Assembly (NCBI RefSeq): GCF_900141995.1
Contig: NZ_FQZA01000004.1
Span: forward strand, 62,001 to 126,000
Reading direction: 5' to 3'
Origin: Palleronia salina
GTDB taxonomy: Bacteria > Pseudomonadota > Alphaproteobacteria > Rhodobacterales > Rhodobacteraceae
DNA length: 64,000 bases
Shown here: piece after piece, positions 1 to 64,000 of the stretch
How positions within the stretch are numbered: position 1 is the stretch's first letter
Layout: each line of letters begins with the position of its first letter
Program-made: the position numbers and the translations under genes
The notes under the pieces: generated by a model
The model's database searches: none
What the model saw: only the letters and a program-made list of their open reading frames with translations
Told to the model about the DNA's origin: nothing

Positions 1-1980
1 GATGGCTCGGGCGACGTGAAATATCACCTGGGCGCCTCCGACGACCGTGAATTCGACGGCAACAAGGTGCACCTGTCGCTGACGGCGAACCCCAGCCATC
101 TCGAGGCGGTGAACCCTGTCGTGCTGGGCAAGGCCCGCGCCAAGCAGGACCAGCTGAACGACCACGACCGCGACGAGGTTCTGCCGGTTCTTCTGCACGG
201 CGACGCGGCCTTCGCGGGCCAGGGCGTCGTGGCCGAGTGCTTCCAGCTTTCGGGCATCCGCGGCCACCGCACCGGCGGGACCATGCATATCGTGGTGAAC
301 AACCAGATCGGCTTCACCACCGCGCCCAGCTTCTCGCGGTCGTCCCCCTACCCCACCGACATCGCGCTGATGGTCGAGGCGCCGATCTTCCACGTGAACG
401 GCGACGACCCCGAGGCCGTGGTCCACGCCGCCAAGGTCGCGACCGAGTTCCGCCAGAAGTTCCGCAAGGACGTGGTGATCGACATCATCTGCTACCGCCG
501 GTTCGGCCATAACGAGGGCGACGAGCCCATGTTCACGAACCCGGCGATGTACAAGAAGATCAAGCAGCAGAAGACCACGCTGACCAAGTACACCGAACGT
601 CTGGTGGCCGAGGGCCTGATCCCCGAGGGCGAGATCGAGGACGCCAAGTCCAAGTTCCAGCAGCACCTGGCCGACGAGTTCGAGGCCGGGCGCGACTTCA
701 AGCCCAACAAGGCCGACTGGCTGGACGGGCGCTGGTCGGGTCTGAACAAGCAGGGCGAGAAATACCAGCGCGGCAAGACCGCCATCTCGCCCGAAACGCT
801 CCAGCAGGTCGGCAAGGCACTGACCACCACGCCCGACGGGTTCGCGGCCCACAAGACCGTCGACCGGTTGCTGGACGCGAAACGGCAGATGTTCGAGTCG
901 GGCGAAGGCTTCGACTGGGCCACGGCCGAGGCGCTGGCCTTCGGCTCGCTTCTGACCGAGGGATACCCGGTGCGGCTGTCGGGCCAGGATTCGGGCCGCG
1001 GCACGTTCTCGCAACGCCACTCGGCGCTGGTCGACCAGAAGACCGAGGATCGGTACTACCCGCTCAACCATATCAAGGAAGGGCAGGCCCAGTACGAGGT
1101 CATCGACTCGATGCTGTCGGAATACGCCGTGCTGGGCTTCGAGTACGGCTATTCGCTGGCCGAGCCCAATGCCCTCACGCTGTGGGAGGCGCAGTTCGGC
1201 GACTTCGCAAACGGCGCGCAGATCATGTTCGACCAGTTCATCAGCTCGGGCGAATCCAAGTGGCTGCGGATGTCCGGCCTCGTCTGCCTGCTGCCCCACG
1301 GCTACGAGGGCCAGGGCCCCGAGCACAGCTCGGCCCGGCTGGAGCGGTTCCTGACCATGTCGGGGCAGGACAACTGGATCGTCGCGAACTGCACCACGCC
1401 CGCGAACTATTTCCACATCCTGCGCCGGCAGATGCATCGCAGCTTTCGCAAGCCGCTGATCCTGATGACGCCCAAGTCGCTGCTGCGCCACAAGCTGGCG
1501 GTGTCGAAGGCCGAGGAGATGACCACCGGTTCGTCCTTCCACCGGATCCTGTGGGACGACGCGCAGCAGGGCAATTCCGAGCTGACGCTGAAGTCCGACG
1601 ACCAGATCAAGCGCGTGGTCCTGTGCTCGGGAAAGGTCTATTACGACCTGCTGGAGAAGCGCGACGCCGAGGGCCTGGACGACGTCTATCTCCTGCGGAT
1701 CGAGCAGTATTACCCCTTCCCGGCGCACAGCCTGGTGAAGGAGCTGACCCGCTTCAAGGATGCGAAAATGATCTGGTGTCAGGAAGAGCCCAAGAACCAG
1801 GGCGCCTGGACCTTCGTCGAGCCCAACATCGAATGGGTGCTGAGCCGCATCAAGGCCAAGCATACCCGCCCCGAATATGCCGGTCGCCAGACCGCCGCGT
1901 CGCCCGCCACGGGCCTCGCCAGTCAACACAAGGCCCAACAAGCGGCGCTGGTGAATGCCGCGCTGGGAATCGAAGGATAA
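1..1980 (+). CDS. sucA: 2-oxoglutarate dehydrogenase E1 component, 5'-truncated by the window edge
   Basis: Thiamine-diphosphate E1 subunit that decarboxylates 2-oxoglutarate and passes the succinyl group to the lipoyl arm of SucB in the TCA cycle. The reading frame is open from base 1, so the gene starts outside the window; about 660 C-terminal residues are visible, against roughly 990 in full-length alphaproteobacterial E1. Visible E1o hallmarks are the HLEAVNPVV segment near the left edge, GDAAFAGQG, the cofactor-binding region NNQIGFTT, the GHNEGDEP stretch and, towards the C-terminus, [14 protein letters not shown] and [14 protein letters not shown]. The stop lies 4 bases before the sucB ATG, with the sucB ribosome binding site inside the last sucA codons, so the two are co-transcribed and probably translationally coupled. 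Identification is secure. Confidence 0.97.
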
Positions 1981-1984
1981 GACC

Positions 1985-3529
1985 ATGACCGAAGTGCGCG
2001 TGCCCACGTTGGGCGAATCCGTCTCCGAAGCCACCGTCGCGACCTGGTTCAAGAAGCCCGGCGACAGCGTCGCCGTGGACGAGATGCTGTGCGAGCTCGA
2101 GACCGACAAGGTCACCGTCGAGGTTCCGTCCCCCGTGGCCGGCACCCTGGGCGAGATCATCGCGAACGAGGGGGACACGGTGGGCGTCGACGCCCTGCTG
2201 GCCCAGATCGACGAGGGCGCGGGCAGCGGCGACGCGCCGGCCAAGCCCGCGTCGGAAGAGGACACCAAGGGCGGCTACTCGGGCGCGGACACGCCGAAGG
2301 AGTCCGGCGCAGACGGCGGCGACGGTGGCGGCGACGAGATCGACGTCATGGTCCCGACCCTGGGCGAATCCGTCTCCGAGGCCACCATCGCCACCTGGTT
2401 CAAGTCCGAAGGCGACGCCGTCGAGGCCGACGAGATGCTGTGCGAGCTCGAGACCGACAAGGTCAGCGTCGAGGTGCCCGCCCCCGCTGCCGGCACGCTG
2501 GGCAAGATCCTGAAGGGTGAAGGCGAAACGGTCGAGGCCGGCGGCAAGCTGGCCACCATGACCACCGGCAGCGGCGGCGCCAAGGCGCCCGCCAAGTCCG
2601 ATGACGCGCCCAAGGCCGAGGCCCCGTCGGGCGGCGAAAGCGGCCGCGATGTCGAGGATGCGCCCTCGGCCAAGAAGGCCATGGCCGAGAAGGGCATCAG
2701 CCGCGACCAGGTCAGCGGCTCGGGCCGCGACGGGCGCGTGATGAAGGAAGACGTGGCCAAGGCCGGGTCGGCCCCCAAGTCCGACAGCCCTGCCCCCGCG
2801 CCGAAATCGCCCACCCCCGCGGGCGACGCCGACCGCGAGGAGCGGGTCAAGATGACCCGCCTGCGCCAGACCATCGCCAAGCGCCTGAAAGAGGCGCAGA
2901 ACACCGCCGCCATGCTGACGACCTACAACGAGGTCGACATGACGGCGGTCATGGAACTGCGCAACGAATACAAGGACCTGTTCCTGAAGAAGCACGGCGT
3001 GAAGCTGGGCTTCATGTCGTTCTTCACCAAGGCCTGCTGCCACGCGCTGCAGGAAGTGCCCGAGGTGAACGCCGAGATCGACGGCACCGACGTGGTCTAT
3101 CACCACTTCGTCCACATGGGCATCGCCGTGGGCACGCCCACGGGCCTGGTCGTGCCGGTGGTGCGCGACGCCGACGCCATGTCCTTCGCCGAGATCGAGA
3201 AGACGATCAACGACCTGGGCGTGAAGGCCCGCGACGGCAAGCTGTCCATGGCCGACATGCAGGGCGGCACGTTCACCATCTCGAACGGGGGCGTCTACGG
3301 CTCGCTCATGTCCTCACCCATCCTGAACCCGCCGCAATCGGGTATCCTGGGCATGCACAAGATCCAGGAACGGCCCATGGTCATCGGCGGCGAGATCAAG
3401 ATCCGCCCGATGATGTACCTGGCGCTGAGCTACGATCACCGCATCGTCGACGGCAAGGGCGCCGTGACCTTCCTCGTCCGCGTGAAAGAGGCGCTGGAAG
3501 ACCCCCGCCGCCTGCTGATGGACCTGTGA
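1985..3529 (+). CDS. sucB: Dihydrolipoamide succinyltransferase (E2 of 2-oxoglutarate dehydrogenase) with two lipoyl domains
   Basis: Transfers succinyl groups from lipoamide to CoA and forms the core of the complex. The start is the ATG at 1985 because GAAGGA lies 7 bases upstream; an in-frame ATG 30 bases earlier would fall inside sucA. The 514-residue protein has two near-identical lipoyl domains (about residues 2-76 and 119-193) with the lipoylated lysines in ETDKV at about K42 and K159, linked by Gly/Asp/Ala-rich flexible segments. An E3/E1-binding domain follows (about 225-265), then the catalytic domain with the active-site histidine in DHRIVDG at about residue 485. Enterobacterial SucB has one lipoyl domain, so the duplication is a lineage feature. 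It lies directly after sucA and upstream of lpdA. Confidence 0.97.
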
Positions 3530-3536
3530 CCCCGTC

Positions 3537-3560
3537 GGCGGACGGCTGTCGCCGTCCGCC
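3537..3560. terminator. Terminator-like hairpin after sucB
   Basis: Perfect 10-bp GC-rich stem (3537-3546 with 3551-3560) around a TGTC loop, 7 bases after the sucB stop. No T-run follows, so it may instead attenuate transcription or stabilise the sucAB mRNA ahead of the small downstream genes. Confidence 0.5.
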
Positions 3561-3568
3561 GCCTGACC

Positions 3569-3928
3569 ATGCCGGGACGCCCGAAAATGACCGAAACGAT
3601 CGCGACCCAGATTCCAGTGCGGCGCCTCGCCTGGCTGCTGCCCGCGCTCCTTTCGGCCTGCGTTGTCGCCCCGCGCGACCCGTCCGTCACCGTGCGCCAC
3701 TTCGCATCGACCGAAAGCGCGGGCGACGGCGCGCGCTGGCATATCTTCCTGTTCGACCCAAGCCAGCCGCGCGACCTGGATGCGCGGATCCGCCTGGCGC
3801 GGGCCAACCTGAATCCCGGGTGCCGCTGGGTCGGGGCGCCGCGTGATGAGATCATCTCGAAAACCAATGCGCAGGGCGCGCGTTATGCAGACACGGTGCT
3901 CGCCGCACCGCTGATTTGCAGAGGATAG
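3569..3928 (+). CDS. Small predicted lipoprotein, unknown function
   Basis: Protein of 119 residues, or 113 if the second in-frame ATG at 3587 is used; no strong ribosome binding site decides between them. The N-terminus is a signal sequence ending in a lipobox (LLSAC, cysteine about residue 30), so it is probably an envelope lipoprotein. The rest is a compact soluble domain with two further cysteines (NPGCRWVG and the C-terminal ICRG), which could form a disulfide in the periplasm. I do not recognise the family. It sits between sucB and lpdA with two other small genes and is probably co-transcribed with them. No functional link to the dehydrogenase complex can be drawn from the sequence. Confidence 0.6.
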   Translation: MPGRPKMTETIATQIPVRRLAWLLPALLSACVVAPRDPSVTVRHFASTESAGDGARWHIFLFDPSQPRDLDARIRLARANLNPGCRWVGAPRDEIISKTNAQGARYADTVLAAPLICRG

Positions 3929-3931
3929 ATC

Positions 3932-4180
3932 ATGCACGCACTCATCCGTTTCGACACCACCGACGCCGACGCCTTTCTCGACGCCTATGCGTCCGCGTCC
4001 GAGCGGCGCGACCAGGCCGGGCTCACGCAGTTGCAGCTCTGGCGCGAACAGGGCACGTCGGCCGTCTGGGGCCTCTATGACGTGGCCGACCGCGAGAAGG
4101 TGGCCGAATGGCTGTCGTCCGAGACCGGGCTGCGCAACACGCTGTCGGGCACCGAGGCTCACTACCTGGGGACCGTCTGA
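3932..4180 (+). CDS. Small hypothetical protein (82 aa)
   Basis: Starts at an ATG with AGAGGA about 6 bases upstream, 3 bases after the preceding stop, and ends immediately before the ATG of the MAPEG gene, so it belongs to a tight operon. The protein is soluble, has no signal peptide, and alternates short hydrophobic strands (HALIRF, AVWGLYDV) with amphipathic helices. That pattern would suit a small ferredoxin-like or antibiotic-monooxygenase-like alpha/beta fold, but this is only a secondary-structure impression. No catalytic motif is visible and I do not recognise the family. Confidence 0.6.
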   Translation: MHALIRFDTTDADAFLDAYASASERRDQAGLTQLQLWREQGTSAVWGLYDVADREKVAEWLSSETGLRNTLSGTEAHYLGTV

Positions 4181-4576
4181 ATGACGCCCGAGCTCGTCGC
4201 CCTGACCCTTGCCGCGCTGCTGCAATGCATCCAGTTCGTGGCCTACGCCATTCCCGCCAACCGTGAGCTCGGGCCGGGCTACACCATGTCCGCCCGCGAC
4301 CGCGAACCGTCGCGCGAGATGTCGGCCACGACCGCCCGTCTGGGCCGCGCGCTCGACAACCATTTCGAAGGGCTGATCCTCTTCACCATCGCCTGCGTGG
4401 TCATCGCCGTCACGGGCCAGTCCACCTGGTTCACCGCCGCCTGCGCCTGGGTCTACCTGGCCGCGCGCGTCATCTACGTGCCCGCCTACGCGCTGGGATG
4501 GCGGCCGGGACGGTCGCTGATCTGGGCTTGCGGTTGGGCCGCCACCGTTCTCATGTTAATCGCGGCGCTGATCTAG
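4181..4576 (+). CDS. MAPEG-family integral membrane protein
   Basis: A 131-residue protein with four hydrophobic segments (about residues 3-25, 60-78, 82-100 and 110-130). The loop after the first segment contains the N-R-E and TARLGRALDNHFEGL pattern typical of bacterial MAPEG proteins (membrane-associated proteins in eicosanoid and glutathione metabolism). The family includes microsomal glutathione transferases, but most bacterial members have no known substrate. The ATG abuts the TGA of the preceding gene, so translation is likely coupled. It is embedded in the suc-lpd operon without an obvious metabolic reason. Confidence 0.75.
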   Translation: MTPELVALTLAALLQCIQFVAYAIPANRELGPGYTMSARDREPSREMSATTARLGRALDNHFEGLILFTIACVVIAVTGQSTWFTAACAWVYLAARVIYVPAYALGWRPGRSLIWACGWAATVLMLIAALI

Positions 4577-4600
4577 GCGCCCACGCGAAAGGATTTCCCC

Positions 4601-5989
4601 ATGGCCAGCTACGACGTCATCATCATCGGATCCGGACCCGGCGGCTATGTCTGCGCCATCCGCTGCGCGCAGCTGGGCCTGAAGACCGCCTGCGTCGAGG
4701 GGCGCGAGACGTTGGGCGGCACCTGCCTGAACGTGGGCTGCATCCCGTCGAAGGCGCTGCTGCACGCCACCCACATGCTGCACGAGGCCGAGCACAACTT
4801 CGCCAAGATGGGCCTGAAGGGCAAAAGCCCCTCGGTCGACTGGGGCGACATGCAGTCCTACAAGGCCGACACGATCGGCCAGAACACCAAGGGCATCGAG
4901 TTCCTGTTCAAGAAGAACAAGATCGACTGGCTGAAGGGCTGGGGCACCATCCCCGAGGCCGGCAAGGTCAAGGTCGGCGACGAGGTGCACGAGGCCAAGA
5001 ACATCGTCATCGCCACCGGCTCGGACGTGGCGACGTTGCCCGGCGTCGAGATCGACGAGGATGTCGTGGTCAGCTCGACCGGGGCGCTGAGCCTCAAGAA
5101 GATCCCCAAGAAGATGGTGGTGATCGGCGCGGGCGTCATCGGGCTGGAAATGGGCAGCGTCTATTCCCGTCTCGGCTCGGAGGTGACGGTGGTCGAGTAT
5201 CTCGACACGATCACCCCCGGCATGGATGGCGAGGTGCAGAAGGGCTTCCAGAAGATCCTCAAGAAGCAGGGGATGGAGTTCATCCTGGGCGCCGCCGTCC
5301 AGGGGGTCGAGGTCAAAAACGGCAAGGCCAAGGTCGCCTACAAGCTGAAAAAGGACGACAGCGAGGCGACGCTGGACGCCGATACCGTGCTGGTTGCAAC
5401 GGGCCGCCGCCCCTATACCGACGGGCTGGGCCTGGAAAAGCTGGGCGTGTCCATGTCGAAGCGCGGACAGGTGGAAACCGACGGTCACTGGAAGACCTCG
5501 GTCGACGGCGTCTATGCCATCGGCGACTGCATCGCCGGACCCATGCTGGCCCACAAGGCCGAGGACGAGGGCATGGCCGTGGCCGAAGTGCTTGCGGGCA
5601 AGCATGGCCACGTGAATTACGACGTGATCCCCGGGGTGATCTACACTCACCCCGAGGTCGCCAATGTCGGCAAGACCGAAGAACAGCTGAAAGAGGCCGG
5701 GACGCCCTACAAGGTCGGCAAGTTCAGCTTCATGGGCAACGGCCGCGCCAAGGCCAACTTCGCCGGCGAGGGCTTCGTCAAGATCCTCGCGCACAAGGAA
5801 ACCGACCGCATCCTGGGCGCCCATATCATCGGCCCCATGGCGGGCGACCTGATCCACGAGATCTGCGTCGCGATGGAGTTCGGCGCCGCGGCCGAGGACC
5901 TGGCGCTGACCTGCCACGCCCACCCGACCTATTCCGAGGCGGTGCGCGAGGCGGCGCTGGCCTGCGGCGACGGGCCGATCCACTCCTGA
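4601..5989 (+). CDS. lpdA: Dihydrolipoyl dehydrogenase (E3)
   Basis: FAD-dependent pyridine-nucleotide disulfide oxidoreductase that reoxidises the dihydrolipoyl arms of the 2-oxoglutarate dehydrogenase complex and passes electrons to NAD+. The 462-residue protein has the usual family length. Visible motifs are the N-terminal FAD dinucleotide fold (GSGPGGY, residues 10-16), the redox-active disulfide GGTCLNVGC (C42 and C47), the NAD-binding [11 protein letters not shown] segment, the second FAD motif YAIGDC and the C-terminal dimerisation/catalytic HAHPTYSEA with its His-Glu pair. AAAGGA lies 7 bases before the ATG. It is the last gene of the suc operon. Confidence 0.97.
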
Positions 5990-6000
5990 GGTGAAACTCC

Positions 6001-6029
6001 TGCGCGCCCGCCGATCCGGTGGGCGCGCA
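6001..6029. terminator. Hairpin between convergent lpdA and the AGCS symporter gene
   Basis: A nearly continuous inverted repeat (arms 6001-6009 and 6021-6029, with additional pairs inside) lies 11 bases after the lpdA stop. No T-run follows in either direction. It is the best candidate for the end of the suc operon transcript. Confidence 0.5.
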
Positions 6030-6092
6030 ACAGCTGCCGGCGCGGCACGCCGGGCCGCGTGACGCCGGCGACGCGTGCCGTCGGCCCCCGCC

Positions 6093-7622
6093 CTACCCCT
6101 CGTATTTCTTGATCTCGCCCGAGCGCAGCTTGCCCTGGTAGCGGCTGAGCTCGGCCTTCACGATCGGCATCAGGAAATACAGCGCGATGATGTTCACGAT
6201 CGCCATCGAGAACAGCATGGCGTCGGAGAAGTCGATCACGGGCCCGAGGCTCGCGGCCGATCCGATGATGATGAACAGGCAGAAGATGATCTTGAAGATC
6301 AGCTCCTTCACCCGCCCCTCGCCCAGGATGTAGGTCCACGCCTTCAGCCCGTAATAGCTCCAGGACAGCATGGTCGAGAACGCGAACAGCACGACCGAGA
6401 TGGCCAGCAGCGGCGGGAACCACGAGAACGCCTGCGCATAGGCCGCCGAGGTCAGCGCAACGCCCGACACGTCGCCTTCGGTGGCGATGCGGCCCAGTTC
6501 GGCGTTCCAGACGTAAAGGCCGGTTTCGGGATCGGCTTGCAGCACGCCGGTGATGACGATCACCAGCGCCGTCATGGTGCAGATCACGACCGTGTCGATG
6601 AACGGCTCCAGAAGCGCGACGTAGCCCTCGGTCACCGGCTCCTTGGTCTTCACGGCCGAGTGGGCGATGGCCGCCGACCCGATCCCCGCCTCGTTCGAGA
6701 ACGCGGCCCGACGGAAGCCCTGGATCAGCGCGCCGGTGAACCCGCCGGCGACGCCGAGGCCGGTGAAGGCGCCCTCGAAGATCTGGCCGAACGCCCACAG
6801 GATCTCGTCGTAGTTGCGCAGCAGGATCACCAACGACACGAGGACGTAAAAGATGCCCATGAAGGGCACGACCTTCTCGGTCACCTTGGCGATGGATTTC
6901 AGACCGCCCGCGATCACCGCGAAGACGACGCCGGCGATGACCACGCCGGTGATCCAGCCGGGGTAATCGCCCAGAACGTTGGCCAGCTGCGCGTGGGCCT
7001 GGTTGGCCTGGAACATGTTGCCGCCGCCCAGCGCGCCCAGGATGGTGAAGAAGGCGAACAGGACCGCCATGGCCCCGCCCAACGGCAGGCCCCGCTCCTT
7101 GAAGCCCTTGGTCATGTAATACATCGGCCCGCCCGACACCGTGCCGTCCGGGTATTCGTTGCGGTACTTCACCCCCAAGGTGCATTCGGTGAACTTCGTC
7201 GCCATGCCGAACAGGCCCGCGATCACCATCCAGAAGGTGGCGCCCGGCCCGCCGATCGACACGGCCACGGCGACCCCCGCGATGTTACCCAGCCCCACGG
7301 TGCCCGACAGTGCCGTGGCAAGGGCCTGGAAATGGCTGACCTCGCCCGCGTCGTTGGGGTCGGAGTAATCCCCCTTCACCAGGCGGATCGAATGGATGAA
7401 GCCCGACAGCTGGATGGCCCCGAAATAGACCGTGAAGACCACGGCGCCGACCACAAGCCACAGGGCGATCCAGCTGAAATTGGTCCCGGGCAGGTCCGCG
7501 AAGATCAAGCTGACATACCAGCCGGTATAATCGGCGAAGATGGTGTTGATCGTCTCGTCGATGCCCTGCGCCGCAAGGGGCGACCCGAAAAGCGTTGCGA
7601 GAACTGCAAGGAAGTATCGCAT
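6093..7622 (-). CDS. AGCS-family sodium:alanine/glycine symporter
   Basis: Inner-membrane cation-coupled importer for small neutral amino acids, about 509 residues, with about 10-11 hydrophobic segments. The family signature is in GLGNIAGVAVAVSIGGPGA, and the FTECTLGVKYR and NEAGIGSAAIAHS segments are typical of DagA/AlsT proteins. The start at 7622 is preferred because GGAGG lies 7 bases upstream; an ATG seven codons earlier overlaps the universal stress gene and has no such site. The N-terminus could be read as a cleavable signal. It follows usp closely (17 bases), so the two are probably one transcript. The substrate cannot be read from sequence. Confidence 0.9.
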   Translation of the reverse strand: MRYFLAVLATLFGSPLAAQGIDETINTIFADYTGWYVSLIFADLPGTNFSWIALWLVVGAVVFTVYFGAIQLSGFIHSIRLVKGDYSDPNDAGEVSHFQALATALSGTVGLGNIAGVAVAVSIGGPGATFWMVIAGLFGMATKFTECTLGVKYRNEYPDGTVSGGPMYYMTKGFKERGLPLGGAMAVLFAFFTILGALGGGNMFQANQAHAQLANVLGDYPGWITGVVIAGVVFAVIAGGLKSIAKVTEKVVPFMGIFYVLVSLVILLRNYDEILWAFGQIFEGAFTGLGVAGGFTGALIQGFRRAAFSNEAGIGSAAIAHSAVKTKEPVTEGYVALLEPFIDTVVICTMTALVIVITGVLQADPETGLYVWNAELGRIATEGDVSGVALTSAAYAQAFSWFPPLLAISVVLFAFSTMLSWSYYGLKAWTYILGEGRVKELIFKIIFCLFIIIGSAASLGPVIDFSDAMLFSMAIVNIIALYFLMPIVKAELSRYQGKLRSGEIKKYEG

Positions 7623-7639
7623 GAATTGGCCTCCGGGCT

Positions 7640-8077
7640 TCATGGGACGATGACGGTGGGAACGGTGGCGATCTGCGCGATGGCCAGCGGGATCGATCCG
7701 AAGATGCGGGCGCGCGCCGCGCTCGACCCCGAGCGACCGACGAAGATGAAGCTGGCGTTCTCCTCGGTCGCCGTCTTGACGACGAGCTCGGCCGCCGAGC
7801 CGTGCTGCACGGTGCCCACCGCCTCGACACCGGCTTCCTTCGCCTTGGCGATGGCCGGATCGAGCACGTGCGAGTGCGCGCGGTCCAGCTCCTGTGTCCG
7901 CTTCTTGTGACGCTCTTCAAGCTCTTGCTGCGTGAGGAAGCTGTAGGGCGACCATTCGAGGACGTGCACGATGACCAGCCTGGCGCCCGACCGCGAGGCG
8001 CGCGAGATCGCGCAGTCCAGGACGGCCGTGTCCTCGGTGTTGTCGTCGTAGGCCACGACGAAGGTTTCCTGCGCCAT
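7640..8077 (-). CDS. Universal stress protein, UspA family
   Basis: A single-domain 145-residue Usp with an alpha/beta nucleotide-binding fold. The ATP-binding signature G-2x-G-9x-G-S is present near the C-terminus (GRSG ... FGSIP, about residues 115-131), and the N-terminal AYDDNTED loop carries the conserved aspartate, so this is the ATP-binding subclass. Such proteins respond to starvation, redox or membrane stress. It is the first gene of a usp-symporter pair; pairing of Usp genes with transporters is common and may reflect energy-dependent control of transport. Confidence 0.9.
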   Translation of the reverse strand: MAQETFVVAYDDNTEDTAVLDCAISRASRSGARLVIVHVLEWSPYSFLTQQELEERHKKRTQELDRAHSHVLDPAIAKAKEAGVEAVGTVQHGSAAELVVKTATEENASFIFVGRSGSSAARARIFGSIPLAIAQIATVPTVIVP

Positions 8078-8704
8078 ACCGATGTCCTTTCGATCCGGGC
8101 GGACGCCCCCGCCGCCTTGCCCCGCACACCGACCTGCCCGAGCGCAGGTCGATCCTCCGATGGTTGATGCAAGGTTCCGTTACGTCAATGGACAAGTGTA
8201 ATCAGGTGCTGATTCCCGCCGCACTCGCCCATAAATTGAACCGCTCGAGGTGCTTTCGAGCTACCGCCCCGAAACGGGGCGACACGGGCACGGGTGCAGG
8301 TGATCGAATAGCATTGGGCGCAAAGAGCCCCCGGGCAGGATCAGGAGAACGGAAGACATGACGGAAGCGCGCCGAAATCTCGACGCGCCCCTCTCCGGGT
8401 CTATGGGATGAATATTTGACGCCGATGGTCACTTGCCCGTCACGGGCGGCGATCCGGCAGCAAGAGGCACGCGGGACTTGGTGGCTCGCCCACCAAAGGC
8501 AAAGGGCGGGGTTCAGCCCGGTCGGTCTCGAATACCAGCCGCGATACGGATCTTAAGGAATAAGGGCAGGCAACGGGGTTTCGAGCCATCGCGGCCCGTT
8601 CGCGAGCCGCGAAACCGGATCGACTTTGGACTGTCACCGCCTGTCAGGCGCCCTGCCCCCGGCAAAAACATTGCCGGAGGCGCGGCGCGCGGGGACATAT
8701 CCCG
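8078..8704. other. 627-base stretch without a convincing gene; several hairpins
   Basis: No open frame here has homology that I recognise or convincing start signals. It must contain the promoter of the leftward usp operon and the end of the leftward alginate-like operon. Visible structure: a perfect stem with a 3-base loop at 8265-8281, preceded by a six-base inverted repeat (GCTCGA/TCGAGC) around 8243-8261, and a perfect 7-bp stem at 8478-8496. None is followed by a T-run in the leftward direction. A 17-codon frame starts at the ATG at 8358 and has AGGAG 10 bases upstream, but nothing else supports it. Confidence 0.5.
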
Positions 8705-9721
8705 TTACCACAAGGCCGATTGCGATCCGCCCAGCTTGGAGTTGCCCAGCGGACGATACTCCTCGACGAAAGCTTCGATCTCGGGCGCGTCGAACAGCGA
8801 CAGGTAGGCCTCGGCCCAGGCAAGCTCGAAGCTTTTCAGCTCGTCCTCGCCGGTGGTGAAGGTCTGGGGCTCGCCCGCCTTTTCCTCGACCATCCCGGGC
8901 GCATCGAAGGCAGCGGGAATGAACTCCACCGCGCGGTGGACCGCGCCGTCGCACATCTCGAAGGTGGGATAGCCGTCGTCCTGCAACAGCGCCCCGCCGA
9001 CGACCAGCGGCGCCACCGCGTGGATCTGGTAGTGCAGCGCGCGGGGGCCGCGCTCCATCTCCCATTTCAGCGCGCCGTCCTCGTCGGCCTGGCAGGCCAC
9101 CAGCGCGAAGGTCGTGTGCGCCCAGGCCTTCAGGTAGTCGTTCCCGGCGGCCTCGCCCACGGCGGCGGCGGCGAGCCCCGCCCAGGCGCGCAGGTTGTTC
9201 TGGCTGGCCATGGTGGGCGCCTCGGTGTCGAACCACTGGGTCGCGTGGCGCGCACGCTCGACCAGCCAGCCCTCGATCAGTTCCGCCTGATCGGGGTCAA
9301 TCTCGGCAGCGGACTTGGCCTGGAGATAGGCCAGCGCCATTGCGCCGAAGCGGGACGGCGAGGACAGGTTGGCGTTCATGCTTTCCAGGTCGCTGATCGC
9401 GTCGGCCTCGGCCCAGACGGCCAGCGCGTCGACCACGCAGGCCGCCGCCTCGGCGTCGCCGTCACGGGCAGCGTCGTTGGCCTTGCCCGTCAGCGCGACG
9501 ATGAAGTCGTCAATGGGGCCCAGCGCCGCGTCGACCGCGTCGTTCGACGCCTCGTCGAGATCCGAGCGGTCCTCGCTCTCGTCGGTGTAGCGGCTCCCGT
9601 AGTCGAGCGAGACGACGGGTTCGGCCACCTCGATGCAGCTCACGTCGCCCGCCTCCTGCGCCAACAGTGCTGGCGCGGGCAAGGCGGCGAAAAGCGCGCC
9701 GGTCATCAGGATTCGTTTCAT
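8705..9721 (-). CDS. algL: AlgL-like periplasmic alginate lyase family protein with altered active site
   Basis: A 338-residue secreted protein (signal peptide about 1-21). It matches polysaccharide-lyase family 5/AlgL in its central block ASQNNLRAWAGLAAAAVG and in the ERGPRALHYQ segment (about 223-232) that carries the Arg and catalytic Tyr of the family. AlgL degrades mis-secreted alginate in the periplasm and is part of the alginate export complex. In characterised members the first block reads NNH, with a catalytic histidine; here it reads NNL (residues 175-177), and the N-terminal lysine position seems to be Arg or Tyr. Activity is therefore doubtful. It is the last gene of the operon, 15 bases after the TPR gene, with AAGGAAGGA upstream of the ATG. 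Family call likely, activity unknown. Confidence 0.75.
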   Translation of the reverse strand: MKRILMTGALFAALPAPALLAQEAGDVSCIEVAEPVVSLDYGSRYTDESEDRSDLDEASNDAVDAALGPIDDFIVALTGKANDAARDGDAEAAACVVDALAVWAEADAISDLESMNANLSSPSRFGAMALAYLQAKSAAEIDPDQAELIEGWLVERARHATQWFDTEAPTMASQNNLRAWAGLAAAAVGEAAGNDYLKAWAHTTFALVACQADEDGALKWEMERGPRALHYQIHAVAPLVVGGALLQDDGYPTFEMCDGAVHRAVEFIPAAFDAPGMVEEKAGEPQTFTTGEDELKSFELAWAEAYLSLFDAPEIEAFVEEYRPLGNSKLGGSQSALW

Positions 9722-9736
9722 TGCTCGTATCCTTCC

Positions 9737-12430
9737 TTACTGGATCATGCGCGCGGTCGACGCGGCTGTCTCGTTGCCCGCCTCGGCGGCAGCGGTCAGC
9801 CAGCGGCGCGACTGCGCGGCGGATTGTTCGACGCCCACGCCGTAGGCATAGGCTTGCGACAGCAGGTACATCGCCTCGGCATTGCCACCGTCGGCGGACC
9901 GGCGCAGCAGGTCCGCATAGCGATCGGAGGTGTCGCCCTCGGCATCGCTGTCGCGCACGATCCGCGCCAGTTCCAATTGCGCCACCGCGTTTCCGTTCTC
10001 GGCGGCCTCGGCATAAAGCGCGCGACGGTCTATCTCGGCATTAACGATCCGGCGGACCTGCGGGTCCGAGTACTCGAGGAAATTGAGGATCACGGGGATG
10101 TCCTCGGTATCGGCGATGCGCAGCAGGCGGATCGACATCCGGGCCGTCTCGTCGGCGGTCATCTCGATCTCGCCGTCCTGGCGCAGCGACAGCAGGCGAC
10201 GCAGCCCGACGGAATAGCCGTCATCGGCCGCCGCCCGGTAAAGCGCCAGGGCGCGCGCCTCGTCGGCGTCCCCGCCGCCCAGTTCGCGCATCGCGTCGCC
10301 GATGGCGACCCGTTCCCACCCGTCGCCGCCGGAAACGGCCTCGGCCACGTCGATCCACTGACCGACGGCATCGTCGGCCCCGATCCTCTGCAGCACCCGG
10401 GCATATTCCAGCGCCTTGGAGGTGGTGCAGTCGATCGTGCTGCGGATGCGGTTGCGGTATTCCTCGGTCCGGGAAGCGCTTTCCAGGTAGGGCAGCGCGA
10501 ACAGCAATGCGTCCACGTCGCCGTTGCGCGCGATGGCGTCCGAATAGCGCTGCCAGGCGGCGTCGGGATCGGTTTCGCCGATCTCGATCAGCGTGCGGAT
10601 CGCCGCGCCGTTGCCCTCGGCGGCCAAGTCGCGCGCGAGCGTGACCAGCCGCGCGCGGCGGTCGCCGTCCAGATCCTTCGTGTCCGCCAGGAGCGACACC
10701 AGCTGCGCCCGGGCGCCCGGCTCGCCCGCGTCGATGGCGCGGCCCAGCCGGTCCTCGGCGGCGCCGACATCGCCGCGGTTCAGGGCGAGCTTGGCCTCGG
10801 CCACGAACAGCGCGCCGCCCGCCTCGCGCGTCATACGGCGCATGGCGTCGCTGGCGCCGCCGGGCAGGACTTCGTGGAAATTGGCCAGGGAGCGCGACCG
10901 CATGTTGACGGCCTGCGATTGCAGTCGGGCCAGTGTCATCGGGTCGTCCTCGACCGTCAGCTCGTCCAGCCGTCCGGGATCGACCTCGACGGTCGTGTCG
11001 CCGGCGAAACTTTCCATCCGGGTCCAGTACTCGGCCTCGGACGGGACCGGCGCCACGGCCGAGCGGCAGCGGAAGATCGCTTGCAGATCCTGCATGGGCT
11101 CGGTCTGGCCGTCCACGTAGACGGCGTTGCGCAAGGTCGACACCACGTCGAGCAGGTCCTGCTCCGTCTCGGTCTCACGCAGCATCAGACCGGCCAGCCG
11201 CATCTGCGCCGCCGACAGGGACGGGTCGATTTCCACGGCCGTCCGGTAGAGCTCGGCCGCCCGGTCCGCGCCCGCCCAGCGGCCGTCCTCGACCATCACC
11301 AGGTCGCCGCGCTGCACGTAGGCCCAGCCGGGCGTGTCGGGCGCGTCGATCATGCGATCGAGCGCCGCGGCCAGCCGGTCGCGCCCCTCGGGCCCGTCGG
11401 CCCGGTCGCGGGCGAGGTTCACCAGCCGGATGCGCGCCGTGGGATCGCCGAAACCGGCCGCTTCCTCGTAGAGCGCGCGGGCCTCGGCCAGGTCTTGCTC
11501 GGCCAGCGCACCGCGTTCGAGAATGGCGGCCAGCTGAAGCATGGCGTAAGGCAGATCGAACCCGGCCGCCTGCCGCAGGCTCTGCATCATCAGGTCGTTG
11601 TCCTTCTCGACCTCGATGGCCTCGCGGTGCATCTCGGCCAGGTTCCAGGCGGCGTTGTGGCCGCCGAGATCGGCCGCGAAGCGATACCAGTCCTCGGCCA
11701 GGTCGGGATCCGGCGCGACGGCCTCGCCATCGAGGAACACTGCCGCGATGCGGTTCACCCGGTCGCACAGGCGCGGATCGAGATCGCCCAGCAGGTCGCC
11801 CAGCGCCATGGTCACGGCCACGTCCGGTGCGATATCCCAATCGTCCAGGTCCCGCTCGTAGGACAGCTCGACCATGCGCAGAAGCGACGCGCCGTCGCCC
11901 GCGTAAGCGGCCTGGCGCCACAGGTCGATGGCGCGGTCCTGGTCGCGCTCGACGCCCGTGCCTTCGAAAAGCAGGTCGGCCGCCGTGCGCTTGGCCGAGG
12001 TCGTTCCGCTCGGGGCAATCTCAAGCACCCTGTCCACGAGGCCGGACTCGGCCAGCTCCGCCATCCGGCCGGCGGCGACGAGCAGGTCCAGCCGGTCGAG
12101 CAGGCGGTTCGTCTCGTCGTAGCTATCGACGACCTCAAGCAGCCGGTCATTGGCCGCCTCGATGGTGTCGAACCAGCGTTCGGGGTCGTTCTGGCGCAGC
12201 AGGCGCAGGTCGCGCCGGATCAGCGCGATGTCGCGTCCGCCAACGGGTCCGCCGTCGTAGTCCTGCCAGCGTTCGGTCAGCACGTGTTGCGGCGGGCGCG
12301 GCAGACAGGTGTCGGAGCCTGCCTCGACCCGGGGCGGATCGAACGGCACCGAGACCGGGTCGGCGCGGACCGGTCCCGTCAGGGCGACAAAGCCCAGGGC
12401 GGTGGCGGAAAGGGCGCGTGTGAAGGTCAT
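9737..12430 (-). CDS. Large periplasmic TPR/Sel1-repeat protein, candidate AlgK-like scaffold
   Basis: About 897 residues. The start at 12430 is chosen because GGAGG lies 8 bases upstream; an ATG ten codons earlier lacks a site. The signal peptide (about 1-23) has no lipobox cysteine. The remainder is almost entirely helical repeats of Sel1/TPR type, for example near the C-terminus AEAMYLLSQAYAYGVGVEQS and in the N-terminal third DRAIDLWRQAAYAGDGASLL. No beta-barrel region is visible at the C-terminus, so it is not a BcsC/PgaA-type fused exporter. In Pseudomonas, AlgK is a Sel1/TPR outer-membrane lipoprotein that positions the AlgE porin; this protein is about twice that size. The role is inferred from operon position between algF and algL and from repeat content. 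Confidence 0.7.
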   Translation of the reverse strand: MTFTRALSATALGFVALTGPVRADPVSVPFDPPRVEAGSDTCLPRPPQHVLTERWQDYDGGPVGGRDIALIRRDLRLLRQNDPERWFDTIEAANDRLLEVVDSYDETNRLLDRLDLLVAAGRMAELAESGLVDRVLEIAPSGTTSAKRTAADLLFEGTGVERDQDRAIDLWRQAAYAGDGASLLRMVELSYERDLDDWDIAPDVAVTMALGDLLGDLDPRLCDRVNRIAAVFLDGEAVAPDPDLAEDWYRFAADLGGHNAAWNLAEMHREAIEVEKDNDLMMQSLRQAAGFDLPYAMLQLAAILERGALAEQDLAEARALYEEAAGFGDPTARIRLVNLARDRADGPEGRDRLAAALDRMIDAPDTPGWAYVQRGDLVMVEDGRWAGADRAAELYRTAVEIDPSLSAAQMRLAGLMLRETETEQDLLDVVSTLRNAVYVDGQTEPMQDLQAIFRCRSAVAPVPSEAEYWTRMESFAGDTTVEVDPGRLDELTVEDDPMTLARLQSQAVNMRSRSLANFHEVLPGGASDAMRRMTREAGGALFVAEAKLALNRGDVGAAEDRLGRAIDAGEPGARAQLVSLLADTKDLDGDRRARLVTLARDLAAEGNGAAIRTLIEIGETDPDAAWQRYSDAIARNGDVDALLFALPYLESASRTEEYRNRIRSTIDCTTSKALEYARVLQRIGADDAVGQWIDVAEAVSGGDGWERVAIGDAMRELGGGDADEARALALYRAAADDGYSVGLRRLLSLRQDGEIEMTADETARMSIRLLRIADTEDIPVILNFLEYSDPQVRRIVNAEIDRRALYAEAAENGNAVAQLELARIVRDSDAEGDTSDRYADLLRRSADGGNAEAMYLLSQAYAYGVGVEQSAAQSRRWLTAAAEAGNETAASTARMIQ

Positions 12431-12462
12431 GGTGGGGTCCTCCGGGTCGAGGCGTGTCAAGG

Positions 12463-13080
12463 TCAGTCGGCGTAGGTGCTGTCGGCGGCGACGAGCCCGC
12501 CGTCATCGGTGACGATCACCGTGGTCGCGGTGCCGCGGCGCAGGTCGACCGGGTCGAGGCTGGCCAGCGTCTCGCCGTCCTGGCGCAGCTCGAAGGTCAG
12601 CGTCAGCGGCGCCTTCAGGCCCACCGCATCGTGGCCGTTGGGCGCGACGTCGGACAGGGCGGCCGTCTCGGCCTCGGTGGCGTAGAGATCGAAGCTCTCC
12701 ATCTCGCCGAGGTTGTAGAGCAGCAGGTCCGCCTGGGCCGGGCTTTCGGTCACGCCGTCCTCGATCAGCGGCTGCGCCTCGGCCGAGGACAGCACGGTGT
12801 AGTGGGTGCTGGCGCCGACCTCGACGGTGGTCTCCTCGTCGCCGACGGAGATTGTGACTTCGCCCGGGGAGACCTCGGCATAGGGCGTGAGGCCCGCGTC
12901 GGTGGGATCGAGCACGGTGCCGTCGACCGTGACATTGTTCGCCTCGGGCGCGATCACGCGCAGGAAGGACGCGTCGGGCGAGGACGGATCGGGATAAAGC
13001 CCCTCGTCCTGCGCCAGCGCGGGCAGCGCGGGCAGCAGGGCAACGGGAAGGCTGAGCAGAAGCGTTCGCTTGGTCATCAT
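12463..13080 (-). CDS. algF: AlgF-like alginate O-acetylation protein
   Basis: A 205-residue periplasmic protein (signal peptide about 1-23). It follows the AlgF pattern: a DEGLYPDPSSPDASFLRVI start of the mature chain, then two small beta-rich modules. AlgF is required for O-acetylation of alginate together with AlgI, AlgJ and AlgX; its exact job is an adaptor rather than a catalyst. The start is the first of two tandem ATGs, overlapping the algX stop as ATGA, with AAGGA upstream. The stop is followed after 32 bases by the TPR gene. Length and context agree with the family (about 216 residues in Pseudomonas). Confidence 0.8.
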   Translation of the reverse strand: MMTKRTLLLSLPVALLPALPALAQDEGLYPDPSSPDASFLRVIAPEANNVTVDGTVLDPTDAGLTPYAEVSPGEVTISVGDEETTVEVGASTHYTVLSSAEAQPLIEDGVTESPAQADLLLYNLGEMESFDLYATEAETAALSDVAPNGHDAVGLKAPLTLTFELRQDGETLASLDPVDLRRGTATTVIVTDDGGLVAADSTYAD

Positions 13081-14393
13081 GTCTGGGGTCCTTTCACGGT
13101 ACAGGTGGAGAGCGTCGCGCCATCCTCGGCCGGCTGGTCGAGCTCGACGCGCACTTGGGTGTAGTCGTCGCGCCAAAGCGGGCGCGCGTACTCGTAAAAC
13201 CAGCGGGTGGGTCCGACTCGCTCGGAGCGCTGGATGGTCGCGTCGCCGGTCAGGCCGTCTTCCGTCGTGAAGCTCAGCTCGGCCCGGCGGCCGTTGGCGC
13301 TGCCGGTATCCACGCCGAGATAGGTCTCGGGCGTGAACCGCTCGGCCGGCAGATCGGCGGTCAGGACGCGCGGCGCAGGGTTGGCCGTCTCGAGCGGCTC
13401 GCACGACGCGCCCGCCGCCGCGATCAGCTCGCGCAGCGGGCGTTCGCCGAAGCCGCCCAGGTTGTTGTAGATCGGGTTTTCCCAGACCAGCACGCGCGGC
13501 GCGGTCTCGCGGAATGCTCCGGACAGCAGGAACGACGTGATGCCGCCGAACTGGTTGCCGCCGGTGATCGAGTAGTTGGCGACCTGCGCCTGGGTCTCGA
13601 CCGACAGGGAGTCCTCGAAGTTGAACGTGCCCTCGTCCGACATCGACGTGCCGACCAGCGCGATGGGCGGACCCGCGCTGTCGGCCGCGAAGATCCCGCC
13701 GCCACCGGCGTCGCCGCCGACCTCGGTCGTCTCGAACCGCTCGGTCCGTGGCAGCGGCAGGCTTTCGCGGCAGAAACTCTGGATGTGGCGCCGCAGGGCC
13801 GAGTCCATCGGCTTGGTTCCGGTCGAGGTCATGTCGATCTCGGTCGTGGGCATGTCGTCCAGGGCCGGAGTCTCGTCGATCCGGTCGGCGATGGCCCCTG
13901 CCACGGCCCGCGCGCCGGCGGGCGTCCAGTGGAAGTCGAGCCCGATGAAGGGCGCGCGGTCCTCGGGCAGCGCCCGCATCGCGGCGACCGTGTCGATCGC
14001 GGCCACGCCGGCGGCGTCAAGCTCGGACAGGAACGCGGCGTAGCCAGTCTGCGCCAGGTCCTCGTCGTAGCCGTAATTGGCGGCCGCATCGGGCAACTTT
14101 CCAGGCATGGCGAGGCTCTTCGTCGGGACGGGCACGTAGATCAGTTGCGTCCCCCGCTCGGCGAGGACGCGGCTCAGGGTGCCCACCGTCTCGGCCGCGG
14201 CGGTCGACAGCGGGTGATAGGTCCGCATGTTAAGGTTCAGGCGGTAGAAGAACCCGTCCTGCCCTTCCAGCACGGGCAGTTCGTCGGCGGTGGCAAGCCC
14301 GCGGCAGTCGTAGGCCGAGGCGTCCTGTGCGGTGGCCAGCCCGGTGCCGGCCACGAGAAGCCCCGCGGCGAGGGGAAGCGATCGGAAGCTCAT
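13077..14393 (-). CDS. algX: AlgX-like alginate O-acetyltransferase
   Basis: A 438-residue secreted two-domain protein. The N-terminal SGNH-like domain carries the Asp-x-His pair in DFHWTPAGA (D153, H155) and the nucleophile serine in GTSMS (about 250-252). The C-terminal region (about 320-438) is beta-rich and corresponds to the carbohydrate-binding module of AlgX. Pseudomonas AlgX (474 residues) acetylates mannuronate residues and binds the polymer during export. All catalytic positions that I can recognise are retained, in contrast to several other proteins of this operon. The signal peptide spans about 1-23 and cysteines at about 30 and 208 may form disulfides. It overlaps both neighbours by ATGA. 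Confidence 0.85.
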   Translation of the reverse strand: MSFRSLPLAAGLLVAGTGLATAQDASAYDCRGLATADELPVLEGQDGFFYRLNLNMRTYHPLSTAAAETVGTLSRVLAERGTQLIYVPVPTKSLAMPGKLPDAAANYGYDEDLAQTGYAAFLSELDAAGVAAIDTVAAMRALPEDRAPFIGLDFHWTPAGARAVAGAIADRIDETPALDDMPTTEIDMTSTGTKPMDSALRRHIQSFCRESLPLPRTERFETTEVGGDAGGGGIFAADSAGPPIALVGTSMSDEGTFNFEDSLSVETQAQVANYSITGGNQFGGITSFLLSGAFRETAPRVLVWENPIYNNLGGFGERPLRELIAAAGASCEPLETANPAPRVLTADLPAERFTPETYLGVDTGSANGRRAELSFTTEDGLTGDATIQRSERVGPTRWFYEYARPLWRDDYTQVRVELDQPAEDGATLSTCTVKGPQT

Positions 14394-15115
14394 TGCGTGT
14401 CCTTTCCGGTGTCGTCGTTGCGGGCGTCGAGCTGCGCGAGCAGCGAGCGCGCGGCGGTGCGGGTGCCCAGCGTGTCGCCATCCTCGGCGGCCAGGGACAG
14501 GATCCCGCGCAGCCGATCGGGTTCGACAGCGCCCGGGTTTTGCAGGGCGTTCGACCCGATCCTGAGGGCGGCCGCGCCGTCACCGGCCTCGGCCCGTTCC
14601 AGCAGCAGCCTCCGGGCCCGGTCGGGATGGCGGCCGAAGGGTTCGCCGGTCTCGTAGAACCGCGCCAGCGCCTCGCCCGCCTCGGGATAGCCCTGCACCG
14701 CCATGGTGCGCATGGCGTTCTCCAGGTGGTCGAGCCGCTTGTCCGACACGTCGAGCCCGGGGCGTTCGAGGATGCGGATCAGCGGGCCCAGCGCGTAGTC
14801 GCGCCCGGTGAAGACGGCCGAGGCGTAGTAGAGCGCGGCATCGCCAACCAGGTCGTCGGCGTTGTCGAGCTCCATCAGGCGGTTCGCGTAGCGGAACGCG
14901 GCCAGGCCGTCGCCCGCATCGGCGAGCGCCCGCATCTCGGGGAAACTCAGGTAGCGGTCGTTCAGCATCCGCTTGCGGTCGCGCTGCAGCTGCCATGTGG
15001 GCAGATCGTCCGTCCGGGTCACGCGGTCGTCGATGACCGCCTGCGCGGCCAGGGGACCCGCGAGCGAAACGGCGATAAGGCCCGCGAGCGCCGCGGGAAG
15101 GCGTCGATCAGCCAT
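14390..15115 (-). CDS. Periplasmic Sel1-like repeat protein, second AlgK candidate
   Basis: A 241-residue protein with a signal peptide (about 1-25, AGPLAAQ cleavage region) but no lipobox. The mature part is helical with Sel1-like repeats (AVQGYPEAGEALARFYETGE and ERAEAGDGAAALRIGSNAL). It lies between algJ and algX, overlapping algJ by 8 bases and algX by ATGA, so it is tightly co-translated with the acetylation genes. It may scaffold the periplasmic complex in the way AlgK does in Pseudomonas, but it is much shorter than AlgK and lacks the lipid anchor. The assignment of role is inference from position. Confidence 0.65.
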   Translation of the reverse strand: MADRRLPAALAGLIAVSLAGPLAAQAVIDDRVTRTDDLPTWQLQRDRKRMLNDRYLSFPEMRALADAGDGLAAFRYANRLMELDNADDLVGDAALYYASAVFTGRDYALGPLIRILERPGLDVSDKRLDHLENAMRTMAVQGYPEAGEALARFYETGEPFGRHPDRARRLLLERAEAGDGAAALRIGSNALQNPGAVEPDRLRGILSLAAEDGDTLGTRTAARSLLAQLDARNDDTGKDTQ

Positions 15116-16178
15116 TGCTGGCCTCCTCGGTGTCGGTGTGTTTCGGCGCGCCCAGGTAACGGACCGGGAATTCCCAGATCACGTGCGCGGGCGGCGCATC
15201 GGCGAAGGCCGGGTCGGAAAGAACATCGCGCATGGGCGCGATCGGGCCCCGGCCCTCTTCGGCCAGGTTCAGGATGTCGCGCCCGAGCGCGATCTTGAGC
15301 GCGGGGACGAAGCTCCAGGCCTCGTTCGCGCTGTAGCTCGTGCCGACGAGCACCGTGTCGATGGGGTCGTCGTCGGAGGCGAAGATGCCGCCTTCCGTCG
15401 CGTCGGCTTCCTCTGCCACGTAAGGGGTGACCCGCTCGGGTCCAAGCCCCACCCGGGGCGCGAAATCGTCGGTGGTGACGAACGAAACAAGGTCACCGAT
15501 GAATTCTTCGGGTCGTGCCGGGACCTTGGCGAACTCCTTGTCACCACGAGAAATTTTTTCGGAACCCGCCACGGCCTCGGCCACGTCGGCGGCGCCCGCA
15601 GGGGTCCAGTGCGTGTCGCGGGTCAGGAAGACCGGATCGCCGTCCACATCGGCCAGCGCGGGGCGGGTATCGACACTTTCGACCCCGGCCTCCTGCAGCG
15701 CGGCGCGGAAGGCGCGATACTGCTCTTCCATGGCCGCACCGGCCTCGGCATCGCCCCGGTCGCGGTAGATGTCGATCTTGGCCGGGACCGGCACGACGGT
15801 CAGCTCGCTGCCCAGCGCATCGAGCTCGGCTTCGACCTCTTCAATGATGCGGGTCGCGGTCGCGATCTCGGGCGTCGTGGCGCGCTGGAACTCCTCGTCG
15901 GAGAACAGCCAGCCATCCTCGCCCGCCGTGACGCCGTCGCGCCCCTCGCCGATCAGCGCGTAGCGCGCCGCGCCGATCAGGCCCACGGCCGTCTCGCGGT
16001 GGGGCTGCGCCTGGCCGTAGAGCCCGTCCAGCGACAGCGCCGCGCGGCCGGTGACCACGTCGCCCTCGACCTCGCCGGGCAGCCCCTCGCCGAAGATGGC
16101 GAGGTTGACGACCACGGCGTAGCCCAGGAACAGGATCGGGACGCTGTAGCGTATGGTCTTCAGGATCGTCTGCATCAT
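15108..16178 (-). CDS. algJ: AlgJ-like membrane-anchored O-acetyltransferase
   Basis: A 356-residue protein with one N-terminal membrane anchor (about residues 9-29) and a periplasmic SGNH-like acetyltransferase domain. The Asp-x-His pair is in DTHWTPAGA (D188, H190) and the serine in GTSYS (about 281-283). AlgJ accepts acetyl groups passed across the membrane by AlgI and is needed for alginate acetylation. It is homologous to the N-terminal domain of AlgX, encoded two genes downstream, but lacks the carbohydrate-binding module, which separates the two. The start is the first of two tandem ATGs, with AAGGA 5 bases upstream, 9 bases after algI. Confidence 0.85.
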   Translation of the reverse strand: MMQTILKTIRYSVPILFLGYAVVVNLAIFGEGLPGEVEGDVVTGRAALSLDGLYGQAQPHRETAVGLIGAARYALIGEGRDGVTAGEDGWLFSDEEFQRATTPEIATATRIIEEVEAELDALGSELTVVPVPAKIDIYRDRGDAEAGAAMEEQYRAFRAALQEAGVESVDTRPALADVDGDPVFLTRDTHWTPAGAADVAEAVAGSEKISRGDKEFAKVPARPEEFIGDLVSFVTTDDFAPRVGLGPERVTPYVAEEADATEGGIFASDDDPIDTVLVGTSYSANEAWSFVPALKIALGRDILNLAEEGRGPIAPMRDVLSDPAFADAPPAHVIWEFPVRYLGAPKHTDTEEASNG

Positions 16179-16187
16179 GTCGGTCCT

Positions 16188-17609
16188 TCAGAACTGGAAG
16201 TAGAGGAAGGGTGAGAAGCTCTGCTCGGCGAGCTTCAGGATCGTGAGCGTCGCCAGCGCGGTGACCGCGATGGGCGGAACGATGGCGCTGGTCGCCGTCA
16301 GCGTGCCGTCGGGACGCGGCGACAGCGGTCCCTCCACCGCGCGGCCGAGCCAGGGCTCGATCATCGCCACGAGGATGGCCAGGATCAGCACGGCGACGCT
16401 TTCGCCGGTGATCTCGAAGGCCGCCGCCGGTGACAGCGCGATACCGTTGGCGCCGAACATGCCCGCGAAGACCTGCCCCGCCTCGACCACGGATGTCGCG
16501 CGGAACACGACCCAGCCAAGCAGCACGACGATCAGCGTGCGCAGCAGCGCGGCGGTCGAGCGGGATTTGGCCCAGCCCGAGAACCGCTCCCACGCCAGCC
16601 AGGCGCCATGCCAGAAGCCCCAGATCACGAAGGTCCAGGCCGCGCCGTGCCAGAGGCCCCCCAGCAGCATGATCGTCATCAGGTTGACGTAGGTGCGCAC
16701 CGGACCCAGGCGGTTGCCGCCCAGCGGGATGTAGAGGTAATCGCGCAGCCAGACCGACAGCGAGATGTGCCAGCGGCGCCAGAACTCGGTGATCGAGCGC
16801 GAGATATAGGGCGCGTTGAAATTCTCGGTGAAGCGGAAGCCCATCATCATGCCGAGCCCGATCGCCATGTCGGAATAGCCCGAGAAATCGAAGTAGAGCT
16901 GCATCATGTACGCCACGGCCCCGGCCCATGCGAGCGCCATGGACGGTTCGGGCGTCGAGAAGGCGAGGTCCGCCAGAGGGGCCACGGCATCGGCCAGCAG
17001 CACTTTCTTGGCGAGGCCGATGAAGAAGCGCATCATCCCGTCCGAGAACATCTGGACCGAGTGGGTGCGGTGGCGGAACTGGTGGGCGAGGTCCTTGTAG
17101 CGCAGGATCGGCCCGGCGATGAGCTGCGGGAACAGCGCGATGAACGCCGCGAAGTCGAGCGGATGCACGTCGTCGGGCGCGTCGCCGCGATAGGTGTCGA
17201 CGAGATAGCTCACCGACTGGAACACGTAGAACGACACGCCGATGGGCAGGATGATCTGCCAGTGCACGCCGATGGCGTCCGGTGTCGTCCCGACAAGCCC
17301 GGTCAGGCTGTCGAGGAAGAAGTTGAAATACTTGAAGAAGCCCAGCACCGCGAGGCAACCCGCCACGCCGATCCCGGTCCAGACCCTGGCGATCCGGTCG
17401 GTCGCGGCATGACGGATCATGCGGCCGGTGATCCAGGTCCAGGCCGTCGTGCCGATCAGCAGCAACAGGAAATCGACCCGCCACCACGCGTAGAAGACGT
17501 AGGAGACGCCCAGCAGCGTCAGCGACTTCCAGCGGCCCGGCGTCAGGTAGTAGAGCGCCAGCGCCAGCGGCAGGAACAGGAACAGGAAGGTTTCAGAGGA
17601 AAAGACCAT
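16188..17609 (-). CDS. algI: AlgI-like MBOAT acyl transporter for polysaccharide O-acetylation
   Basis: Polytopic membrane-bound O-acyltransferase of 473 residues that brings acetyl groups to the periplasmic face for transfer to the polymer. The N-terminus MVFSSETFLFLFLPL is characteristic of AlgI. The two family histidines are present: WRRWHISLS (H281) and LWHGAAWTF (H321, equivalent to the essential His of AlgI). Length and about 10-12 hydrophobic segments fit the family. Its ATG overlaps the algG stop by one base (TGATG). Similar MBOATs serve other acetylated polymers, so the alginate assignment rests on the operon. Confidence 0.92.
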   Translation of the reverse strand: MVFSSETFLFLFLPLALALYYLTPGRWKSLTLLGVSYVFYAWWRVDFLLLLIGTTAWTWITGRMIRHAATDRIARVWTGIGVAGCLAVLGFFKYFNFFLDSLTGLVGTTPDAIGVHWQIILPIGVSFYVFQSVSYLVDTYRGDAPDDVHPLDFAAFIALFPQLIAGPILRYKDLAHQFRHRTHSVQMFSDGMMRFFIGLAKKVLLADAVAPLADLAFSTPEPSMALAWAGAVAYMMQLYFDFSGYSDMAIGLGMMMGFRFTENFNAPYISRSITEFWRRWHISLSVWLRDYLYIPLGGNRLGPVRTYVNLMTIMLLGGLWHGAAWTFVIWGFWHGAWLAWERFSGWAKSRSTAALLRTLIVVLLGWVVFRATSVVEAGQVFAGMFGANGIALSPAAAFEITGESVAVLILAILVAMIEPWLGRAVEGPLSPRPDGTLTATSAIVPPIAVTALATLTILKLAEQSFSPFLYFQF

Positions 17610-18976
17610 CAGGTGGTGCCCTCTCCGGAACAGGTGTCAAAAGCGACCTGCGCGGCGTCGCGGCGCAGGGGCGTGGGGTCGAGCGTGCGGACGCCGTCGA
17701 CGCTCAGCTCGTCCGTGTCGGCGCGCAGGAAGGCGGGCGTCATCTGGTCCAGGTCGCCCGACAGCAGCCGCGGGCGCTGGTCGCGGAAATCGTTGGCGTG
17801 CAGGCGAACCTCGGCCAGGCCGGTGCCCCGCAGACCCATGCGGTTGCCCGCGAAGGTGCTGGAGGTGACGAGCACGCGCGTCTCGGGGCGTTGCCGGTGG
17901 ATCATCAGGCCGGGCCCGTCATTGTCGACGAGGCGGCTGTCGCTGACGATGGCGGTGCCGGCGCCGCGCATGGCCAGGCCCGCGCCGTTGTTGCCGGCGA
18001 TCTGGACATCCTGCATGAGCACGCAGGTCGCCCCCTGCGCCAGCGTGGCGCCGGACCCGTCGAAGCCGTGCACGGCCACGTCCGACAGCCGCATCGCGCG
18101 GCTGGTATCGTCCACGCGCAGGCCCTTGCCCTGCCCGCCGTCGAGGTCGACATCCACAAGACCCATCCCGGTGACGCCGGACAGGTGCAGCGCCTGCGGC
18201 CCGCCGGTGTCCCGCACCGAAAGGCCCGCCAGGGTGCCGCCATCGACATCGCGCAGCATCAGGCCGGTGCCCCGCGCGCCGTCGATGGTGTTCTCGCTCA
18301 GATTCACGCCGTCCAGCCCTTGCAGGACCACGCCGCGCATGTCCCTGAAATCGTTGCCGGTCATCGCTGCCGGGCTGCCAAAGCTCATCAGGCCCCTGCC
18401 GCCCAGGAACAGCCCGGCGCTGTAGGGCCGGTCGCCATAGCCGAGACCGGTGAGGGTCGCGTTCTTCAGCGACAGGCTTTGCGGGCCGAGCGCCGCGATG
18501 AAGGGGCGGAACCCCTCGATCTCGGGGTGGATGTCCGGCCCCGCGGCGACGGTCGCGCCGTCCACCGCGAGTTGCCCGAAGGCCAGGACATAGCTGCCCG
18601 CACCGCGCGACAGCTCAAGCCGGTCGCCCGCTTCAAGGCGCAGGGACGCGCCCTGCAGAAGCACGATGGGCAGATGAGCCGAAAAGCCGTCCGCGCTCCG
18701 GGTCAGCACGTCCGGGTGACCCTTGGCGGCCAGAAGATCGTCCAACTCGGCCAGGGTCACGTCGCCCGCGCTCAGGTAGATCGCGTCGCCGTCCCGCGCC
18801 TCGGCCAGCAGGTCGGAGTCGATTTCGACCCCGCCGCCGGTGGCGAGCTGCGTCAACGCCAGCCGCACGCCCGAGACCGAGGCGCGAACCTCGTCCTGGG
18901 CCACGGCGGGCGCGGCCAGCGGCAGCGCGAGCGCCGCCGCCAGGCCGAGACGGGTGAGCCAATCAGGCGCGCGCAT
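17609..18976 (-). CDS. algG: AlgG-like periplasmic parallel beta-helix protein; epimerase motif not found
   Basis: A 455-residue secreted protein (signal peptide about 1-27). The start at 18976 has GGAAGG 8 bases upstream and overlaps algA by 14 bases. An upstream domain (about 30-150) precedes a right-handed parallel beta-helix with repeated strand-turn units such as GLMLRDVDGGTLAGLSVRD. The segment GFRPFIAALG (about 155-164) and following residues parallel the EFRPF region of Pseudomonas AlgG. AlgG converts mannuronate to guluronate and protects the polymer from AlgL in the periplasm. The hallmark DPHD motif is absent: the equivalent turn appears to read GTGLMLRD (about 237-242). The protein may be a scaffold without epimerase activity. 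Confidence 0.75.
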   Translation of the reverse strand: MRAPDWLTRLGLAAALALPLAAPAVAQDEVRASVSGVRLALTQLATGGGVEIDSDLLAEARDGDAIYLSAGDVTLAELDDLLAAKGHPDVLTRSADGFSAHLPIVLLQGASLRLEAGDRLELSRGAGSYVLAFGQLAVDGATVAAGPDIHPEIEGFRPFIAALGPQSLSLKNATLTGLGYGDRPYSAGLFLGGRGLMSFGSPAAMTGNDFRDMRGVVLQGLDGVNLSENTIDGARGTGLMLRDVDGGTLAGLSVRDTGGPQALHLSGVTGMGLVDVDLDGGQGKGLRVDDTSRAMRLSDVAVHGFDGSGATLAQGATCVLMQDVQIAGNNGAGLAMRGAGTAIVSDSRLVDNDGPGLMIHRQRPETRVLVTSSTFAGNRMGLRGTGLAEVRLHANDFRDQRPRLLSGDLDQMTPAFLRADTDELSVDGVRTLDPTPLRRDAAQVAFDTCSGEGTT

Positions 18977-20369
18977 ACCGCTTGCCTTCCCACGGCGCGT
19001 CGGCGTCGTCGTCGCCAAGGTCGATCTCGAAGATCCGCAGCGGATCGTCGCCGGTGTTCCACAGCTCGACCGAGCTGCCGGGCGCGACGTTCACGTTCTG
19101 CCCGGGGCTGAAATCGTGCACGGGTCCGCCGTTCTTCCAACGGCCCTGCCCGTCCGACACGGCCAGCAGCTTGCCGCCCGACGCGGTGCCGCGGAAGGTC
19201 GCGGATTCGCCCACGTCCAGCGTGCGGCGCGACACGGCCGGCACGGCCCTGCCGCCCTGGCCGATATCCACCGGCGCCGACTCGGAATGGCGCGCGACCT
19301 CGCTGCGGCCGTCGGCCTTCAGGCGCGTCACCGCGTCCTTCACCTTCTGGGCGTTGGCGTGGTTCGTCACGAGAAGCGCGTCGGGTGTGTCCACCACGAT
19401 CACGTCGTCCATGCCGATCACGGTCACCAGCTTGTCGCCCGCGCGGATCAGCGAATTGCGGGTGTCGAAGGTCATGGCCTCGCCGCTGGAGACGTTGCCG
19501 TCGTCGGTCTTCGGGCTGATCGAATGGATGGCGGTCCACGCCCCCACGTCGTTCCAGTCCACCGAAACGGGCGCCACGGCGACGCGGTCCGAGCGTTCGA
19601 AGATCAGGCGTTCCGTCGGCTCGTTGGCGGCGTTGCGGAACGGTGCCTCCGACAGCTTCAGGCCGGTCTCGGTCACCTCGGCGTCGTCCATCGCCGCGCG
19701 GACGGCGGCCAGGGTGTCGGGATCGTGCTTGGCGAACTCGTCGATCAGGACATCGGCGCGCATCATCGAGATGCCCGACGCCCAGAGCGTGTCCCCCCCG
19801 GCCACCAGGCGCTCGGCCTCTTCGAGGGCCGGCTTCTCGATGAAGCGGCTCACCTCGTACAAGCCTTCCTGCTCGTCCGTGGGCGCGCCGCAGGTGATGT
19901 ACCCGAAGCCGGTCTCGGCGTGTTTCGGCACTACGCCGAACAGCACGATCCGTCCCGCCTCGGCGCCGGGGCGCATGGCAGTGACGACGGTGTTCATGTC
20001 GCCCTCGATCTTGTGGTCCGAGGGCAGCACCAGCATGGTCGCGGACGGATCGTCCTTGGCCAGCGTCAGCGCGGCGGCCAGGACGGCGGGGCCGGTGTTG
20101 CGGCCCACCGGTTCGCCCACGAAGCGGGCCGGCGTGTCGATCGCGGCAAGCTGGTCGCGCACCAGAATCTCTTCCGAGGCGGCGGCGATCAGCAGCGGGT
20201 CGGCGAACCCATCGCCGCGGTGCCGCGCGACGGTCGCCTGCAGGAAGCTCGGGCCGCCCACGCCGTCAACGGATTGAAACTGCTTGGGTTGGGCGACGCG
20301 GGACATCGGCCAAAGGCGTGTCCCCATGCCGCCCGACAAAATGACGGGATGGATAATGCGGCTCATCAT
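18963..20369 (-). CDS. algA: AlgA-like mannose-1-phosphate guanylyltransferase with degenerate isomerase domain
   Basis: A 468-residue protein. The N-terminal nucleotidyltransferase has the signature GGMGTRLWPMSR (about 14-25) and RFIEKP (about 166), as expected for making GDP-mannose from mannose-1-phosphate and GTP. In bifunctional AlgA/ManC enzymes the C-terminal cupin carries YRPWG and QxHxxRAEHW for mannose-6-phosphate isomerase activity. Here the cupin-like region (about 370-455) has neither; the corresponding part reads GGKLLAVSDGQGRW. The isomerase half is therefore probably inactive and mannose-6-phosphate would need another source. The first of two tandem ATGs overlaps the alg44 stop as ATGA. 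Confidence 0.88.
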   Translation of the reverse strand: MMSRIIHPVILSGGMGTRLWPMSRVAQPKQFQSVDGVGGPSFLQATVARHRGDGFADPLLIAAASEEILVRDQLAAIDTPARFVGEPVGRNTGPAVLAAALTLAKDDPSATMLVLPSDHKIEGDMNTVVTAMRPGAEAGRIVLFGVVPKHAETGFGYITCGAPTDEQEGLYEVSRFIEKPALEEAERLVAGGDTLWASGISMMRADVLIDEFAKHDPDTLAAVRAAMDDAEVTETGLKLSEAPFRNAANEPTERLIFERSDRVAVAPVSVDWNDVGAWTAIHSISPKTDDGNVSSGEAMTFDTRNSLIRAGDKLVTVIGMDDVIVVDTPDALLVTNHANAQKVKDAVTRLKADGRSEVARHSESAPVDIGQGGRAVPAVSRRTLDVGESATFRGTASGGKLLAVSDGQGRWKNGGPVHDFSPGQNVNVAPGSSVELWNTGDDPLRIFEIDLGDDDADAPWEGKRYARA

Positions 20370-21496
20370 TGGTCTCCATTCTGGGTAATGCGATTGAAAA
20401 TCGGCAGGACGGTTTCGTCCCGGAAGGCGCGCGCTTCGGTCAGCGCTTCGCCGGTGAGAGTGGTCCAGTCGACGCCGAACGCGTCGCGCGTGACACTGAG
20501 CGCCGCCACCTGGCCGGCGGTGCCATCGGGAAGGTCGATGGACGGCACGAGGTTCGTGCGCACCAGCCCATCGGACCCCACGGCGCCCGGCGCGCGGAAG
20601 CCTTCGGCCAGCGTCGCGCGGAATTCGGCGCCACCGGGCAGCGTCACGTCGACACCGCCGGTCTGCTGCACTTCGAACAGAAGCTCCTGCGGCAGGCGTG
20701 CCTCGATGGTCAGGGCGGCGTCGTCGGGCGACACGGCAAACAGCGGCTCGCCGGCGAGGACGGTGCTGCCCTCGGTGACCGAGATCGGCTGCGCCACGCC
20801 GTCGATCGGCATGGCGATCGACAGCGTTTCGCCGTCCACGGTGTCGAGCGCGAAGAGCACGTCGCCGGCCTGGGCCTCGGCGTCGATGAAGCTGATCTGG
20901 CCGTCCGCGGTGGCGCGGATTGTCTGCCCTTCGGGCACGACGCGGCCGGGAGCGGCGATGTCGGTGGTGAACAGGCGCGCCTGCATCAGGCTGACGGCCA
21001 GGGCGATCAGCGCGACGGTCAGCGCCAGGACCACCAGCGTCGCGGCGCCGCTGCGGACGCGCTGACCGATGGTCGGCTTGCCCGGCGCACCGCTGCCGCC
21101 GTTCTTGGGCTGGGCCAGCGCGCCCGACCGGATCAGGCGGCCCGAGCTGGTCAGGTCACCCGAGATGTAGTCGTTCAGGACCTGGCGCAGCTGGGCGGAG
21201 TGGTCGCCGGTCGGCTCGGAGAAGACCAGCACGCCGGTGTTGTCGTCGATCACGCGGACCTGCGCGGCGGGCGACAGGGCCAGCTGGAAGCCGGGGAAGT
21301 CGAAGATCAGCCGCACGATGTTCTGGGTGCCGTCGATGCCCCGGTCGATCAGGCCGGTGACCTGCGCCGTGGTCATCGACAGGCCGCCGCCGGAATAGCG
21401 GCGTCCGTCGATCACCGCGGTGAACGGGATGTCGATCAGCGGGTGTTCGTTGCCGGCCGAAAGCGGCGCGGGGGACGTGTCGGGTGCATGTGTCAT
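20366..21496 (-). CDS. alg44: Alg44-like polymerase co-factor (PilZ-like domain plus membrane-fusion domain)
   Basis: A 376-residue inner-membrane protein. The N-terminal cytoplasmic PilZ-like domain (about 18-115) is followed by one membrane segment (about 150-172) and a periplasmic HlyD-type membrane-fusion region (about 180-320). In Pseudomonas, Alg44 binds cyclic di-GMP through RxxxR and DxSxxG and switches on Alg8. In this protein the first arginine pair is replaced by HPLIDIP and the second motif by YSGGGLSM, so c-di-GMP binding is uncertain. The gene sits between alg8 (21 bases upstream) and algA (ATGA overlap), the conserved partner position for Alg8. Assignment is by domain order and context. 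Confidence 0.85.
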   Translation of the reverse strand: MTHAPDTSPAPLSAGNEHPLIDIPFTAVIDGRRYSGGGLSMTTAQVTGLIDRGIDGTQNIVRLIFDFPGFQLALSPAAQVRVIDDNTGVLVFSEPTGDHSAQLRQVLNDYISGDLTSSGRLIRSGALAQPKNGGSGAPGKPTIGQRVRSGAATLVVLALTVALIALAVSLMQARLFTTDIAAPGRVVPEGQTIRATADGQISFIDAEAQAGDVLFALDTVDGETLSIAMPIDGVAQPISVTEGSTVLAGEPLFAVSPDDAALTIEARLPQELLFEVQQTGGVDVTLPGGAEFRATLAEGFRAPGAVGSDGLVRTNLVPSIDLPDGTAGQVAALSVTRDAFGVDWTTLTGEALTEARAFRDETVLPIFNRITQNGDQ

Positions 21497-21517
21497 TGGG
21501 TGCGTCCTGTCGGTCGT

Positions 21518-22981
21518 TCAGAGAAGTCCGGTCGCGAGCGCCGCGCCGAGTGTGAGCCAGCCCAGCGCGAGGCCGTGCATGTAGGTGGAGGAGGCCGAGC
21601 GCAGCCGCGCGCCCAGCGGCATCCGCGCCGCCGCCTTCTTCGAGGCCTGGCGCGTCCATTTCTGCCGGTCGAGCCGGAACAGCGCCGAGCTCTTGACCGA
21701 GGCGCCGACGATCTGCCCGAAGTACAGCAGCGGCGCGTAGACGATGGGGAAGCCGCCGCCCCGGAAGGTCGAGAGCATCCAGCAGAAGACGTAGCGGGTG
21801 AACATGACCCAGGCGATGTAGGCGGGGATCACGGCGGGCGTCGCGAAGAGCGCGGTCAGCGCGATGGAGATCGGGCCGAACAGCGTGGTCCAGATCGACA
21901 CGCGCTGGTCGAGGATCGACCACCATGTGAAGAACCCGATCCGCGCCGGTCCCAGCCCCAGCGCGCGCCCGTTGGTGCGCAGCATGTTGCCGAACCACCG
22001 CTTCATCAGCGCCACGGCGCTTTCGAAGAAGCCCGGCATCGGCTGGTCCTCGTACGAGACGCAGCGCACGTCCGGCAGGTAGGTCATGTGGAAGCCGCGG
22101 CTGAGCAGCCAGAACCAGGTCGACTTGTCGTCGCCGGTCAGGAAGTTGATGCGTCCCAGCCGCCAGTGGTCGATGTGGTCGGACTGCACCTGGCGGATGA
22201 AGGTCGGGTCGGTGGCCAGATCCGCGCGGAAGACCGACATGCGGCCCGTCAGCGTCAGGACCCGGCCGCCGAACGCCATGGACGACATCATCATCTGGCG
22301 CTGCATGAAGCGCAGGTCGAACCAGTTGCGGAACAGCCAGTCATTCGGGATCTCGACGGATTCGTCGGTGGTCAGCGCACCGACGCGGTCGTCGGTGAAG
22401 AAGGGCGCCGCGCGCTCGACGATGTCGGCGGGAACGGCGCTGTCGCCGTCCACGAACAGCATGATGTCGTCACGCCGGGGCGCCTCACGCTGCAACAGCC
22501 GCAGCGACCGGGCGATGGCGTCGCGTTTCCCCGATCCGGGGATCTGGTCGATGATGAAGCGGACATCGGGCATGTCCGCGCGCCGCGCCTCGAACAGGTC
22601 GCGCAGCACCCGCAGGTCGGCCCCGTCCACCACCGAAGCGACGATGGTGGCGCCACCGGGAGACCGGCGGGCGGCCTCGAAGATGGAGCCGTAGACCGCG
22701 GTCGTCACGCCGGGTTCGATCTTGAAGGTCGTGACCATGAAATAGGCGTGCGCGGGCACGGCCCGTTCCGCATAGGCCGCCTCGGCCCGCGCGCGGCGCC
22801 GGGGATAGATCCACCGGATATAGGCCGTCGCGCGCAGAAAGTTCAGGGTGGCCCATCCATACCGCCACAGGCCGATCGCGCCGAGCACCACGATGGCTTC
22901 TTCGGCGGCGGCGAAGCTGGTGTCGCGCACGGCGAGCGCCAAGGCCAGGAAGGCCGCGATATAGATGAGATGACCCAGCAT
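21518..22981 (-). CDS. alg8: Alg8-like polymannuronate synthase (GT2 glycosyltransferase)
   Basis: A 487-residue processive family-2 glycosyltransferase with N-terminal and C-terminal membrane segments around a cytosolic catalytic domain. Motifs: the DGDS metal/UDP-site acid (VDGDSAVPADI), the GDDKSTWFW catalytic base region typical of Alg8, and a KRWFGNMLR block in place of QxxRW. It polymerises mannuronate from GDP-mannuronate and passes the chain to the periplasm. These blocks are closer to Alg8 than to cellulose or curdlan synthases, which supports the alginate-type assignment. It is 6 bases downstream of algD and upstream of alg44, the same order as in Pseudomonas. Confidence 0.92.
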   Translation of the reverse strand: MLGHLIYIAAFLALALAVRDTSFAAAEEAIVVLGAIGLWRYGWATLNFLRATAYIRWIYPRRRARAEAAYAERAVPAHAYFMVTTFKIEPGVTTAVYGSIFEAARRSPGGATIVASVVDGADLRVLRDLFEARRADMPDVRFIIDQIPGSGKRDAIARSLRLLQREAPRRDDIMLFVDGDSAVPADIVERAAPFFTDDRVGALTTDESVEIPNDWLFRNWFDLRFMQRQMMMSSMAFGGRVLTLTGRMSVFRADLATDPTFIRQVQSDHIDHWRLGRINFLTGDDKSTWFWLLSRGFHMTYLPDVRCVSYEDQPMPGFFESAVALMKRWFGNMLRTNGRALGLGPARIGFFTWWSILDQRVSIWTTLFGPISIALTALFATPAVIPAYIAWVMFTRYVFCWMLSTFRGGGFPIVYAPLLYFGQIVGASVKSSALFRLDRQKWTRQASKKAAARMPLGARLRSASSTYMHGLALGWLTLGAALATGLL

Positions 22982-22987
22982 GGCGGC

Positions 22988-24307
22988 TTACCAGCAGATG
23001 CCCTGGTAACCCGCGTCGCTGACGACGTCCGGGTCGATACGGCCGAGGTCGACCACGCGGCGGTTGCCGAGGCTGCCTTTCAGCCGCTCGGTCACCTCGG
23101 GGTACTTGTTGCCCACGACGATGACTTCGCTGTCCTCGATCAGCTGGTCGATATCGTCTTCCATCCGCTCGGACAGGTCGGGGACGACGGCGTTGCCGCG
23201 CCCCACGGCGCCCGGATCGTTGGCGAAGGCGGTGGCGACGTAGGGGTCGTAGACGCGCACCTCCTGGCCGCTGTCGATCAAGCGCGCGGCCAGGTCGGCC
23301 AGCGGGCTTTCACGCAGGTCGTCGGTGCCCGACTTGAAGCTCACGCCGACAAGGCCGACGGCCTTCTTCGACGCCGCGCGCACCATGGTCTCGGCCCGCT
23401 CGATCTGGGCGTCGTTGGCCTCGAGAATGGCATTAAGAAGCGGCGTGGCGATGCCCGAGGACTGGCCCACGGCCTTCAGCGCGCGCACGTCCTTGGGCAG
23501 GCACGAGCCGCCGAAAGCGAAGCCGGGCCGCAGGAAGGCCGGCGACATGGCGACCTTGGTGTCGGAACACAGGATCGACATCACCTTCTGGCCGTCGAGC
23601 TCGTTCGCCTTGGCGATGTTGCCGATCTCGTTGGCGAAGCTGATCTTGGCCGCACGCCAGCTGTTCGACGTGTATTTCACCATCTCGGCCGTTCGGATAT
23701 CGACCTTGTTCATCTCGCAGGGCAGGTCCTGGTTGATCTCGGTCAGGATCTGTTCGGTCTGCTCGTCGAGGCTGCCGAAGACGATCAGGCCGGGATCGGC
23801 GTAGTCCTCGATCGCGGTGCTTTCGCGCAGGAACTCGGGGAAATAGCCGACGCCGAAATCACGGCCGGCCCGCTTGCCCGACGCCTTTTCCAGCGTGGGA
23901 ATGCAGACCTCTTCCATGGTGCCGGGCACGATGGTCGAACGCATGATGACGGTGTGGCGGTCCCGCTTGGCGGCGATGGCACGGCCGATATCCTCGCAGA
24001 CGGACACCACGAAATCGAGCCCGACCGACCCGTCCGGCGCCGACGGCGTGCCGACGCAGACGAAGGACGCGTCGGTCTTGGCGACGGCCTCGGCGGCATC
24101 GGTGGTGGCGGTCATGCGGCCGCTTTCGGCCATCTCGGCGACGAGGGCATCGAGGCCCTTCTCGACGATGGGCGCGCGGCCGGCATTCAGCCCGTCCACC
24201 TTGTCCTGGTCGAGATCGACGGCAATCACCTCGTGGCCGTCGCGGGCCAGGCACGCCGCGGACACGACGCCCACGTAGCCGATCCCGAAAACACTGATCT
24301 TTGTCAT
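22988..24307 (-). CDS. algD: GDP-mannose 6-dehydrogenase
   Basis: Oxidises GDP-mannose with 2 NAD+ to GDP-mannuronate, the committed step of alginate-type synthesis. The protein has 439 residues (Pseudomonas AlgD 436). The N-terminal NAD fold is GIGYVGVVSAACL (about 8-20), and the catalytic cysteine lies in FGGSCLPKDVRAL (C269), the AlgD form of the UDP/GDP-sugar dehydrogenase motif. The start at 24307 has AAGGA 7 bases upstream; the open frame extends 34 codons further without a site. It is the first gene of the 15.6-kb operon. UDP-glucose dehydrogenase is the main alternative, but the motif form and operon favour GDP-mannose. Confidence 0.93.
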   Translation of the reverse strand: MTKISVFGIGYVGVVSAACLARDGHEVIAVDLDQDKVDGLNAGRAPIVEKGLDALVAEMAESGRMTATTDAAEAVAKTDASFVCVGTPSAPDGSVGLDFVVSVCEDIGRAIAAKRDRHTVIMRSTIVPGTMEEVCIPTLEKASGKRAGRDFGVGYFPEFLRESTAIEDYADPGLIVFGSLDEQTEQILTEINQDLPCEMNKVDIRTAEMVKYTSNSWRAAKISFANEIGNIAKANELDGQKVMSILCSDTKVAMSPAFLRPGFAFGGSCLPKDVRALKAVGQSSGIATPLLNAILEANDAQIERAETMVRAASKKAVGLVGVSFKSGTDDLRESPLADLAARLIDSGQEVRVYDPYVATAFANDPGAVGRGNAVVPDLSERMEDDIDQLIEDSEVIVVGNKYPEVTERLKGSLGNRRVVDLGRIDPDVVSDAGYQGICW

Positions 24308-24508
24308 GGCTCTTCCTTCTCTGGCCGCTTCGGGCCGCATCGAAATCCGTGTCGGACGGCGGTCCCGCCCGGTTCGATTGAGAAGGTAAGGAAAGGTGCT
24401 GCGCCCCATCAGTCGGGAAAGCGCCGGACCCGTTGTGGGAATTCATGGAAGGGGTCGGGAGCTTCCGGACCCCTCTGTGGGGCATTCCGCCACGCGCCCC
24501 GTCAAATG
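24308..24508 (-). promoter_or_regulatory. Leader region of the alginate-like operon with a hairpin
   Basis: A 201-base gap between the second regulator gene and algD. It must contain any dedicated operon promoter. A 7-bp inverted repeat (24450-24456 with 24468-24474) encloses a partly self-complementary centre; without a T-run it is more an operator or processing site than a terminator. I see no convincing AlgU/sigma-E type promoter. Confidence 0.4.
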
Positions 24509-25144
24509 TTAATTCAGCCAGCCTCGCGCGCTGGCCATGCGGATCAGCGCGGGTCGATCGGCCAGGCCCAGCTTGGCCATGCCGCGCGCCCGGTGGGTGT
24601 CCACGGTCTTGGGACTCAGCCCGATGCGCCCGGCGATATCGCTGTTGGAATAGCCGCGCGCCCAAAGCTTGAGGATATCCTCCTCGCGCGGGGTGGGGAT
24701 CTTGCCCTCGGTCGGACCGGCCTTCGGCGCCGTGGCCGCGCGGCCCACCGACCGCTCGACGAAACTGCCGCCGGCCATCGCCACGCGGATCACCCGCATC
24801 AGCGCGCTGCCCGACACCGATTTCGACACGACCGAGCGGAACCCGGCATCAAGGCACACGTCGACGAGCTCGCGCGTGGGAAGCGACGCGACGGCGATCA
24901 GCGCCATACCGGGCCGCGCCGACAGCATCTGCGGCACCAGCGTCATGAGCGTCGGGGTGAAAAGGGGATCGATCAGCAGCACGTCCCAGGACGGCGCGCG
25001 CAGGCGATCCAGATCCTCGGCGTCGATGGCCTCGCCGTCCAGCCCATCGGCTTCGAAAGCGCGCGTGGCCAGGTCGATCACGGCCGAGGCGAAAATCGGG
25101 CTGCGATCCGCGACGCCGAGACGAACGGGGGAAGTCGACACCAT
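24509..25144 (-). CDS. NarL/LuxR-type response-regulator-like transcription factor
   Basis: A 211-residue protein: an N-terminal receiver-like domain (about 8-120), in which IDPLFTP carries a possible phosphoacceptor aspartate at about 59, and a C-terminal LuxR-type helix-turn-helix (about 150-205; TPREEDILKLWARGYSNSDI and SPKTVDTHRARGMAKLGL). No histidine kinase is encoded nearby, so it is an orphan. It follows a paralogous regulator after 6 bases and lies immediately upstream of algD in the same direction, which makes it a candidate controller of the operon. It lacks a recognisable Pseudomonas AlgR, AlgB or AlgZ counterpart. Confidence 0.85.
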   Translation of the reverse strand: MVSTSPVRLGVADRSPIFASAVIDLATRAFEADGLDGEAIDAEDLDRLRAPSWDVLLIDPLFTPTLMTLVPQMLSARPGMALIAVASLPTRELVDVCLDAGFRSVVSKSVSGSALMRVIRVAMAGGSFVERSVGRAATAPKAGPTEGKIPTPREEDILKLWARGYSNSDIAGRIGLSPKTVDTHRARGMAKLGLADRPALIRMASARGWLN

Positions 25145-25150
25145 CGCGGG

Positions 25151-25810
25151 TCAGGCCGCCCAGGCGTTGTCCCGGGCAAAAAGTTCGAGATCGCGCGCGC
25201 CGGTCAGCCCCAGCTTCGACATGGCGCGGTACTTGTGGGTCTCGACGGTCTTGCCGCTGATCGACAGGTCGCGCCCGATGGCGCGGCAGCTGCGCCCGCC
25301 CACGACCGCCTTCAGGACCTCGCGCTCGCGCTCGGTCAGGTCCTCGTCCGCCTGGGGGCCGTCGGCGGTATGCGCCTCGCCCAGTTCGGCAAAGCAACCA
25401 TCCACGTAGAGCCCGCCTGCCGAAACGCAGAGCAGCGCGTCGCCCAGCATCTCGAGGTCCCCGGCCCGCGACACGACGCCGTCGTATTGCGCGCCGAGAC
25501 ACCGGCGCGCCACGTCTTCCGAGGTTTCGGAGACGTAGGCGACGATCGCCGCGGGACCGAACGCCTCGCGCATGACATCCAGCGCAACAGCCGGGTCGCT
25601 GCCCGATTGCTCGGGGTCGAAGACGACCACGTCGAAGCCGGGACAGGCGGATTGGCCCCCCGTGACGATGGACGGCTGACCGTCGCAGCGGCCGATCACG
25701 GCCAGGTCGCCACCCTTGTTCAGTTCCCGTTCGACGGCCCGGGACAGGATCGCGCTGTCATCGATGAACAGCACGCGGGGCAGATCCGGGGCGTTGGAAA
25801 AATCTGTCAT
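25151..25810 (-). CDS. NarL/LuxR-type response-regulator-like transcription factor, first of a pair
   Basis: A 219-residue protein with a receiver-like N-terminal domain (about 12-130; FIDDSA acidic pair and FDVVVFDPEQ as the likely phosphoacceptor strand) and a C-terminal LuxR helix-turn-helix (about 155-210; LTEREREVLKAVVGG and SGKTVETHKYRAMSKLGL). GGAG lies 7 bases before the ATG. It is co-transcribed with the next regulator. The two proteins share architecture but only moderate sequence, so they are an old duplication. The canonical receiver lysine is not obvious, which raises the possibility of phosphorylation-independent control. Confidence 0.85.
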   Translation of the reverse strand: MTDFSNAPDLPRVLFIDDSAILSRAVERELNKGGDLAVIGRCDGQPSIVTGGQSACPGFDVVVFDPEQSGSDPAVALDVMREAFGPAAIVAYVSETSEDVARRCLGAQYDGVVSRAGDLEMLGDALLCVSAGGLYVDGCFAELGEAHTADGPQADEDLTEREREVLKAVVGGRSCRAIGRDLSISGKTVETHKYRAMSKLGLTGARDLELFARDNAWAA

Positions 25811-25984
25811 GCGGGAACTCCGTTGGTGCCACGGGGAAATGAGCCCGCTTTCGAATTTGTTCCTGCGAATACGTCTGGTTTCCGGCCGTCTCCTGCAAGA
25901 TCACGCCAAGATTTCGTGAATTCGGCAAACCTCCGCCGATTGACGTGGCGGAGCCCCGGCACGCCGGCCGCGGCCGTCGCCGGT

Positions 25985-26046
25985 CCATCACTGGTTCTCA
26001 AATACCTCCGGGGGAGTCCGCGACAGCGGACGGGGGCAGCGCCCCC
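25985..26046 (+). repeat. Dispersed palindromic repeat, copy A
   Basis: About 62 bases. A lead-in CATCACTGGTTCTC is followed by AAATACCTCCGGGGGAG, a small stem TCCGC/GCGGA (26017-26030) and a strong hairpin GGGGGC-AGC-GCCCCC (26032-26046). The element lies between the short-chain dehydrogenase and the regulator pair. It belongs to a family with copies at 34219, 37594, 58559 and a fragment at 48661. Confidence 0.85.
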
Positions 26047-26079
26047 ATCCCCGCCGCGCAACGAACGCGCGGCGGCGCG

Positions 26080-26844
26080 CTAGCCGCAGACCAGGCCGCC
26101 ATCCACGACCAGCGTCTGGCCCGTCACCGCGCGCGCCCAGGGCGAGGCGAAGAACAGCACCGCGTCGGCCAGTTCCTCGGGCGTGGTGACATGGCCCAGC
26201 GGCGTCTGACCGGCGATCAGGTCGAACACCGCGTCCGGCGTCGCCGCGCTGGCGTCGGTGGTGCGCAGAAGGCCGCCCGCGACCATGTTCACCGTCACAC
26301 CCAGAGGGCCCAGGTCCTTCGACGCCGTGCGCGTGAAGGCCATCAGCGCGGCCTTGGCGGCGGTGTAATCGTGGTAGGGCACCACCGGGTTCTGCACCAG
26401 GTTCGACCCGATGGTGACCACCCGGCCCTCGCCCGCCGCCTGGAAATGCGGCCGCATGGCCTTGATGGCGTGCAGCGCGCCCGCCACCGCCGTTTCGGTC
26501 TGGCGGGCGATCTCGGACCACTCCAGCGTCTCCAGCGTCGCGCGGGCGTCGCCGTTGAAGCTGTAGGCGGCCAGCGCGTTGTGGACCAGCGTGGTGGGCG
26601 GGCCCAGCCGCTCGGAGATTTCGGCGACCATGGCGCTCACGGCAGCGGCGTCGGTCACGTCGGCCCGCACGGTGATGGCGTTGTCGCCAAGCTCGGCGGC
26701 AAGGGCCTCGGCCGCGTCCGCGCTGGTGCGGTAGTTTATGGCGACTTTTGCGCCCTCGCGGGCGAAAGCCCGTGCGATGGCGGCGCCGAGGCCCCGTCCC
26801 GCCCCGGTGACGAGGACGGTCTGGCGATCGAGGGGACGTGTCAT
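26080..26844 (-). CDS. Short-chain dehydrogenase/reductase downstream of a TPP riboswitch
   Basis: Classical SDR of 254 residues. NAD(P)-binding TGAGRGLG lies at about 14-21, the catalytic serine in IGSNLVQ, and the YxxxK pair in YTAAK (about 156-160). The usual NNAG is altered to HNAL. It resembles 3-oxoacyl-ACP reductase-type (FabG-like) enzymes, but the substrate is not known. The start at 26844 has AGGAG 9 bases upstream. A TPP riboswitch lies 163 bases upstream on the same strand, so expression probably responds to thiamine. From memory, THI-box-controlled SDRs have been named OarX in comparative work. It could act on a thiamine precursor or derivative, which is inference. Confidence 0.88.
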   Translation of the reverse strand: MTRPLDRQTVLVTGAGRGLGAAIARAFAREGAKVAINYRTSADAAEALAAELGDNAITVRADVTDAAAVSAMVAEISERLGPPTTLVHNALAAYSFNGDARATLETLEWSEIARQTETAVAGALHAIKAMRPHFQAAGEGRVVTIGSNLVQNPVVPYHDYTAAKAALMAFTRTASKDLGPLGVTVNMVAGGLLRTTDASAATPDAVFDLIAGQTPLGHVTTPEELADAVLFFASPWARAVTGQTLVVDGGLVCG

Positions 26845-26948
26845 GCTGGTTGGCTCCTGCAACTGTTTGAAAGGGTGCAAGGGGCCGTCCGGGCGCGGAC
26901 CACCGACGGGCCACGACGGACTGGAATTGGCAGGAAGGTAAGATCCAA
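26841..26948 (-). CDS. Possible 35-codon leader ORF coupled to the SDR gene
   Basis: A frame beginning at a TTG (26948-26946), with a perfect AAGGAGG 5 bases upstream, runs 35 codons and ends in a TGA that overlaps the SDR ATG as ATGA. The Shine-Dalgarno lies in the 3' arm of a hairpin between the riboswitch and the SDR gene, so it could be the element the riboswitch controls. The peptide is Arg/Pro-rich and resembles nothing known. It may be a non-coding coincidence. Confidence 0.3.
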   Translation of the reverse strand: MDLTFLPIPVRRGPSVVRARTAPCTLSNSCRSQPA

Positions 26949-26950
26949 CT

Positions 26951-26976
26951 GTGCCTCCTTCACGAACGGAAGGCAC
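26951..26976 (-). promoter_or_regulatory. Hairpin in the expression platform of the TPP riboswitch
   Basis: On the minus strand an 8-bp stem (arms 26976-26969 and 26958-26951, including one G-U pair) holds an AAGGAGG sequence in its 3' arm. It lies 30 bases downstream of the aptamer. No T-run follows, so control by sequestering a ribosome binding site is more likely than termination. Confidence 0.5.
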
Positions 26977-27006
26977 GGCGGACGTGGGCCATCGACCCCG
27001 AAGCAT

Positions 27007-27093
27007 CCCCGCAACTTCCTCCGCCGGCATGATCCGGTTCAGGTTCGAAGGGTGCTTCTCAGCCCGCGCGATGCGGACGCCCCCGTTGCAAGG
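27007..27093 (-). promoter_or_regulatory. TPP riboswitch (THI element)
   Basis: On the minus strand the aptamer has the P1 helix GCAAC/GUUGC closing the element, the universally conserved CUGAGA (27062-27057), then ACCCUUCGAACCUGA followed by the GAUC-containing pyrophosphate-side helix and a GGAGGAAGUUGCGGGG end. This is the standard thiamine pyrophosphate-binding core. It faces the SDR gene whose ATG is 163 bases downstream, not a classical thiC, thiD or thiamine transporter gene. Confidence 0.93.
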
Positions 27094-27151
27094 CGCAAGA
27101 TGCCGCGCGGCCATGGGATGTCAACCGACACGCATTGGCCGGTTCGGCGCG

Positions 27152-27757
27152 CTAGCCCCCGAAGCTGCGCCCGCCGAAGCCGCCGCCGGTGCGCGCGGCG
27201 CCGAAGCCGCCCCGGCTCTGGACCGCCGCACGGCTGAGCGGCGCCGCCGTCCGGGTATTGGGCGACGCCCCGAACGAGCTGGAGCGCAGCGTGGTGCTGC
27301 CGCGGTTGCCCGACAGGACCGTGCCGCCGCCGGGCGTGGCGAAGCTGCCCCCGGGCGTGCGGTAGAGCGGCTTCGCCCCCATGCCGCGCCCGCCCATCAT
27401 GTTGCCGATCATGTATCCCGCCAGCAGGGGCAGGAAGATCGACGACCCGTCCGACCGGGTCTCGACCGCGCATTCGCCGCCGTGCTGCTCCTCGCACAGC
27501 GCCTCGGATTCGTAGCGCGGCGCGCTTTCGCGGTGCACCTCCTGCGCCTCGGCGAAGCCCGACGCGCAGTCGTCGACTGTGAAGTCGTTCTGCGGCAGCT
27601 CGGCCAGCGCGCGGCATTCCTCGACCGAGGGGAAGACCGTGGCCTCGACCCGGTCCTCCTGGCAGGCGGCCAGGCCGAAGGCGGCACTGCCAAGCAGCAG
27701 GACACCCGCGGTGCGGGCGCGCTTGCGGGGGCGGGTCGGTGGTGTGGGTCTGGTCAT
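27152..27757 (-). CDS. YgiB-like DUF1190 lipoprotein
   Basis: A 201-residue predicted lipoprotein (signal peptide ending in LAAC at about residues 28-31). The family pattern is clear: a FPSVEECRAL and DDCASGFAEA cysteine-containing N-terminal part, a PLLAGYMIGNMMGG hydrophobic Gly-rich stretch, and a long C-terminal tail rich in Gly, Arg, Ser and Thr ending in GGFGGRSFGG. E. coli YgiB has the same layout. The gene begins one base after the stop of the ygiC-like gene, matching the conserved ygiB-ygiC pairing. Function is unknown; the partner enzyme suggests peptide-bond or amide chemistry linked to the envelope. Confidence 0.85.
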   Translation of the reverse strand: MTRPTPPTRPRKRARTAGVLLLGSAAFGLAACQEDRVEATVFPSVEECRALAELPQNDFTVDDCASGFAEAQEVHRESAPRYESEALCEEQHGGECAVETRSDGSSIFLPLLAGYMIGNMMGGRGMGAKPLYRTPGGSFATPGGGTVLSGNRGSTTLRSSSFGASPNTRTAAPLSRAAVQSRGGFGAARTGGGFGGRSFGG

Positions 27758-27758
27758 C

Positions 27759-28916
27759 TCAAGGCTCGATATAATGCGGACGGAAGCGGCTGGTATCCTG
27801 GGTGATGCGCGACACATCCTCGCGCAGGCCGAGACCGTGGGCCTCGTGCCCCACCATCCAGACGCCGCAGACCGTGTGATCGTCGCCGAACCGCGGCAGC
27901 GGGGCATAGGCCTGGAGGATGCGCGGGTGGGCGTCGTAGGTCGTGTCCGGCGACACCTCGTCCACCGCGCCGCGGATGCGCACGCCTGCCCCCTCGCGCG
28001 AAAAGATGGGCTTCTCGACCACCGTATCGCCCAGCGCGCTCGCGTCCTCGTCGGCGAAGACGGACGGCAGCAGGTTGGGATGGCCCGGGAACATTCGCCA
28101 CAGCACCGGCAGGATCCCCTTGTTCGACACCAGCGCCTTCCAGGCGGGTTCGATGATCCGCACCCGCGCCCCGGCGATGGCGTCGGCGAAATCGTCGCGC
28201 AGCATGTCTTCCCAGGGGTAGAGCTTGAAGAGCGTGCCGATCACCCGGTCCTCTTCGTCGGTGAACTGGCCCGACTCGCCCAGCCCGATCTTGCGGATGT
28301 CGGTGAAATGCGCGCCCATGCCCGCCTCGCGCGCGGCCCAGCCGATGGTCTCGACGGTGGCGTAATCCTCGACCGCGTCGGCGAAGGCGGCGAAGTGAAT
28401 GTCGGTATCGGGCTCGAACATCTGCGCCAGCCGCGCGGCCAGCGCCTCGTGCAGCCCGTTGAACTGGTCGGCGCCCTCGGGCAGGCGGCCGCTGGCGATC
28501 ATGTCCTCGAGCCAGTGCCACTGGAAGCCGCTGGTCTCGTAAAGCGTGGTGGGCGTATCGGCGTTGTATTCCAGCAGCTTCGCCGGCCCGCCCGCGCCAT
28601 AGGCGAAATCCATCCGACCGTAGAGCTCGGGCTGATCCTCGGCCCAGCTTGCGGCGACGAGGTCGCGATGCGCCTCGGGAATCGCCAGCCGCTCCATCAG
28701 CTCTTCGGAGCCCACGATCTCGGCCACGGCCTCGCGGCACATCCGGTGCAACTCCTCGGCCGGGCCTTCCAGCTGGGTCTCGATCTCGTCCAGCGTGAAG
28801 GCATAGGCCGCGCTTTCATCCCAATAGAGCGCACCGTCCAGGTGGTGGAACGTGAAGCCCGCATCGCGGGCCTTGTCCTCCCAGTCGGGCCGGGCGCCCA
28901 GGTCGTGTCGCTGCAT
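27759..28916 (-). CDS. Glutathionylspermidine synthase-like ATP-grasp protein (YgiC family)
   Basis: 385 residues, the length of E. coli YgiC. The protein has the glutathionylspermidine-synthase preATP-grasp/ATP-grasp fold, with blocks YGRMDFAYG, LLEYNADTPTTLYE (nucleotide and metal region), EPAWKALVSNKGILP and VEKPIFSREGAGVRI. Bona fide glutathionylspermidine synthases join glutathione to spermidine; YgiC-type proteins are ligases whose substrate is unknown. The start at 28916 is chosen by alignment to the family N-terminus; AGGA is 12 bases upstream. It is paired with the DUF1190 lipoprotein. Confidence 0.88.
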   Translation of the reverse strand: MQRHDLGARPDWEDKARDAGFTFHHLDGALYWDESAAYAFTLDEIETQLEGPAEELHRMCREAVAEIVGSEELMERLAIPEAHRDLVAASWAEDQPELYGRMDFAYGAGGPAKLLEYNADTPTTLYETSGFQWHWLEDMIASGRLPEGADQFNGLHEALAARLAQMFEPDTDIHFAAFADAVEDYATVETIGWAAREAGMGAHFTDIRKIGLGESGQFTDEEDRVIGTLFKLYPWEDMLRDDFADAIAGARVRIIEPAWKALVSNKGILPVLWRMFPGHPNLLPSVFADEDASALGDTVVEKPIFSREGAGVRIRGAVDEVSPDTTYDAHPRILQAYAPLPRFGDDHTVCGVWMVGHEAHGLGLREDVSRITQDTSRFRPHYIEP

Positions 28917-29124
28917 GTCGCGTGGTGATCCTTTCGCTGCGACGCCGACCATCCCAGCGCAACGGTCCCTCCGCAAGGGTCTGCACCACGGCGGCGCCCC
29001 CTTGCCACCGGCTGCATGGAATTATTTGCGGGGCAGTGGCGCCCTGCCCTTGTGACGCGACCCGCGCGGTCACATCTGCGCGCAACGCGGGGACGGGTGT
29101 CCGGCGAAGACGGGAGAGATTTCA

Positions 29125-30045
29125 GTGGATTATCTGTTGGTGGCGGGCGGGCTGCTGGGGTTGTTCCTCGGCGGCGAGGCCCTTGTGCGCGGCGCGGTGG
29201 GCATCGCCCGGAAACTGGGCCTTCCGGCCCTGCTGATCGGGCTGACGGTGGTGGGCTTCGGCACCTCGACGCCCGAGCTTCTGGTGTCGGTCGACGCGGC
29301 GCTGGGCGGCGTGCCGGATATCGCCATCGGCAACGTCCTGGGCTCGAACATCGCCAATATCCTGCTCATCATCGGGGTGACCGCGCTGCTGCGGCCGATC
29401 CCCGTGCCGGCTGCGGGGCTGCGCCGCGACCTGGGCGTCATGCTGGCCGCCGCGCTGGTCCTGCTGCCGGTCTTCGCCCTGTCCCAGGTGGCGCGTCCTG
29501 CGGGCGCGTTGCTGGTGGCCGGGCTTGTCGCCTATCTCGTCTGGGCCTATCGCAGCCCCGGCCCCGCCACGCCCGAGGCCGAGGACACGCTCGCCCCGGC
29601 GGCCATGGGCGTTTCGCTCGTCTGGCTGGCGGTCGGGCTGGTCGCGCTGATGCTGGGCGCGCGGTTCCTGGTGGATGGCGCCAGCAACATCGCGCGGGGG
29701 CTCGGCGTGTCCGAGGCGTTCATCGGGCTGACGGTGGTGGCGGTGGGCACGTCCCTGCCCGAGCTCGCCACCTCGATCATCGCCGCGCTGCGCCGCCAGT
29801 CCGAAATCGCCATCGGCAACGTGGTCGGGTCGAACATCTTCAACATCCTGGGCATCCTCGGGCTGACGGCTGTCATCTCGCCGATCCCGGTGGCCGAGCG
29901 ATTCCTGCGGTTCGATTTGCCAGTGGTGATCGGCGTGTCGCTGGTCCTGGCCGCGCTCCTGCTGGCGCGCCCGCGCATCGGACGGGTCGTCGGCCTGGTG
30001 CTTCTGGCGGGCTACGCGACCTACGTGTTCGCGGCGCAGGGCTGA
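29125..30045 (+). CDS. Calcium/sodium antiporter, CaCA family (YrbG-like)
   Basis: A 306-residue inner-membrane exchanger with two inverted halves. The duplicated alpha repeats are plain: VGFGTSTPELLVS with GNVLGSNIANI in the first half, and VAVGTSLPELATS with GNVVGSNIFNI in the second. About ten hydrophobic segments are present. The start is GTG at 29125 with GGGAGA 7-8 bases upstream. It is divergent from the ygiBC-like pair and convergent with the HAD gene. The likely role is Ca2+ efflux in exchange for Na+. Confidence 0.93.
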   Translation: MDYLLVAGGLLGLFLGGEALVRGAVGIARKLGLPALLIGLTVVGFGTSTPELLVSVDAALGGVPDIAIGNVLGSNIANILLIIGVTALLRPIPVPAAGLRRDLGVMLAAALVLLPVFALSQVARPAGALLVAGLVAYLVWAYRSPGPATPEAEDTLAPAAMGVSLVWLAVGLVALMLGARFLVDGASNIARGLGVSEAFIGLTVVAVGTSLPELATSIIAALRRQSEIAIGNVVGSNIFNILGILGLTAVISPIPVAERFLRFDLPVVIGVSLVLAALLLARPRIGRVVGLVLLAGYATYVFAAQG

Positions 30046-30052
30046 GCGGCTT

Positions 30053-30676
30053 TCACGGCCACATCCGGTCAAGCTCGTCGAAAAGGGGCAGGCCGCTTTC
30101 TTCCGCACCGGCGCCATAGCGGAACACGGTCATCCCGGCCGCCGCGCCCGCCGCGGCCCCGGTGTCACTGTCCTCGACCACGGCGACGCGGGACGGCGCG
30201 ACGCCCAGAAGATGCGCCGCGCGCAGGTAGGGCTCGGGCGCGGGCTTGCCGTCGCGCACGTCGTTGCGGGTGATCGTGGTCGCCATCGGATGGTTGAGGC
30301 CCAGCACGCGCAAATTCGCCTCGACGAAGGGCCGCATGGAGTTCGACACGAAGCCCTGCGCGACCCCCGCCGCCGCGACCCGGCGGTAAAGATCGACGGG
30401 CGCGTCAAAGACCCGCACCCGGTCCAGGTGGTCCATGTAGATCATGGCGCGCAGCGCGACCCATTCGTGCAGGCTCAGGGTCAACCCGACATGCCGGGTC
30501 ATCCAGGCATGGCTCGCGTCCTCGGATTTGCCCAGCACGACCGCGTGGAAGTCTTCGGGCAGTTGCAGCCCGAGCCGCTCGGCCGCGAGGCCGAAGCTCA
30601 GATCGTGGACCGGTTCGCTGTCGGCCAGGGTGCCGTCGATATCCCACAGCACCGCGTCGAAAGGGTGATCCGTCAT
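30053..30676 (-). CDS. HAD-superfamily phosphatase, beta-phosphoglucomutase-like
   Basis: A 207-residue haloacid dehalogenase-like hydrolase. Motif I is DIDGTLADSEP (aspartate nucleophile at about 12 and 14), motif II is the serine in VSNSMRP, motif III the lysine in DGKPAPEPY and motif IV VVEDSDTGAAAG. The cap region is helical, as in the beta-phosphoglucomutase/sugar-phosphatase group. It begins 9 bases after the xylulokinase stop, and its AGGAG overlaps that stop, so the two are co-translated. A sugar or polyol phosphate is the likely substrate. Confidence 0.9.
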   Translation of the reverse strand: MTDHPFDAVLWDIDGTLADSEPVHDLSFGLAAERLGLQLPEDFHAVVLGKSEDASHAWMTRHVGLTLSLHEWVALRAMIYMDHLDRVRVFDAPVDLYRRVAAAGVAQGFVSNSMRPFVEANLRVLGLNHPMATTITRNDVRDGKPAPEPYLRAAHLLGVAPSRVAVVEDSDTGAAAGAAAGMTVFRYGAGAEESGLPLFDELDRMWP

Positions 30677-30685
30677 GCCCGCTCC

Positions 30686-32131
30686 TCAGATGTCGCCCGC
30701 GGCCGCCAGTGGCCGCAACGCGCGGTAAAGCGCGCGGTAACGGGCCAGCCGCGCCGCCAGATCGGGGCTGCCCTGCGGGGTGAAGATATCGCCGGCCTCG
30801 GGTGACCGGGACAGGTCCGCGAATGTCATCGCGCCGGTGCCGACGGCGGCCAGCTTGGCGGCGCCCAGCGCCGGTCCCGCTGCGGCCCCTTCCGCGCGGG
30901 CCAGCGTCAGGCCGGTGGCGTCGCTGATGGTCTGGACCACGAGGTCGCCGCGCGCACCGCCGCCAAGGGTCAAGAGCTGCGGCACGTCGTCCAGCGCGCC
31001 CGCGAAGCTTGCCGCGCCATCTGCGAAGGAAAACGCGATGGCCTCGATCACCGCGCGGGCGATGGCGGCGCGATCGGTCGAATCCTCCAGCCCGTAGAAA
31101 GCCGCGCGGATATGCGGGTCGGCATGGGGGCTGCGTTCGCCCGTCAGGTACGGCAGGAACAGCGGCACGCGGCCCGGGTCGGCCGTGGCGGCCAGCGCCA
31201 GCGTGTCCGGCACACTGAGACTTAACTGCCCCGCGATCCACGCCAGGGGGCGGCCGCCGTTCAGCATCGCCGCCATCTGGTACCACCGTCCGGGCACGGC
31301 ATGGGCGAATGCGTGCAACATGGCGTCGGGATTGGGGGCATACCTGTCGCCCGCCAAGAAGATCTGGCCCGAGGTGCCCAGCGACAGCACCGCGCGCCCC
31401 GGCTCGACCGCGCCCACGGCCACGGCGCCCACCGCCGTGTCACCGCCACCGATGACCACCGGGCACCCCGCGGGCAGGCCGGTATGGGCGGCGGCCTCGG
31501 GCGTGACGCGCCCCGCGACCTCGGTGCCTTCCAGCAGGCGTGGCAGCCAACCGGGGTCGATCCCGGCGGCCGCGACGATGTCGCCCGACCAGTCGCGCGC
31601 CGCCTCGTCCAGCAAAAGCGCGCCGGCCGCATCCGACATGTCGGTGGCGCATTCGCCGGTCAGCCGCAGCGCCACGTAGTCCTTCGGCAGCAACAGGTGG
31701 GCGATGCGGGCGTAAAGCCCGGGCTCTTCCGCCGCCAGCCACAGCAGCTTCGGTGCCGTGAACCCCGGCAGCGGCGGCACCCCGGCGATCTGCCCGATCG
31801 CGGGAACACGCTCGGACAGCGTCCTGCATTCGGCCACCGCGCGGCTGTCGTTCCACAGGATCGCCGGGCGCAGCGGCCGGTGCTCCGCGTCCAGCAGCAC
31901 CGCGCCGTGCATCTGCCCCGACAGCCCGACGCCCGTCACGCCGCCCAAATCGGTCGACAGCTTGCGCGCCGCCACGCCGATCGCCGCCCACCAGGCCTGC
32001 GGATCCTGCTCGGACCAGCCGGGCCGGGGCGAGGCGACGGCCAGGTCGGCACTGGACTGCTCGATCACCCGTCCGTCGCGCATGACGGCCAGCTTCACGG
32101 CCGAGGTGCCGATATCGATCCCCAGGTGCAT
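30686..32131 (-). CDS. xylB: Xylulokinase (FGGY family)
   Basis: A 481-residue FGGY carbohydrate kinase that phosphorylates D-xylulose for the pentose phosphate pathway. The N-terminal ATPase motif is DIGTSAVKLAV (about 5-15), with the sugar-binding SGQMHGAVLLD and LWNDSRAVAEC blocks typical of xylulokinases. The second domain has GGGDTAVGAVAVG and the ADP-binding LTLGGGARGDL. GGGAGGG lies 5 bases before the ATG. No xylose isomerase or pentitol dehydrogenase is in the window, so the upstream route (xylose, xylitol or arabitol) is not shown. Confidence 0.92.
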   Translation of the reverse strand: MHLGIDIGTSAVKLAVMRDGRVIEQSSADLAVASPRPGWSEQDPQAWWAAIGVAARKLSTDLGGVTGVGLSGQMHGAVLLDAEHRPLRPAILWNDSRAVAECRTLSERVPAIGQIAGVPPLPGFTAPKLLWLAAEEPGLYARIAHLLLPKDYVALRLTGECATDMSDAAGALLLDEAARDWSGDIVAAAGIDPGWLPRLLEGTEVAGRVTPEAAAHTGLPAGCPVVIGGGDTAVGAVAVGAVEPGRAVLSLGTSGQIFLAGDRYAPNPDAMLHAFAHAVPGRWYQMAAMLNGGRPLAWIAGQLSLSVPDTLALAATADPGRVPLFLPYLTGERSPHADPHIRAAFYGLEDSTDRAAIARAVIEAIAFSFADGAASFAGALDDVPQLLTLGGGARGDLVVQTISDATGLTLARAEGAAAGPALGAAKLAAVGTGAMTFADLSRSPEAGDIFTPQGSPDLAARLARYRALYRALRPLAAAGDI

Positions 32132-32247
32132 GCAAACCCTCCCGCGTTGTCGCCTGACCCTAGCGCGCCCGTCGCCCGACCAGAAGGCCCCGGTCGCGCC
32201 GCTTGCGCCTTGCATCGCCGCGGCTCTGAGGCTAGCTAGGGCACGAC

Positions 32248-32321
32248 GCGGGCGTTGTGTAATGGTAAGACCTCAGCCTTCCAAGCTGATGATACGGGTT
32301 CGATTCCCGTCGCCCGCTCCA
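32248..32321 (+). tRNA. tRNA-Gly (anticodon UCC)
   Basis: A 74-base cloverleaf: acceptor arms GCGGGCG and CGCCCGC with U discriminator and encoded CCA, D-arm with AATGGTAAGAC, anticodon stem TCAGC/GCTGA around loop CTTCCAA (anticodon TCC at 32280-32282), and the GGTTCGATTCC T-arm. It lies between the divergent xylB promoter region and the ABC exporter gene. Confidence 0.97.
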
Positions 32322-32425
32322 TTCCCCTCCCTGCCCTGTTGCCGCAGTCCCGGCCCAAGCCTTGTCGGCCCGTGCCCGTCGGCCTAGAAGGGCCGGACGA
32401 CGACACCACACGCACGAGGCCCGCC

Positions 32426-34207
32426 TTGGCAGACCCCACCGCGGAGGAGCGGGCGAAATCCAGGAAGATCGGCGCGCTGACCGCCCTCTGGCCGTTCCTG
32501 CGCCCCTACCGGACCCTGCTGATCGCCGCCGGGCTGGCGCTGGTGCTGACGGCCTGCGTTTCGCTGGCGCTGCCCATCGCCGTGCGCCGCGTGGTGGACG
32601 GGTTCGAAACCTCGGCCGAACAGCTACTCGACAGCTACTTCCTGGCCTTCCTCGCCATCGCGGGGCTGATGGCCGCGGGCACGGGCCTGCGCTATTACCT
32701 CGTCACGCGGCTGGGCGAACGGGTCGTGGCCGATATCCGCAAGGCCGTGTTCGATCGCGTCATCGGGATGAGCCCGGCCTTCTACGAGCGCATCATGACC
32801 GGCGAGGTGCTGAGCCGTATCACCACCGACACCACACTGCTGCTGTCGGTCATCGGCTCGTCGGTCAGCGTCGCGCTGCGCAACGTGCTGATCCTGATCG
32901 GCGGGCTGGTCCTGCTGCTATTCACCTCGGTGAAGCTCACGCTGATGGTCCTGCTGATCGTGCCGCTGGTGATCGTGCCGATCATCACGCTTGGCCGGCG
33001 GCTGCGCCGTCTCAGCCGCGAGAACCAGGACTGGATCGCGCAAAGCTCGGGCAACGCCTCCGAGGCGCTCCTGTCGGTGCAGACCGTGCAGGCCTTCACC
33101 CACGAACGGGCCTCGCAGGCGGCCTTCGCGACCGTGACCGAGGAATCGTTCCGCTCGGCCAGGACGCGCATCGCGGTGCGCGCGGCCATGACGGTGATCG
33201 TCATCATGCTGGTCTTCTTCGGCATCGTCGGCGTGCTGTGGATCGGCGCGCGCGACGTCCGCGCCGACATCATGACCGTGGGCGAGCTGGTGCAGTTCGT
33301 CATCTACGCGGTGATGGTCGCGGGCTCGGTCGCGGCCCTGTCCGAGATCTGGGGCGAGCTTCAGCGCGCCGCCGGCGCGACCGAGCGGCTGGTCGAGCTG
33401 CTGACCGCCACCGACAGCGTGACCGATCCTGAGGCCCCGCGCGCCCTGCCCGCCCCGCGCGGTGCGATCCGCTTCGACGACGTGCGCTTCGCCTACCCCG
33501 CGCGGCCGGACATCGCGGCGCTGGACGGGGTCAGCTTCACCGTGGCCCCCGGCGAGACGGTGGCGCTGGTGGGACCCTCCGGCGCCGGCAAGACCACCAT
33601 CATCCAGCTGCTCCTGCGGTTCTACGACCCCGAAGCGGGGACCATCACGCTGGACGACGTCGCGTTGTCGCAGATGGCGCGCAAGGACTTCCGCCGCCAC
33701 ATGGCACTGGTGCCGCAGGACCCGGTGATCTTCGCCGCCTCCGCGCGCGAGAACATCCGCTTCGGCCGCCCCGATGCATCGGATGCCGAGGTCGAATCCG
33801 CCGCCCGCGCCGCCGCCGCGCACGACTTCCTGACCCGCCTGCCCGACGGCTACGACACCTATGTGGGCGAACGCGGCGTGATGCTGTCGGGCGGCCAGAA
33901 GCAGCGCATCGCCATCGCCCGCGCGATCCTGCGCGACGCGCCCGTGCTGCTGCTGGACGAGGCCACATCGGCGCTCGACGCCGAATCCGAGGCCGCGGTG
34001 CAGCGCGCGGTCGAGGACCTGGCCAAGGGCCGCACCACGCTGGTCGTGGCCCACCGGCTGGCCACCGTGAAGAAGGCCGACCGCATCCTGGTGTTCGAGG
34101 CCGGGCGGATCGTCGCCACCGGCACCCACGATCAGCTCGTGGCCGAAGGCGGCCTTTACGCGCGGCTCGCCCGGCTGCAATTCACCGAAGGTCTCGCCGC
34201 CGAGTAA
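32426..34207 (+). CDS. ABC-type exporter, fused membrane and ATPase domains (MsbA-like)
   Basis: About 593 residues: six membrane segments in the first 320 residues, then the nucleotide-binding domain with Walker A GPSGAGKTT, Q-loop VPQDPVIF, signature LSGGQKQRIAIARA, Walker B VLLLDEATSALD and the H-loop VAHRL. The start is uncertain. A TTG at 32426 with GAGG 6 bases upstream fits best; an in-frame GTG at 32372 is the alternative, and any earlier start would run into the tRNA. The protein is a half-transporter that dimerises to export lipids, drugs or lipid-linked glycans; substrate unknown. It is followed by repeat copy B. Confidence 0.9.
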   Translation: MADPTAEERAKSRKIGALTALWPFLRPYRTLLIAAGLALVLTACVSLALPIAVRRVVDGFETSAEQLLDSYFLAFLAIAGLMAAGTGLRYYLVTRLGERVVADIRKAVFDRVIGMSPAFYERIMTGEVLSRITTDTTLLLSVIGSSVSVALRNVLILIGGLVLLLFTSVKLTLMVLLIVPLVIVPIITLGRRLRRLSRENQDWIAQSSGNASEALLSVQTVQAFTHERASQAAFATVTEESFRSARTRIAVRAAMTVIVIMLVFFGIVGVLWIGARDVRADIMTVGELVQFVIYAVMVAGSVAALSEIWGELQRAAGATERLVELLTATDSVTDPEAPRALPAPRGAIRFDDVRFAYPARPDIAALDGVSFTVAPGETVALVGPSGAGKTTIIQLLLRFYDPEAGTITLDDVALSQMARKDFRRHMALVPQDPVIFAASARENIRFGRPDASDAEVESAARAAAAHDFLTRLPDGYDTYVGERGVMLSGGQKQRIAIARAILRDAPVLLLDEATSALDAESEAAVQRAVEDLAKGRTTLVVAHRLATVKKADRILVFEAGRIVATGTHDQLVAEGGLYARLARLQFTEGLAAE

Positions 34208-34218
34208 CCCGGCCCCGG

Positions 34219-34279
34219 CTTCATCTTTCCCGAAATACCTCCGGGGGAGTCCGCGCCAGCGGACGGGGGCAGCGCCCCC
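34219..34279 (+). repeat. Dispersed palindromic repeat, copy B
   Basis: Begins 12 bases after the ABC exporter stop. Lead-in CTTCATCTTTCC, then CGAAATACCTCCGGGGGAG, the TCCGC/GCGGA stem and the GGGGGC-AGC-GCCCCC hairpin. From AAATACC onward it differs from copy A by a single base in the small-stem loop, but its lead-in is of a different type. Confidence 0.85.
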
Positions 34280-34400
34280 GCGCCGACTTCGCCACTTTCG
34301 CCTTGCGCCGATGTATCGCAGCGTCAGACTTGATCTGCGCCGGGAATGCACCAACAACCCTGCGCCAAGAAACGGGCACCAAAACGGGGAGGAGACCGCC

Positions 34401-36275
34401 ATGGGCTACGCGAATTACGACGACCGTCGCGCCATCGAGAACGCGGCGAAATGGGAAGACCGCGACCTGCCGGTCACTGCCTGGCAGATGCTGAACCGCA
34501 CCGCCGACAAGTTCGGCACGCGGCCCGCCGTCACCTTTCAGCTGTTCTCGGGGGAATCCGACCCGGCCGAAACGCTCAGCTGGAACGCGCTGCGCAACCA
34601 GACGGCGCAGATGGCCAACCTGCTGCGCGAACTGGGCGTCGGCGAGACCGACAAGGTCGCCTACCTGCTGCCCAACTGCAACGAGGCCATCGTCACCTAC
34701 CTGGGCGGCATGGTCGCGGGCGTCGTGAACCCGATCAACCCGCTGCTCGACGCCGAGCAGATCGCCGCCATCCTGCGCCAGACCGACGCCAAGGTCCTCG
34801 TGACCCTGCGCGCCTTCCCCAAGACCGATGTCGCGCAGAAGGCCGCCAAGGCGGTCGAGCTGGCCCCGAACGTGAAGCACGTGGTCGAGGTCGACCTGCA
34901 CCGCTACCTCACCGGGTTGAAGAAGCTGATCGTGCCGCTGATCCGCCCCAAGGTCGAGGTCAAGCACAAGGCGAAGGTCCACGCCTTCACCAAGGCGGTG
35001 GGCGCCCAGCCGACCAAGCTGACATTCCAGGACAGCACCACCGACCGCGTCTGCACCAACTTCCACACCGGCGGCACCACGGGCATGCCGAAGGTCGCCC
35101 AGCACAAGTACTCGGGCGTCATCTACAACGGCTGGCTGGGACAGGAGCTGCTGTTCAACGAGCACGACAATCTGATCTGCCCGTTGCCCATGTTCCACGT
35201 CTTCGCGGCCATCGTGGTCATGGGGGCCTCGCTGGCCTCGGGCGCGCACGTGGTCTTCCCCACGCCCCAGGGCTATCGCGGCGAAGGCGTGTTCGACAAT
35301 TTCTGGAAGCTCTGCCAGCGCCACGACATCACCTTCATGATCACCGTGCCCACCGCCATGTCGGCGCTGATGCAGCGCAAGGTGGATGCCGACATCACGA
35401 AGCTCAAGATCGCCTTCTGCGGCTCGGCCCCCCTGCCGCTGGAGCTCTACCGCCGATTCGAGGAAGCGGCGGGCGTCACCATCTGCGAGGGCTACGGCCT
35501 GACCGAGGCGACCTGCCTGGTGTCGATCAACCCGCCCGACGGCGAGAAGAAGGTCGGCTCCATCGGCATCCCCTTCCCCTACACTGACGTGAAGATCGTC
35601 AAGAACGGCCAGGAATGCGAGATCGACAGCATCGGCGAGATCTGCGTGTCCAGCCCGGGTGTCTTCGCCGGCAAAACCTATACCGAGGAAGACAAGAACA
35701 AGGACCTGTTCTACCAGGACCGCTACCTGCGCACCGGTGACCTGGGCCGCGTCGACGGCGACGGCTACCTCTGGATCACCGGCCGCGCCAAGGACCTTAT
35801 CATCCGTGGCGGCCACAATATCGACCCGGCCGAGATCGAAGAGGCGCTGGCCGGCCACGATGCCGTCGCCATGGTGGGGGCCATCGGGCAGCCCGACGCC
35901 CACGCGGGCGAATTGCCCTGCGCCTATGTCGAGCTGGTGAGCGACGCCACCGTTACCACCGACGAGCTGCTGGAATACGCCAAGGGCAAGATCCACGAAC
36001 GCGCCGCCTGGCCCAAATTCGTGGGCATCCTGGACGAGCTGCCCAAGACCGCCGTGGGCAAGGTCTTCAAGCCAGACCTGCGGCGCCTGGCGATCAAGCG
36101 GGTCTACGACAAGGCCCTGGACGATGCGGGCCTGAACGCGCGGGTCGACAGCGTGGTCGAGGACAAGAAGCGCGGCCTCGTCGCCCGGATCCAGTCGGAC
36201 GCCGGCACAGACCGCGACGCGGTGGCACGCGTCATGGGCGACTATCCCGGACACTGGGACTGGGCCGACGCCTGA
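34401..36275 (+). CDS. Acyl-CoA synthetase (AMP-forming, ANL superfamily)
   Basis: A 624-residue adenylate-forming ligase. Motif A3 is the Ser/Thr/Gly-rich NFHTGGTTGMPKVAQHK (about 213-229), A5 is EGYGLTEATC, A7 is YLRTGDLGRVDGDGY and A8 IIRGGHNIDPAEIE, with the catalytic lysine in PKTAVGKVFKP near the C-terminus. The start at 34401 has GGAGG 8 bases upstream; the longer open frame begins about 30 codons earlier without a site. The protein activates a fatty or aryl acid to its CoA ester; chain length and type are not evident. It stands alone and is followed by a strong terminator. Confidence 0.92.
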   Translation: MGYANYDDRRAIENAAKWEDRDLPVTAWQMLNRTADKFGTRPAVTFQLFSGESDPAETLSWNALRNQTAQMANLLRELGVGETDKVAYLLPNCNEAIVTYLGGMVAGVVNPINPLLDAEQIAAILRQTDAKVLVTLRAFPKTDVAQKAAKAVELAPNVKHVVEVDLHRYLTGLKKLIVPLIRPKVEVKHKAKVHAFTKAVGAQPTKLTFQDSTTDRVCTNFHTGGTTGMPKVAQHKYSGVIYNGWLGQELLFNEHDNLICPLPMFHVFAAIVVMGASLASGAHVVFPTPQGYRGEGVFDNFWKLCQRHDITFMITVPTAMSALMQRKVDADITKLKIAFCGSAPLPLELYRRFEEAAGVTICEGYGLTEATCLVSINPPDGEKKVGSIGIPFPYTDVKIVKNGQECEIDSIGEICVSSPGVFAGKTYTEEDKNKDLFYQDRYLRTGDLGRVDGDGYLWITGRAKDLIIRGGHNIDPAEIEEALAGHDAVAMVGAIGQPDAHAGELPCAYVELVSDATVTTDELLEYAKGKIHERAAWPKFVGILDELPKTAVGKVFKPDLRRLAIKRVYDKALDDAGLNARVDSVVEDKKRGLVARIQSDAGTDRDAVARVMGDYPGHWDWADA

Positions 36276-36301
36276 GCCCGAACGGGGTTTTCTTGCAAGG
36301 T

Positions 36302-36329
36302 GAGACGCCCGCGCCGCTGCGGGCGTCTC
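36302..36329 (+). terminator. Terminator of the acyl-CoA synthetase gene
   Basis: A perfect 11-bp stem (36302-36312 with 36319-36329) around a 6-base loop, starting 27 bases after the stop and followed by TTCACTC. Stem strength and position fit a transcription terminator, although the T-run is short. Confidence 0.7.
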
Positions 36330-36451
36330 TTCACTCGACGCGCAAGAAGGATTTCACTCCTCCGCCCGGGACTGACCCCGCGCGAACACGGCTTCGTCCG
36401 CCAGTCCGTTCGGAAACCGCTACGGAGCGGAAATGATGCTGTGCGAGAAGA

Positions 36452-37477
36452 CTAGCCGGTCAATGCTTTCCCGCGGGACAACGGCGGGGCCGGACACTTC
36501 AGGATAAGACCCATGAGCTCGACGTTCGCGCCCTCCGGGCCGGGGGCGAAGCTGCCGGCGGGTGCCGGAACGAGGTCCTCGAACAGCGCGGTCGACGAAA
36601 GCTTCAACGTAATTCTACCTTCGGGGTCTGGCGCGAAATCCGGCACCGGGCGGATGCCCGCGAGGAAGCTGACAGGCCGCTTCGTGTAATTGGTCTGAAG
36701 GGCCATGCTGGCATTCCTGCCGCCACTTAAATTCAGGTGTCCCCAAGACTCGGTCCGGTTCATGGCCAGTCCGACCAGGTAGTTCTCGCGACCGATGTCG
36801 ACGGTGACGCTGTCGCCCTGCTGCATGCAGTGACAGGATATGGACATGAGAGAGTTGACGCGCTCGAGAGGGGCGTCGCCAAGCTCCGCCGCCGGGATTG
36901 TGCGGAAATCGTGATCCACCCCGACGGTCGGAAGCGCCTTCTTCTTCATGCTCTTCATCTTTGCGATCGCAAGCTTTCCGACCTGCCGACCGACAGGTGG
37001 CTTCAGGTGCGACTTGTCCTGGAAGAAAAGGTCCAGCTTTCTCGGCTTCAGCAATTTGGCGGTGCGCACGAACTCGTGCCCATCCACGTATCCAGCCTGG
37101 AATTCAGCCGCGACCTCCCGGTGCAAGATGTCGGCGATATTGCGGTTTCGAACGCCGTTCAGGGTGGGCATGATCATCATGATCGGCTTGCAGCCGGCAT
37201 TCACGGCCTTGGCGCACGCCCATCGCAGATTGGCGCGGATCTGGTCGTGCGAAACGGTACCGCGCGAGCATTGCAGGACGTCATTGATCGAGGTCTCGAT
37301 CACGAGAAAATCGTAATCCTTCAAATCGACCTTCGACAGGAAGAACGGAAGGATGATCGAGCAGGCAGCCCCCATCCCGTGAAAGGTCAGGCTGCTGATA
37401 TCCTTGCTGTTCTCGAACTCCGCCCGATACCCATCCTTGAAGATGGAATTCGAGGTTCCGATCAACATCACACGCAT
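36452..37477 (-). CDS. SGNH/GDSL-like hydrolase with C-terminal beta domain, unknown substrate
   Basis: A 341-residue protein. The N-terminal SGNH-like domain has a GTSNS serine block (about 7-11), an ETSINDV block and the C-terminal Asp-x-x-His in DKSHLKPP (about 155). A beta-rich second domain (about 190-335) may bind sugar. There is no clear signal peptide. The start is the ATG at 37477; an in-frame TTG three codons earlier and an ATG three codons later are alternatives, and no ribosome binding site decides. Coding sequence is visibly less GC-rich than its neighbours, with Ile, Asn and Lys more frequent, which hints at recent acquisition. It could be an acyl-polysaccharide esterase or acetyltransferase-like enzyme. 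Confidence 0.7.
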   Translation of the reverse strand: MRVMLIGTSNSIFKDGYRAEFENSKDISSLTFHGMGAACSIILPFFLSKVDLKDYDFLVIETSINDVLQCSRGTVSHDQIRANLRWACAKAVNAGCKPIMMIMPTLNGVRNRNIADILHREVAAEFQAGYVDGHEFVRTAKLLKPRKLDLFFQDKSHLKPPVGRQVGKLAIAKMKSMKKKALPTVGVDHDFRTIPAAELGDAPLERVNSLMSISCHCMQQGDSVTVDIGRENYLVGLAMNRTESWGHLNLSGGRNASMALQTNYTKRPVSFLAGIRPVPDFAPDPEGRITLKLSSTALFEDLVPAPAGSFAPGPEGANVELMGLILKCPAPPLSRGKALTG

Positions 37478-37593
37478 AAGACGCAATCCGCAGACGAGTT
37501 ACAGGAGCCAATCCTGACTGGTTGGGCGCATCAAGGCATGGGGCCGGAATGGGTGCAAGCCGATTTGGAGCACCATGCAAGGACCCGCCCCAC

Positions 37594-37653
37594 CTTCATC
37601 TTTCCCCAAATACCTCCGGGGGAGGCCCGGCACGGGCCGGGGGCGGAGCCCCC
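37594..37653 (+). repeat. Dispersed palindromic repeat, copy C
   Basis: CTTCATCTTTCC lead-in and CAAATACCTCCGGGGGAG as in copy B, but the small stem is GGCCCG/CGGGCC and the terminal hairpin is GGGGGC-GGA-GCCCCC. Compensating changes keep both stems, so structure appears to be selected rather than sequence. Confidence 0.85.
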
Positions 37654-37665
37654 TTGAAAACGGCC

Positions 37666-37989
37666 TCAGCCCGCGCGACCGCCCGAGAGGATCACCGCGG
37701 CGCCGGCGATGCACAGGGCGGCCCCGGCAAGATCCCAGGCACCGGGGCGCTGGCCCTCGACGGCCCAGAGCCAGCCCAGCGAGGCCGCGATATACACGCC
37801 GCCATAGGCCGCGAAGGCGCGACCGGCGAAGCCCGCCGGGGAAAGGGCCAACAGCAACGCGAAGGCCGCGAGCGCCCCGAGGCCGGGGATGAGCCAAAGC
37901 GCGCTCGCCCCGCCCCGCCACCAGGACCAGACGGCGAAGCATCCGGCGATCTCGGCCAGCGCGGCGACGAGGTAGACGAGCGCCGTCAT
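37666..37989 (-). CDS. YnfA-family (UPF0060) small membrane protein
   Basis: 107 residues with four hydrophobic helices, the layout of small multidrug-resistance-type transporters. The [18 protein letters not shown] start and [19 protein letters not shown] block are diagnostic of UPF0060/YnfA. Its ATG overlaps the oppF stop as ATGA, so it is translated from the peptide-transporter transcript. The function is not established; some members have been linked to efflux. Confidence 0.9.
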
Positions 37990-39005
37990 TCGGCCGGTTC
38001 GGCCGCGGCCTCTGCCCCCATCGGCGCGTGGTAGGGGCAGGCGACCAGGTGATCCTGTCCCAGCCGCTCCACCGGGGGCAAACCCTTTGCGCAGTCGGGC
38101 CGGGCCTTGGGGCAGCGGGTGCGGAACACGCAGCCCGACGGCGGGTCCAGCGGCGACGGAAGCTCGCCCGAAAGCGGCGCACGGTCGGCCCGCGCGGCTT
38201 CGCGTGCGGGGTCGGGCACCGGGACGGACGCGATCAGCGCCTGGGTGTAGGGGTGGCGCGGCGCGCGGACGATGGTGCGGGCCTCGGCCTCTTCCATCTT
38301 GCGGCCCAGATACATGACCAGCGTGCGGTCGGACACGTGCTTCACCACAGACAGGTCATGGGCGATGAAAAGCATCGCCAGTCCCAGGTCGCGGCTCAGC
38401 TCTTTCAGCAGGTTCACCACCTGCGCCTGTACCGACACGTCCAGCGCCGACACCGGCTCGTCGCAGATCAGGAGTTTCGGCTCCAGCACCAGCGCGCGGG
38501 CGATCCCGATGCGCTGGCACTGGCCGCCCGAGAACTCGTGCGGATAGCGGTTCTGCAGGTTCGGCAGCAGGCCCACCCGCTCCATCATCTCGCCCACCTT
38601 GGCGCGGCGGTCCGCGGACGACATGTCGCGGCGATGGGTGACCAGCGGCTCGGCGATGATCTGGCCCACGGTCATGCGCGGGTCCAGCGCGGCCAGCGGG
38701 TCCTGGAACACCATCTGCACGTCGCGGCGATGGGCGCGGCGCGCGCGCGGCGACAGCTGCGCGAGGTCCTGTCCCTGCCACAGGATCTGCCCCGAGGCGG
38801 CGGGAACGGTGCCGATGATCGCACGCGCGAGGGTCGACTTGCCCGAGCCGGATTCGCCGACGATGCCCAGCGTCTCGCCGGGTTCCACGTCGAAACTCAT
38901 GTCGCTGACGGCCCTGAGCATCCGCGGCCTCGTCCAGGGCCAGGCCCCGCGCGGCATCACCGGGAAGGTCAGGTTCAGGTCACGGACGGACAGAAGGCTG
39001 CTCAT
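37986..39005 (-). CDS. oppF: Oligopeptide ABC transporter ATP-binding protein OppF
   Basis: A 339-residue cytoplasmic ATPase: Walker [11 protein letters not shown]-loop [13 protein letters not shown], signature [14 protein letters not shown], Walker [13 protein letters not shown] and the H-loop AHDLSVV. The C-terminal oligopeptide-transporter region carries [14 protein letters not shown] with cysteines that in this family can hold an iron-sulfur cluster. ATGA overlap with oppD upstream and ynfA downstream shows translational coupling. Confidence 0.93.
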
Positions 39006-39982
39006 GCCGCATCCCTTTCGATCACGGTTTCGGGCGCCGCGTGGCAGGCCCGGTGAAGCGCGCCGTGGGGCGCGAGCGGCGGCATCGCCCGGCGGCAGGC
39101 GTCGTGGGCGAAGGCGCAGCGCGGGACGAAGGGGCATCCGGGCCCCAGCGCGGCCATGTCGGGCGGCTCGCCCGGGATGGTGGTCAGCACCTCCTGGTCG
39201 ATGTCCAGCCGCGGCACGGCGCGCATCAGCCCGCGGGTGTAGGGATGCGTCGGTTGGGCGAACAGGGCGTCGGTCGGCCCGGTCTCCATCACCCGGCCGC
39301 CATACATCACCAGCGTGCGTTCGCAGCTGCCCGCCACCACGCCCAGATCGTGGGTGATGAGGATCATGGCGGTCCCGAACTCGGCCCGGATCTCGGCCAG
39401 AAGCGCCATGATCTGCGCCTGCACGGTGACGTCCAGCGCGGTGGTCGGCTCGTCCGCGATCAGCAGCTTCGGGCGGCACAGAAGCGCCATGGCGATCATG
39501 ATCCGCTGCCGCATCCCGCCCGAGAACTCGTGCGGGTACTGCTCCAGCCGCGCGCGCGCGTCCGGGATGCGCACCGCGTCCAGCATCCGCGCCGCCTCGT
39601 CCCGGGCCTTGCGCCGCGACTGGCCCTTGTGGACCTGCAGCACCTCGGCCATCTGCGTGCCGACCTTCAGGTAGGGGTTCAGCGACGTCATGGGATCCTG
39701 GAAGATCATCGTCATGGCGTCGCCGCGCACGCGGTTCAGCTGCCTGGCGGGCAGGCCCAGCAATTCGGTCCCGTCGAAGCGGACCGACCCGGTGGCGCGG
39801 CCGTTCTTGGCCAGCAGGCCCATGGTGGCGAAGGCCGATTGCGACTTGCCCGACCCGGACTCGCCCACGATGGCCAGGGTTTCGCCCGCGTCCAACGACA
39901 GCGACAACCCGTTCACCGCGTTGACGGTCCCGTCGGGCGTGTCGAAGGCCACGGCCAGGTCTTTGACGTCGAGCAGGGCCAT
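39002..39982 (-). CDS. oppD: Oligopeptide ABC transporter ATP-binding protein OppD
   Basis: A 326-residue ATPase paired with OppF. Walker [22 protein letters not shown], signature [14 protein letters not shown], Walker [13 protein letters not shown] and THDLGVV are all present, followed by the C-terminal [14 protein letters not shown] cysteine motif. The ATG overlaps the oppC stop by one base. Confidence 0.93.
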
Positions 39983-40890
39983 CAGCGATCCTTCGGGTCC
40001 AGCGCATCGCGCAGACCGTCGCCGAGGAAGAACAGGGCGAACAGCGTCACCACGAAGAAGAACAGCGGAAAGCCCAGCATCCACGGCGTGCCGTTGCGCA
40101 TGTTGGCGGCCCCCTGGTTGATCAGCGCCCCCCACGAGGTCGACGGCTCCTGCACGCCGAGCCCGAGGAAGCTGATGAAGGATTCGAAGATGATCATCTG
40201 CGGCACCAACAGCGTGGCGTAGACGATGATGACGCCCAGCAGGTTGGGCACGATGTGGCGGCGGATGATCGTGCCGCCCGAGACGCCGATGGCCCGCGCC
40301 GCCTCGACGTAGTCGGCGTTCTTGATCGACAGGGTCTGGCCCCGCGCGATCCGGGCCATGTCCAGCCACGAGATCAGCCCGATCCCCACGAACAGCATCA
40401 CGATCGAGCGCGAGAAGATCACCAGCAGCAGGATCAGCACGAACATGTAGGGGATCGACATCATCAGGTCGACGAAGCGCATCATCACGTTGTCGGTACG
40501 CCCGCCCACGTAGCCCGCCACGGCGCCGTAGGCCGTGCCCACCAGGACCGCGATCAGGGCCCCGACGATGCCCACCGCAAGGCTGATCCGCGTGCCCTGC
40601 ACCGTGCGCTGGAACAGGTCGCGCCCGGTCTCGTCCACGCCGAAATAATGGCCGTTCGACAGGGACGGCCCGCCGATCTCGGGGATCATGCCCAGCATCT
40701 CCCAGTCGATCTCCTCGTTGGACCACTGGTTCAGGTATTGCCCGAACGCCGCGAACAGCAGGACGAGCACCAGGACCACGGCGGACGCCATGGCGGCGCG
40801 GTTGCGCAGGAACCGCCGCCGTGCATCGGCCCAGAGCGATCGCGCCTTGCCCTGCGGCAGCCCGGCGGTGTCGATGGTCGCATCAGCCAT
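39982..40890 (-). CDS. oppC: Oligopeptide ABC transporter permease OppC
   Basis: A 302-residue inner-membrane subunit with an N-terminal helix after a short cytoplasmic leader, a periplasmic loop ([16 protein letters not shown], typical of OppC/DppC) and five further helices. The EAA loop is in [20 protein letters not shown]. It starts one base after the oppB stop. Confidence 0.93.
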
Positions 40891-40891
40891 G

Positions 40892-41815
40892 TCAGTACCG
40901 GATCTTGGGGTCGATCCAGGCGTATGCCACGTCGACCAGGAGGTTGAAGAAGATGGTCAGCGCCCCGAACAGGATGGTGATGCCCAGGATGACCGAGTAG
41001 TCGCGCGCCAGCGCGGCGTTCACGAAGAACTGCCCGATCCCGCCCGTCGAGAAGAAGACGTCGATCACCACCGACCCCGTGATCATGCCCACGAAGGCCG
41101 GGCCTAGGTAGCTGACGACCGGCAGCAGCGCGGGCTTCAGCGCGTGGCGCAGGATCACCCGGTGCGCGGGAAGGCCCTTGGCCCGCGCGGTGCGCACGAA
41201 GCCCGCGTTCAGCACGTCGAGCATGGAGGACCGCGTGATCCGCGCGATGGACGCCATGTACGAGGTCGAGAGCGCGATGACCGGCAGGACCACGTATTCC
41301 ACCTGCCCCCCGCGCCAGCCGCCACCGGGCAGCCACCCCAGCCACAGGGTGAAGATCAGCACGAGGATCGGCGCCATGACGAAGTTCGGCAGCACCTGCG
41401 CGCCCACGGTCACGCCGACCGCCGCGTAGTCGAGCGCCGAGTTGTGCTTGATCGCCGCGACGGCGCCCAGCGTCACACCCACCACCACGGCGACCACGAA
41501 GGACCAGAACCCGTAGGTCAGCGTGACCGGAAAGCCCTGCGCGATGATGTCGTTCACGCTGCGGTCGGGGAAGGTGAAGGATGGCCCGAAATCGAACTGG
41601 GTGACCACGCCCCAGACATAAGTCGCCATCCGTTCCCAAAGCGGACGGTCGAGACCGTATTCCCGTTCGAGGTTGGCCATCACCGCCTCTGGGATGCCTC
41701 TCTCGGTCGCGAAGGGCGAGCCGGGCGCGAATTCCATCAGCAGGAACGACAGCACGATCAGCGCAAGAAGGGTGGGAACCGCCACCAGAAGGCGGCGCAG
41801 GATATAGCTTGTCAC
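40892..41815 (-). CDS. oppB: Oligopeptide ABC transporter permease OppB
   Basis: A 307-residue permease beginning at a GTG (VTSYILRRLLVAVPTLLAL), with the N-terminal OppB/DppB hallmark helix and the EAA loop in FVRTARAKGLPAHRVILRHAL. It is separated from oppA by a strong hairpin, which probably lets the binding protein be made in excess over the membrane subunits. Confidence 0.93.
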   Translation of the reverse strand: MTSYILRRLLVAVPTLLALIVLSFLLMEFAPGSPFATERGIPEAVMANLEREYGLDRPLWERMATYVWGVVTQFDFGPSFTFPDRSVNDIIAQGFPVTLTYGFWSFVVAVVVGVTLGAVAAIKHNSALDYAAVGVTVGAQVLPNFVMAPILVLIFTLWLGWLPGGGWRGGQVEYVVLPVIALSTSYMASIARITRSSMLDVLNAGFVRTARAKGLPAHRVILRHALKPALLPVVSYLGPAFVGMITGSVVIDVFFSTGGIGQFFVNAALARDYSVILGITILFGALTIFFNLLVDVAYAWIDPKIRY

Positions 41816-41840
41816 GGGGGCTGTGCCTTGTCGGTCAGAT

Positions 41841-41865
41841 GGCGCGGGCGGGGGCCGCCCGCGCC
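41841..41865 (-). terminator. Intercistronic hairpin between oppA and oppB
   Basis: A perfect 11-bp GC stem (41841-41851 with 41855-41865) with a 3-base loop, 15 bases after the oppA stop and 25 bases before oppB. Such hairpins after binding-protein genes usually act as partial terminators or 3' stabilisers of the upstream message. Confidence 0.65.
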
Positions 41866-41880
41866 GGTGTCAGGGAAGGA

Positions 41881-43497
41881 TCAGTCTTCCGCCACGCGGT
41901 AAAAGTCCTTCACGTACCAGTTGTTTTCCACGTTGTTCATGGGGAAGCCCTTCAGCGTCGGGTCCAGCAGGAACGAGTTGGCGTAGTGGTAGATCGGGAT
42001 GATCGGCATTTCCTGCGCCAGCACCTGCTCGGCGGCGGTATAGGCCTCCTGCGGGTTCTCGGCGGTGGTCGCCGACGCGATCAGGTTGTCGTATTCCTCG
42101 TTCGAGAACTTGCCCGAGTTCTGGGGCACGCCCGTGGTCAGCAGGTCGAGGAAGGTCGACGCCTCGTTGTAGTCGCCGCACCAGGCCGCGCGAGCCACGT
42201 CGAAGCCGCCGGCGCGCCGGGTTTCCAGGTAGGTCGACCATTCCTGGTTCTCGAGCGTCGTCTCGACCCCCAGCTTCTGACTCCACATCTGGCTGATGAC
42301 CGTGGCGATCTGACGGTGCGACTCGTCGGTGTTGTAGAGCAGGTCGAGATTGACGTCGGTGTATCCCACCTCGTCCCAAAGGCGCTTGGCCTCTTCGTCA
42401 CGCTCGGCCTGGGTCCAGCCGGCATACTCGATCTCGGGGGCCGAGAAGCCCGAGGTCGCGTCGGGCGTGAACGAGAAGGCCGGCGTCTGGCCGCCCTGCA
42501 GGATGCGGTCGGTGATGATCTCGCGATCGATGGCCAGGCCAAGCGCGCGACGCACGCGGGCGTCCTTCAGGGCCTCGGGGCCGCCCTCACCCTGGTTCAG
42601 CGTGTAATAGTACGAACAGAGCCGCGGCGTGGAGTGCGCGGCATCGGGGTATTCTTCCTGCAGGCGCGGGAAGGTGCCGGCCGGCACGGGCTCCAGCAGG
42701 TCGAACTCGCCCGCTTCCCACCGGGTCAAAGCCTGGCTGGTGTCGTTGATGACGTAGGAGGTCACTTCCTCGATCACGGTGTTCTCGGCGTCCCAGTACT
42801 CGGGGTTCTTGGTGGCCGACCAGAACTCGTTCAGGCTGACCTCGCTCAGGGTGTATGCGCCGTTCGAGACGATGTTCTCGGGGTCGAGCCAGTTGTCGTC
42901 GTGCTCCTCGATGGTGGCCTGCGGCGTGGGGAAAAGCGTCGTGTGCGTGGTCATCAGCGGGAAATACGGCTTGGGACCGGTCAGCGTGACGCGCAGGGTG
43001 GTGGCGTCCACCGCCTCGACGCCCAGCGCGTCGGGCTCCATCTCGCCGGCGATGATCTCGGCCGCGTTGACGATGCCCGACAGCTCGACGAACCAGGCAT
43101 AGCTGGACGCGGTGGCCGGGTCTGCAGCGCGGCGCCAGGCGTAGACGAAATCGCCGGCCGTCACCGGCTCGCCGTTGGACCAGCGGGCGTTGTCGCGCAG
43201 GGTGAAGGTATAGACGGTGTTGTCGTCGTTCACCTCGAACCCGGTGGCGACGCCGGGCACCAGGTCCCCGTTCTCGTCCTGGTTCATCAGCCCTTCGAAC
43301 AGCTGGCGCGCGGCGTGGCTGCCCGGCACGCCTTCGATCAGCTGCGGGTCGATCGAGGCGAACTGGTCGAGCTCGCGATAGGAAAAGGTCTGGTTGTCGG
43401 CCAGCGTCACGCCGTCGGGCACGTCGGCGGCCTGGACCGCACCGGCGGCGAGCATGGCGGTGGCGCTCGCCATGGAAAGGAATGTGGTTCTGTTCAT
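41881..43497 (-). CDS. oppA: Periplasmic oligopeptide-binding protein OppA
   Basis: A 538-residue secreted binding protein (SBP family 5), signal peptide about 1-23 (ending AGAVQAADV). The block SIDPQLIEGVPGSHAARQLF matches OppA/MppA proteins, and WSNGEPVTAGDFVYAWRR is the family signature (about 110-127). The start at 43497 has GGGAGA 8 bases upstream; the open frame extends 31 codons further without a site. It leads the oppABCDF-ynfA operon and supplies peptides as carbon and nitrogen sources. Confidence 0.94.
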   Translation of the reverse strand: MNRTTFLSMASATAMLAAGAVQAADVPDGVTLADNQTFSYRELDQFASIDPQLIEGVPGSHAARQLFEGLMNQDENGDLVPGVATGFEVNDDNTVYTFTLRDNARWSNGEPVTAGDFVYAWRRAADPATASSYAWFVELSGIVNAAEIIAGEMEPDALGVEAVDATTLRVTLTGPKPYFPLMTTHTTLFPTPQATIEEHDDNWLDPENIVSNGAYTLSEVSLNEFWSATKNPEYWDAENTVIEEVTSYVINDTSQALTRWEAGEFDLLEPVPAGTFPRLQEEYPDAAHSTPRLCSYYYTLNQGEGGPEALKDARVRRALGLAIDREIITDRILQGGQTPAFSFTPDATSGFSAPEIEYAGWTQAERDEEAKRLWDEVGYTDVNLDLLYNTDESHRQIATVISQMWSQKLGVETTLENQEWSTYLETRRAGGFDVARAAWCGDYNEASTFLDLLTTGVPQNSGKFSNEEYDNLIASATTAENPQEAYTAAEQVLAQEMPIIPIYHYANSFLLDPTLKGFPMNNVENNWYVKDFYRVAED

Positions 43498-43876
43498 GAT
43501 TTGGATCTCCCTGCGTGGTTCCGGGCCGATATGGCGGCACCGTTCCATTTCGATGGCAGGTAGAAAGCCAGTTACAGCCGATGCACGCAACCGCCACCGG
43601 CAGCATCCCGCCCGCTTGACGCCCGGTCAACCCGGGGTTGCAGAAACCGGGCTTTGCCATCCGCTTTGCAGAAGATGGCGCAAGTCGTGCAGCAGTCGAT
43701 AATATTCGATCCGAAAAGCTGCGCGGCCCGGCGCATCCATTGCGCATGGTCTGGTCCGCCGCGGACAGCGTCTTTCTGACGTTTTCTTGAAGAAAACGGT
43801 CCGCGGCGTTCTCAGGATGCACAACGGGCGGGCAAATACCAACGCGGGCGCCGCGCTCCGACGGGGTGCGTTCGAC
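43498..43876. promoter_or_regulatory. oppA upstream region with a perfect 17-base palindrome
   Basis: A 379-base gap between the leftward lrp-type gene and oppA. No gene is visible. At 43781-43797 lies GTTTTCTTGAAGAAAAC, eight-base arms around one central base, with a second short inverted repeat (GTCCG/CGGAC) about 20 bases to the left. The palindrome is AT-rich in a GC-rich setting, the pattern of an operator. The neighbouring Lrp-type regulator is the obvious candidate to bind it. Confidence 0.5.
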
Positions 43877-44338
43877 TCAGACCGGCAGCTCGGTCGTGCT
43901 CTTCAGTTCTTCCATCGACAGCAACGCGGTGACGTTGTGGATCTTCACCTGCGCGATCAGCGCCTGGTAGAAACTGTCATAGGCCCGCGCGTTGGCCACG
44001 CGCACCTTCAGGATGTAGTCGATATCGCCCGCCAGCCGGTGCGCCTCGAGCACCTCGGGACGGGCGCGCAGCGTTTCGAGGAAGCGATTCTGCCACTGGG
44101 CGTCGTGTTCCGACGTGCGGATCAGCACGAAGAAGCACGCTTCCAGTCCCAGCTTCTCGGGGTCCAGCAGCACGGTCTGCTGGCCGATGACCCCGGCCTC
44201 ACGCAGCTTGCGCATCCGGTTCCAGACGGGCGTCTTCGACGAGCCCACCGTCTTGGCGATGTCATCCAGGGATTGCCCGGCGTCGCGCTGCACCGCGCGC
44301 AGGATTTTCCGGTCCAGCGCATCCAGTTGAACGTTCAT
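43877..44338 (-). CDS. Lrp/AsnC-family transcriptional regulator
   Basis: 153 residues, the standard family length. The N-terminal helix-turn-helix (about 5-60; LDALDRKILRAVQRDAGQSL and KTPVWNRMRKLREAGVI) is followed by an RAM effector-binding domain (about 68-145; HRLAGDIDYILKVRV). The start at 44338 matches the family N-terminus, with GGAGG 11 bases upstream. It is divergent from cysG, and cys-linked Lrp-type regulators are common in alphaproteobacteria, so sulfur amino-acid control is plausible. Peptide uptake control through oppA is an alternative. Confidence 0.9.
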   Translation of the reverse strand: MNVQLDALDRKILRAVQRDAGQSLDDIAKTVGSSKTPVWNRMRKLREAGVIGQQTVLLDPEKLGLEACFFVLIRTSEHDAQWQNRFLETLRARPEVLEAHRLAGDIDYILKVRVANARAYDSFYQALIAQVKIHNVTALLSMEELKSTTELPV

Positions 44339-44367
44339 TCCAAACCTACCTCCCCAAGCGAAACACC

Positions 44368-44402
44368 GTTCCGCAGGCGGCGTGATGCGGAACAAACGTT
44401 CC
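44368..44402. promoter_or_regulatory. Overlapping inverted repeats in the lrp-cysG divergent promoter
   Basis: GTTCCGCA (44368-44375) and TGCGGAAC (44386-44393) form an 8-bp inverted repeat with a 10-base spacer. The right arm is reused in GGAAC-AAAC-GTTCC (44389-44402). Placement between two divergent starts suggests binding sites for the Lrp-type protein. Confidence 0.5.
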
Positions 44403-44478
44403 TTAACTCGGCCGGGACCCTGCCGGGAAGGGGGAAAATGTTCTATCTGTCAGGGCAAGCAACCAAACGGATTCCGCG

Positions 44479-45903
44479 ATGAAGCACTTTCCGATCTTCC
44501 TGGCCGTCGAGGGCCGCCGCATCGTCCTGGCGGGCGGTGGCGATGCCGCGCTGGCCAAGCTGCGGCTGCTGATGAAGACCGATGCGCGCATCACGGTGCT
44601 GGCCGAGGACCCGGCCCCCGAGATCGAGACCTGGGCCGCACAGGGCAAGCTGGTCCTGCACCGTCGCGCCATGGCGCCCGGCGACGCGATCTGCGCCAAG
44701 CTGTTCTACGCGGCCTCCGAGGATGCGGACGAGGATGCGCGCACCGCCGCAATCGCCCATGCCGAGGGCGCGCTGGTCAACATCGTCGACAACCTGCACG
44801 ACAGCGCCTTCATCACGCCCGCGATCGTCGACCGCGACCCGGTCACCGTGGCCATCGGCACCGAGGGTGCGGCGCCCGTGCTGGCCCGCCAGATCAAGCG
44901 CGACCTGGAAGAACGCCTGCCCGCCGCCCTGGGCACGCTCGCGCGCATCGGCAAGGAATTCCGCAAGATGGCCGACCGCCTGCCCTTCGGTCGGCCGCGT
45001 CGCGACTTCTGGTCCGACTACTACAACCGCACCGGCCCCCGCGACATCGCGGGCGGCGAGGACGCCGTGCGCGCCGGCCTGGACGACCTTCTGGGGAATC
45101 ACCTCGGTGTCCAGGCGCGCGACGGCCACGTGCACTTCGTGGGCGCAGGCCCCGGCGATCCGGACCTTCTGACCATGAAGGCCCGCCGCGCCCTGCACGA
45201 GGCCGACGTGGTGATCCACGACAGGCTGGTCACGCCCGAGATTCTGGAACTCGCGCGCCGCGAGGCGATGATCCTCGACGTGGGCAAGACCGGCTTCGGC
45301 CCGTCCACCAGCCAGGACGACATCAACGACCTGATCGTGCGTCACGGGCTGGAAGGTGCGCAGGTCGTCCGCCTGAAGTCGGGCGATCCCACCGTCTTCG
45401 GCCGACTGGACGAGGAGCTCGAGGCCGTCGAGGCCGCCGGGATCGCCCATACCATCGTGCCGGGCATCACCGCCGCCTCGGCCGCCGTCGCGGGCCTTGG
45501 TCAAAGCCTGACCCGGCGCGGCCGCAACGCCGAGGTGCGGTTCCTGACCGGCCATGACATGAAGGGTTTCGCCGATCACGATTGGGCCGCGCTGGCCCGC
45601 CCCGGAGCGGTCGCGGCGATCTACATGGGCAAGCGCGCCGCGCGGTTCATGCAGGGCCGGCTGATGATGCACGGGGCCGACCCGGCCACGCCGGTCACCG
45701 TCGTCGAGAACGCCGGGCGTCCGACCATGCGCGTGCTGCCCAGCACGCTGTCGCAGCTCGAGCCGGACCTGTCCGAGGCCGGGCTGACGGGGCCCGCCGT
45801 GGTGATGCTGGGCCTCGCGCCGCGCGCCGCCGTCACGGCCCTGTCGCAGACCGACGTCACACTGTCCGCACCCGATGCAACCGCGAAGGAGGCCATGCTA
45901 TGA
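44479..45903 (+). CDS. cysG: Siroheme synthase CysG
   Basis: A 474-residue multifunctional enzyme that turns uroporphyrinogen III into siroheme for sulfite reductase. The N-terminal part (about 1-150) is the NAD-dependent precorrin-2 dehydrogenase/ferrochelatase: GGGDAALAKLRLL dinucleotide motif and NIVDNLHDSAFITPAIV. The C-terminal part (about 215-470) is the SAM-dependent methyltransferase with VGAGPGDPDLLTMKARR, VRLKSGDPTVFGR and VPGITAASAA. It heads the sulfate-assimilation operon, and its stop overlaps the next ATG as ATGA. Confidence 0.95.
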   Translation: MKHFPIFLAVEGRRIVLAGGGDAALAKLRLLMKTDARITVLAEDPAPEIETWAAQGKLVLHRRAMAPGDAICAKLFYAASEDADEDARTAAIAHAEGALVNIVDNLHDSAFITPAIVDRDPVTVAIGTEGAAPVLARQIKRDLEERLPAALGTLARIGKEFRKMADRLPFGRPRRDFWSDYYNRTGPRDIAGGEDAVRAGLDDLLGNHLGVQARDGHVHFVGAGPGDPDLLTMKARRALHEADVVIHDRLVTPEILELARREAMILDVGKTGFGPSTSQDDINDLIVRHGLEGAQVVRLKSGDPTVFGRLDEELEAVEAAGIAHTIVPGITAASAAVAGLGQSLTRRGRNAEVRFLTGHDMKGFADHDWAALARPGAVAAIYMGKRAARFMQGRLMMHGADPATPVTVVENAGRPTMRVLPSTLSQLEPDLSEAGLTGPAVVMLGLAPRAAVTALSQTDVTLSAPDATAKEAML

Positions 45904-46205
45904 GCCGCCGTTTCACCCCCAAGGTCGTCACCGCCAATCACCTGATGGAGGGCGACGCCATATGGCTGTGCGAGGACGACAGCTGGACCCGCGACATGTC
46001 CCGCGCCGAGATCCTCGAGGACGTGGCCCATGCCGACCTGCGGCTGCTGCACGCGCAGGCGCAGCCGCATATCGCGGTGGGCGCATACCTCGCCGATGCC
46101 GAGCCGACGCCGAAAGGTCCGCAGCCGACCCATTTCCGCGAGGCGTTCCGCACGCGCGGTCCCTCGAACTATGACCATGGCAAGCAGGCCGAGGCGGATC
46201 TCTGA
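45900..46205 (+). CDS. DUF2849 protein of the sulfite reductase operon
   Basis: A 101-residue soluble protein (FTPKVVTANHLMEGDAIWL start) characteristic of DUF2849, which in alphaproteobacteria is found between cysG and cysI. Function unknown; conserved linkage suggests assistance to sulfite reductase. A GAAGGAGG site precedes the ATG, which overlaps the cysG stop. Confidence 0.88.
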   Translation: MSRRFTPKVVTANHLMEGDAIWLCEDDSWTRDMSRAEILEDVAHADLRLLHAQAQPHIAVGAYLADAEPTPKGPQPTHFREAFRTRGPSNYDHGKQAEADL

Positions 46206-46264
46206 TCCCGGCGCTTGACCTTTTCGAACATCCTGCCCGCCACCGGGCATGACAGGAGCCGATG

Positions 46265-47932
46265 ATGTATCACTATTCCGATTTCGACGCCGCCTTCGTC
46301 CGCGAACGCGTGGCGCAGTTCCGCGGCCAGGTCGAACGCCGCATCGACGGGTCGCTGACCGAGGATGAATTCAAGCCGCTGCGCCTGATGAACGGGCTGT
46401 ACCTGCAATTGCACGCCTACATGCTGCGGGTGGCGATCCCCTATGGCACGATTAACGGCCGCCAGATGCGTCAGCTGGCGATGATCGCAAAACGCTGGGA
46501 CAAGGGCTATGGCCACTTCACCACGCGCCAGAACATCCAGTTCAACTGGCCCAAGCTGGCCGACGTGCCCGACATGCTGGACGCGCTGGCGGACGTGGAA
46601 ATGCACGCCATCCAGACCAGCGGCAACACCATCCGCAACGTGACCGCCGACCATTTCGCCGGGGCCGCGGGCGACGAGATCGCCGATCCGCGCCCCTATG
46701 CCGAGCTGCTGCGGCAGTGGTCCACCGACCACCCCGAGTTCCAGTTCTTGCCGCGCAAGTTCAAGGTCGCCGTCACCGGGGCCGAGGCCGACCGCGCCGT
46801 GATCCGTGCCCACGACATCGGCCTGCAGATCGTCGAGCGTGACGGCGCGCGCGGCTTCCGCGTCTTCGTGGGCGGCGGTCTCGGGCGCACGCCGATGATC
46901 GGCAAGGTCCTGCGCGACTTCCTGCCCGAGGAGGACCTGCTGCCCTACTCCGAGGCCATCGTGTCGGTCTGGAACCTGCTGGGCCGCCGCGACAACAAGT
47001 ACAAGGCCCGGATCAAGATCACCGTGCACGAGCACGGGGTCGAGGAGATCTCGCGCCTGGTCGAGGAGCGCTTCGCCCAGATCCGCCCGAACTTCTCGGG
47101 CGTGGATCAGCAGATGCTGGCCGCGATCCGCAAGCAGTTCTCGCTGCCCGACCTGGACGACCGCCCGATGGACGGCTTCACGGCCGCCTACGACTCGGAT
47201 CCGGTGTTCCGCTCGTGGGTGGACACCAACGTGACCGCGCATCGCCGCGACGACCACGCCATCGTGTCGATCTCGCTCAAGGCCCATGGCGCCACGCCCG
47301 GCGACGCGACGTCCGAACAGATGGAAGTCATGGCCGCGCTGGCCGAGGGCTTCGGCCACGACGAGCTGCGCATCAGCCACGAGCAGAACGTCATCCTGCC
47401 CCACGTGGCGCGTGCCGACCTGCCTACGATCCACGCCACGCTGAGGGAAGCGGGCCTGGCCACCGCCAATATCGGCCTCGCGTCCGACATCATCGCCTGC
47501 CCCGGCATGGATTACTGCGCCCTGGCCACCGCCCGGTCGATCCCCGTCGCCCAGGACATCGCCACGCGCCTGGACGCGCTGAAGGTCGAGCGCGACGTGG
47601 GCCCGCTCAAGATCAAGATCTCGGGCTGCATCAATGCCTGCGGCCACCACCACGTGGGCCATATCGGCATCCTGGGGCTCGATCGGGCGGGGGTCGAGAA
47701 CTACCAGATCACGCTGGGCGGCGACGGGACCGAGGACGCGGCCATCGGCACGCGCACCGGCCCCGGCTTCGCCTACGACCAGATCGTTCCGGCGGTCGAG
47801 CGCCTGATCGACTGCTATCTCGACCTGCGCGAGGACCCGTCCGAGACCTTCATCCAGGCCTATCGCCGCGTGGGCATGGGCCCGTTCAAATCCGCGCTGT
47901 ATCCCAAGAAGGAGGCCGCACGTGCCGCTTGA
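46265..47932 (+). CDS. cysI: Siroheme-dependent sulfite (nitrite/sulfite) reductase
   Basis: A 555-residue hemoprotein that reduces sulfite to sulfide with six electrons. The 4Fe-4S/siroheme cysteines are in CPGMDYCALA and SGCINACGHH (Cx5C and Cx3C arrangement, about residues 417-465). Siroheme-binding arginine/lysine regions such as HFTTRQNIQFNW and SGNTIRNVT are present. The second of two tandem ATGs (46265) is chosen because AGGAG then has a 6-base spacing. It resembles ferredoxin-type rather than flavoprotein-coupled reductase, consistent with the ferredoxin reductase later in the operon. Confidence 0.93.
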   Translation: MYHYSDFDAAFVRERVAQFRGQVERRIDGSLTEDEFKPLRLMNGLYLQLHAYMLRVAIPYGTINGRQMRQLAMIAKRWDKGYGHFTTRQNIQFNWPKLADVPDMLDALADVEMHAIQTSGNTIRNVTADHFAGAAGDEIADPRPYAELLRQWSTDHPEFQFLPRKFKVAVTGAEADRAVIRAHDIGLQIVERDGARGFRVFVGGGLGRTPMIGKVLRDFLPEEDLLPYSEAIVSVWNLLGRRDNKYKARIKITVHEHGVEEISRLVEERFAQIRPNFSGVDQQMLAAIRKQFSLPDLDDRPMDGFTAAYDSDPVFRSWVDTNVTAHRRDDHAIVSISLKAHGATPGDATSEQMEVMAALAEGFGHDELRISHEQNVILPHVARADLPTIHATLREAGLATANIGLASDIIACPGMDYCALATARSIPVAQDIATRLDALKVERDVGPLKIKISGCINACGHHHVGHIGILGLDRAGVENYQITLGGDGTEDAAIGTRTGPGFAYDQIVPAVERLIDCYLDLREDPSETFIQAYRRVGMGPFKSALYPKKEAARAA

Positions 47933-48653
47933 ATCCCCCCTCGCCCCCGCGGCCGAACGGGCTGCCGAGCTGAACGCGCGCTACGCGCATCACGGCGCCG
48001 TTGCGGTTCTGCGCCACGCACTCACCGATCCGCAGGTCGGGACCAGCGCCCTGGTTTCGAGCTTCGGGGCCGAGTCGGTGGTCCTTCTGCACATGCTCAG
48101 CCGCATCGACCGCAGCGTACCGGTGGTCTTCCTCGACACCGAGATGCTGTTCCCCGAGACGCTGGACTACCAGCGCGACGTGGCCGCGCGGCTGGAGCTG
48201 ACCGATGTCCGCCGCGTGCGGCCCGACCGGGCGCAGGTCCTGACCCGCGACAGCGACGGCGTGCTGCACCGCTCGGACCCCGACGCCTGCTGCACCCTGC
48301 GCAAGACCGAGCCGCTGGAACGCGCGCTGAAGGGCTTCGACGCCTGGATCACCGGGCGCAAGCGGTTCCAGGGCGGCGCGCGCACCGCGATGGAGTTCTT
48401 CGAGGCGGATGCCGACGGGCGGATCAAGGTCAACCCGCTGGCCCACTGGGACAAGGCGGACGTGCAGGACTACATGCTGAACAACCGCCTGCCGCGCCAC
48501 CCGCTGACGCGCGACGGCTTCGCCTCGATCGGCTGCGCCCCCTGCACCTCGCGGGTGAAGCCCGGCGAGGACGAGCGCGCGGGCCGCTGGCGCGGCCTCG
48601 ACAAGGTCGAGTGCGGCATCCACTTCGAGAACGGCCGCGCCGTGCGGGGCTGA
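47922..48653 (+). CDS. cysH: Phosphoadenylyl/adenylyl-sulfate reductase
   Basis: A 243-residue enzyme that reduces (P)APS to sulfite. It begins at a GTG with AAGGAGG 6 bases upstream inside cysI. The PAPS-binding LVSSFGAESVVLLHML and the catalytic C-terminal ECGIHF are present. Cysteine pairs CC (DACCTLRK) and CxxC (GCAPCTSR) indicate an Fe-S cluster, so it should prefer APS over PAPS. Confidence 0.94.
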   Translation: MPLESPLAPAAERAAELNARYAHHGAVAVLRHALTDPQVGTSALVSSFGAESVVLLHMLSRIDRSVPVVFLDTEMLFPETLDYQRDVAARLELTDVRRVRPDRAQVLTRDSDGVLHRSDPDACCTLRKTEPLERALKGFDAWITGRKRFQGGARTAMEFFEADADGRIKVNPLAHWDKADVQDYMLNNRLPRHPLTRDGFASIGCAPCTSRVKPGEDERAGRWRGLDKVECGIHFENGRAVRG

Positions 48654-48660
48654 ACCGCCG

Positions 48661-48689
48661 CGAGTCCAGGTATTTTTGGAAAGATGAAG
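48661..48689 (-). repeat. Truncated dispersed repeat, copy E
   Basis: On the minus strand it reads CTTCATCTTTCC followed by AAAAATACCTGGACTC, the lead-in and start of the repeat family. The downstream hairpins are missing. It lies in the 64-base gap after cysH and may be a decayed or deleted copy. Confidence 0.65.
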
Positions 48690-48717
48690 ACGGACGTCTT
48701 CGCGAGAGGATGAAACG

Positions 48718-49089
48718 ATGAGCGTGATCGTGACAGACGCGGGCTTCGGCCCGGACACATGGACGGGCGACGCGGCGCTGGACCTGCCGTCGGACACCCC
48801 GCCCGCCGAGCTCGAGGCCGCGCTGGGTGCCGAACTGGTCCGCGTGGACTTCCCCAGCTTCTCGGACGGGCGTGGCTTCACCCTGGCCGCGATGCTGCGG
48901 CGCATGGGCTATGCCGGGCGCCTGCGCGCGCGGGGCCACGTCATCGCCGACCAGTACGCCATGGCGCGCCGGTCGGGCTTCGACGAGATCGAGATCGACG
49001 AGGCGCTGGCCGCGCGCCAGCCCGAGGACCAGTGGCTGGCCCGCGCCGACTGGCGTGCCCATGACTACCAGTCGCGCCTGCGCGGCTGA
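48718..49089 (+). CDS. DUF934 protein of the sulfate assimilation operon
   Basis: A 123-residue protein of the DUF934 family (block VDFPSFSDGRGFTLAAMLRR, then RGHVIADQYAMARRSGFDEIE). It is regularly found with cysI/cysH in proteobacteria; function unknown, possibly an electron-transfer or assembly factor for sulfite reductase. A GAGAGGA site precedes the ATG. Confidence 0.9.
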   Translation: MSVIVTDAGFGPDTWTGDAALDLPSDTPPAELEAALGAELVRVDFPSFSDGRGFTLAAMLRRMGYAGRLRARGHVIADQYAMARRSGFDEIEIDEALAARQPEDQWLARADWRAHDYQSRLRG

Positions 49090-49162
49090 GCGCCGCCTTT
49101 CCCCCACCCGAAATTCCCGATAACGAGAGGCCGGACCGACCACCGCGGTCCGGAAACCAGCG

Positions 49163-49999
49163 ATGAATGACATGACGCCCAGCCCCGCCCGTACCGACGC
49201 GGCCAGCGCCACCCGCGCCCTGCCCGACGCGCAGACCGTGACCGACGTGACCCATTGGACCGACCGGCTGTTTTCCTTCAAGGTCACGCGCCCCGCGTCC
49301 CTGCGCTTCCGCTCGGGCGAGTTCGTGATGATCGGGCTGTTGAAGGATGACGGCAAGCCGCTGCTGCGGGCCTATTCCATCGCCTCGCCCGCCTGGGACG
49401 ACGAGCTGGAGTTCTATTCGATCAAGGTGCAGGACGGCCCGCTGACCAGCCGGTTGCAGCATATCCAGCCGGGCGAGCAGATCATCCTGCGCCCCAAGCC
49501 CGTCGGCACGCTCGTCCATGACGCGCTGCTGCCGGGCAAGCGGCTGTGGTTCTTCTCCACCGGCACAGGGATCGCGCCCTTCGCCAGCCTCATCCGCGAG
49601 CCGCAGACCTACAGCGACTACGACGAGGTGATCCTGACCCATACCTGCCGCGACGTGGCCGAGCTGGAATACGGCCGCCGCCTGGTCGAGCAGGTCAAGT
49701 CGGACGAGATGCTGGCCGAACTGACCGAGGGCGGCACCTCGAAGCTGCGCTATTACCCGACGACCACCCGGGAAGAGAGCCCGAAGATGGGGCGGATCAC
49801 CGACCTGATCGACAACGGCACGCTGTTCGACGACCTGGGCCTGCCGCACGGCCTGAGCCCCGAGACCGACCGCGCCATGGTCTGCGGGTCGATCGGGCTG
49901 AACACCGACCTGAAGGCGATCTTCGAGCGCCATGGCCTGCGCGAGGGCGCCAACAGCGCGCCCGCGGAGTTCGTGGTGGAGAAGGCCTTCGTCGGCTGA
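49163..49999 (+). CDS. fpr: Ferredoxin-NADP+ reductase
   Basis: A 278-residue FAD enzyme that moves electrons between NADPH and ferredoxin, most likely supplying sulfite reductase here. FAD-binding RAYSIASPAWDDELEF (about 70-85) and the NADP-binding FSTGTGIAPFASLIR (about 131-145) are plain, and the C-terminus ends in VVEKAFVG as in subclass I bacterial enzymes. It closes the cys operon and is followed by a bidirectional terminator. Confidence 0.94.
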   Translation: MNDMTPSPARTDAASATRALPDAQTVTDVTHWTDRLFSFKVTRPASLRFRSGEFVMIGLLKDDGKPLLRAYSIASPAWDDELEFYSIKVQDGPLTSRLQHIQPGEQIILRPKPVGTLVHDALLPGKRLWFFSTGTGIAPFASLIREPQTYSDYDEVILTHTCRDVAELEYGRRLVEQVKSDEMLAELTEGGTSKLRYYPTTTREESPKMGRITDLIDNGTLFDDLGLPHGLSPETDRAMVCGSIGLNTDLKAIFERHGLREGANSAPAEFVVEKAFVG

Positions 50000-50031
50000 C
50001 ACGACCGGCCCGCGCCGGATCACGGAATGAA

Positions 50032-50060
50032 AAAGGCCGCTGCGCAATGCAGCGGCCTTT
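50032..50060. terminator. Bidirectional terminator between fpr and the Ala-rich lipoprotein gene
   Basis: A perfect 12-bp stem AAAGGCCGCTGC/GCAGCGGCCTTT with loop GCAAT, flanked by A-rich and T-rich sequence on the two sides, between convergent genes. It satisfies intrinsic terminator rules in both directions. Confidence 0.88.
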
Positions 50061-50085
50061 CGTCTTTCGCGGCGGTTCGGCCCCG

Positions 50086-51246
50086 TCACTCGGTCGTGGC
50101 GTCGGTCCCGTCGTCCAGAGCGGGAAGCTCCAGCGCCTCGCGAACACGTTCGAGCACGTCGCGCAGCGTGTCGGGCGAGCCTTCCGCGGCGCGCAGCGCC
50201 TCGGTCAGCGTACGCTGCTGCAAGGCCCCCAGGTCGGAGTTCTCGATACCGGCCAGTGCGCGGTCGAGATCGAACTCGTCCACGGTGAGGATGGTGTCGA
50301 GCGTGGTCTCGCCATCGGCCGTGGCGCCGACCACGCCTTCGTCGGTCGCGGCCTCGACGGTCTCGTCCTGCGCGGCGGTGGTCGGCGATTCGCCGTTCTC
50401 GATGGCCGCGACGGCGGCCGAGGTGGCCTCCTGCGACGCGTCTCCGATATCGCTCGTTTCTTCCTCGACCTCGGCGGCGACACCGTCCACCGCGACGTCG
50501 ACGTCGGGTGCGGCGTCTTCGGCAGCCTCTTCGGTGGCCTGGGCGGCCTCGGCCGTTTCGGTCGCGACGTCCCCGGCGGCGTCCGCGGTCTCCTCGACGC
50601 CCTCCTCGACGACCTCTTCGGTTGCCTGCGCGGCCTCGGCGGTCTCGGCCGCGGCTTCATCGGCGGCCTCCCCGGTCGCCTCGGCAGCGGCTTCGGCGCC
50701 GGACTCGACCGCTTCACCGGTCGCCTCGGCCGCGGCGTTCGCGCCGTCCTCGACGGTATCCGCGGTGGCCTCGGCAGCGTCTTCCGCCATGTCGCCTGCG
50801 GCGTCTGCGGACTGGGCGGCCTCGATCGCCGCGTCCTCGGCCGTCGCCTCGGCGACCTCGCCCGCCGCCTCGGCGCCTTCCATCACCTCGTCGACCTCGT
50901 TCGCGACCTCGTCCGCCGCGGTATCGGCCGTCTGCTCGGTCAAGTTCAGGGCGTCGTCCACGGCGTCGGACGCCGCGGTCATGGCGCCGTCGACCGCCTC
51001 CGCCGCGTCGTCTGCCGCCTGGTCCAGCTGCTCGGCCAGCGCGTCCGTGGCATCCTCGGCTTCGTCGGCGGCCGCGTCCGCGGCGGCATCGGCGGCATCC
51101 GCGGTCTCGGCGCCGGCCTCTTCCACCGCCTCGGCGGCCTGCTCGGTCTCGGTCTCGACCGTCGTGCTGGTGTCGTCCTCTTCCTGGCAGGCGGCGACAA
51201 GCATGCCGGCGGCCAGAAGCGCGATGAGGGATGTGGTGCGCATCAT
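50086..51246 (-). CDS. Ala/Glu/Asp-rich lipoprotein with long low-complexity region
   Basis: 386 residues. The signal peptide ends in a lipobox (MLVAAC, cysteine about 20). From about 25 to 310 the chain is dominated by Ala, Glu, Asp, Val and Thr in short degenerate repeats (ATEAAEDAAA-like), strongly acidic and predicted helical or coiled. A more ordinary C-terminal segment (about 315-386; TILTVDEFDLDRALAGIENS) contains two to three helices. GGAGG is 8 bases before the first of two tandem ATGs. I do not recognise a family; the composition is reminiscent of LEA-like or apolipoprotein-like proteins. It is most likely anchored in the envelope. Confidence 0.7.
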   Translation of the reverse strand: MMRTTSLIALLAAGMLVAACQEEDDTSTTVETETEQAAEAVEEAGAETADAADAAADAAADEAEDATDALAEQLDQAADDAAEAVDGAMTAASDAVDDALNLTEQTADTAADEVANEVDEVMEGAEAAGEVAEATAEDAAIEAAQSADAAGDMAEDAAEATADTVEDGANAAAEATGEAVESGAEAAAEATGEAADEAAAETAEAAQATEEVVEEGVEETADAAGDVATETAEAAQATEEAAEDAAPDVDVAVDGVAAEVEEETSDIGDASQEATSAAVAAIENGESPTTAAQDETVEAATDEGVVGATADGETTLDTILTVDEFDLDRALAGIENSDLGALQQRTLTEALRAAEGSPDTLRDVLERVREALELPALDDGTDATTE

Positions 51247-51413
51247 CGTCGCAACCTCCATTCGTCTTACATGTTCAGTTGTCGCATAGATAGCGCCCCC
51301 AGAGGTGTTGAAAAGCGCCCGGACGTCGCGGGATCGGCGCGAACACGCCTTGAAAGCCCGTCTTGGCGCGGCTACTTTCCACTTCCGTAAATCATGACCG
51401 AAAGGATACCCCC

Positions 51414-51956
51414 ATCGCCCGCAGACCTCACAACGCGCCGCCCACACGCGACACCGGCCCCCGTGTCAACGGCCGCATCCGAGCGCCGGAAATCCGCCTC
51501 ATCGGCGCCGACGGTGAAAACGTGGGCGTGGTCAGCCCTGATCGTGCCATGGAGCTTGCCGAGGAGGCCGGGCTGGACCTGGTCGAAATCTCGCCCAACG
51601 CCAAGCCGCCGGTCTGCAAGATCATGGACTTCGGCAAGTTCAAGTACGAACAGCAGAAGCGCGAGTCCGAGGCCCGCAAGAAACAGAAGACGATCGAGGT
51701 GAAGGAGGTGAAATTCCGCCCCAACACCGACACGCACGACTATGACGTCAAGATGCGCAACGTCGTCAAGTTTCTGGAAGCCGGCGACAAGGTGAAGGTC
51801 ACGCTGCGGTTCCGCGGCCGCGAGATGGCGCACCAGAACCTGGGCCGCGAGCTGCTGGAACGGGTGGCCGACGACACCAAGGAAATCGGCAAGGTCGAGA
51901 ACTTCCCCAAGATGGAAGGCCGGCAGATGGTCATGATGATCGGCCCGACCAAGTGA
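51414..51956 (+). CDS. infC: Translation initiation factor IF-3 with an ATC start codon
   Basis: A 180-residue IF-3. The N-domain ([16 protein letters not shown]) and C-domain ([20 protein letters not shown]) signatures are present. The frame is open further upstream, but homologous proteins begin exactly at ARRPHNAPP; here the codon before that is ATC, with AAAGGA 7 bases ahead. Rare AUU/AUC/AUA starts are typical of infC and underlie autoregulation by IF-3, which rejects such codons. No ATG in frame is near this position. Confidence 0.93.
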
Positions 51957-51984
51957 CCGGCCCACGCCGAGCCTGAACCAACGC

Positions 51985-52004
51985 GGGCGGCCCCGGGGCC
52001 GCCC
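51985..52004 (+). terminator. Hairpin after infC
   Basis: A perfect 20-base GC palindrome with 10-base arms, 28 bases after the stop, followed by AATTCG. It lacks a T-run; the actual hairpin needs a small loop from the centre. It probably terminates or stabilises the infC message. Confidence 0.6.
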
Positions 52005-52036
52005 AATTCGTGACCAAGACCCGCCGGGGACCTTCG

Positions 52037-53143
52037 ATGCTCAATACCGTCATGGTCACCGTGATCATTCTGGGAGCGGCACTGGTCGTCATCGGGACGC
52101 TTCTGCCGCTGGTCCCCTCGCACGCGTGGTGGGTGCGTGGCTGGGACTTCCCCCGTGTCCAGCTGCTTATCCTGGGGGTCGCGATCCTTGTCATCGGTTT
52201 GCTGGCGAGCTTTCCCGGCAAGCTTGTCGTGCTGGGCGTTGTGCTGGTCGCGTGCGTCTACCAGGCGGTGCGCATCGTGCCCTACACGCCGCTTTATCCC
52301 AAGGAAATGAAGCTGGTCGACGACGTGGCCTCGGGCTCGCAGATCGTCCTGCTGTCCTCGAATGTCGAGATGCCGAACGACCGCCACGACGTGGTGGCCG
52401 AGCTGATCGAAACGGTCGATGCCGATATCGTCTTCCTGATGGAAACCGACCAGACTTGGTACGACAGCCTCGAGCCGAAGCTATCGGCATACCCCACTGT
52501 CGTGACCGAGCTGCGCGACAACTACTACGGCGCGATCTTCGCCACGCGTCTGAAGGTGAACGAGGCGCGGTTCGTCTATCTCAGCCACGACGACACGCCG
52601 ACCCTTTTCGCCGAGTTGGAAACGCAGGACGGCCACACCTTCCGCTTCGTCGGCCTGCATCCGCGTCCGCCGGTGCCCGGCAACACCACCCGCGACCGGG
52701 ACGCCGAGATCATCTATTCGGCCCGCTTCGCCCGCAAGACCGGGCTACCGCTGATCGCCGTGGGCGATTTCAACGACGCGGCGTGGTCCGACACCTCGCG
52801 GCGGTTCAAGCGCGTCGGCGGCTATGTCGACCCGCGCGTGGGCCGTGGCCTGATCGCCAGCTTCGACGCCCAGTCGCGACTGGTGCGCGTCCCCATCGAC
52901 CAGTTCTACGCGACGCCCGACATCGCCGTGGCCAGCTTCGCGCGCGGGCCCAATATCGGGTCCGACCATTTCCCGCTGATCGCGCGCATCGACCTGGACG
53001 AGGACAAGGCACGCGCGGCGAACAACCCGCCCGCGCCGCTGAACCCCGACGAGATCGAGGAGTTCGACCGCATCGCGGCCGAGTATCGCGCGGACCTGAA
53101 GGACCCCAACCTGCCGAAACCGGGCTTTCCTGACGAGAACTGA
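52037..53143 (+). CDS. Membrane-anchored endonuclease/exonuclease/phosphatase-family protein
   Basis: About 368 residues. Three hydrophobic segments (about 5-24, 38-56 and 60-78) precede an EEP-fold domain: SSNVEMPNDRH (first conserved Asn), LMETDQTW (metal Glu), VGLHPRPP (His), AVGDFNDAAWSD (Asp-x-Asn) and GSDHFPL (catalytic Asp-His). The start at 52037 (ATG, GGGGA 6 bases ahead) is preferred over a GTG at 52010. Domain orientation suggests the catalytic part faces the periplasm. The substrate could be nucleic acid or phospholipid. Confidence 0.82.
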   Translation: MLNTVMVTVIILGAALVVIGTLLPLVPSHAWWVRGWDFPRVQLLILGVAILVIGLLASFPGKLVVLGVVLVACVYQAVRIVPYTPLYPKEMKLVDDVASGSQIVLLSSNVEMPNDRHDVVAELIETVDADIVFLMETDQTWYDSLEPKLSAYPTVVTELRDNYYGAIFATRLKVNEARFVYLSHDDTPTLFAELETQDGHTFRFVGLHPRPPVPGNTTRDRDAEIIYSARFARKTGLPLIAVGDFNDAAWSDTSRRFKRVGGYVDPRVGRGLIASFDAQSRLVRVPIDQFYATPDIAVASFARGPNIGSDHFPLIARIDLDEDKARAANNPPAPLNPDEIEEFDRIAAEYRADLKDPNLPKPGFPDEN

Positions 53144-53155
53144 GACGCGCCGCGC

Positions 53156-54141
<986 letters not shown>

Positions 54142-54142
<1 letters not shown>

Positions 54143-55116
54143 CAGCCGCGACGCAGGCGCTGAATGATTTCGGCCATGACGGCCACGGCGATCTCGGCCG
54201 GGCTGCGGGCACCGATATCGAGGCCCACCGGCGCATGGATGCGCGCGATGTCGTCGGGTCCGAATCCCTGCTCTTCCAGCCGCGCGACGCGCTTGGCGTG
54301 GGTCCGGGTCGACCCGAGGCAGCCCAGGTAGAAGACCGGCGAGCGCAGGGCCACAAGGATGGCGGGATCGTCGAGCTTGGGGTCGTGCGTCAGGGTCACC
54401 ACGGCCGTGCGCGGGTCGAGCCCGTGCGCGGCCAGCGCCGCATCGGGCCAGTCGTGGATCAGCGTCTCGCCCGGGAACCGCGCCGCCGAGGCGAAGCTTT
54501 CGCGCGGGTCGACCAGAACTGCGTCGAACCCGGACAGCCGCGCCATCCGCATCAGCGGCTGGGCGATATGAACGCCCCCCACCACGACCATGCGCAGGGG
54601 CGGGTTGTGGATGGCGATGAAGCGCGCGCTGCCCTCCTCGAAGCCCGAGCGGTCCAGCCGGAACCGATCCGCGTGCGTCGGGGGGTGCTCGATCCCGCGC
54701 GTCCAGCTGTCGGTATCGACCGCATAGGCGACCTGTTGCCGCGCCGCGCGGGCGGCGACAAGCTCGGCCAGTAGGTCGCGCGGCAGGTCGGTGTCGCGGA
54801 CCGGCTCGACCATGACGCGGATCCGCCCGCCGCAGGCCAGGCCCACCGCGAAGGCCTCGTCATCGCTGACCCCGAATTCCATCAGGCGCGATCCGCCGTC
54901 CTCGACCGCCTCCATCGCCTCGACCACCACGGCGCCCTCGACGCAGCCGCCCGAGACCGATCCCGCGATCTCGCCATCGCCCGAAATGGCCAGCTGGCTG
55001 CCCACCGGGCGCGGCGCCGAGCCCCAGGTCTCGATCACGGTGGCAAGCGCCGCGCCGCGGCCCGCGTCGACCCAGCGAAGGGCGATGGCCGGAATGTCAT
55101 CGTGGTCGGCGGTCAT
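54142..55116 (-). CDS. XdhC/CoxF-family molybdenum hydroxylase maturation factor
   Basis: A 324-residue protein with the XdhC_CoxI N-terminal domain (GSAPRPVGSQLAIS, SGGCVEGAVV with the conserved cysteine, about 30-70) and a C-terminal Rossmann domain (VVVGGVHIAQPLMRMA about 168; LGCLGSTRTHAKRVARL; HAPVGLDIGARSPAEIAVAV). Such factors bind the molybdenum cofactor and insert the sulfurated form into enzymes. The start at 55116 has AGGAG 6 bases upstream; a TTG five codons earlier is the alternative. In cox clusters the equivalent is CoxF or CoxI. Confidence 0.9.
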
Positions 55117-55280
55117 GGGATGCTCCTGCAAATCGCGCCGATCCTAGCGGGGAGCGACAGCGGGTGAAACCGGCGCGATGCCCCGCGGGCCACGGCTTTG
55201 GTCGCAAGGCGGCAGCCGGTCGAGACGGCGGGCGGAGCGCCCAATCCCCTCATCATTCCGGAAGGACGCGATCCCACAGG

Positions 55281-55311
55281 AAAAAGGACGCGCACCGCTT
55301 GGCCGGTGCGC
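55281..55311 (-). terminator. Intrinsic terminator downstream of the OmpA gene
   Basis: On the minus strand an 8-bp stem GCGCACCG/CGGTGCGC (55311-55290) with a 6-base loop is followed by TCCTTTTTCC. It is about 80 bases after the ompA stop and separates it from the XdhC gene. Confidence 0.75.
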
Positions 55312-55390
55312 GCCCACTCTCATTACGCTGTGCCCGGACGTCGCCGGAGCCCGTGGGAAAGCTTGGCGGCCCCGAGGACGACGCGCGACC

Positions 55391-57214
55391 TCAGTTCGCC
55401 CGCGCGACCTGCAGCAGCGGCGTGATCCGGCGCAGGGTGGCGCGGCGGTTGGCGCGCTCGGCCTCCAGCGTCGGGACCTTCAGGAACCGCTCGCCATAGC
55501 CCTGGACCACCAGGTTCTCGGGCGGCACGTCGAAATACTCGGTCAGCGCCAGCGCCACAGATTCCGCGCGGCGGTCAGACAGCGCCAGGTTGTAGGCGGC
55601 GTTGCCCACCGCGTCGGTGTGCCCCTCGACCATGAAGATCTCGCGCGGGTTCTCCTCGATCCGTTCGCGGATGAAGCGGCCCAGCGCGGTCAGCTCGTCG
55701 GCCTGCTCGGGCTGGATCGCGGCCGATCCGGTCTCGAACGTGATGTTGTCCAGCGAGATCGCGGGCACCTGGTTGCGCACTTCCGCGATATTGCGGACCT
55801 GCGAGAGCGAATAGCCGCGATCGAACGCCCCCTCGTTGGCCAGCGCGCGGCGCAGGTCGTCCTCGGTCATCCCCGTGGTCTCGGTCGCGGGCTGCTGCAG
55901 ACGGGTCACGTCCACGGCCTGCACCTCGGCGGTGTCGTCCAGCAGCACGGTCCGGGTGCCGTCCGGATCGATCCGGGTGCGGCGCAGGACGCGCAGGTCC
56001 GAATCGCGGATGGTGACGATGCGGGTGCCATCCTCGCGCGTGACGGTCGTCCGGGTCGAGCCGTCGTCGAAACGCTCGGTCGACACGTCGGTGCCGGGAC
56101 GCTGAAGAATCGCCGTGTCGTCCTTGATCAGTTCGAGCCCGCCGTCCTGGCCCTCGACCACGACGCGGTCCTGCGACGAGGCGACGACCTGGCGGTTGTT
56201 GTTCAGAAGTGCGCCGACGGCCAGCACGCCCGCGCCCGCGATCAGGGCCTTCTGCAGGGTGCTGAGCCCGTCGTCATCGTCCTCGACCGCGACCTCGGCT
56301 TCGCCCTCGGCGGCGGCGGCGTCACGATCGATGGCGCTGTCGAAATCCTCGGTGGAGGAACGGGCGGTCTCGTCGGTCACGGTCTGGTTGGCGATTTCCT
56401 CGGCCGGCGCCGCGTCATCGTCGGTGGCCGCGACCTCGGCCGCGCCACCGCCCTCGAGGGCCGCGCGCTCGCTGTCGGTCATCTGGTTTTCAGGGGCCAT
56501 CTCGGGGTTCTCGACCTCCGCGGTCTCGGACTCCGCCTCGGTCTCGGTGCCCGCTTCGGCCTGCGCCTCGGTCCCGGCGTCCGTCTCGGCATCTTCGGCC
56601 AGCCCTTCGGCCACGCGGGCGGCGTCATCATCGGCGGAAGGCGCGGTCTCGGCGGTCTCCGCTTCGGCCTCGGCTTCGGCGGCAGCGGCTTCCTCGGCGG
56701 CCTGCGCCTCGGCCGCGGCGGCGGCATCGGCCTGGGCCTGGGCCTGCTGTTCGGCGGCGGCTTCGGCTTCGGCGGCGGCGGCTTCCTCGGCGGCCTGCGC
56801 TTCTTCCGCGGCGGCGGCTTCGGCCTGGGCCTGCTGTTCGGCGGCGGCCTCGGCTTCGGCGGCGGCAGCTTCCTCGGCGGCCTGCGCTTCTTCCGCGGCG
56901 GCGGCTTCGGCTTGGGCCTGCTGTTCGGCAGCGGCCTCGGCTTCGGCGGCGGCAGCGGCTTCTTCGGCGGCCTGCGCCTCGGCCGCGGCATTGGCGTTCG
57001 CGGCGCCCTCGCCCTGCGGGCCGGCATCCAGAACGGCCTGGACCTCTTCGACGCTGATCCCCAGCGTTGCGGCGCAATCCTCGGCCCCGATCTCGGCGCA
57101 GACCTCGCGGATCTGCGCGGCGGTTGCGTCGTCCTGTTGCGCGAACGCGGCGTGCGGGAAGGCGAGGTGAAGCGACGCGACGAGCGCCGTGGTGGTGTTG
57201 AGCGTCTTACGCAT
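55391..57214 (-). CDS. OmpA-family outer-membrane/peptidoglycan-binding protein with Ala/Glu/Gln tandem repeats
   Basis: A 607-residue secreted protein (signal peptide about 1-25, start at 57214 with GGAGG 5 bases upstream). After a short N-terminal region comes an extended Ala/Glu/Gln domain with 29-residue tandem repeats (about 70-160), then acidic low-complexity sequence, a possible membrane segment near about 315-330 (LIAGAGVLAVGALL) and the C-terminal OmpA_C domain (about 495-605). The latter has the peptidoglycan-binding pattern ITFETGSAAIQPEQADEL and VEGHTDAVGNAAYNLALSDRR. The repeat region is probably a helical spacer that spans the periplasm. It interrupts the CoxE-XdhC gene order. 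Confidence 0.85.
   Translation of the reverse strand: MRKTLNTTTALVASLHLAFPHAAFAQQDDATAAQIREVCAEIGAEDCAATLGISVEEVQAVLDAGPQGEGAANANAAAEAQAAEEAAAAAEAEAAAEQQAQAEAAAAEEAQAAEEAAAAEAEAAAEQQAQAEAAAAEEAQAAEEAAAAEAEAAAEQQAQAQADAAAAAEAQAAEEAAAAEAEAEAETAETAPSADDDAARVAEGLAEDAETDAGTEAQAEAGTETEAESETAEVENPEMAPENQMTDSERAALEGGGAAEVAATDDDAAPAEEIANQTVTDETARSSTEDFDSAIDRDAAAAEGEAEVAVEDDDDGLSTLQKALIAGAGVLAVGALLNNNRQVVASSQDRVVVEGQDGGLELIKDDTAILQRPGTDVSTERFDDGSTRTTVTREDGTRIVTIRDSDLRVLRRTRIDPDGTRTVLLDDTAEVQAVDVTRLQQPATETTGMTEDDLRRALANEGAFDRGYSLSQVRNIAEVRNQVPAISLDNITFETGSAAIQPEQADELTALGRFIRERIEENPREIFMVEGHTDAVGNAAYNLALSDRRAESVALALTEYFDVPPENLVVQGYGERFLKVPTLEAERANRRATLRRITPLLQVARAN
56741..57001 (-). repeat. 87-bp coding tandem repeat in the OmpA gene
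   Basis: Units start at 56741, 56828 and 56915 (anchor GGCCTGCTGTTCGG on the plus strand), exactly 87 bases apart, coding for a 29-residue Ala/Glu/Gln unit. The first two differ by only a few bases; the third is more diverged, so the array probably expands or shrinks by slippage or recombination. Confidence 0.85.
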
Positions 57215-57279
57215 GGGATCCTCCTGGTACGAACTCATTCGTTGCCCCCAGTAACGTCATCCCCGTGCGACAAGTTGCA

Positions 57280-58542
57280 TCACGCCTCCGACAGGGCCGC
57301 CATCATGCGCGCCTTTTCGCCCACATCGTCGCGCCGGGCCAGGGCTGCGGCCAACCCTTCGAGCGATGCGATGTCGTGGCCCGCGCGGAAGCTGTCCACG
57401 TGCGGCATCATCGCGGCGATGCCCCTGGCGCGCGGTGCGAAGCCGTCGAAGCGCAGCAGCGGGTTCAGCCAGATCACCTTGCGCGCCGTCAGGTGCAGCC
57501 GCCGCATCGCCGCCTCGAGCTGCGCGGGATCCCCCCGGTCGAGCCCATCGGTGATCAGCAGCACGATCGCCCCCTGCCCCATCACCCGGCGCGACCAGTC
57601 GCGGTTGAAGGTCCGGAGGCATTCGCCGATCCGCGTGCCGCCTTCCCAGTCCTGCGCTTCGGCCCCGGCGGCGGCCAGGGCGGCGTCCACGTCGCGCCGG
57701 CGCAGGTGGCGGGTGATGTTGGTCAGCCGCGTGCCGAAGGTGAAGGCGTGGACCTGCGCCCAGCCGGCGCCCTTCTCGTTCGCCACCGCGTGCAGGAAAT
57801 GCAGCACGGCGCGGGAATAGTGGGACATGGACCCCGAGATATCGCAGATCGCCACCAGGTTGGGCCAGCGGATGCGCTGGTCGCGGGTGGCGAAGCGGGT
57901 GATGTCACCGCCCTTGCGCATGGCCGCGCGCATGGTGGCGGGCCAGTCGGGGCGCGCGCCGTTCGGCGCCGCGATGGTGCGGCGTGATTTCAAGGGCTGC
58001 ACCGGCAGGGTGAGGCGCGCGATCATCCGCTTCGCCCGCGCCATTTCGGCGGTGGACATCTGTTCGAAATCCAGCGTGCGCAGCCGTTCCTCGTCGGACA
58101 CGGTGCGCGAGGCATCGATCTCGATCAGGGTTTCCTGCTCGTCCTCGTCGGGCTGGGGCACGTCGTCGGCCTCGGCCCCGTCGAGGATGGCTTCGGCCGC
58201 CCGTTTCTCGGCCGGCTTCGCCGTGCGGTCTTCCTGCGTGCCGCGCACCGAGGGCAGCAGCCAGCTCATCATCTGCTCCATGTAGCGCGGGTCGCGCCAG
58301 TAGAGCCGGAAGATCTGGTCGAACGTCTCGCGCTGGTCGGGCTTGGTGACGAAGCAGGCCTGCAGCGTGTAGTAGAAATCTCGCCGGTCGGTGAAGCCCG
58401 CCGCCTCGACCGCGCGGATCGCGTCCATGGTGCGGCCCGGCCCGATGGGCAGCCCGGCCTTCCTGAGCGCCCGGGCAAACCAGGTAATGTTCTGCGCGAG
58501 CTTGGGGTTCTCGGGCAGCTCGAGTTCGGCGAGCTCTACCAT
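57280..58542 (-). CDS. coxE: VWA-domain protein, CoxE-like
   Basis: A 420-residue protein of the CoxE family. A helical N-terminal part (about 1-190) precedes a von Willebrand A domain (about 210-400) with the MIDAS motif DISGSMSHYSR (about 212-222), an intermediate threonine in GGTRIGECL and DGLDRGDP. CoxE works with the CoxD AAA+ ATPase in assembling the [CuSMoO2] centre of carbon monoxide dehydrogenase. The neighbouring upstream gene is exactly such an ATPase. No strong ribosome binding site precedes the ATG. Confidence 0.88.
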   Translation of the reverse strand: MVELAELELPENPKLAQNITWFARALRKAGLPIGPGRTMDAIRAVEAAGFTDRRDFYYTLQACFVTKPDQRETFDQIFRLYWRDPRYMEQMMSWLLPSVRGTQEDRTAKPAEKRAAEAILDGAEADDVPQPDEDEQETLIEIDASRTVSDEERLRTLDFEQMSTAEMARAKRMIARLTLPVQPLKSRRTIAAPNGARPDWPATMRAAMRKGGDITRFATRDQRIRWPNLVAICDISGSMSHYSRAVLHFLHAVANEKGAGWAQVHAFTFGTRLTNITRHLRRRDVDAALAAAGAEAQDWEGGTRIGECLRTFNRDWSRRVMGQGAIVLLITDGLDRGDPAQLEAAMRRLHLTARKVIWLNPLLRFDGFAPRARGIAAMMPHVDSFRAGHDIASLEGLAAALARRDDVGEKARMMAALSEA

Positions 58543-58558
58543 GGATGACCGGCGACGA

Positions 58559-58617
58559 GGGGGGCGCCGCCCCCCGCCCTGCGGGCCCCCCCGGAGTATT
58601 TCGCGACCAGTGATGAT
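58559..58617 (-). repeat. Dispersed palindromic repeat, copy D
   Basis: On the minus strand: lead-in CATCATCACTGGTCGCG, then AAATACTCCGGGGGG, a small GCCC/GGGC stem and the terminal hairpin GGGGGGC-GGC-GCCCCCC. The lead-in matches copy A, not B, C or E. It separates coxD from coxE. Confidence 0.85.
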
Positions 58618-58672
58618 GCGGGCGCGGGACCCCGATGGCGGAGACTGTTGGGATCGGAGGCGCGTCGGGGCA

Positions 58673-59584
58673 TCAGGCGGCGTTCAACTCGGCGCGGACC
58701 TTGTCGAGCAGCTGCGTGGCCTCGGCGCCCTGCAGTTTCTGGATATCGTCCTGGTATTTGAGGATCGCGCCCAGCGTGTCGGCGATGACCTGCGGGCTGA
58801 GCTCGATCATGTCGAGCGCCAGCAGGCATTTTGCCCAGTCGATCGTTTCGGCCACGCCCGGTTTCTTGAACAGATCCTCGCTGCGCAGGGCCTGCACGAA
58901 GGCGACGACCTCGCGGCTGAGGTTCTCGGCGGCCTCGGGCGCGCGGGCGTGCAGAATCTCGATCTCGCGGTCGAAATCGGGGTAGTCGACCCAGTGGTAG
59001 AGGCAGCGCCGCTTGAGCGCATCGTGCACCTCGCGCGTGCGGTTGGAGGTGAGGATGACGATGGGCGGCTCGGGCGCGCGGATGGTGCCGAGCTCGGGGA
59101 TGGTGACGGCGAAATCGCTGAGCGCTTCGAGCAGGAAGGCCTCGAACGGGGCATCCGTGCGGTCGATCTCGTCGATGAGCAGGACCGGCGCGCCGCCCGG
59201 TTGCGGGCGCATGGCATCGAGCAGCGGGCGCGAGATCAGGTAGTCCTCGGTGAAAAGCTCGGTCTTCAGCGCGTCGCGGTCGGCCCCGCCCGTGGCCTCG
59301 GCGGTGCGGATGGCGATCATCTGCTCGGCGAAGTTCCATTCGTAGACGGCCGAGGCGGCGTCGAGCCCCTCGTAGCATTGCAGGCGGATGAGCTTGCGGC
59401 CCAGCGCGGCGGCGATGGCCTTGGCGATCTCGGTCTTGCCGGTGCCGGCCTCGCCTTCCAGGAAGAGCGGGCGGCCCAGCTTCATCGACAGAAACGCCAC
59501 CGTGGCCAGCGCGCGGCCGCAGACGTAATCCTGCCCCGCCAGCGCGTCCTGCGCGGCATCGATCGACGCGGGAATTTCGAACAT
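58673..59584 (-). CDS. coxD: MoxR-type AAA+ ATPase, CoxD-like
   Basis: 303 residues. Walker A GEAGTGKTE (about 43-51), Walker B LLIDEIDRTD, sensor ILTSNRTRE and a C-terminal arginine-finger/sensor-2 region. The CYEGLDAASAVYEWNF segment is typical of the CoxD subgroup of MoxR ATPases. It drives, with CoxE, the sulfuration and copper insertion step of aerobic CO dehydrogenase maturation. AAGGAAGG lies 7 bases before the ATG at 59584; the longer open frame lacks a site. Confidence 0.9.
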   Translation of the reverse strand: MFEIPASIDAAQDALAGQDYVCGRALATVAFLSMKLGRPLFLEGEAGTGKTEIAKAIAAALGRKLIRLQCYEGLDAASAVYEWNFAEQMIAIRTAEATGGADRDALKTELFTEDYLISRPLLDAMRPQPGGAPVLLIDEIDRTDAPFEAFLLEALSDFAVTIPELGTIRAPEPPIVILTSNRTREVHDALKRRCLYHWVDYPDFDREIEILHARAPEAAENLSREVVAFVQALRSEDLFKKPGVAETIDWAKCLLALDMIELSPQVIADTLGAILKYQDDIQKLQGAEATQLLDKVRAELNAA

Positions 59585-59679
59585 GCGGACACCTTCCTTG
59601 TGGGACACGCCTAGAACTGCACCCGCGGCGCGGAGGGTCAAGCAAGGCTAAGGTGGCATGGATCGGCCCCGCGGGCGGA

Positions 59680-60729
59680 TCAGCCGCGCGGCGCCTGGGC
59701 GTTCTGGTAGAGCGCGACGAGCTTCTGGGCCAGCGCGGGCGGCGGCGGGCGGCTGCCCGCGGCCAGAAGCAGCCGGCCGTAGAGCTTGACCGCGTCGGGA
59801 TCGGCCAGCGCGAGGCGGAAGGCCTCGGCGTGCCAGTGACGGCCCGCGTCCTCGGCCGCGGCCACGCCGGGCAGATCGCGCAGCCCGGCAAGCTCGACCG
59901 CCGTGCGCGGGGCCATGCGGGCGATGCTGTCGTCGCGCACCGTGTTAAAGTTCCGCTCCACCCAGTAGGTCAGGTCCACGGGCTTGTCGGTGTGGTTGGG
60001 CAGCCCGCGCCGCGTCTTGGCCAGGAACTCTTCGGCCGAGCGGACCGAGTAGTGGTTCAACTGCACGAGGTCATGGGCGATGGGCGGCCCCCAGAGCATG
60101 ATCTGGCCCTGGTTGCGCGCCACGGCCTCGGGCAGGGGCCGGCCCGATCCGTCGACCCAGCGCGGCGTGGCGCCGTCCTCCTGCTTCGGGCGGTGCACGC
60201 CCGGGCCCTTGAACGGCCCGCGGCGGCGGTAGAGCGTCTTGATGAAGCGCGACAGCGCCGGGTAGAGCGCATCGTCGGGAATGGCGCGGCTGAAGGCCTC
60301 GGTCGGCGGCGTCTCGGGCCGGGTGGCGTGGCCGTTATGCCCGAACAACCGCCAGGGCAGCGCGACCGCGTCGGCGTCGAGGCCGGCCAGCATGTCCTGC
60401 AGCGTGTCGTGCGGCGCGCGCAGGTTGAGGTATTCGTCGCAGTCCAGCACGGCGATCCAGTCGGCCTGCGCGGTCAGGGGATGGTCGCGCGCGGCGCGCA
60501 GCGCGGCCCATTGGGGGCGCTTGCCCTCGGGGACACGGTTGCGGACATGCGTGAGCGCCCCGCCGGCCTGCAGAAGGTCGAGCAGCGCGTCGCTGCCATC
60601 GGCGCAGTCGTTGGTGAAGACGAGGAAATCCGTCACCCCGGCCCCGCGGCAATGGGCCAGCCAGTGCAGGATGTTCGGCCCCTCGTCGCGCATGGTGGTG
60701 ATGACGAGGATGCGCGGCGCCTCAGCCAT
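59680..60729 (-). CDS. Glycosyltransferase family 2-like protein
   Basis: A 349-residue soluble protein of the Glyco_tranf_2_4 type. The N-terminal TMRDEGPNILHWLAHCRG and TNDCADGSDALLDLL blocks bind the nucleotide sugar, and the metal-binding acid lies in VLDCDEYLNL (about 98-107). The same arrangement is found in the first half of the 619-residue protein encoded nearby (positions 61597-63456), so the two are paralogues. It overlaps the upstream glycosyltransferase gene by 8 bases. Confidence 0.85.
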   Translation of the reverse strand: MAEAPRILVITTMRDEGPNILHWLAHCRGAGVTDFLVFTNDCADGSDALLDLLQAGGALTHVRNRVPEGKRPQWAALRAARDHPLTAQADWIAVLDCDEYLNLRAPHDTLQDMLAGLDADAVALPWRLFGHNGHATRPETPPTEAFSRAIPDDALYPALSRFIKTLYRRRGPFKGPGVHRPKQEDGATPRWVDGSGRPLPEAVARNQGQIMLWGPPIAHDLVQLNHYSVRSAEEFLAKTRRGLPNHTDKPVDLTYWVERNFNTVRDDSIARMAPRTAVELAGLRDLPGVAAAEDAGRHWHAEAFRLALADPDAVKLYGRLLLAAGSRPPPPALAQKLVALYQNAQAPRG

Positions 60730-61600
60730 GGGCGGGCTGCTCCAACCCTTCGCGCAGGGGGGCGGCGGCGTGGGGCAACTGGCCCCCAAGGTCCGCCACC
60801 AGCCGGTCGAAGGCAGGCGCGAAGAACGGCCAGCCGTGGTTGTGGGCGAAGCGGTGGTAGTGGATCACGGCGGCCTCGTTGGGCTCGAACGCCCGGTCCG
60901 AGATCGAGTAGTTGTAGCGTTCGTCCAGCACGTTGACCGGGATCCCGAACCGCGCGCAGGTGAGTGGCAGCGCGATCTGGTCGAGCCACGGGCGTTTCTG
61001 CGCGATGGCCAGGTTCCAGTCGATATCGCGGGCGGTGTCGAACCAGCGGCGCGCGAAAGCGGGCGGCGCGCCTTCGCGAAACGCCAGGAACCCGGCGTTG
61101 TAATAGGGATAGAACTCGATCCGGCGACCGCGCGTCAGGCGTACGCGCTCGGTCGGGACCTCCATGCCGAAATGGGCGTAGGCGCGCGGCCAGCGCTCGT
61201 TGGTCTTGCCCCATGTGGGCTTGCCCTCGGGCACCGCCGCGATGCCGCCCTCGGGGGCGAGGCCGCGCAGGTCCAGGTCGCCGCCGATCAGCATGTCGGT
61301 ATCGAAGAACACGCCCGTGTCACCGTCGCGCGGGGCGAGACAGGCGAAGATCTTGTTGCCGTGGGGGAAGGGCTTCTTCCAGGTGTCGGCGGGGATGGCG
61401 ATGGTCTCGACCCGGGCGCCCAGCCGGTCGTAGGCCGCCCGCAGATCATCGGGGATGGCGCCGTTTCCGGGCTCGGGCGCGTAGGCGACGATGTCGAGGT
61501 CGTGGACCACCCGCGCGCGCAGGGACGAGGCCAGCAAGAGCCCCTGCGCCGCCATGTCGGGCCCGTCGATGACGAAGAAGGCCGTGACGCGTTCGCTCAT
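60722..61600 (-). CDS. Glycosyltransferase family 8-like protein
   Basis: 292 residues. The DxD motif is in VFFDTDMLIGGDLD (about 98-111), preceded by the NKIFACLAP block, and a YYNAGFLAFREG acceptor-side loop follows. These resemble family-8 (glycogenin/LgtC-like) retaining transferases. The start at 61600 overlaps the stop of the upstream gene as ATGA. The target glycan is not known. Confidence 0.8.
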   Translation of the reverse strand: MSERVTAFFVIDGPDMAAQGLLLASSLRARVVHDLDIVAYAPEPGNGAIPDDLRAAYDRLGARVETIAIPADTWKKPFPHGNKIFACLAPRDGDTGVFFDTDMLIGGDLDLRGLAPEGGIAAVPEGKPTWGKTNERWPRAYAHFGMEVPTERVRLTRGRRIEFYPYYNAGFLAFREGAPPAFARRWFDTARDIDWNLAIAQKRPWLDQIALPLTCARFGIPVNVLDERYNYSISDRAFEPNEAAVIHYHRFAHNHGWPFFAPAFDRLVADLGGQLPHAAAPLREGLEQPAHG

Positions 61601-63456
61601 GGCGCGGGCTCCAGCGGCTCGGGGCGGTCGTAGGCCGCGGCCACGGCGGGATCCACCGGCAGGCGGCGGGTATAGCCCAGCGCCTTCAGCACGGCCTCCC
61701 ACGGTTTCAGTGCGGTGAACGCTTCGACCCAGAGCCGGCCGGTCAGCGTGACGAAGCGCGGGGTGAGTTCCAGCCCCGAAAGGGCCGCGCGCAACAGCTC
61801 GGGCGTCAGGCGCGGATCGCCCAGCGCGAGAAAGTCCACCTGCGTCTCGGACATCAGCGCCGCCAGCGCCGCGCCGTCTTCGGCGATGTCGTCCGCTACC
61901 AGCCGCAATCGTTCGTTCTCGGCCAATCCGTTGCGCGCCCACAGCCGGTCGATGAAGGCGCGCAGGTCGGCGCTGCCCTCTTGCAGCGTGACCCGCATGT
62001 CGGGGCGTTCGTTGGCCAGGTGGCTGCCGATGAAACCCGAGGTCGCGCCGATCTCGAGGTAGTGGGCGAATTCGGGCAGCATTTTCGGCACGTTGCGCGC
62101 CAGGTTGCGCTCGAACTTGCCCTCGGTGATCTGGAGCAGGCCCGGCGGGGTGAACAGCCGCGGATCGCAAGGCAGCTCGACCGAGTGGTTGCGGACCCAC
62201 TCCATCGGCGGATCGGCGGTCATGTCGGGGATGTCGCGCACGTACGTGTCAACCGGCAGGATCATGCGGTCCAGCGGCTCTTTCGCCTTCTCGTCGCTGC
62301 GCTTGATGGCGGCGCGCCTTTCCATGTCCTTCATCTTGGCGGCGATGGCCTCGGGGTCGCGTTCCTTCGGCGGCTTGGCCTCGACCTGGGTGATGGGAAT
62401 CTGCGAGGCGGCGTTCAACTCGGCCACGAAGGCCTCGTATTCGGGGCCGCCCTTGAACGCGGCCAGGCGCGCCTCGACCCGCTCCAACGCGGCGTGGTGC
62501 AGGCTGTTCAGCATCGGGTCCGTCAGCAGCCCCTCGAAGATTTCCCGCCGCCGGTCCGAGTAGCGCAGCATGGCGTCGTCGCGCACCTCGTTGCGGTCCT
62601 GAAGCGCCCAGTACTCGTGATTGTACTTGTTGGCCTTGTTGTTGACGTTGCCGCGGAACTTGCGGATCGCGTAGCTGTCGATGGATTTCACGGCATAGTG
62701 GTTCATCTGCGCCCAATCGTAGCCGATGGTGCGCACGATGGACCGCCAGCCGCGGAACTTGAAATACTCCTCCATCTCGCGGCCCGAGCCGTTCAGCCAT
62801 TTCACCGAGTGGGGATAGTCGGTGTCGAGCGTCTTGTTCTTCATCTTCGGGCGGTGGATGCCCAGCTTCCAGTGCTCGGGTTCGAACTGGAACAGGGTCT
62901 TCACGCCCCAGCCCTTGTTCCACATGGGCGGCGCGGCCATCAGGTATTGCTCGGTCACGAAATCGCGCGACCAGTGCTGCACCCCGCCCGACCCGAAGAT
63001 CCGCCAGGTGATGACCATGCCGTTGGCGCCCGCGTCCTTGATGCCGTCGATCATCCCGTCGAGGCTGCCGTCGCCGTGCTTGATGCACAGGAACTCGTCC
63101 GCGTCGAAGACCAGCACCCAGTCGCTCTCCATCACGACCGGCTCGTCCTGGGCGTACTTGATGGCCGAGGGCTGCGGCTTCAGCCCCTTGGGGATGTCGT
63201 TGCGGCGGTGGTGGACCAGCCCCAGCTCGTCCAGCCGGATCAGCATGGTGTCGGTGCCGTCCGTGCAATCGTTGGTGTAGACGACCAGGTCGGTGAACCC
63301 GACGGCGATATGATGAGCCACCCATTCCAGAAGATAGGGCCCCTCGTCCTTCATCATCGACACGGCGGTGACGCGCCCGTGGCGCGACGTATTCGGCACG
63401 GGCATCGCCGGGGCATCCGCCTTCACGGCCCGATCGGTCGTTTCAACGACTGGCAT
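61597..63456 (-). CDS. Glycosyltransferase family 2 domain fused to a methyltransferase-like C-terminal domain
   Basis: About 619 residues. The N-terminal half (about 30-330) is a family-2-like transferase with MMKDEGPYLLEWVAHHIA, YTNDCTDGTDTML and the metal acid in VFDADEFLCIK. The C-terminal part (about 470-600) contains HYLEIGATSGFIGSHLANE, which looks like motif I of a class I SAM methyltransferase, and VDFLALGDPRLTPELLR. The start at 63456 is chosen because AAGGGGG lies 4-5 bases upstream; ATGs 7 and 15 codons earlier lack a site. Domain roles are inferred. It is probably a bifunctional enzyme of a surface glycan pathway. Confidence 0.75.
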   Translation of the reverse strand: MPVVETTDRAVKADAPAMPVPNTSRHGRVTAVSMMKDEGPYLLEWVAHHIAVGFTDLVVYTNDCTDGTDTMLIRLDELGLVHHRRNDIPKGLKPQPSAIKYAQDEPVVMESDWVLVFDADEFLCIKHGDGSLDGMIDGIKDAGANGMVITWRIFGSGGVQHWSRDFVTEQYLMAAPPMWNKGWGVKTLFQFEPEHWKLGIHRPKMKNKTLDTDYPHSVKWLNGSGREMEEYFKFRGWRSIVRTIGYDWAQMNHYAVKSIDSYAIRKFRGNVNNKANKYNHEYWALQDRNEVRDDAMLRYSDRRREIFEGLLTDPMLNSLHHAALERVEARLAAFKGGPEYEAFVAELNAASQIPITQVEAKPPKERDPEAIAAKMKDMERRAAIKRSDEKAKEPLDRMILPVDTYVRDIPDMTADPPMEWVRNHSVELPCDPRLFTPPGLLQITEGKFERNLARNVPKMLPEFAHYLEIGATSGFIGSHLANERPDMRVTLQEGSADLRAFIDRLWARNGLAENERLRLVADDIAEDGAALAALMSETQVDFLALGDPRLTPELLRAALSGLELTPRFVTLTGRLWVEAFTALKPWEAVLKALGYTRRLPVDPAVAAAYDRPEPLEPAP

Positions 63457-63666
63457 ATTGCCCCCTTCCACGCTCATCGCCGGATACCGTGACACGGCCA
63501 TGCGGCGATTTTAAGGCTACTGGTCACGATCCGGCACAAATGAGACAAATCCGATGGGATCGTGCCGTTTTCCGCAATCTTGCCGCATTCCCGTCCTAAG
63601 CGTCTGCGAAACCCGATCATCATAAAGCCCCGCGCGCAATCGCGCGTGCAGCAAGGAGCAGGACAG

Positions 63667-64000
63667 ATGTCATCCCCGCAACGGCGCCCGGTCGCATCCC
63701 TCTGGATCGGCGAACGGCTGCAATACCTCAACCAGCTTTGCCTGGCGAGCCACGTGCAGCAGGGCCACCAGACCATTCTCTATACCACCCACAAGGTCGA
63801 GAACGTCCCCGAGGGTGTCGAGGTGCGCGATGCGAACGACGTGATGGCCATCGACCTGGAGCTGGTGCAGGGCACCTCGGCCTCGTTCTGGTCCAACGTC
63901 TTCCGCTACAAGATGATCAAGAAGGACGACGCGATCTGGATCGACTGCGACGCCTTCTGCCACCGCCCCTTCCCCGACGAGATGGACAATATCTTCGCGG
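63667..64000 (+). CDS. Glycosyltransferase, 3'-truncated by the window edge
   Basis: The frame opens at an ATG with AGGAG 8 bases upstream and continues past the end of the window (111 codons seen). The N-terminus LWIGERLQYLNQLCLASHV followed by GHQTILYTTH and the metal motif in IWIDCDAFCHRPF are typical of Lgt5/Gb3-synthase-like (family 32-related) transferases. It is divergent from the other glycosyltransferase genes; the 210-base gap between them holds both promoters. Confidence 0.8.
   Translation, partial: MSSPQRRPVASLWIGERLQYLNQLCLASHVQQGHQTILYTTHKVENVPEGVEVRDANDVMAIDLELVQGTSASFWSNVFRYKMIKKDDAIWIDCDAFCHRPFPDEMDNIFA

Follow-up and report, generated by a model that had tools for sequence, protein, structure and literature searches.

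The window analysed here is a 64,000-nucleotide stretch of the genome of Palleronia salina, a marine bacterium (contig NZ_FQZA01000004.1, positions 62,001 to 126,000), within which twelve leftward open frames without stops occupy positions 8705-24307 as one closely packed operon; these and the other window features given by position below lie on the minus strand. Neighbouring genes range from 21 bases apart to overlapping by 8 bases, with the exception of the AlgA and AlgG genes, whose overlap is 56 bases if counted from the TTG start adopted here and shorter from a start further inside. The best family matches within the operon are nucleotide-sugar dehydrogenase (TIGR03026, 386.7 bits), GT2, HlyD_3, NTP_transferase with ManC beta-helix, Beta_helix, MBOAT, ALGX (in two proteins), AlgF, Alginate_lyase and Sel1, and together with the open frames they bear out the initial annotation of a leftward, twelve-gene alginate-like operon. 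In Pseudomonas and Azotobacter the alginate operon has the order algD-8-44-K-E-G-X-L-I-J-F-A, the order also seen in loci L131-L134 of our survey. The window locus has in common with that operon the joint presence of AlgD, Alg8, Alg44, AlgG, AlgX, AlgL, AlgI, AlgJ, AlgF and AlgA homologues, as well as the polymerase and acetylation residues, which had been described as intact and are so in the lineage alignments. It departs from it in gene order, as had likewise been noted, with algA further forward and a Sel1 gene added between those for AlgJ and AlgX. The description of the operon as complete-looking, however, does not hold: AlgE is absent, AlgK is matched weakly through Sel1 repeats, and AlgG (DPHD), the PMI part of AlgA, AlgL (His202) and the PilZ domain of Alg44 (c-di-GMP motifs) all lack their defining residues.

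Related loci occur in Rhodobacterales, Rhizobium, Agrobacterium, Devosia and Roseibium, with a gene order conserved across bacterial orders and with shared residue losses, so that the distinct lineage suggested earlier can be recognized as a conserved alphaproteobacterial group. On its sequences, this lineage is an alginate-derived system in which the proteins have been retained and several functions lost. Two subtypes were distinguished. Type A has the order AlgD-8-44-A-G-I-J-Sel1-X-F-Sel1-(L), to which the window locus conforms, lost residues included, and is exemplified by Palleronia pelagia and Loktanella salsilacus; type B, exemplified by Marinovum algicola, has lost AlgI, AlgJ and AlgF. 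In both the AlgD and the Alg8 trees, which included 9 of the 12 type B rows, there were at least two changes of type. The distribution is patchy: of 248 family genomes, 18 (counting that of the window itself) had an Alg8 match at 54% identity or more, and no such match was found in the single same-genus genome searched. The survey is skewed toward close relatives of the window's Alg8, and 14 of its 80 loci are without type assignment, many of these being short contigs or contig ends. A near copy of the window (L032) and proteins with less than 50% query coverage were excluded before counting, and two loci (L093 and L153) apparently lie on the same contig.

The genes for precursor supply and polymerization are the most conventional in their affinities. 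The AlgD homologue (22988-24307), a GDP-mannose 6-dehydrogenase, matches the P. aeruginosa enzyme 1mfz over nearly its full length with 432.7 bits, versus 239.7 bits for the best UDP-glucose dehydrogenase, and retains the catalytic Cys269, a cysteine in 81 of 81 lineage rows. Placement of AlgD in a UDP-sugar clade had been named as a test in the initial annotation; in the tree rooted on UDP-glucose dehydrogenase the protein groups instead with Pseudomonas-type AlgD, at a support of 86, which is below the program's 95 line, and in view of this placement and the 1mfz score a UDP-sugar dehydrogenase was set aside. The Alg8 homologue (21518-22981), a GT2 polymerase identified by similarity and by its tree, is 40% identical to Alg8 of five Pseudomonas-type operons (E 1e-100 to 1e-113), and the DxD, GDDK and RW motifs are all retained in 83 of 83 lineage rows. 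Searched as a single protein, it matched no PDB sequence at E 0.001. A cellulose- or hyaluronan-type polymerase was set aside on sequence scores, the match to NodC reaching 20 bits and no more; the tree itself held no such synthases.

AlgA (18963-20369) is bifunctional in Pseudomonas-type systems, and here one half has been altered. The mannose-1-phosphate guanylyltransferase domain is intact, with the GMP signature present and a match to TIGR01479 of 332.0 bits over residues 6-364, below the model cut-off of 372.95; the genome holds no further match to this protein. In the C-terminal cupin region (approximately residues 364-468; 18966-19280), the PMI motif H.HR.EHW is gone, being present in 0 of 75 lineage rows versus 5 of 5 Pseudomonas-type rows and 3 of 3 rows of the type C clusters considered below. 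No separate PMI (manA) was found in the genome with TIGR00218 and PF01238. A candidate for this role is an AGE-family protein on another contig, which, as judged by eye, adjoins a TRAP-type binding protein; the PGM/PMM matches in the genome resemble, also by eye, glucose-type PGM and GlmM.

The acetylation genes have been kept with their catalytic residues. The AlgI homologue (16188-17609), an MBOAT acyltransferase (PF03062, 108.5 bits), retains both histidines, in 60 of 61 rows (one gap) and 61 of 61 rows, respectively. In the AlgJ homologue (15108-16178), an SGNH acetyltransferase (ALGX, 221.5 bits), the aspartate and the histidine are present in 60 of 60 rows and the serine in 59 of 60. The AlgX homologue (13077-14393), a putative mannuronan O-acetyltransferase, matches 4knc with 107.1 bits over residues 26-309, where similarity to AlgX stops, and retains D153, H155 and S250. 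The AlgF homologue, for which the frame is given (12463-13083; the start codon lies inside it), was assessed by family membership only (PF11182, 45.2 bits; cut-off 34.4). Type B loci supply a natural control. The AlgX histidine and serine are lost in 12 of 12 type B loci, which are without AlgI, AlgJ and AlgF, versus 0 of 57 loci with all three, where the whole D-H-S set is kept every time; one genome (L099 and L141) enters the counts twice, including the 12 here and the 15 AlgL rows discussed below. Since the loss of these residues follows the loss of AlgIJF, and since the type has changed at least twice, residue loss tracks loss of function in this lineage. One locus, L098, has AlgF, no detected AlgI or AlgJ, and an AlgX with D-H-S retained, and falls outside both groups.

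The AlgG homologue (17609-19018) is a right-handed beta-helix protein that has lost the epimerase motif. At the site aligned with DPHD (18248-18259) the residues here are M-L-R-D, and DxHD is present in 0 of 74 lineage rows versus 4 of 4 Pseudomonas-type rows, the latter having been removed by the coverage filter and, in four genomes out of the five, re-added manually. According to PMC4444821, AlgG is proposed to use the DPHD histidine as its base. The window protein is only 22-30% identical to Pseudomonas-type AlgG, BLAST giving no match in one operon among five, and a PDB search with this protein by itself returned no chain at E 1. The lineage profile, however, scores 137.9 bits on the solved AlgG 4nk8 and reaches 151-176 bits with five AlgG proteins of Pseudomonas type, one of which (L135) was used solely in this comparison and never entered the alignment; these scores show the lineage protein to be genuinely homologous to AlgG. 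Residues N409, D410, Q414 and R417 belong to a retained C-terminal block that could be another site. An AlgG-like protein in L138, a cluster outside the lineage, is likewise without DxHD, so loss of this motif by itself does not define the lineage.

A comparable alteration is seen in the AlgL homologue (8705-9721), a PL5-type protein (PF05426, 77.9 bits; 4ozw, 77.8 bits) with a changed active site. By alignment, Leu177 (9191-9193) replaces His202, and His234 (9020-9022) replaces the substrate-binding Tyr259. Position 202 is leucine in 15 of 15 lineage rows and histidine in 5 of 5 Pseudomonas-type rows; position 259 is histidine in 14 of 15 (one gap) and tyrosine in 5 of 5. Arg249 and Tyr256 are kept in 14 of 15 rows (one gap), and the motif NNHxxW is found in 0 of 15 lineage rows versus 5 of 5 Pseudomonas-type rows. 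Among 13 AlgL-like matches, one (L164, 28% identity, beside an Alg8 of 39%) is without the leucine motif; of the remaining 12, two escaped a second search pattern built around Tyr256. In P. aeruginosa, the activity of AlgL H202A and R249A was undetectable in vitro, and the H202A strain grew like the control (PMC8829089).

The Alg44 homologue (20366-21496; HlyD_3 match and structural model) combines a PilZ-fold domain, a transmembrane segment and an HlyD-type periplasmic domain. It is 23-24% identical to Pseudomonas-type Alg44, although in one operon among the five BLAST gave no match. Its AlphaFold model (pLDDT 87.0, pTM 0.54) matches the Alg44 PilZ domain entries 4rt0, 4rt1 and 4xrn in Foldseek (TMt 0.72-0.79), and the Alg44 profile matches the same entries at E 0.002. 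The domain (approximately residues 15-120; 21137-21454) is degenerate by motif count: RxxxR followed by DxSxxG occurs in 0 of 78 lineage rows, one of which (L067) is a fragment or in a wrong frame, versus 4 of 4 Pseudomonas-type rows, the comparison set being four rows here as well. On the model and the motif counts, Alg44 is thus a protein that keeps the PilZ fold while its two c-di-GMP motifs no longer occur together. Upstream of the operon lie two LuxR-type (GerE) regulators, at 24509-25144 (PF00196, 58.3 bits) and 25151-25810 (PF00196, 52.8 bits).

With regard to export, the AlgE porin (PF13372) was found neither in the window's own genome nor in the 17 other cluster-bearing family genomes (0 of 18, three of which are less than 90% complete), while the control search was positive in 4 of 4 Pseudomonas-type genomes. 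The missing AlgE is not unique to the lineage, as L136, which retains DxHD, is also without it. The operon encodes two Sel1-type proteins: a short Sel1/TPR-type protein (14390-15115), which keeps its position in most loci and has no Pfam or NCBIfam match at E 0.001, and a long one of 907 amino acids (9737-12460; PF08238, 70.3 bits), a probable scaffold in the place of AlgK. Both family profiles match Pseudomonas-type AlgK weakly, in a search among a handful of proteins, and for this reason neither protein is named AlgK.

By sequence, AlgA retains an intact domain for forming GDP-mannose, AlgD retains the residues needed for its oxidation to GDP-mannuronate, and Alg8 and Alg44 constitute the inner-membrane polymerase pair. 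Alg44 would serve as a copolymerase that does not bind c-di-GMP in the usual mode; control would then probably be transcriptional, perhaps via the two LuxR-type regulators. AlgG may persist as a beta-helix scaffold only, in which case the chain would not be epimerized in the periplasm, and AlgL, its active site rebuilt, may stay in the periplasm to handle the polymer. In type A, the poly-beta-D-mannuronate would be acetylated by AlgI, AlgJ and AlgX; the Sel1 proteins may occupy the place of AlgK, and the chain would exit by an outer-membrane route other than AlgE. As the key residues for editing the chain, cutting it and responding to the usual signal have been lost, the product of this alginate-derived, synthase-dependent system is probably O-acetylated poly-beta-D-mannuronate, its synthesis free of c-di-GMP control via Alg44 and its export independent of AlgE. 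The acetylated polyuronate proposed in the initial annotation is to this extent supported as likely. It is a more tentative proposition that the lineage represents a widespread natural machine for acetylated or plain poly-beta-D-mannuronate, lacking a periplasmic epimerase, c-di-GMP gating and an AlgE exit, and with the catalytic histidine of AlgL moved from 202 to 259.

One would have to consider whether ordinary, G-containing alginate is nevertheless made, the chain being epimerized extracellularly by secreted RTX enzymes of the beta-helix type, whose role would resemble that of Azotobacter's secreted AlgE epimerases. Of 56 type A loci, 18 have an RTX beta-helix protein in their flanks, a relative is encoded elsewhere in this genome, and the fold search includes the A-modules of AlgE6 and AlgE4 (E 1.5e-4 and 2.1e-4). 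However, a phage-type capsule lyase and tailspikes head that fold search (E 5e-13 to 1e-10, TMq at most 0.60), the PDB profile search places a tailspike first with no epimerase among six matches, and 38 of the 56 loci have no RTX neighbour within the limited flanks, so this scenario seems unlikely. Somewhat less probable still is a different uronan, with another linkage or mixed sugars, where the AlgG and AlgL residues would have been lost because the substrate had changed. Both proteins have indeed lost their alginate-acting residues together, a PF14099 polysaccharide lyase relative is present in 8 of 10 type B loci, and on one annotated plasmid the protein in that place is named 'heparin lyase I family'; yet AlgD is clearly of the GDP-mannose type, all the named residues of Alg8 are kept, and the cluster is without a second sugar-nucleotide pathway.

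Finally, the lost catalytic sites and the patchy distribution might be viewed as signs of a decaying operon whose residues drifted after disuse. This reading was put aside as very improbable, given that all twelve frames are open, gene order is kept across orders, the polymerase and acetylation residues are nearly unchanged in 60-83 sequences, and the AlgL substitutions are fixed in 14-15 rows.

Poly-beta-D-mannuronate as the probable product has a laboratory counterpart, as algG mutants that keep a mutated AlgG are reported to yield polyM; these are laboratory strains, whereas the lineage described here, for which polyM is likewise expected, is a natural one with that condition fixed. A 2015 review states that no natural organism was known to make mannuronan, which, with candidate strains now named, makes the question directly testable. 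Bundalovic-Torma et al. 2020 (PMC7112194) noted, by gene presence, 'atypical' alginate operons that had lost algKE and some modification genes; in the accessible text the bacteria named are from the deep sea and not of this lineage, and loss of active sites is not treated. A literature search by title and abstract opening, with most subscription papers outside its reach, returned no description of the lineage. The lineage offers an alginate-type system that lacks AlgE and a naturally occurring Alg44 whose PilZ fold is without the c-di-GMP motifs; the loss of AlgX acetyltransferase residues where AlgIJF are absent adds a natural control. A further set of Rhodobacterales clusters, termed type C (L142, L143, L145), resembles it more distantly (Alg8 36-38%, AlgD 38-41%, AlgA 30-33% identity), with AlgX in three of three and AlgI and AlgJ in two of three, but these clusters keep the AlgA PMI motif throughout and form a separate branch in both the AlgD and Alg8 trees.

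The operon runs leftward from 24307 to 8705 and, as the initial annotation had claimed, consists of twelve genes, none of which has an internal stop and which overlap or are spaced by no more than 21 bases. Eleven of the twelve have at least one Pfam or NCBIfam match fitting their assignment; for the short Sel1-type protein there was no match at E 0.001 among these models. Just upstream, and sharing its strand, are two LuxR-type regulators (24509-25144 and 25151-25810). The genome (G000) comprises 3.57 Mb in 30 contigs, and Palleronia pelagia is its nearest named relative by Alg8 (98%).

AlgD scores 432.7 bits against the P. aeruginosa GDP-mannose dehydrogenase versus 239.7 against the best UDP-glucose dehydrogenase. 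On the tree proposed earlier as a check, rooted on UDP-glucose dehydrogenase, it sides with Pseudomonas-type AlgD, the type C proteins standing apart, at a support of 86, which is under the program's line of 95 and accompanied by flagged long branches. Alg8 is 40% identical to its counterparts in five Pseudomonas-type operons (E 1e-100 to 1e-113), its tree having a midpoint root only. Type C is a third Rhodobacterales type of Alg8 cluster (L142, L143 and L145), 36-38% identical to the window Alg8 and with the phosphomannose isomerase (PMI) motif of AlgA intact.

The view of the operon as alginate-like and complete-looking holds in part. Judged by their sequences, the residues for precursor formation, polymerization and acetylation are intact across the lineage: the AlgD cysteine in 81/81 rows, seven Alg8 residues in 83/83, the nucleotidyltransferase signature of AlgA (G, G, R, P) in 75/75, the AlgI histidine pair in 60/61 (one gap) and 61/61, and the AlgJ D, H and S in 60/60, 60/60 and 59/60, respectively. 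What did not stand is the remainder, as the epimerase, c-di-GMP and PMI motifs and AlgL His202 are absent by the same kind of evidence. In alignment-free motif searches, with Pseudomonas-type proteins as positive controls, DxHD was found in 0/74 lineage AlgG proteins versus 4/4 controls, RxxxR followed by DxSxxG in 0/78 Alg44 proteins versus 4/4 (alone, RxxxR occurs in 11/78 and [DN]xSxxG in 5/78), H.HR.EHW in 0/75 AlgA proteins versus 5/5, and NNHxxW in 0/15 AlgL proteins versus 5/5. The class as a whole does not share this loss: L136, an alphaproteobacterial locus outside the family, retains DxHD and the Alg44 motifs. The exporter AlgE (PF13372) was not found in the 18 family genomes that carry the cluster (of which three are less than 90% complete), nor in the genome of L136, and was present in all four Pseudomonas-type genomes searched alongside. 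Despite the loss of the AlgA motif, G000 gave no match to a type I phosphomannose isomerase (TIGR00218, PF01238), and the sole PMI candidate found there is an AGE-family protein on contig 8. L138, from another family of the phylum, encodes AlgI, AlgJ, AlgX, an AlgL with NNHxxW and an AlgG-like protein without DxHD, AlgD and Alg8 being unmatched in the stretch read.

The lineage AlgG proteins are nevertheless, on profile evidence, AlgG homologues. A lineage-only profile scored 151-176 bits on five Pseudomonas-type AlgG proteins, including that of L135, which was never part of the alignment, and a separate 36-sequence alignment searched against the PDB returned 4nk8, 4ozz, 4ozy and 4nk6 (137 to 138 bits), followed by other mannuronan epimerases and NosD (37 to 42 bits). 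Columns conserved at 80% or more are mainly Gly, Leu, Phe, Pro and Ala, an Asn ladder and two Cys, with a C-terminal block of N409, D410, Q414 and R417 outside of which no acid or base reaches that level. We read AlgG as a probable scaffold. AlgX provides a natural control: its D-H-S residues are retained in 57/57 loci with AlgI, AlgJ and AlgF, and in 12/12 loci lacking all three (one genome counted twice) both His and Ser are replaced. L098, with AlgF and without AlgI and AlgJ, retains D-H-S. Where the acetyl supply is gone the AlgX protein persists and its active site is lost, which is also how AlgG is read. Type B, the cluster type without AlgI, AlgJ and AlgF, requires at least two changes on both trees, Martelella being separate from the Rhodobacterales group among the nine type B rows included. 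The AlgX match stops at residue 309, and retention of the carbohydrate-binding module therefore cannot be taken from it.

The AlphaFold model of Alg44 (pLDDT 87.0, pTM 0.54) aligns with the PilZ domain of P. aeruginosa Alg44 (4rt0, 4rt1, 4xrn; TMt 0.72-0.79), which the family profile also finds (E 0.0016 to 0.0024); Alg44 thus keeps a PilZ domain minus its ligand motifs, and its other half matches membrane-fusion proteins. At residues 231 and 233 the window Alg44 (20366-21496) carries Ile and Gly, in place of the CxC pair present in 97% of lineage rows and in the Pseudomonas-type reference row. In AlgL, Trp205 is retained in 15/15 lineage rows and Arg249 and Tyr256 in 14/15 (one gap); His202 is Leu in 15/15 and Tyr259 is His in 14/15, with one gap. 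In P. aeruginosa, H202A and R249A leave no detectable activity in vitro and Y259F about 30%, and growth of the H202A strain matches that of the control (PMC8829089). The histidine at position 259 may substitute for His202.

The product would be an O-acetylated mannuronan, made under control not involving c-di-GMP via Alg44 and exported by a route other than AlgE. According to a 2015 review, no organism had been identified that makes mannuronan naturally (PMC4444821). Atypical operons with algKE loss were reported in 2020 (PMC7112194), although the portion seen covers neither active-site loss nor this lineage.

The suggestion of a distinct lineage is upheld by gene order: D-8-44-A-G-(I-J)-Sel1-X-(F)-Sel1 is shared, with some departures, from Rhodobacterales through Rhizobium, Agrobacterium, Devosia and Roseibium. 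AlgL comes next in 12/12 further stretches (L148-L159), L160 ending too early to show it. Alg8 matches at E 1e-30 or better occur in 34 of 248 family genomes, 18 of which (the window's own included) reach at least 54% identity. Alg8 relatives are also present on 14 PLSDB plasmids. A scan of a species-genome collection yielded 233 Alg8 relatives; the best 80 loci of these comprise 56 of type A (AlgI, AlgJ and AlgX present, as in the window), 10 of type B (AlgX present; AlgI, AlgJ and AlgF absent) and 14 assigned to neither. Most cluster genes bear generic names in two annotated records. Genome G183 has two clusters (L140 and L141), one of type B and the other with AlgI, AlgJ and AlgF, AlgD and AlgA not being found in its stretch.

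Among the same best 80 of 233 loci, a secreted RTX right-handed beta-helix protein adjoins 18/56 type A, 0/10 type B and 1/14 unassigned loci, and a PF14099 lyase relative adjoins 8/10 type B and 0/56 type A loci; examples are L084 and L148 for the RTX protein and L153:14331-14999 and L101:7328-8593 for the lyase relative. True frequencies may be higher, since the flanking sequence stops close to the cluster; in L148 an RTX gene is seen downstream of AlgL. The model of the RTX catalytic part (pLDDT 88.3) is similar in fold to a capsule lyase and to phage tailspikes and, more weakly, to RbmB, a PL6 alginate lyase and AlgE4/6; Pfam gave the RTX part only, or a weak CBM, on two proteins scanned. 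From gene position, our guess is that the RTX protein acts on the cluster's polymer. G000 carries a relative on another contig (C13:229362-230990; L168, L176), 50% identical over residues 50-618 and 54% over the catalytic part. On a 54 kb Tateyamaria plasmid (L185, NZ_CP019317.1), a type B-like cluster adjoins genes for type II secretion, one of which encodes a secretin.
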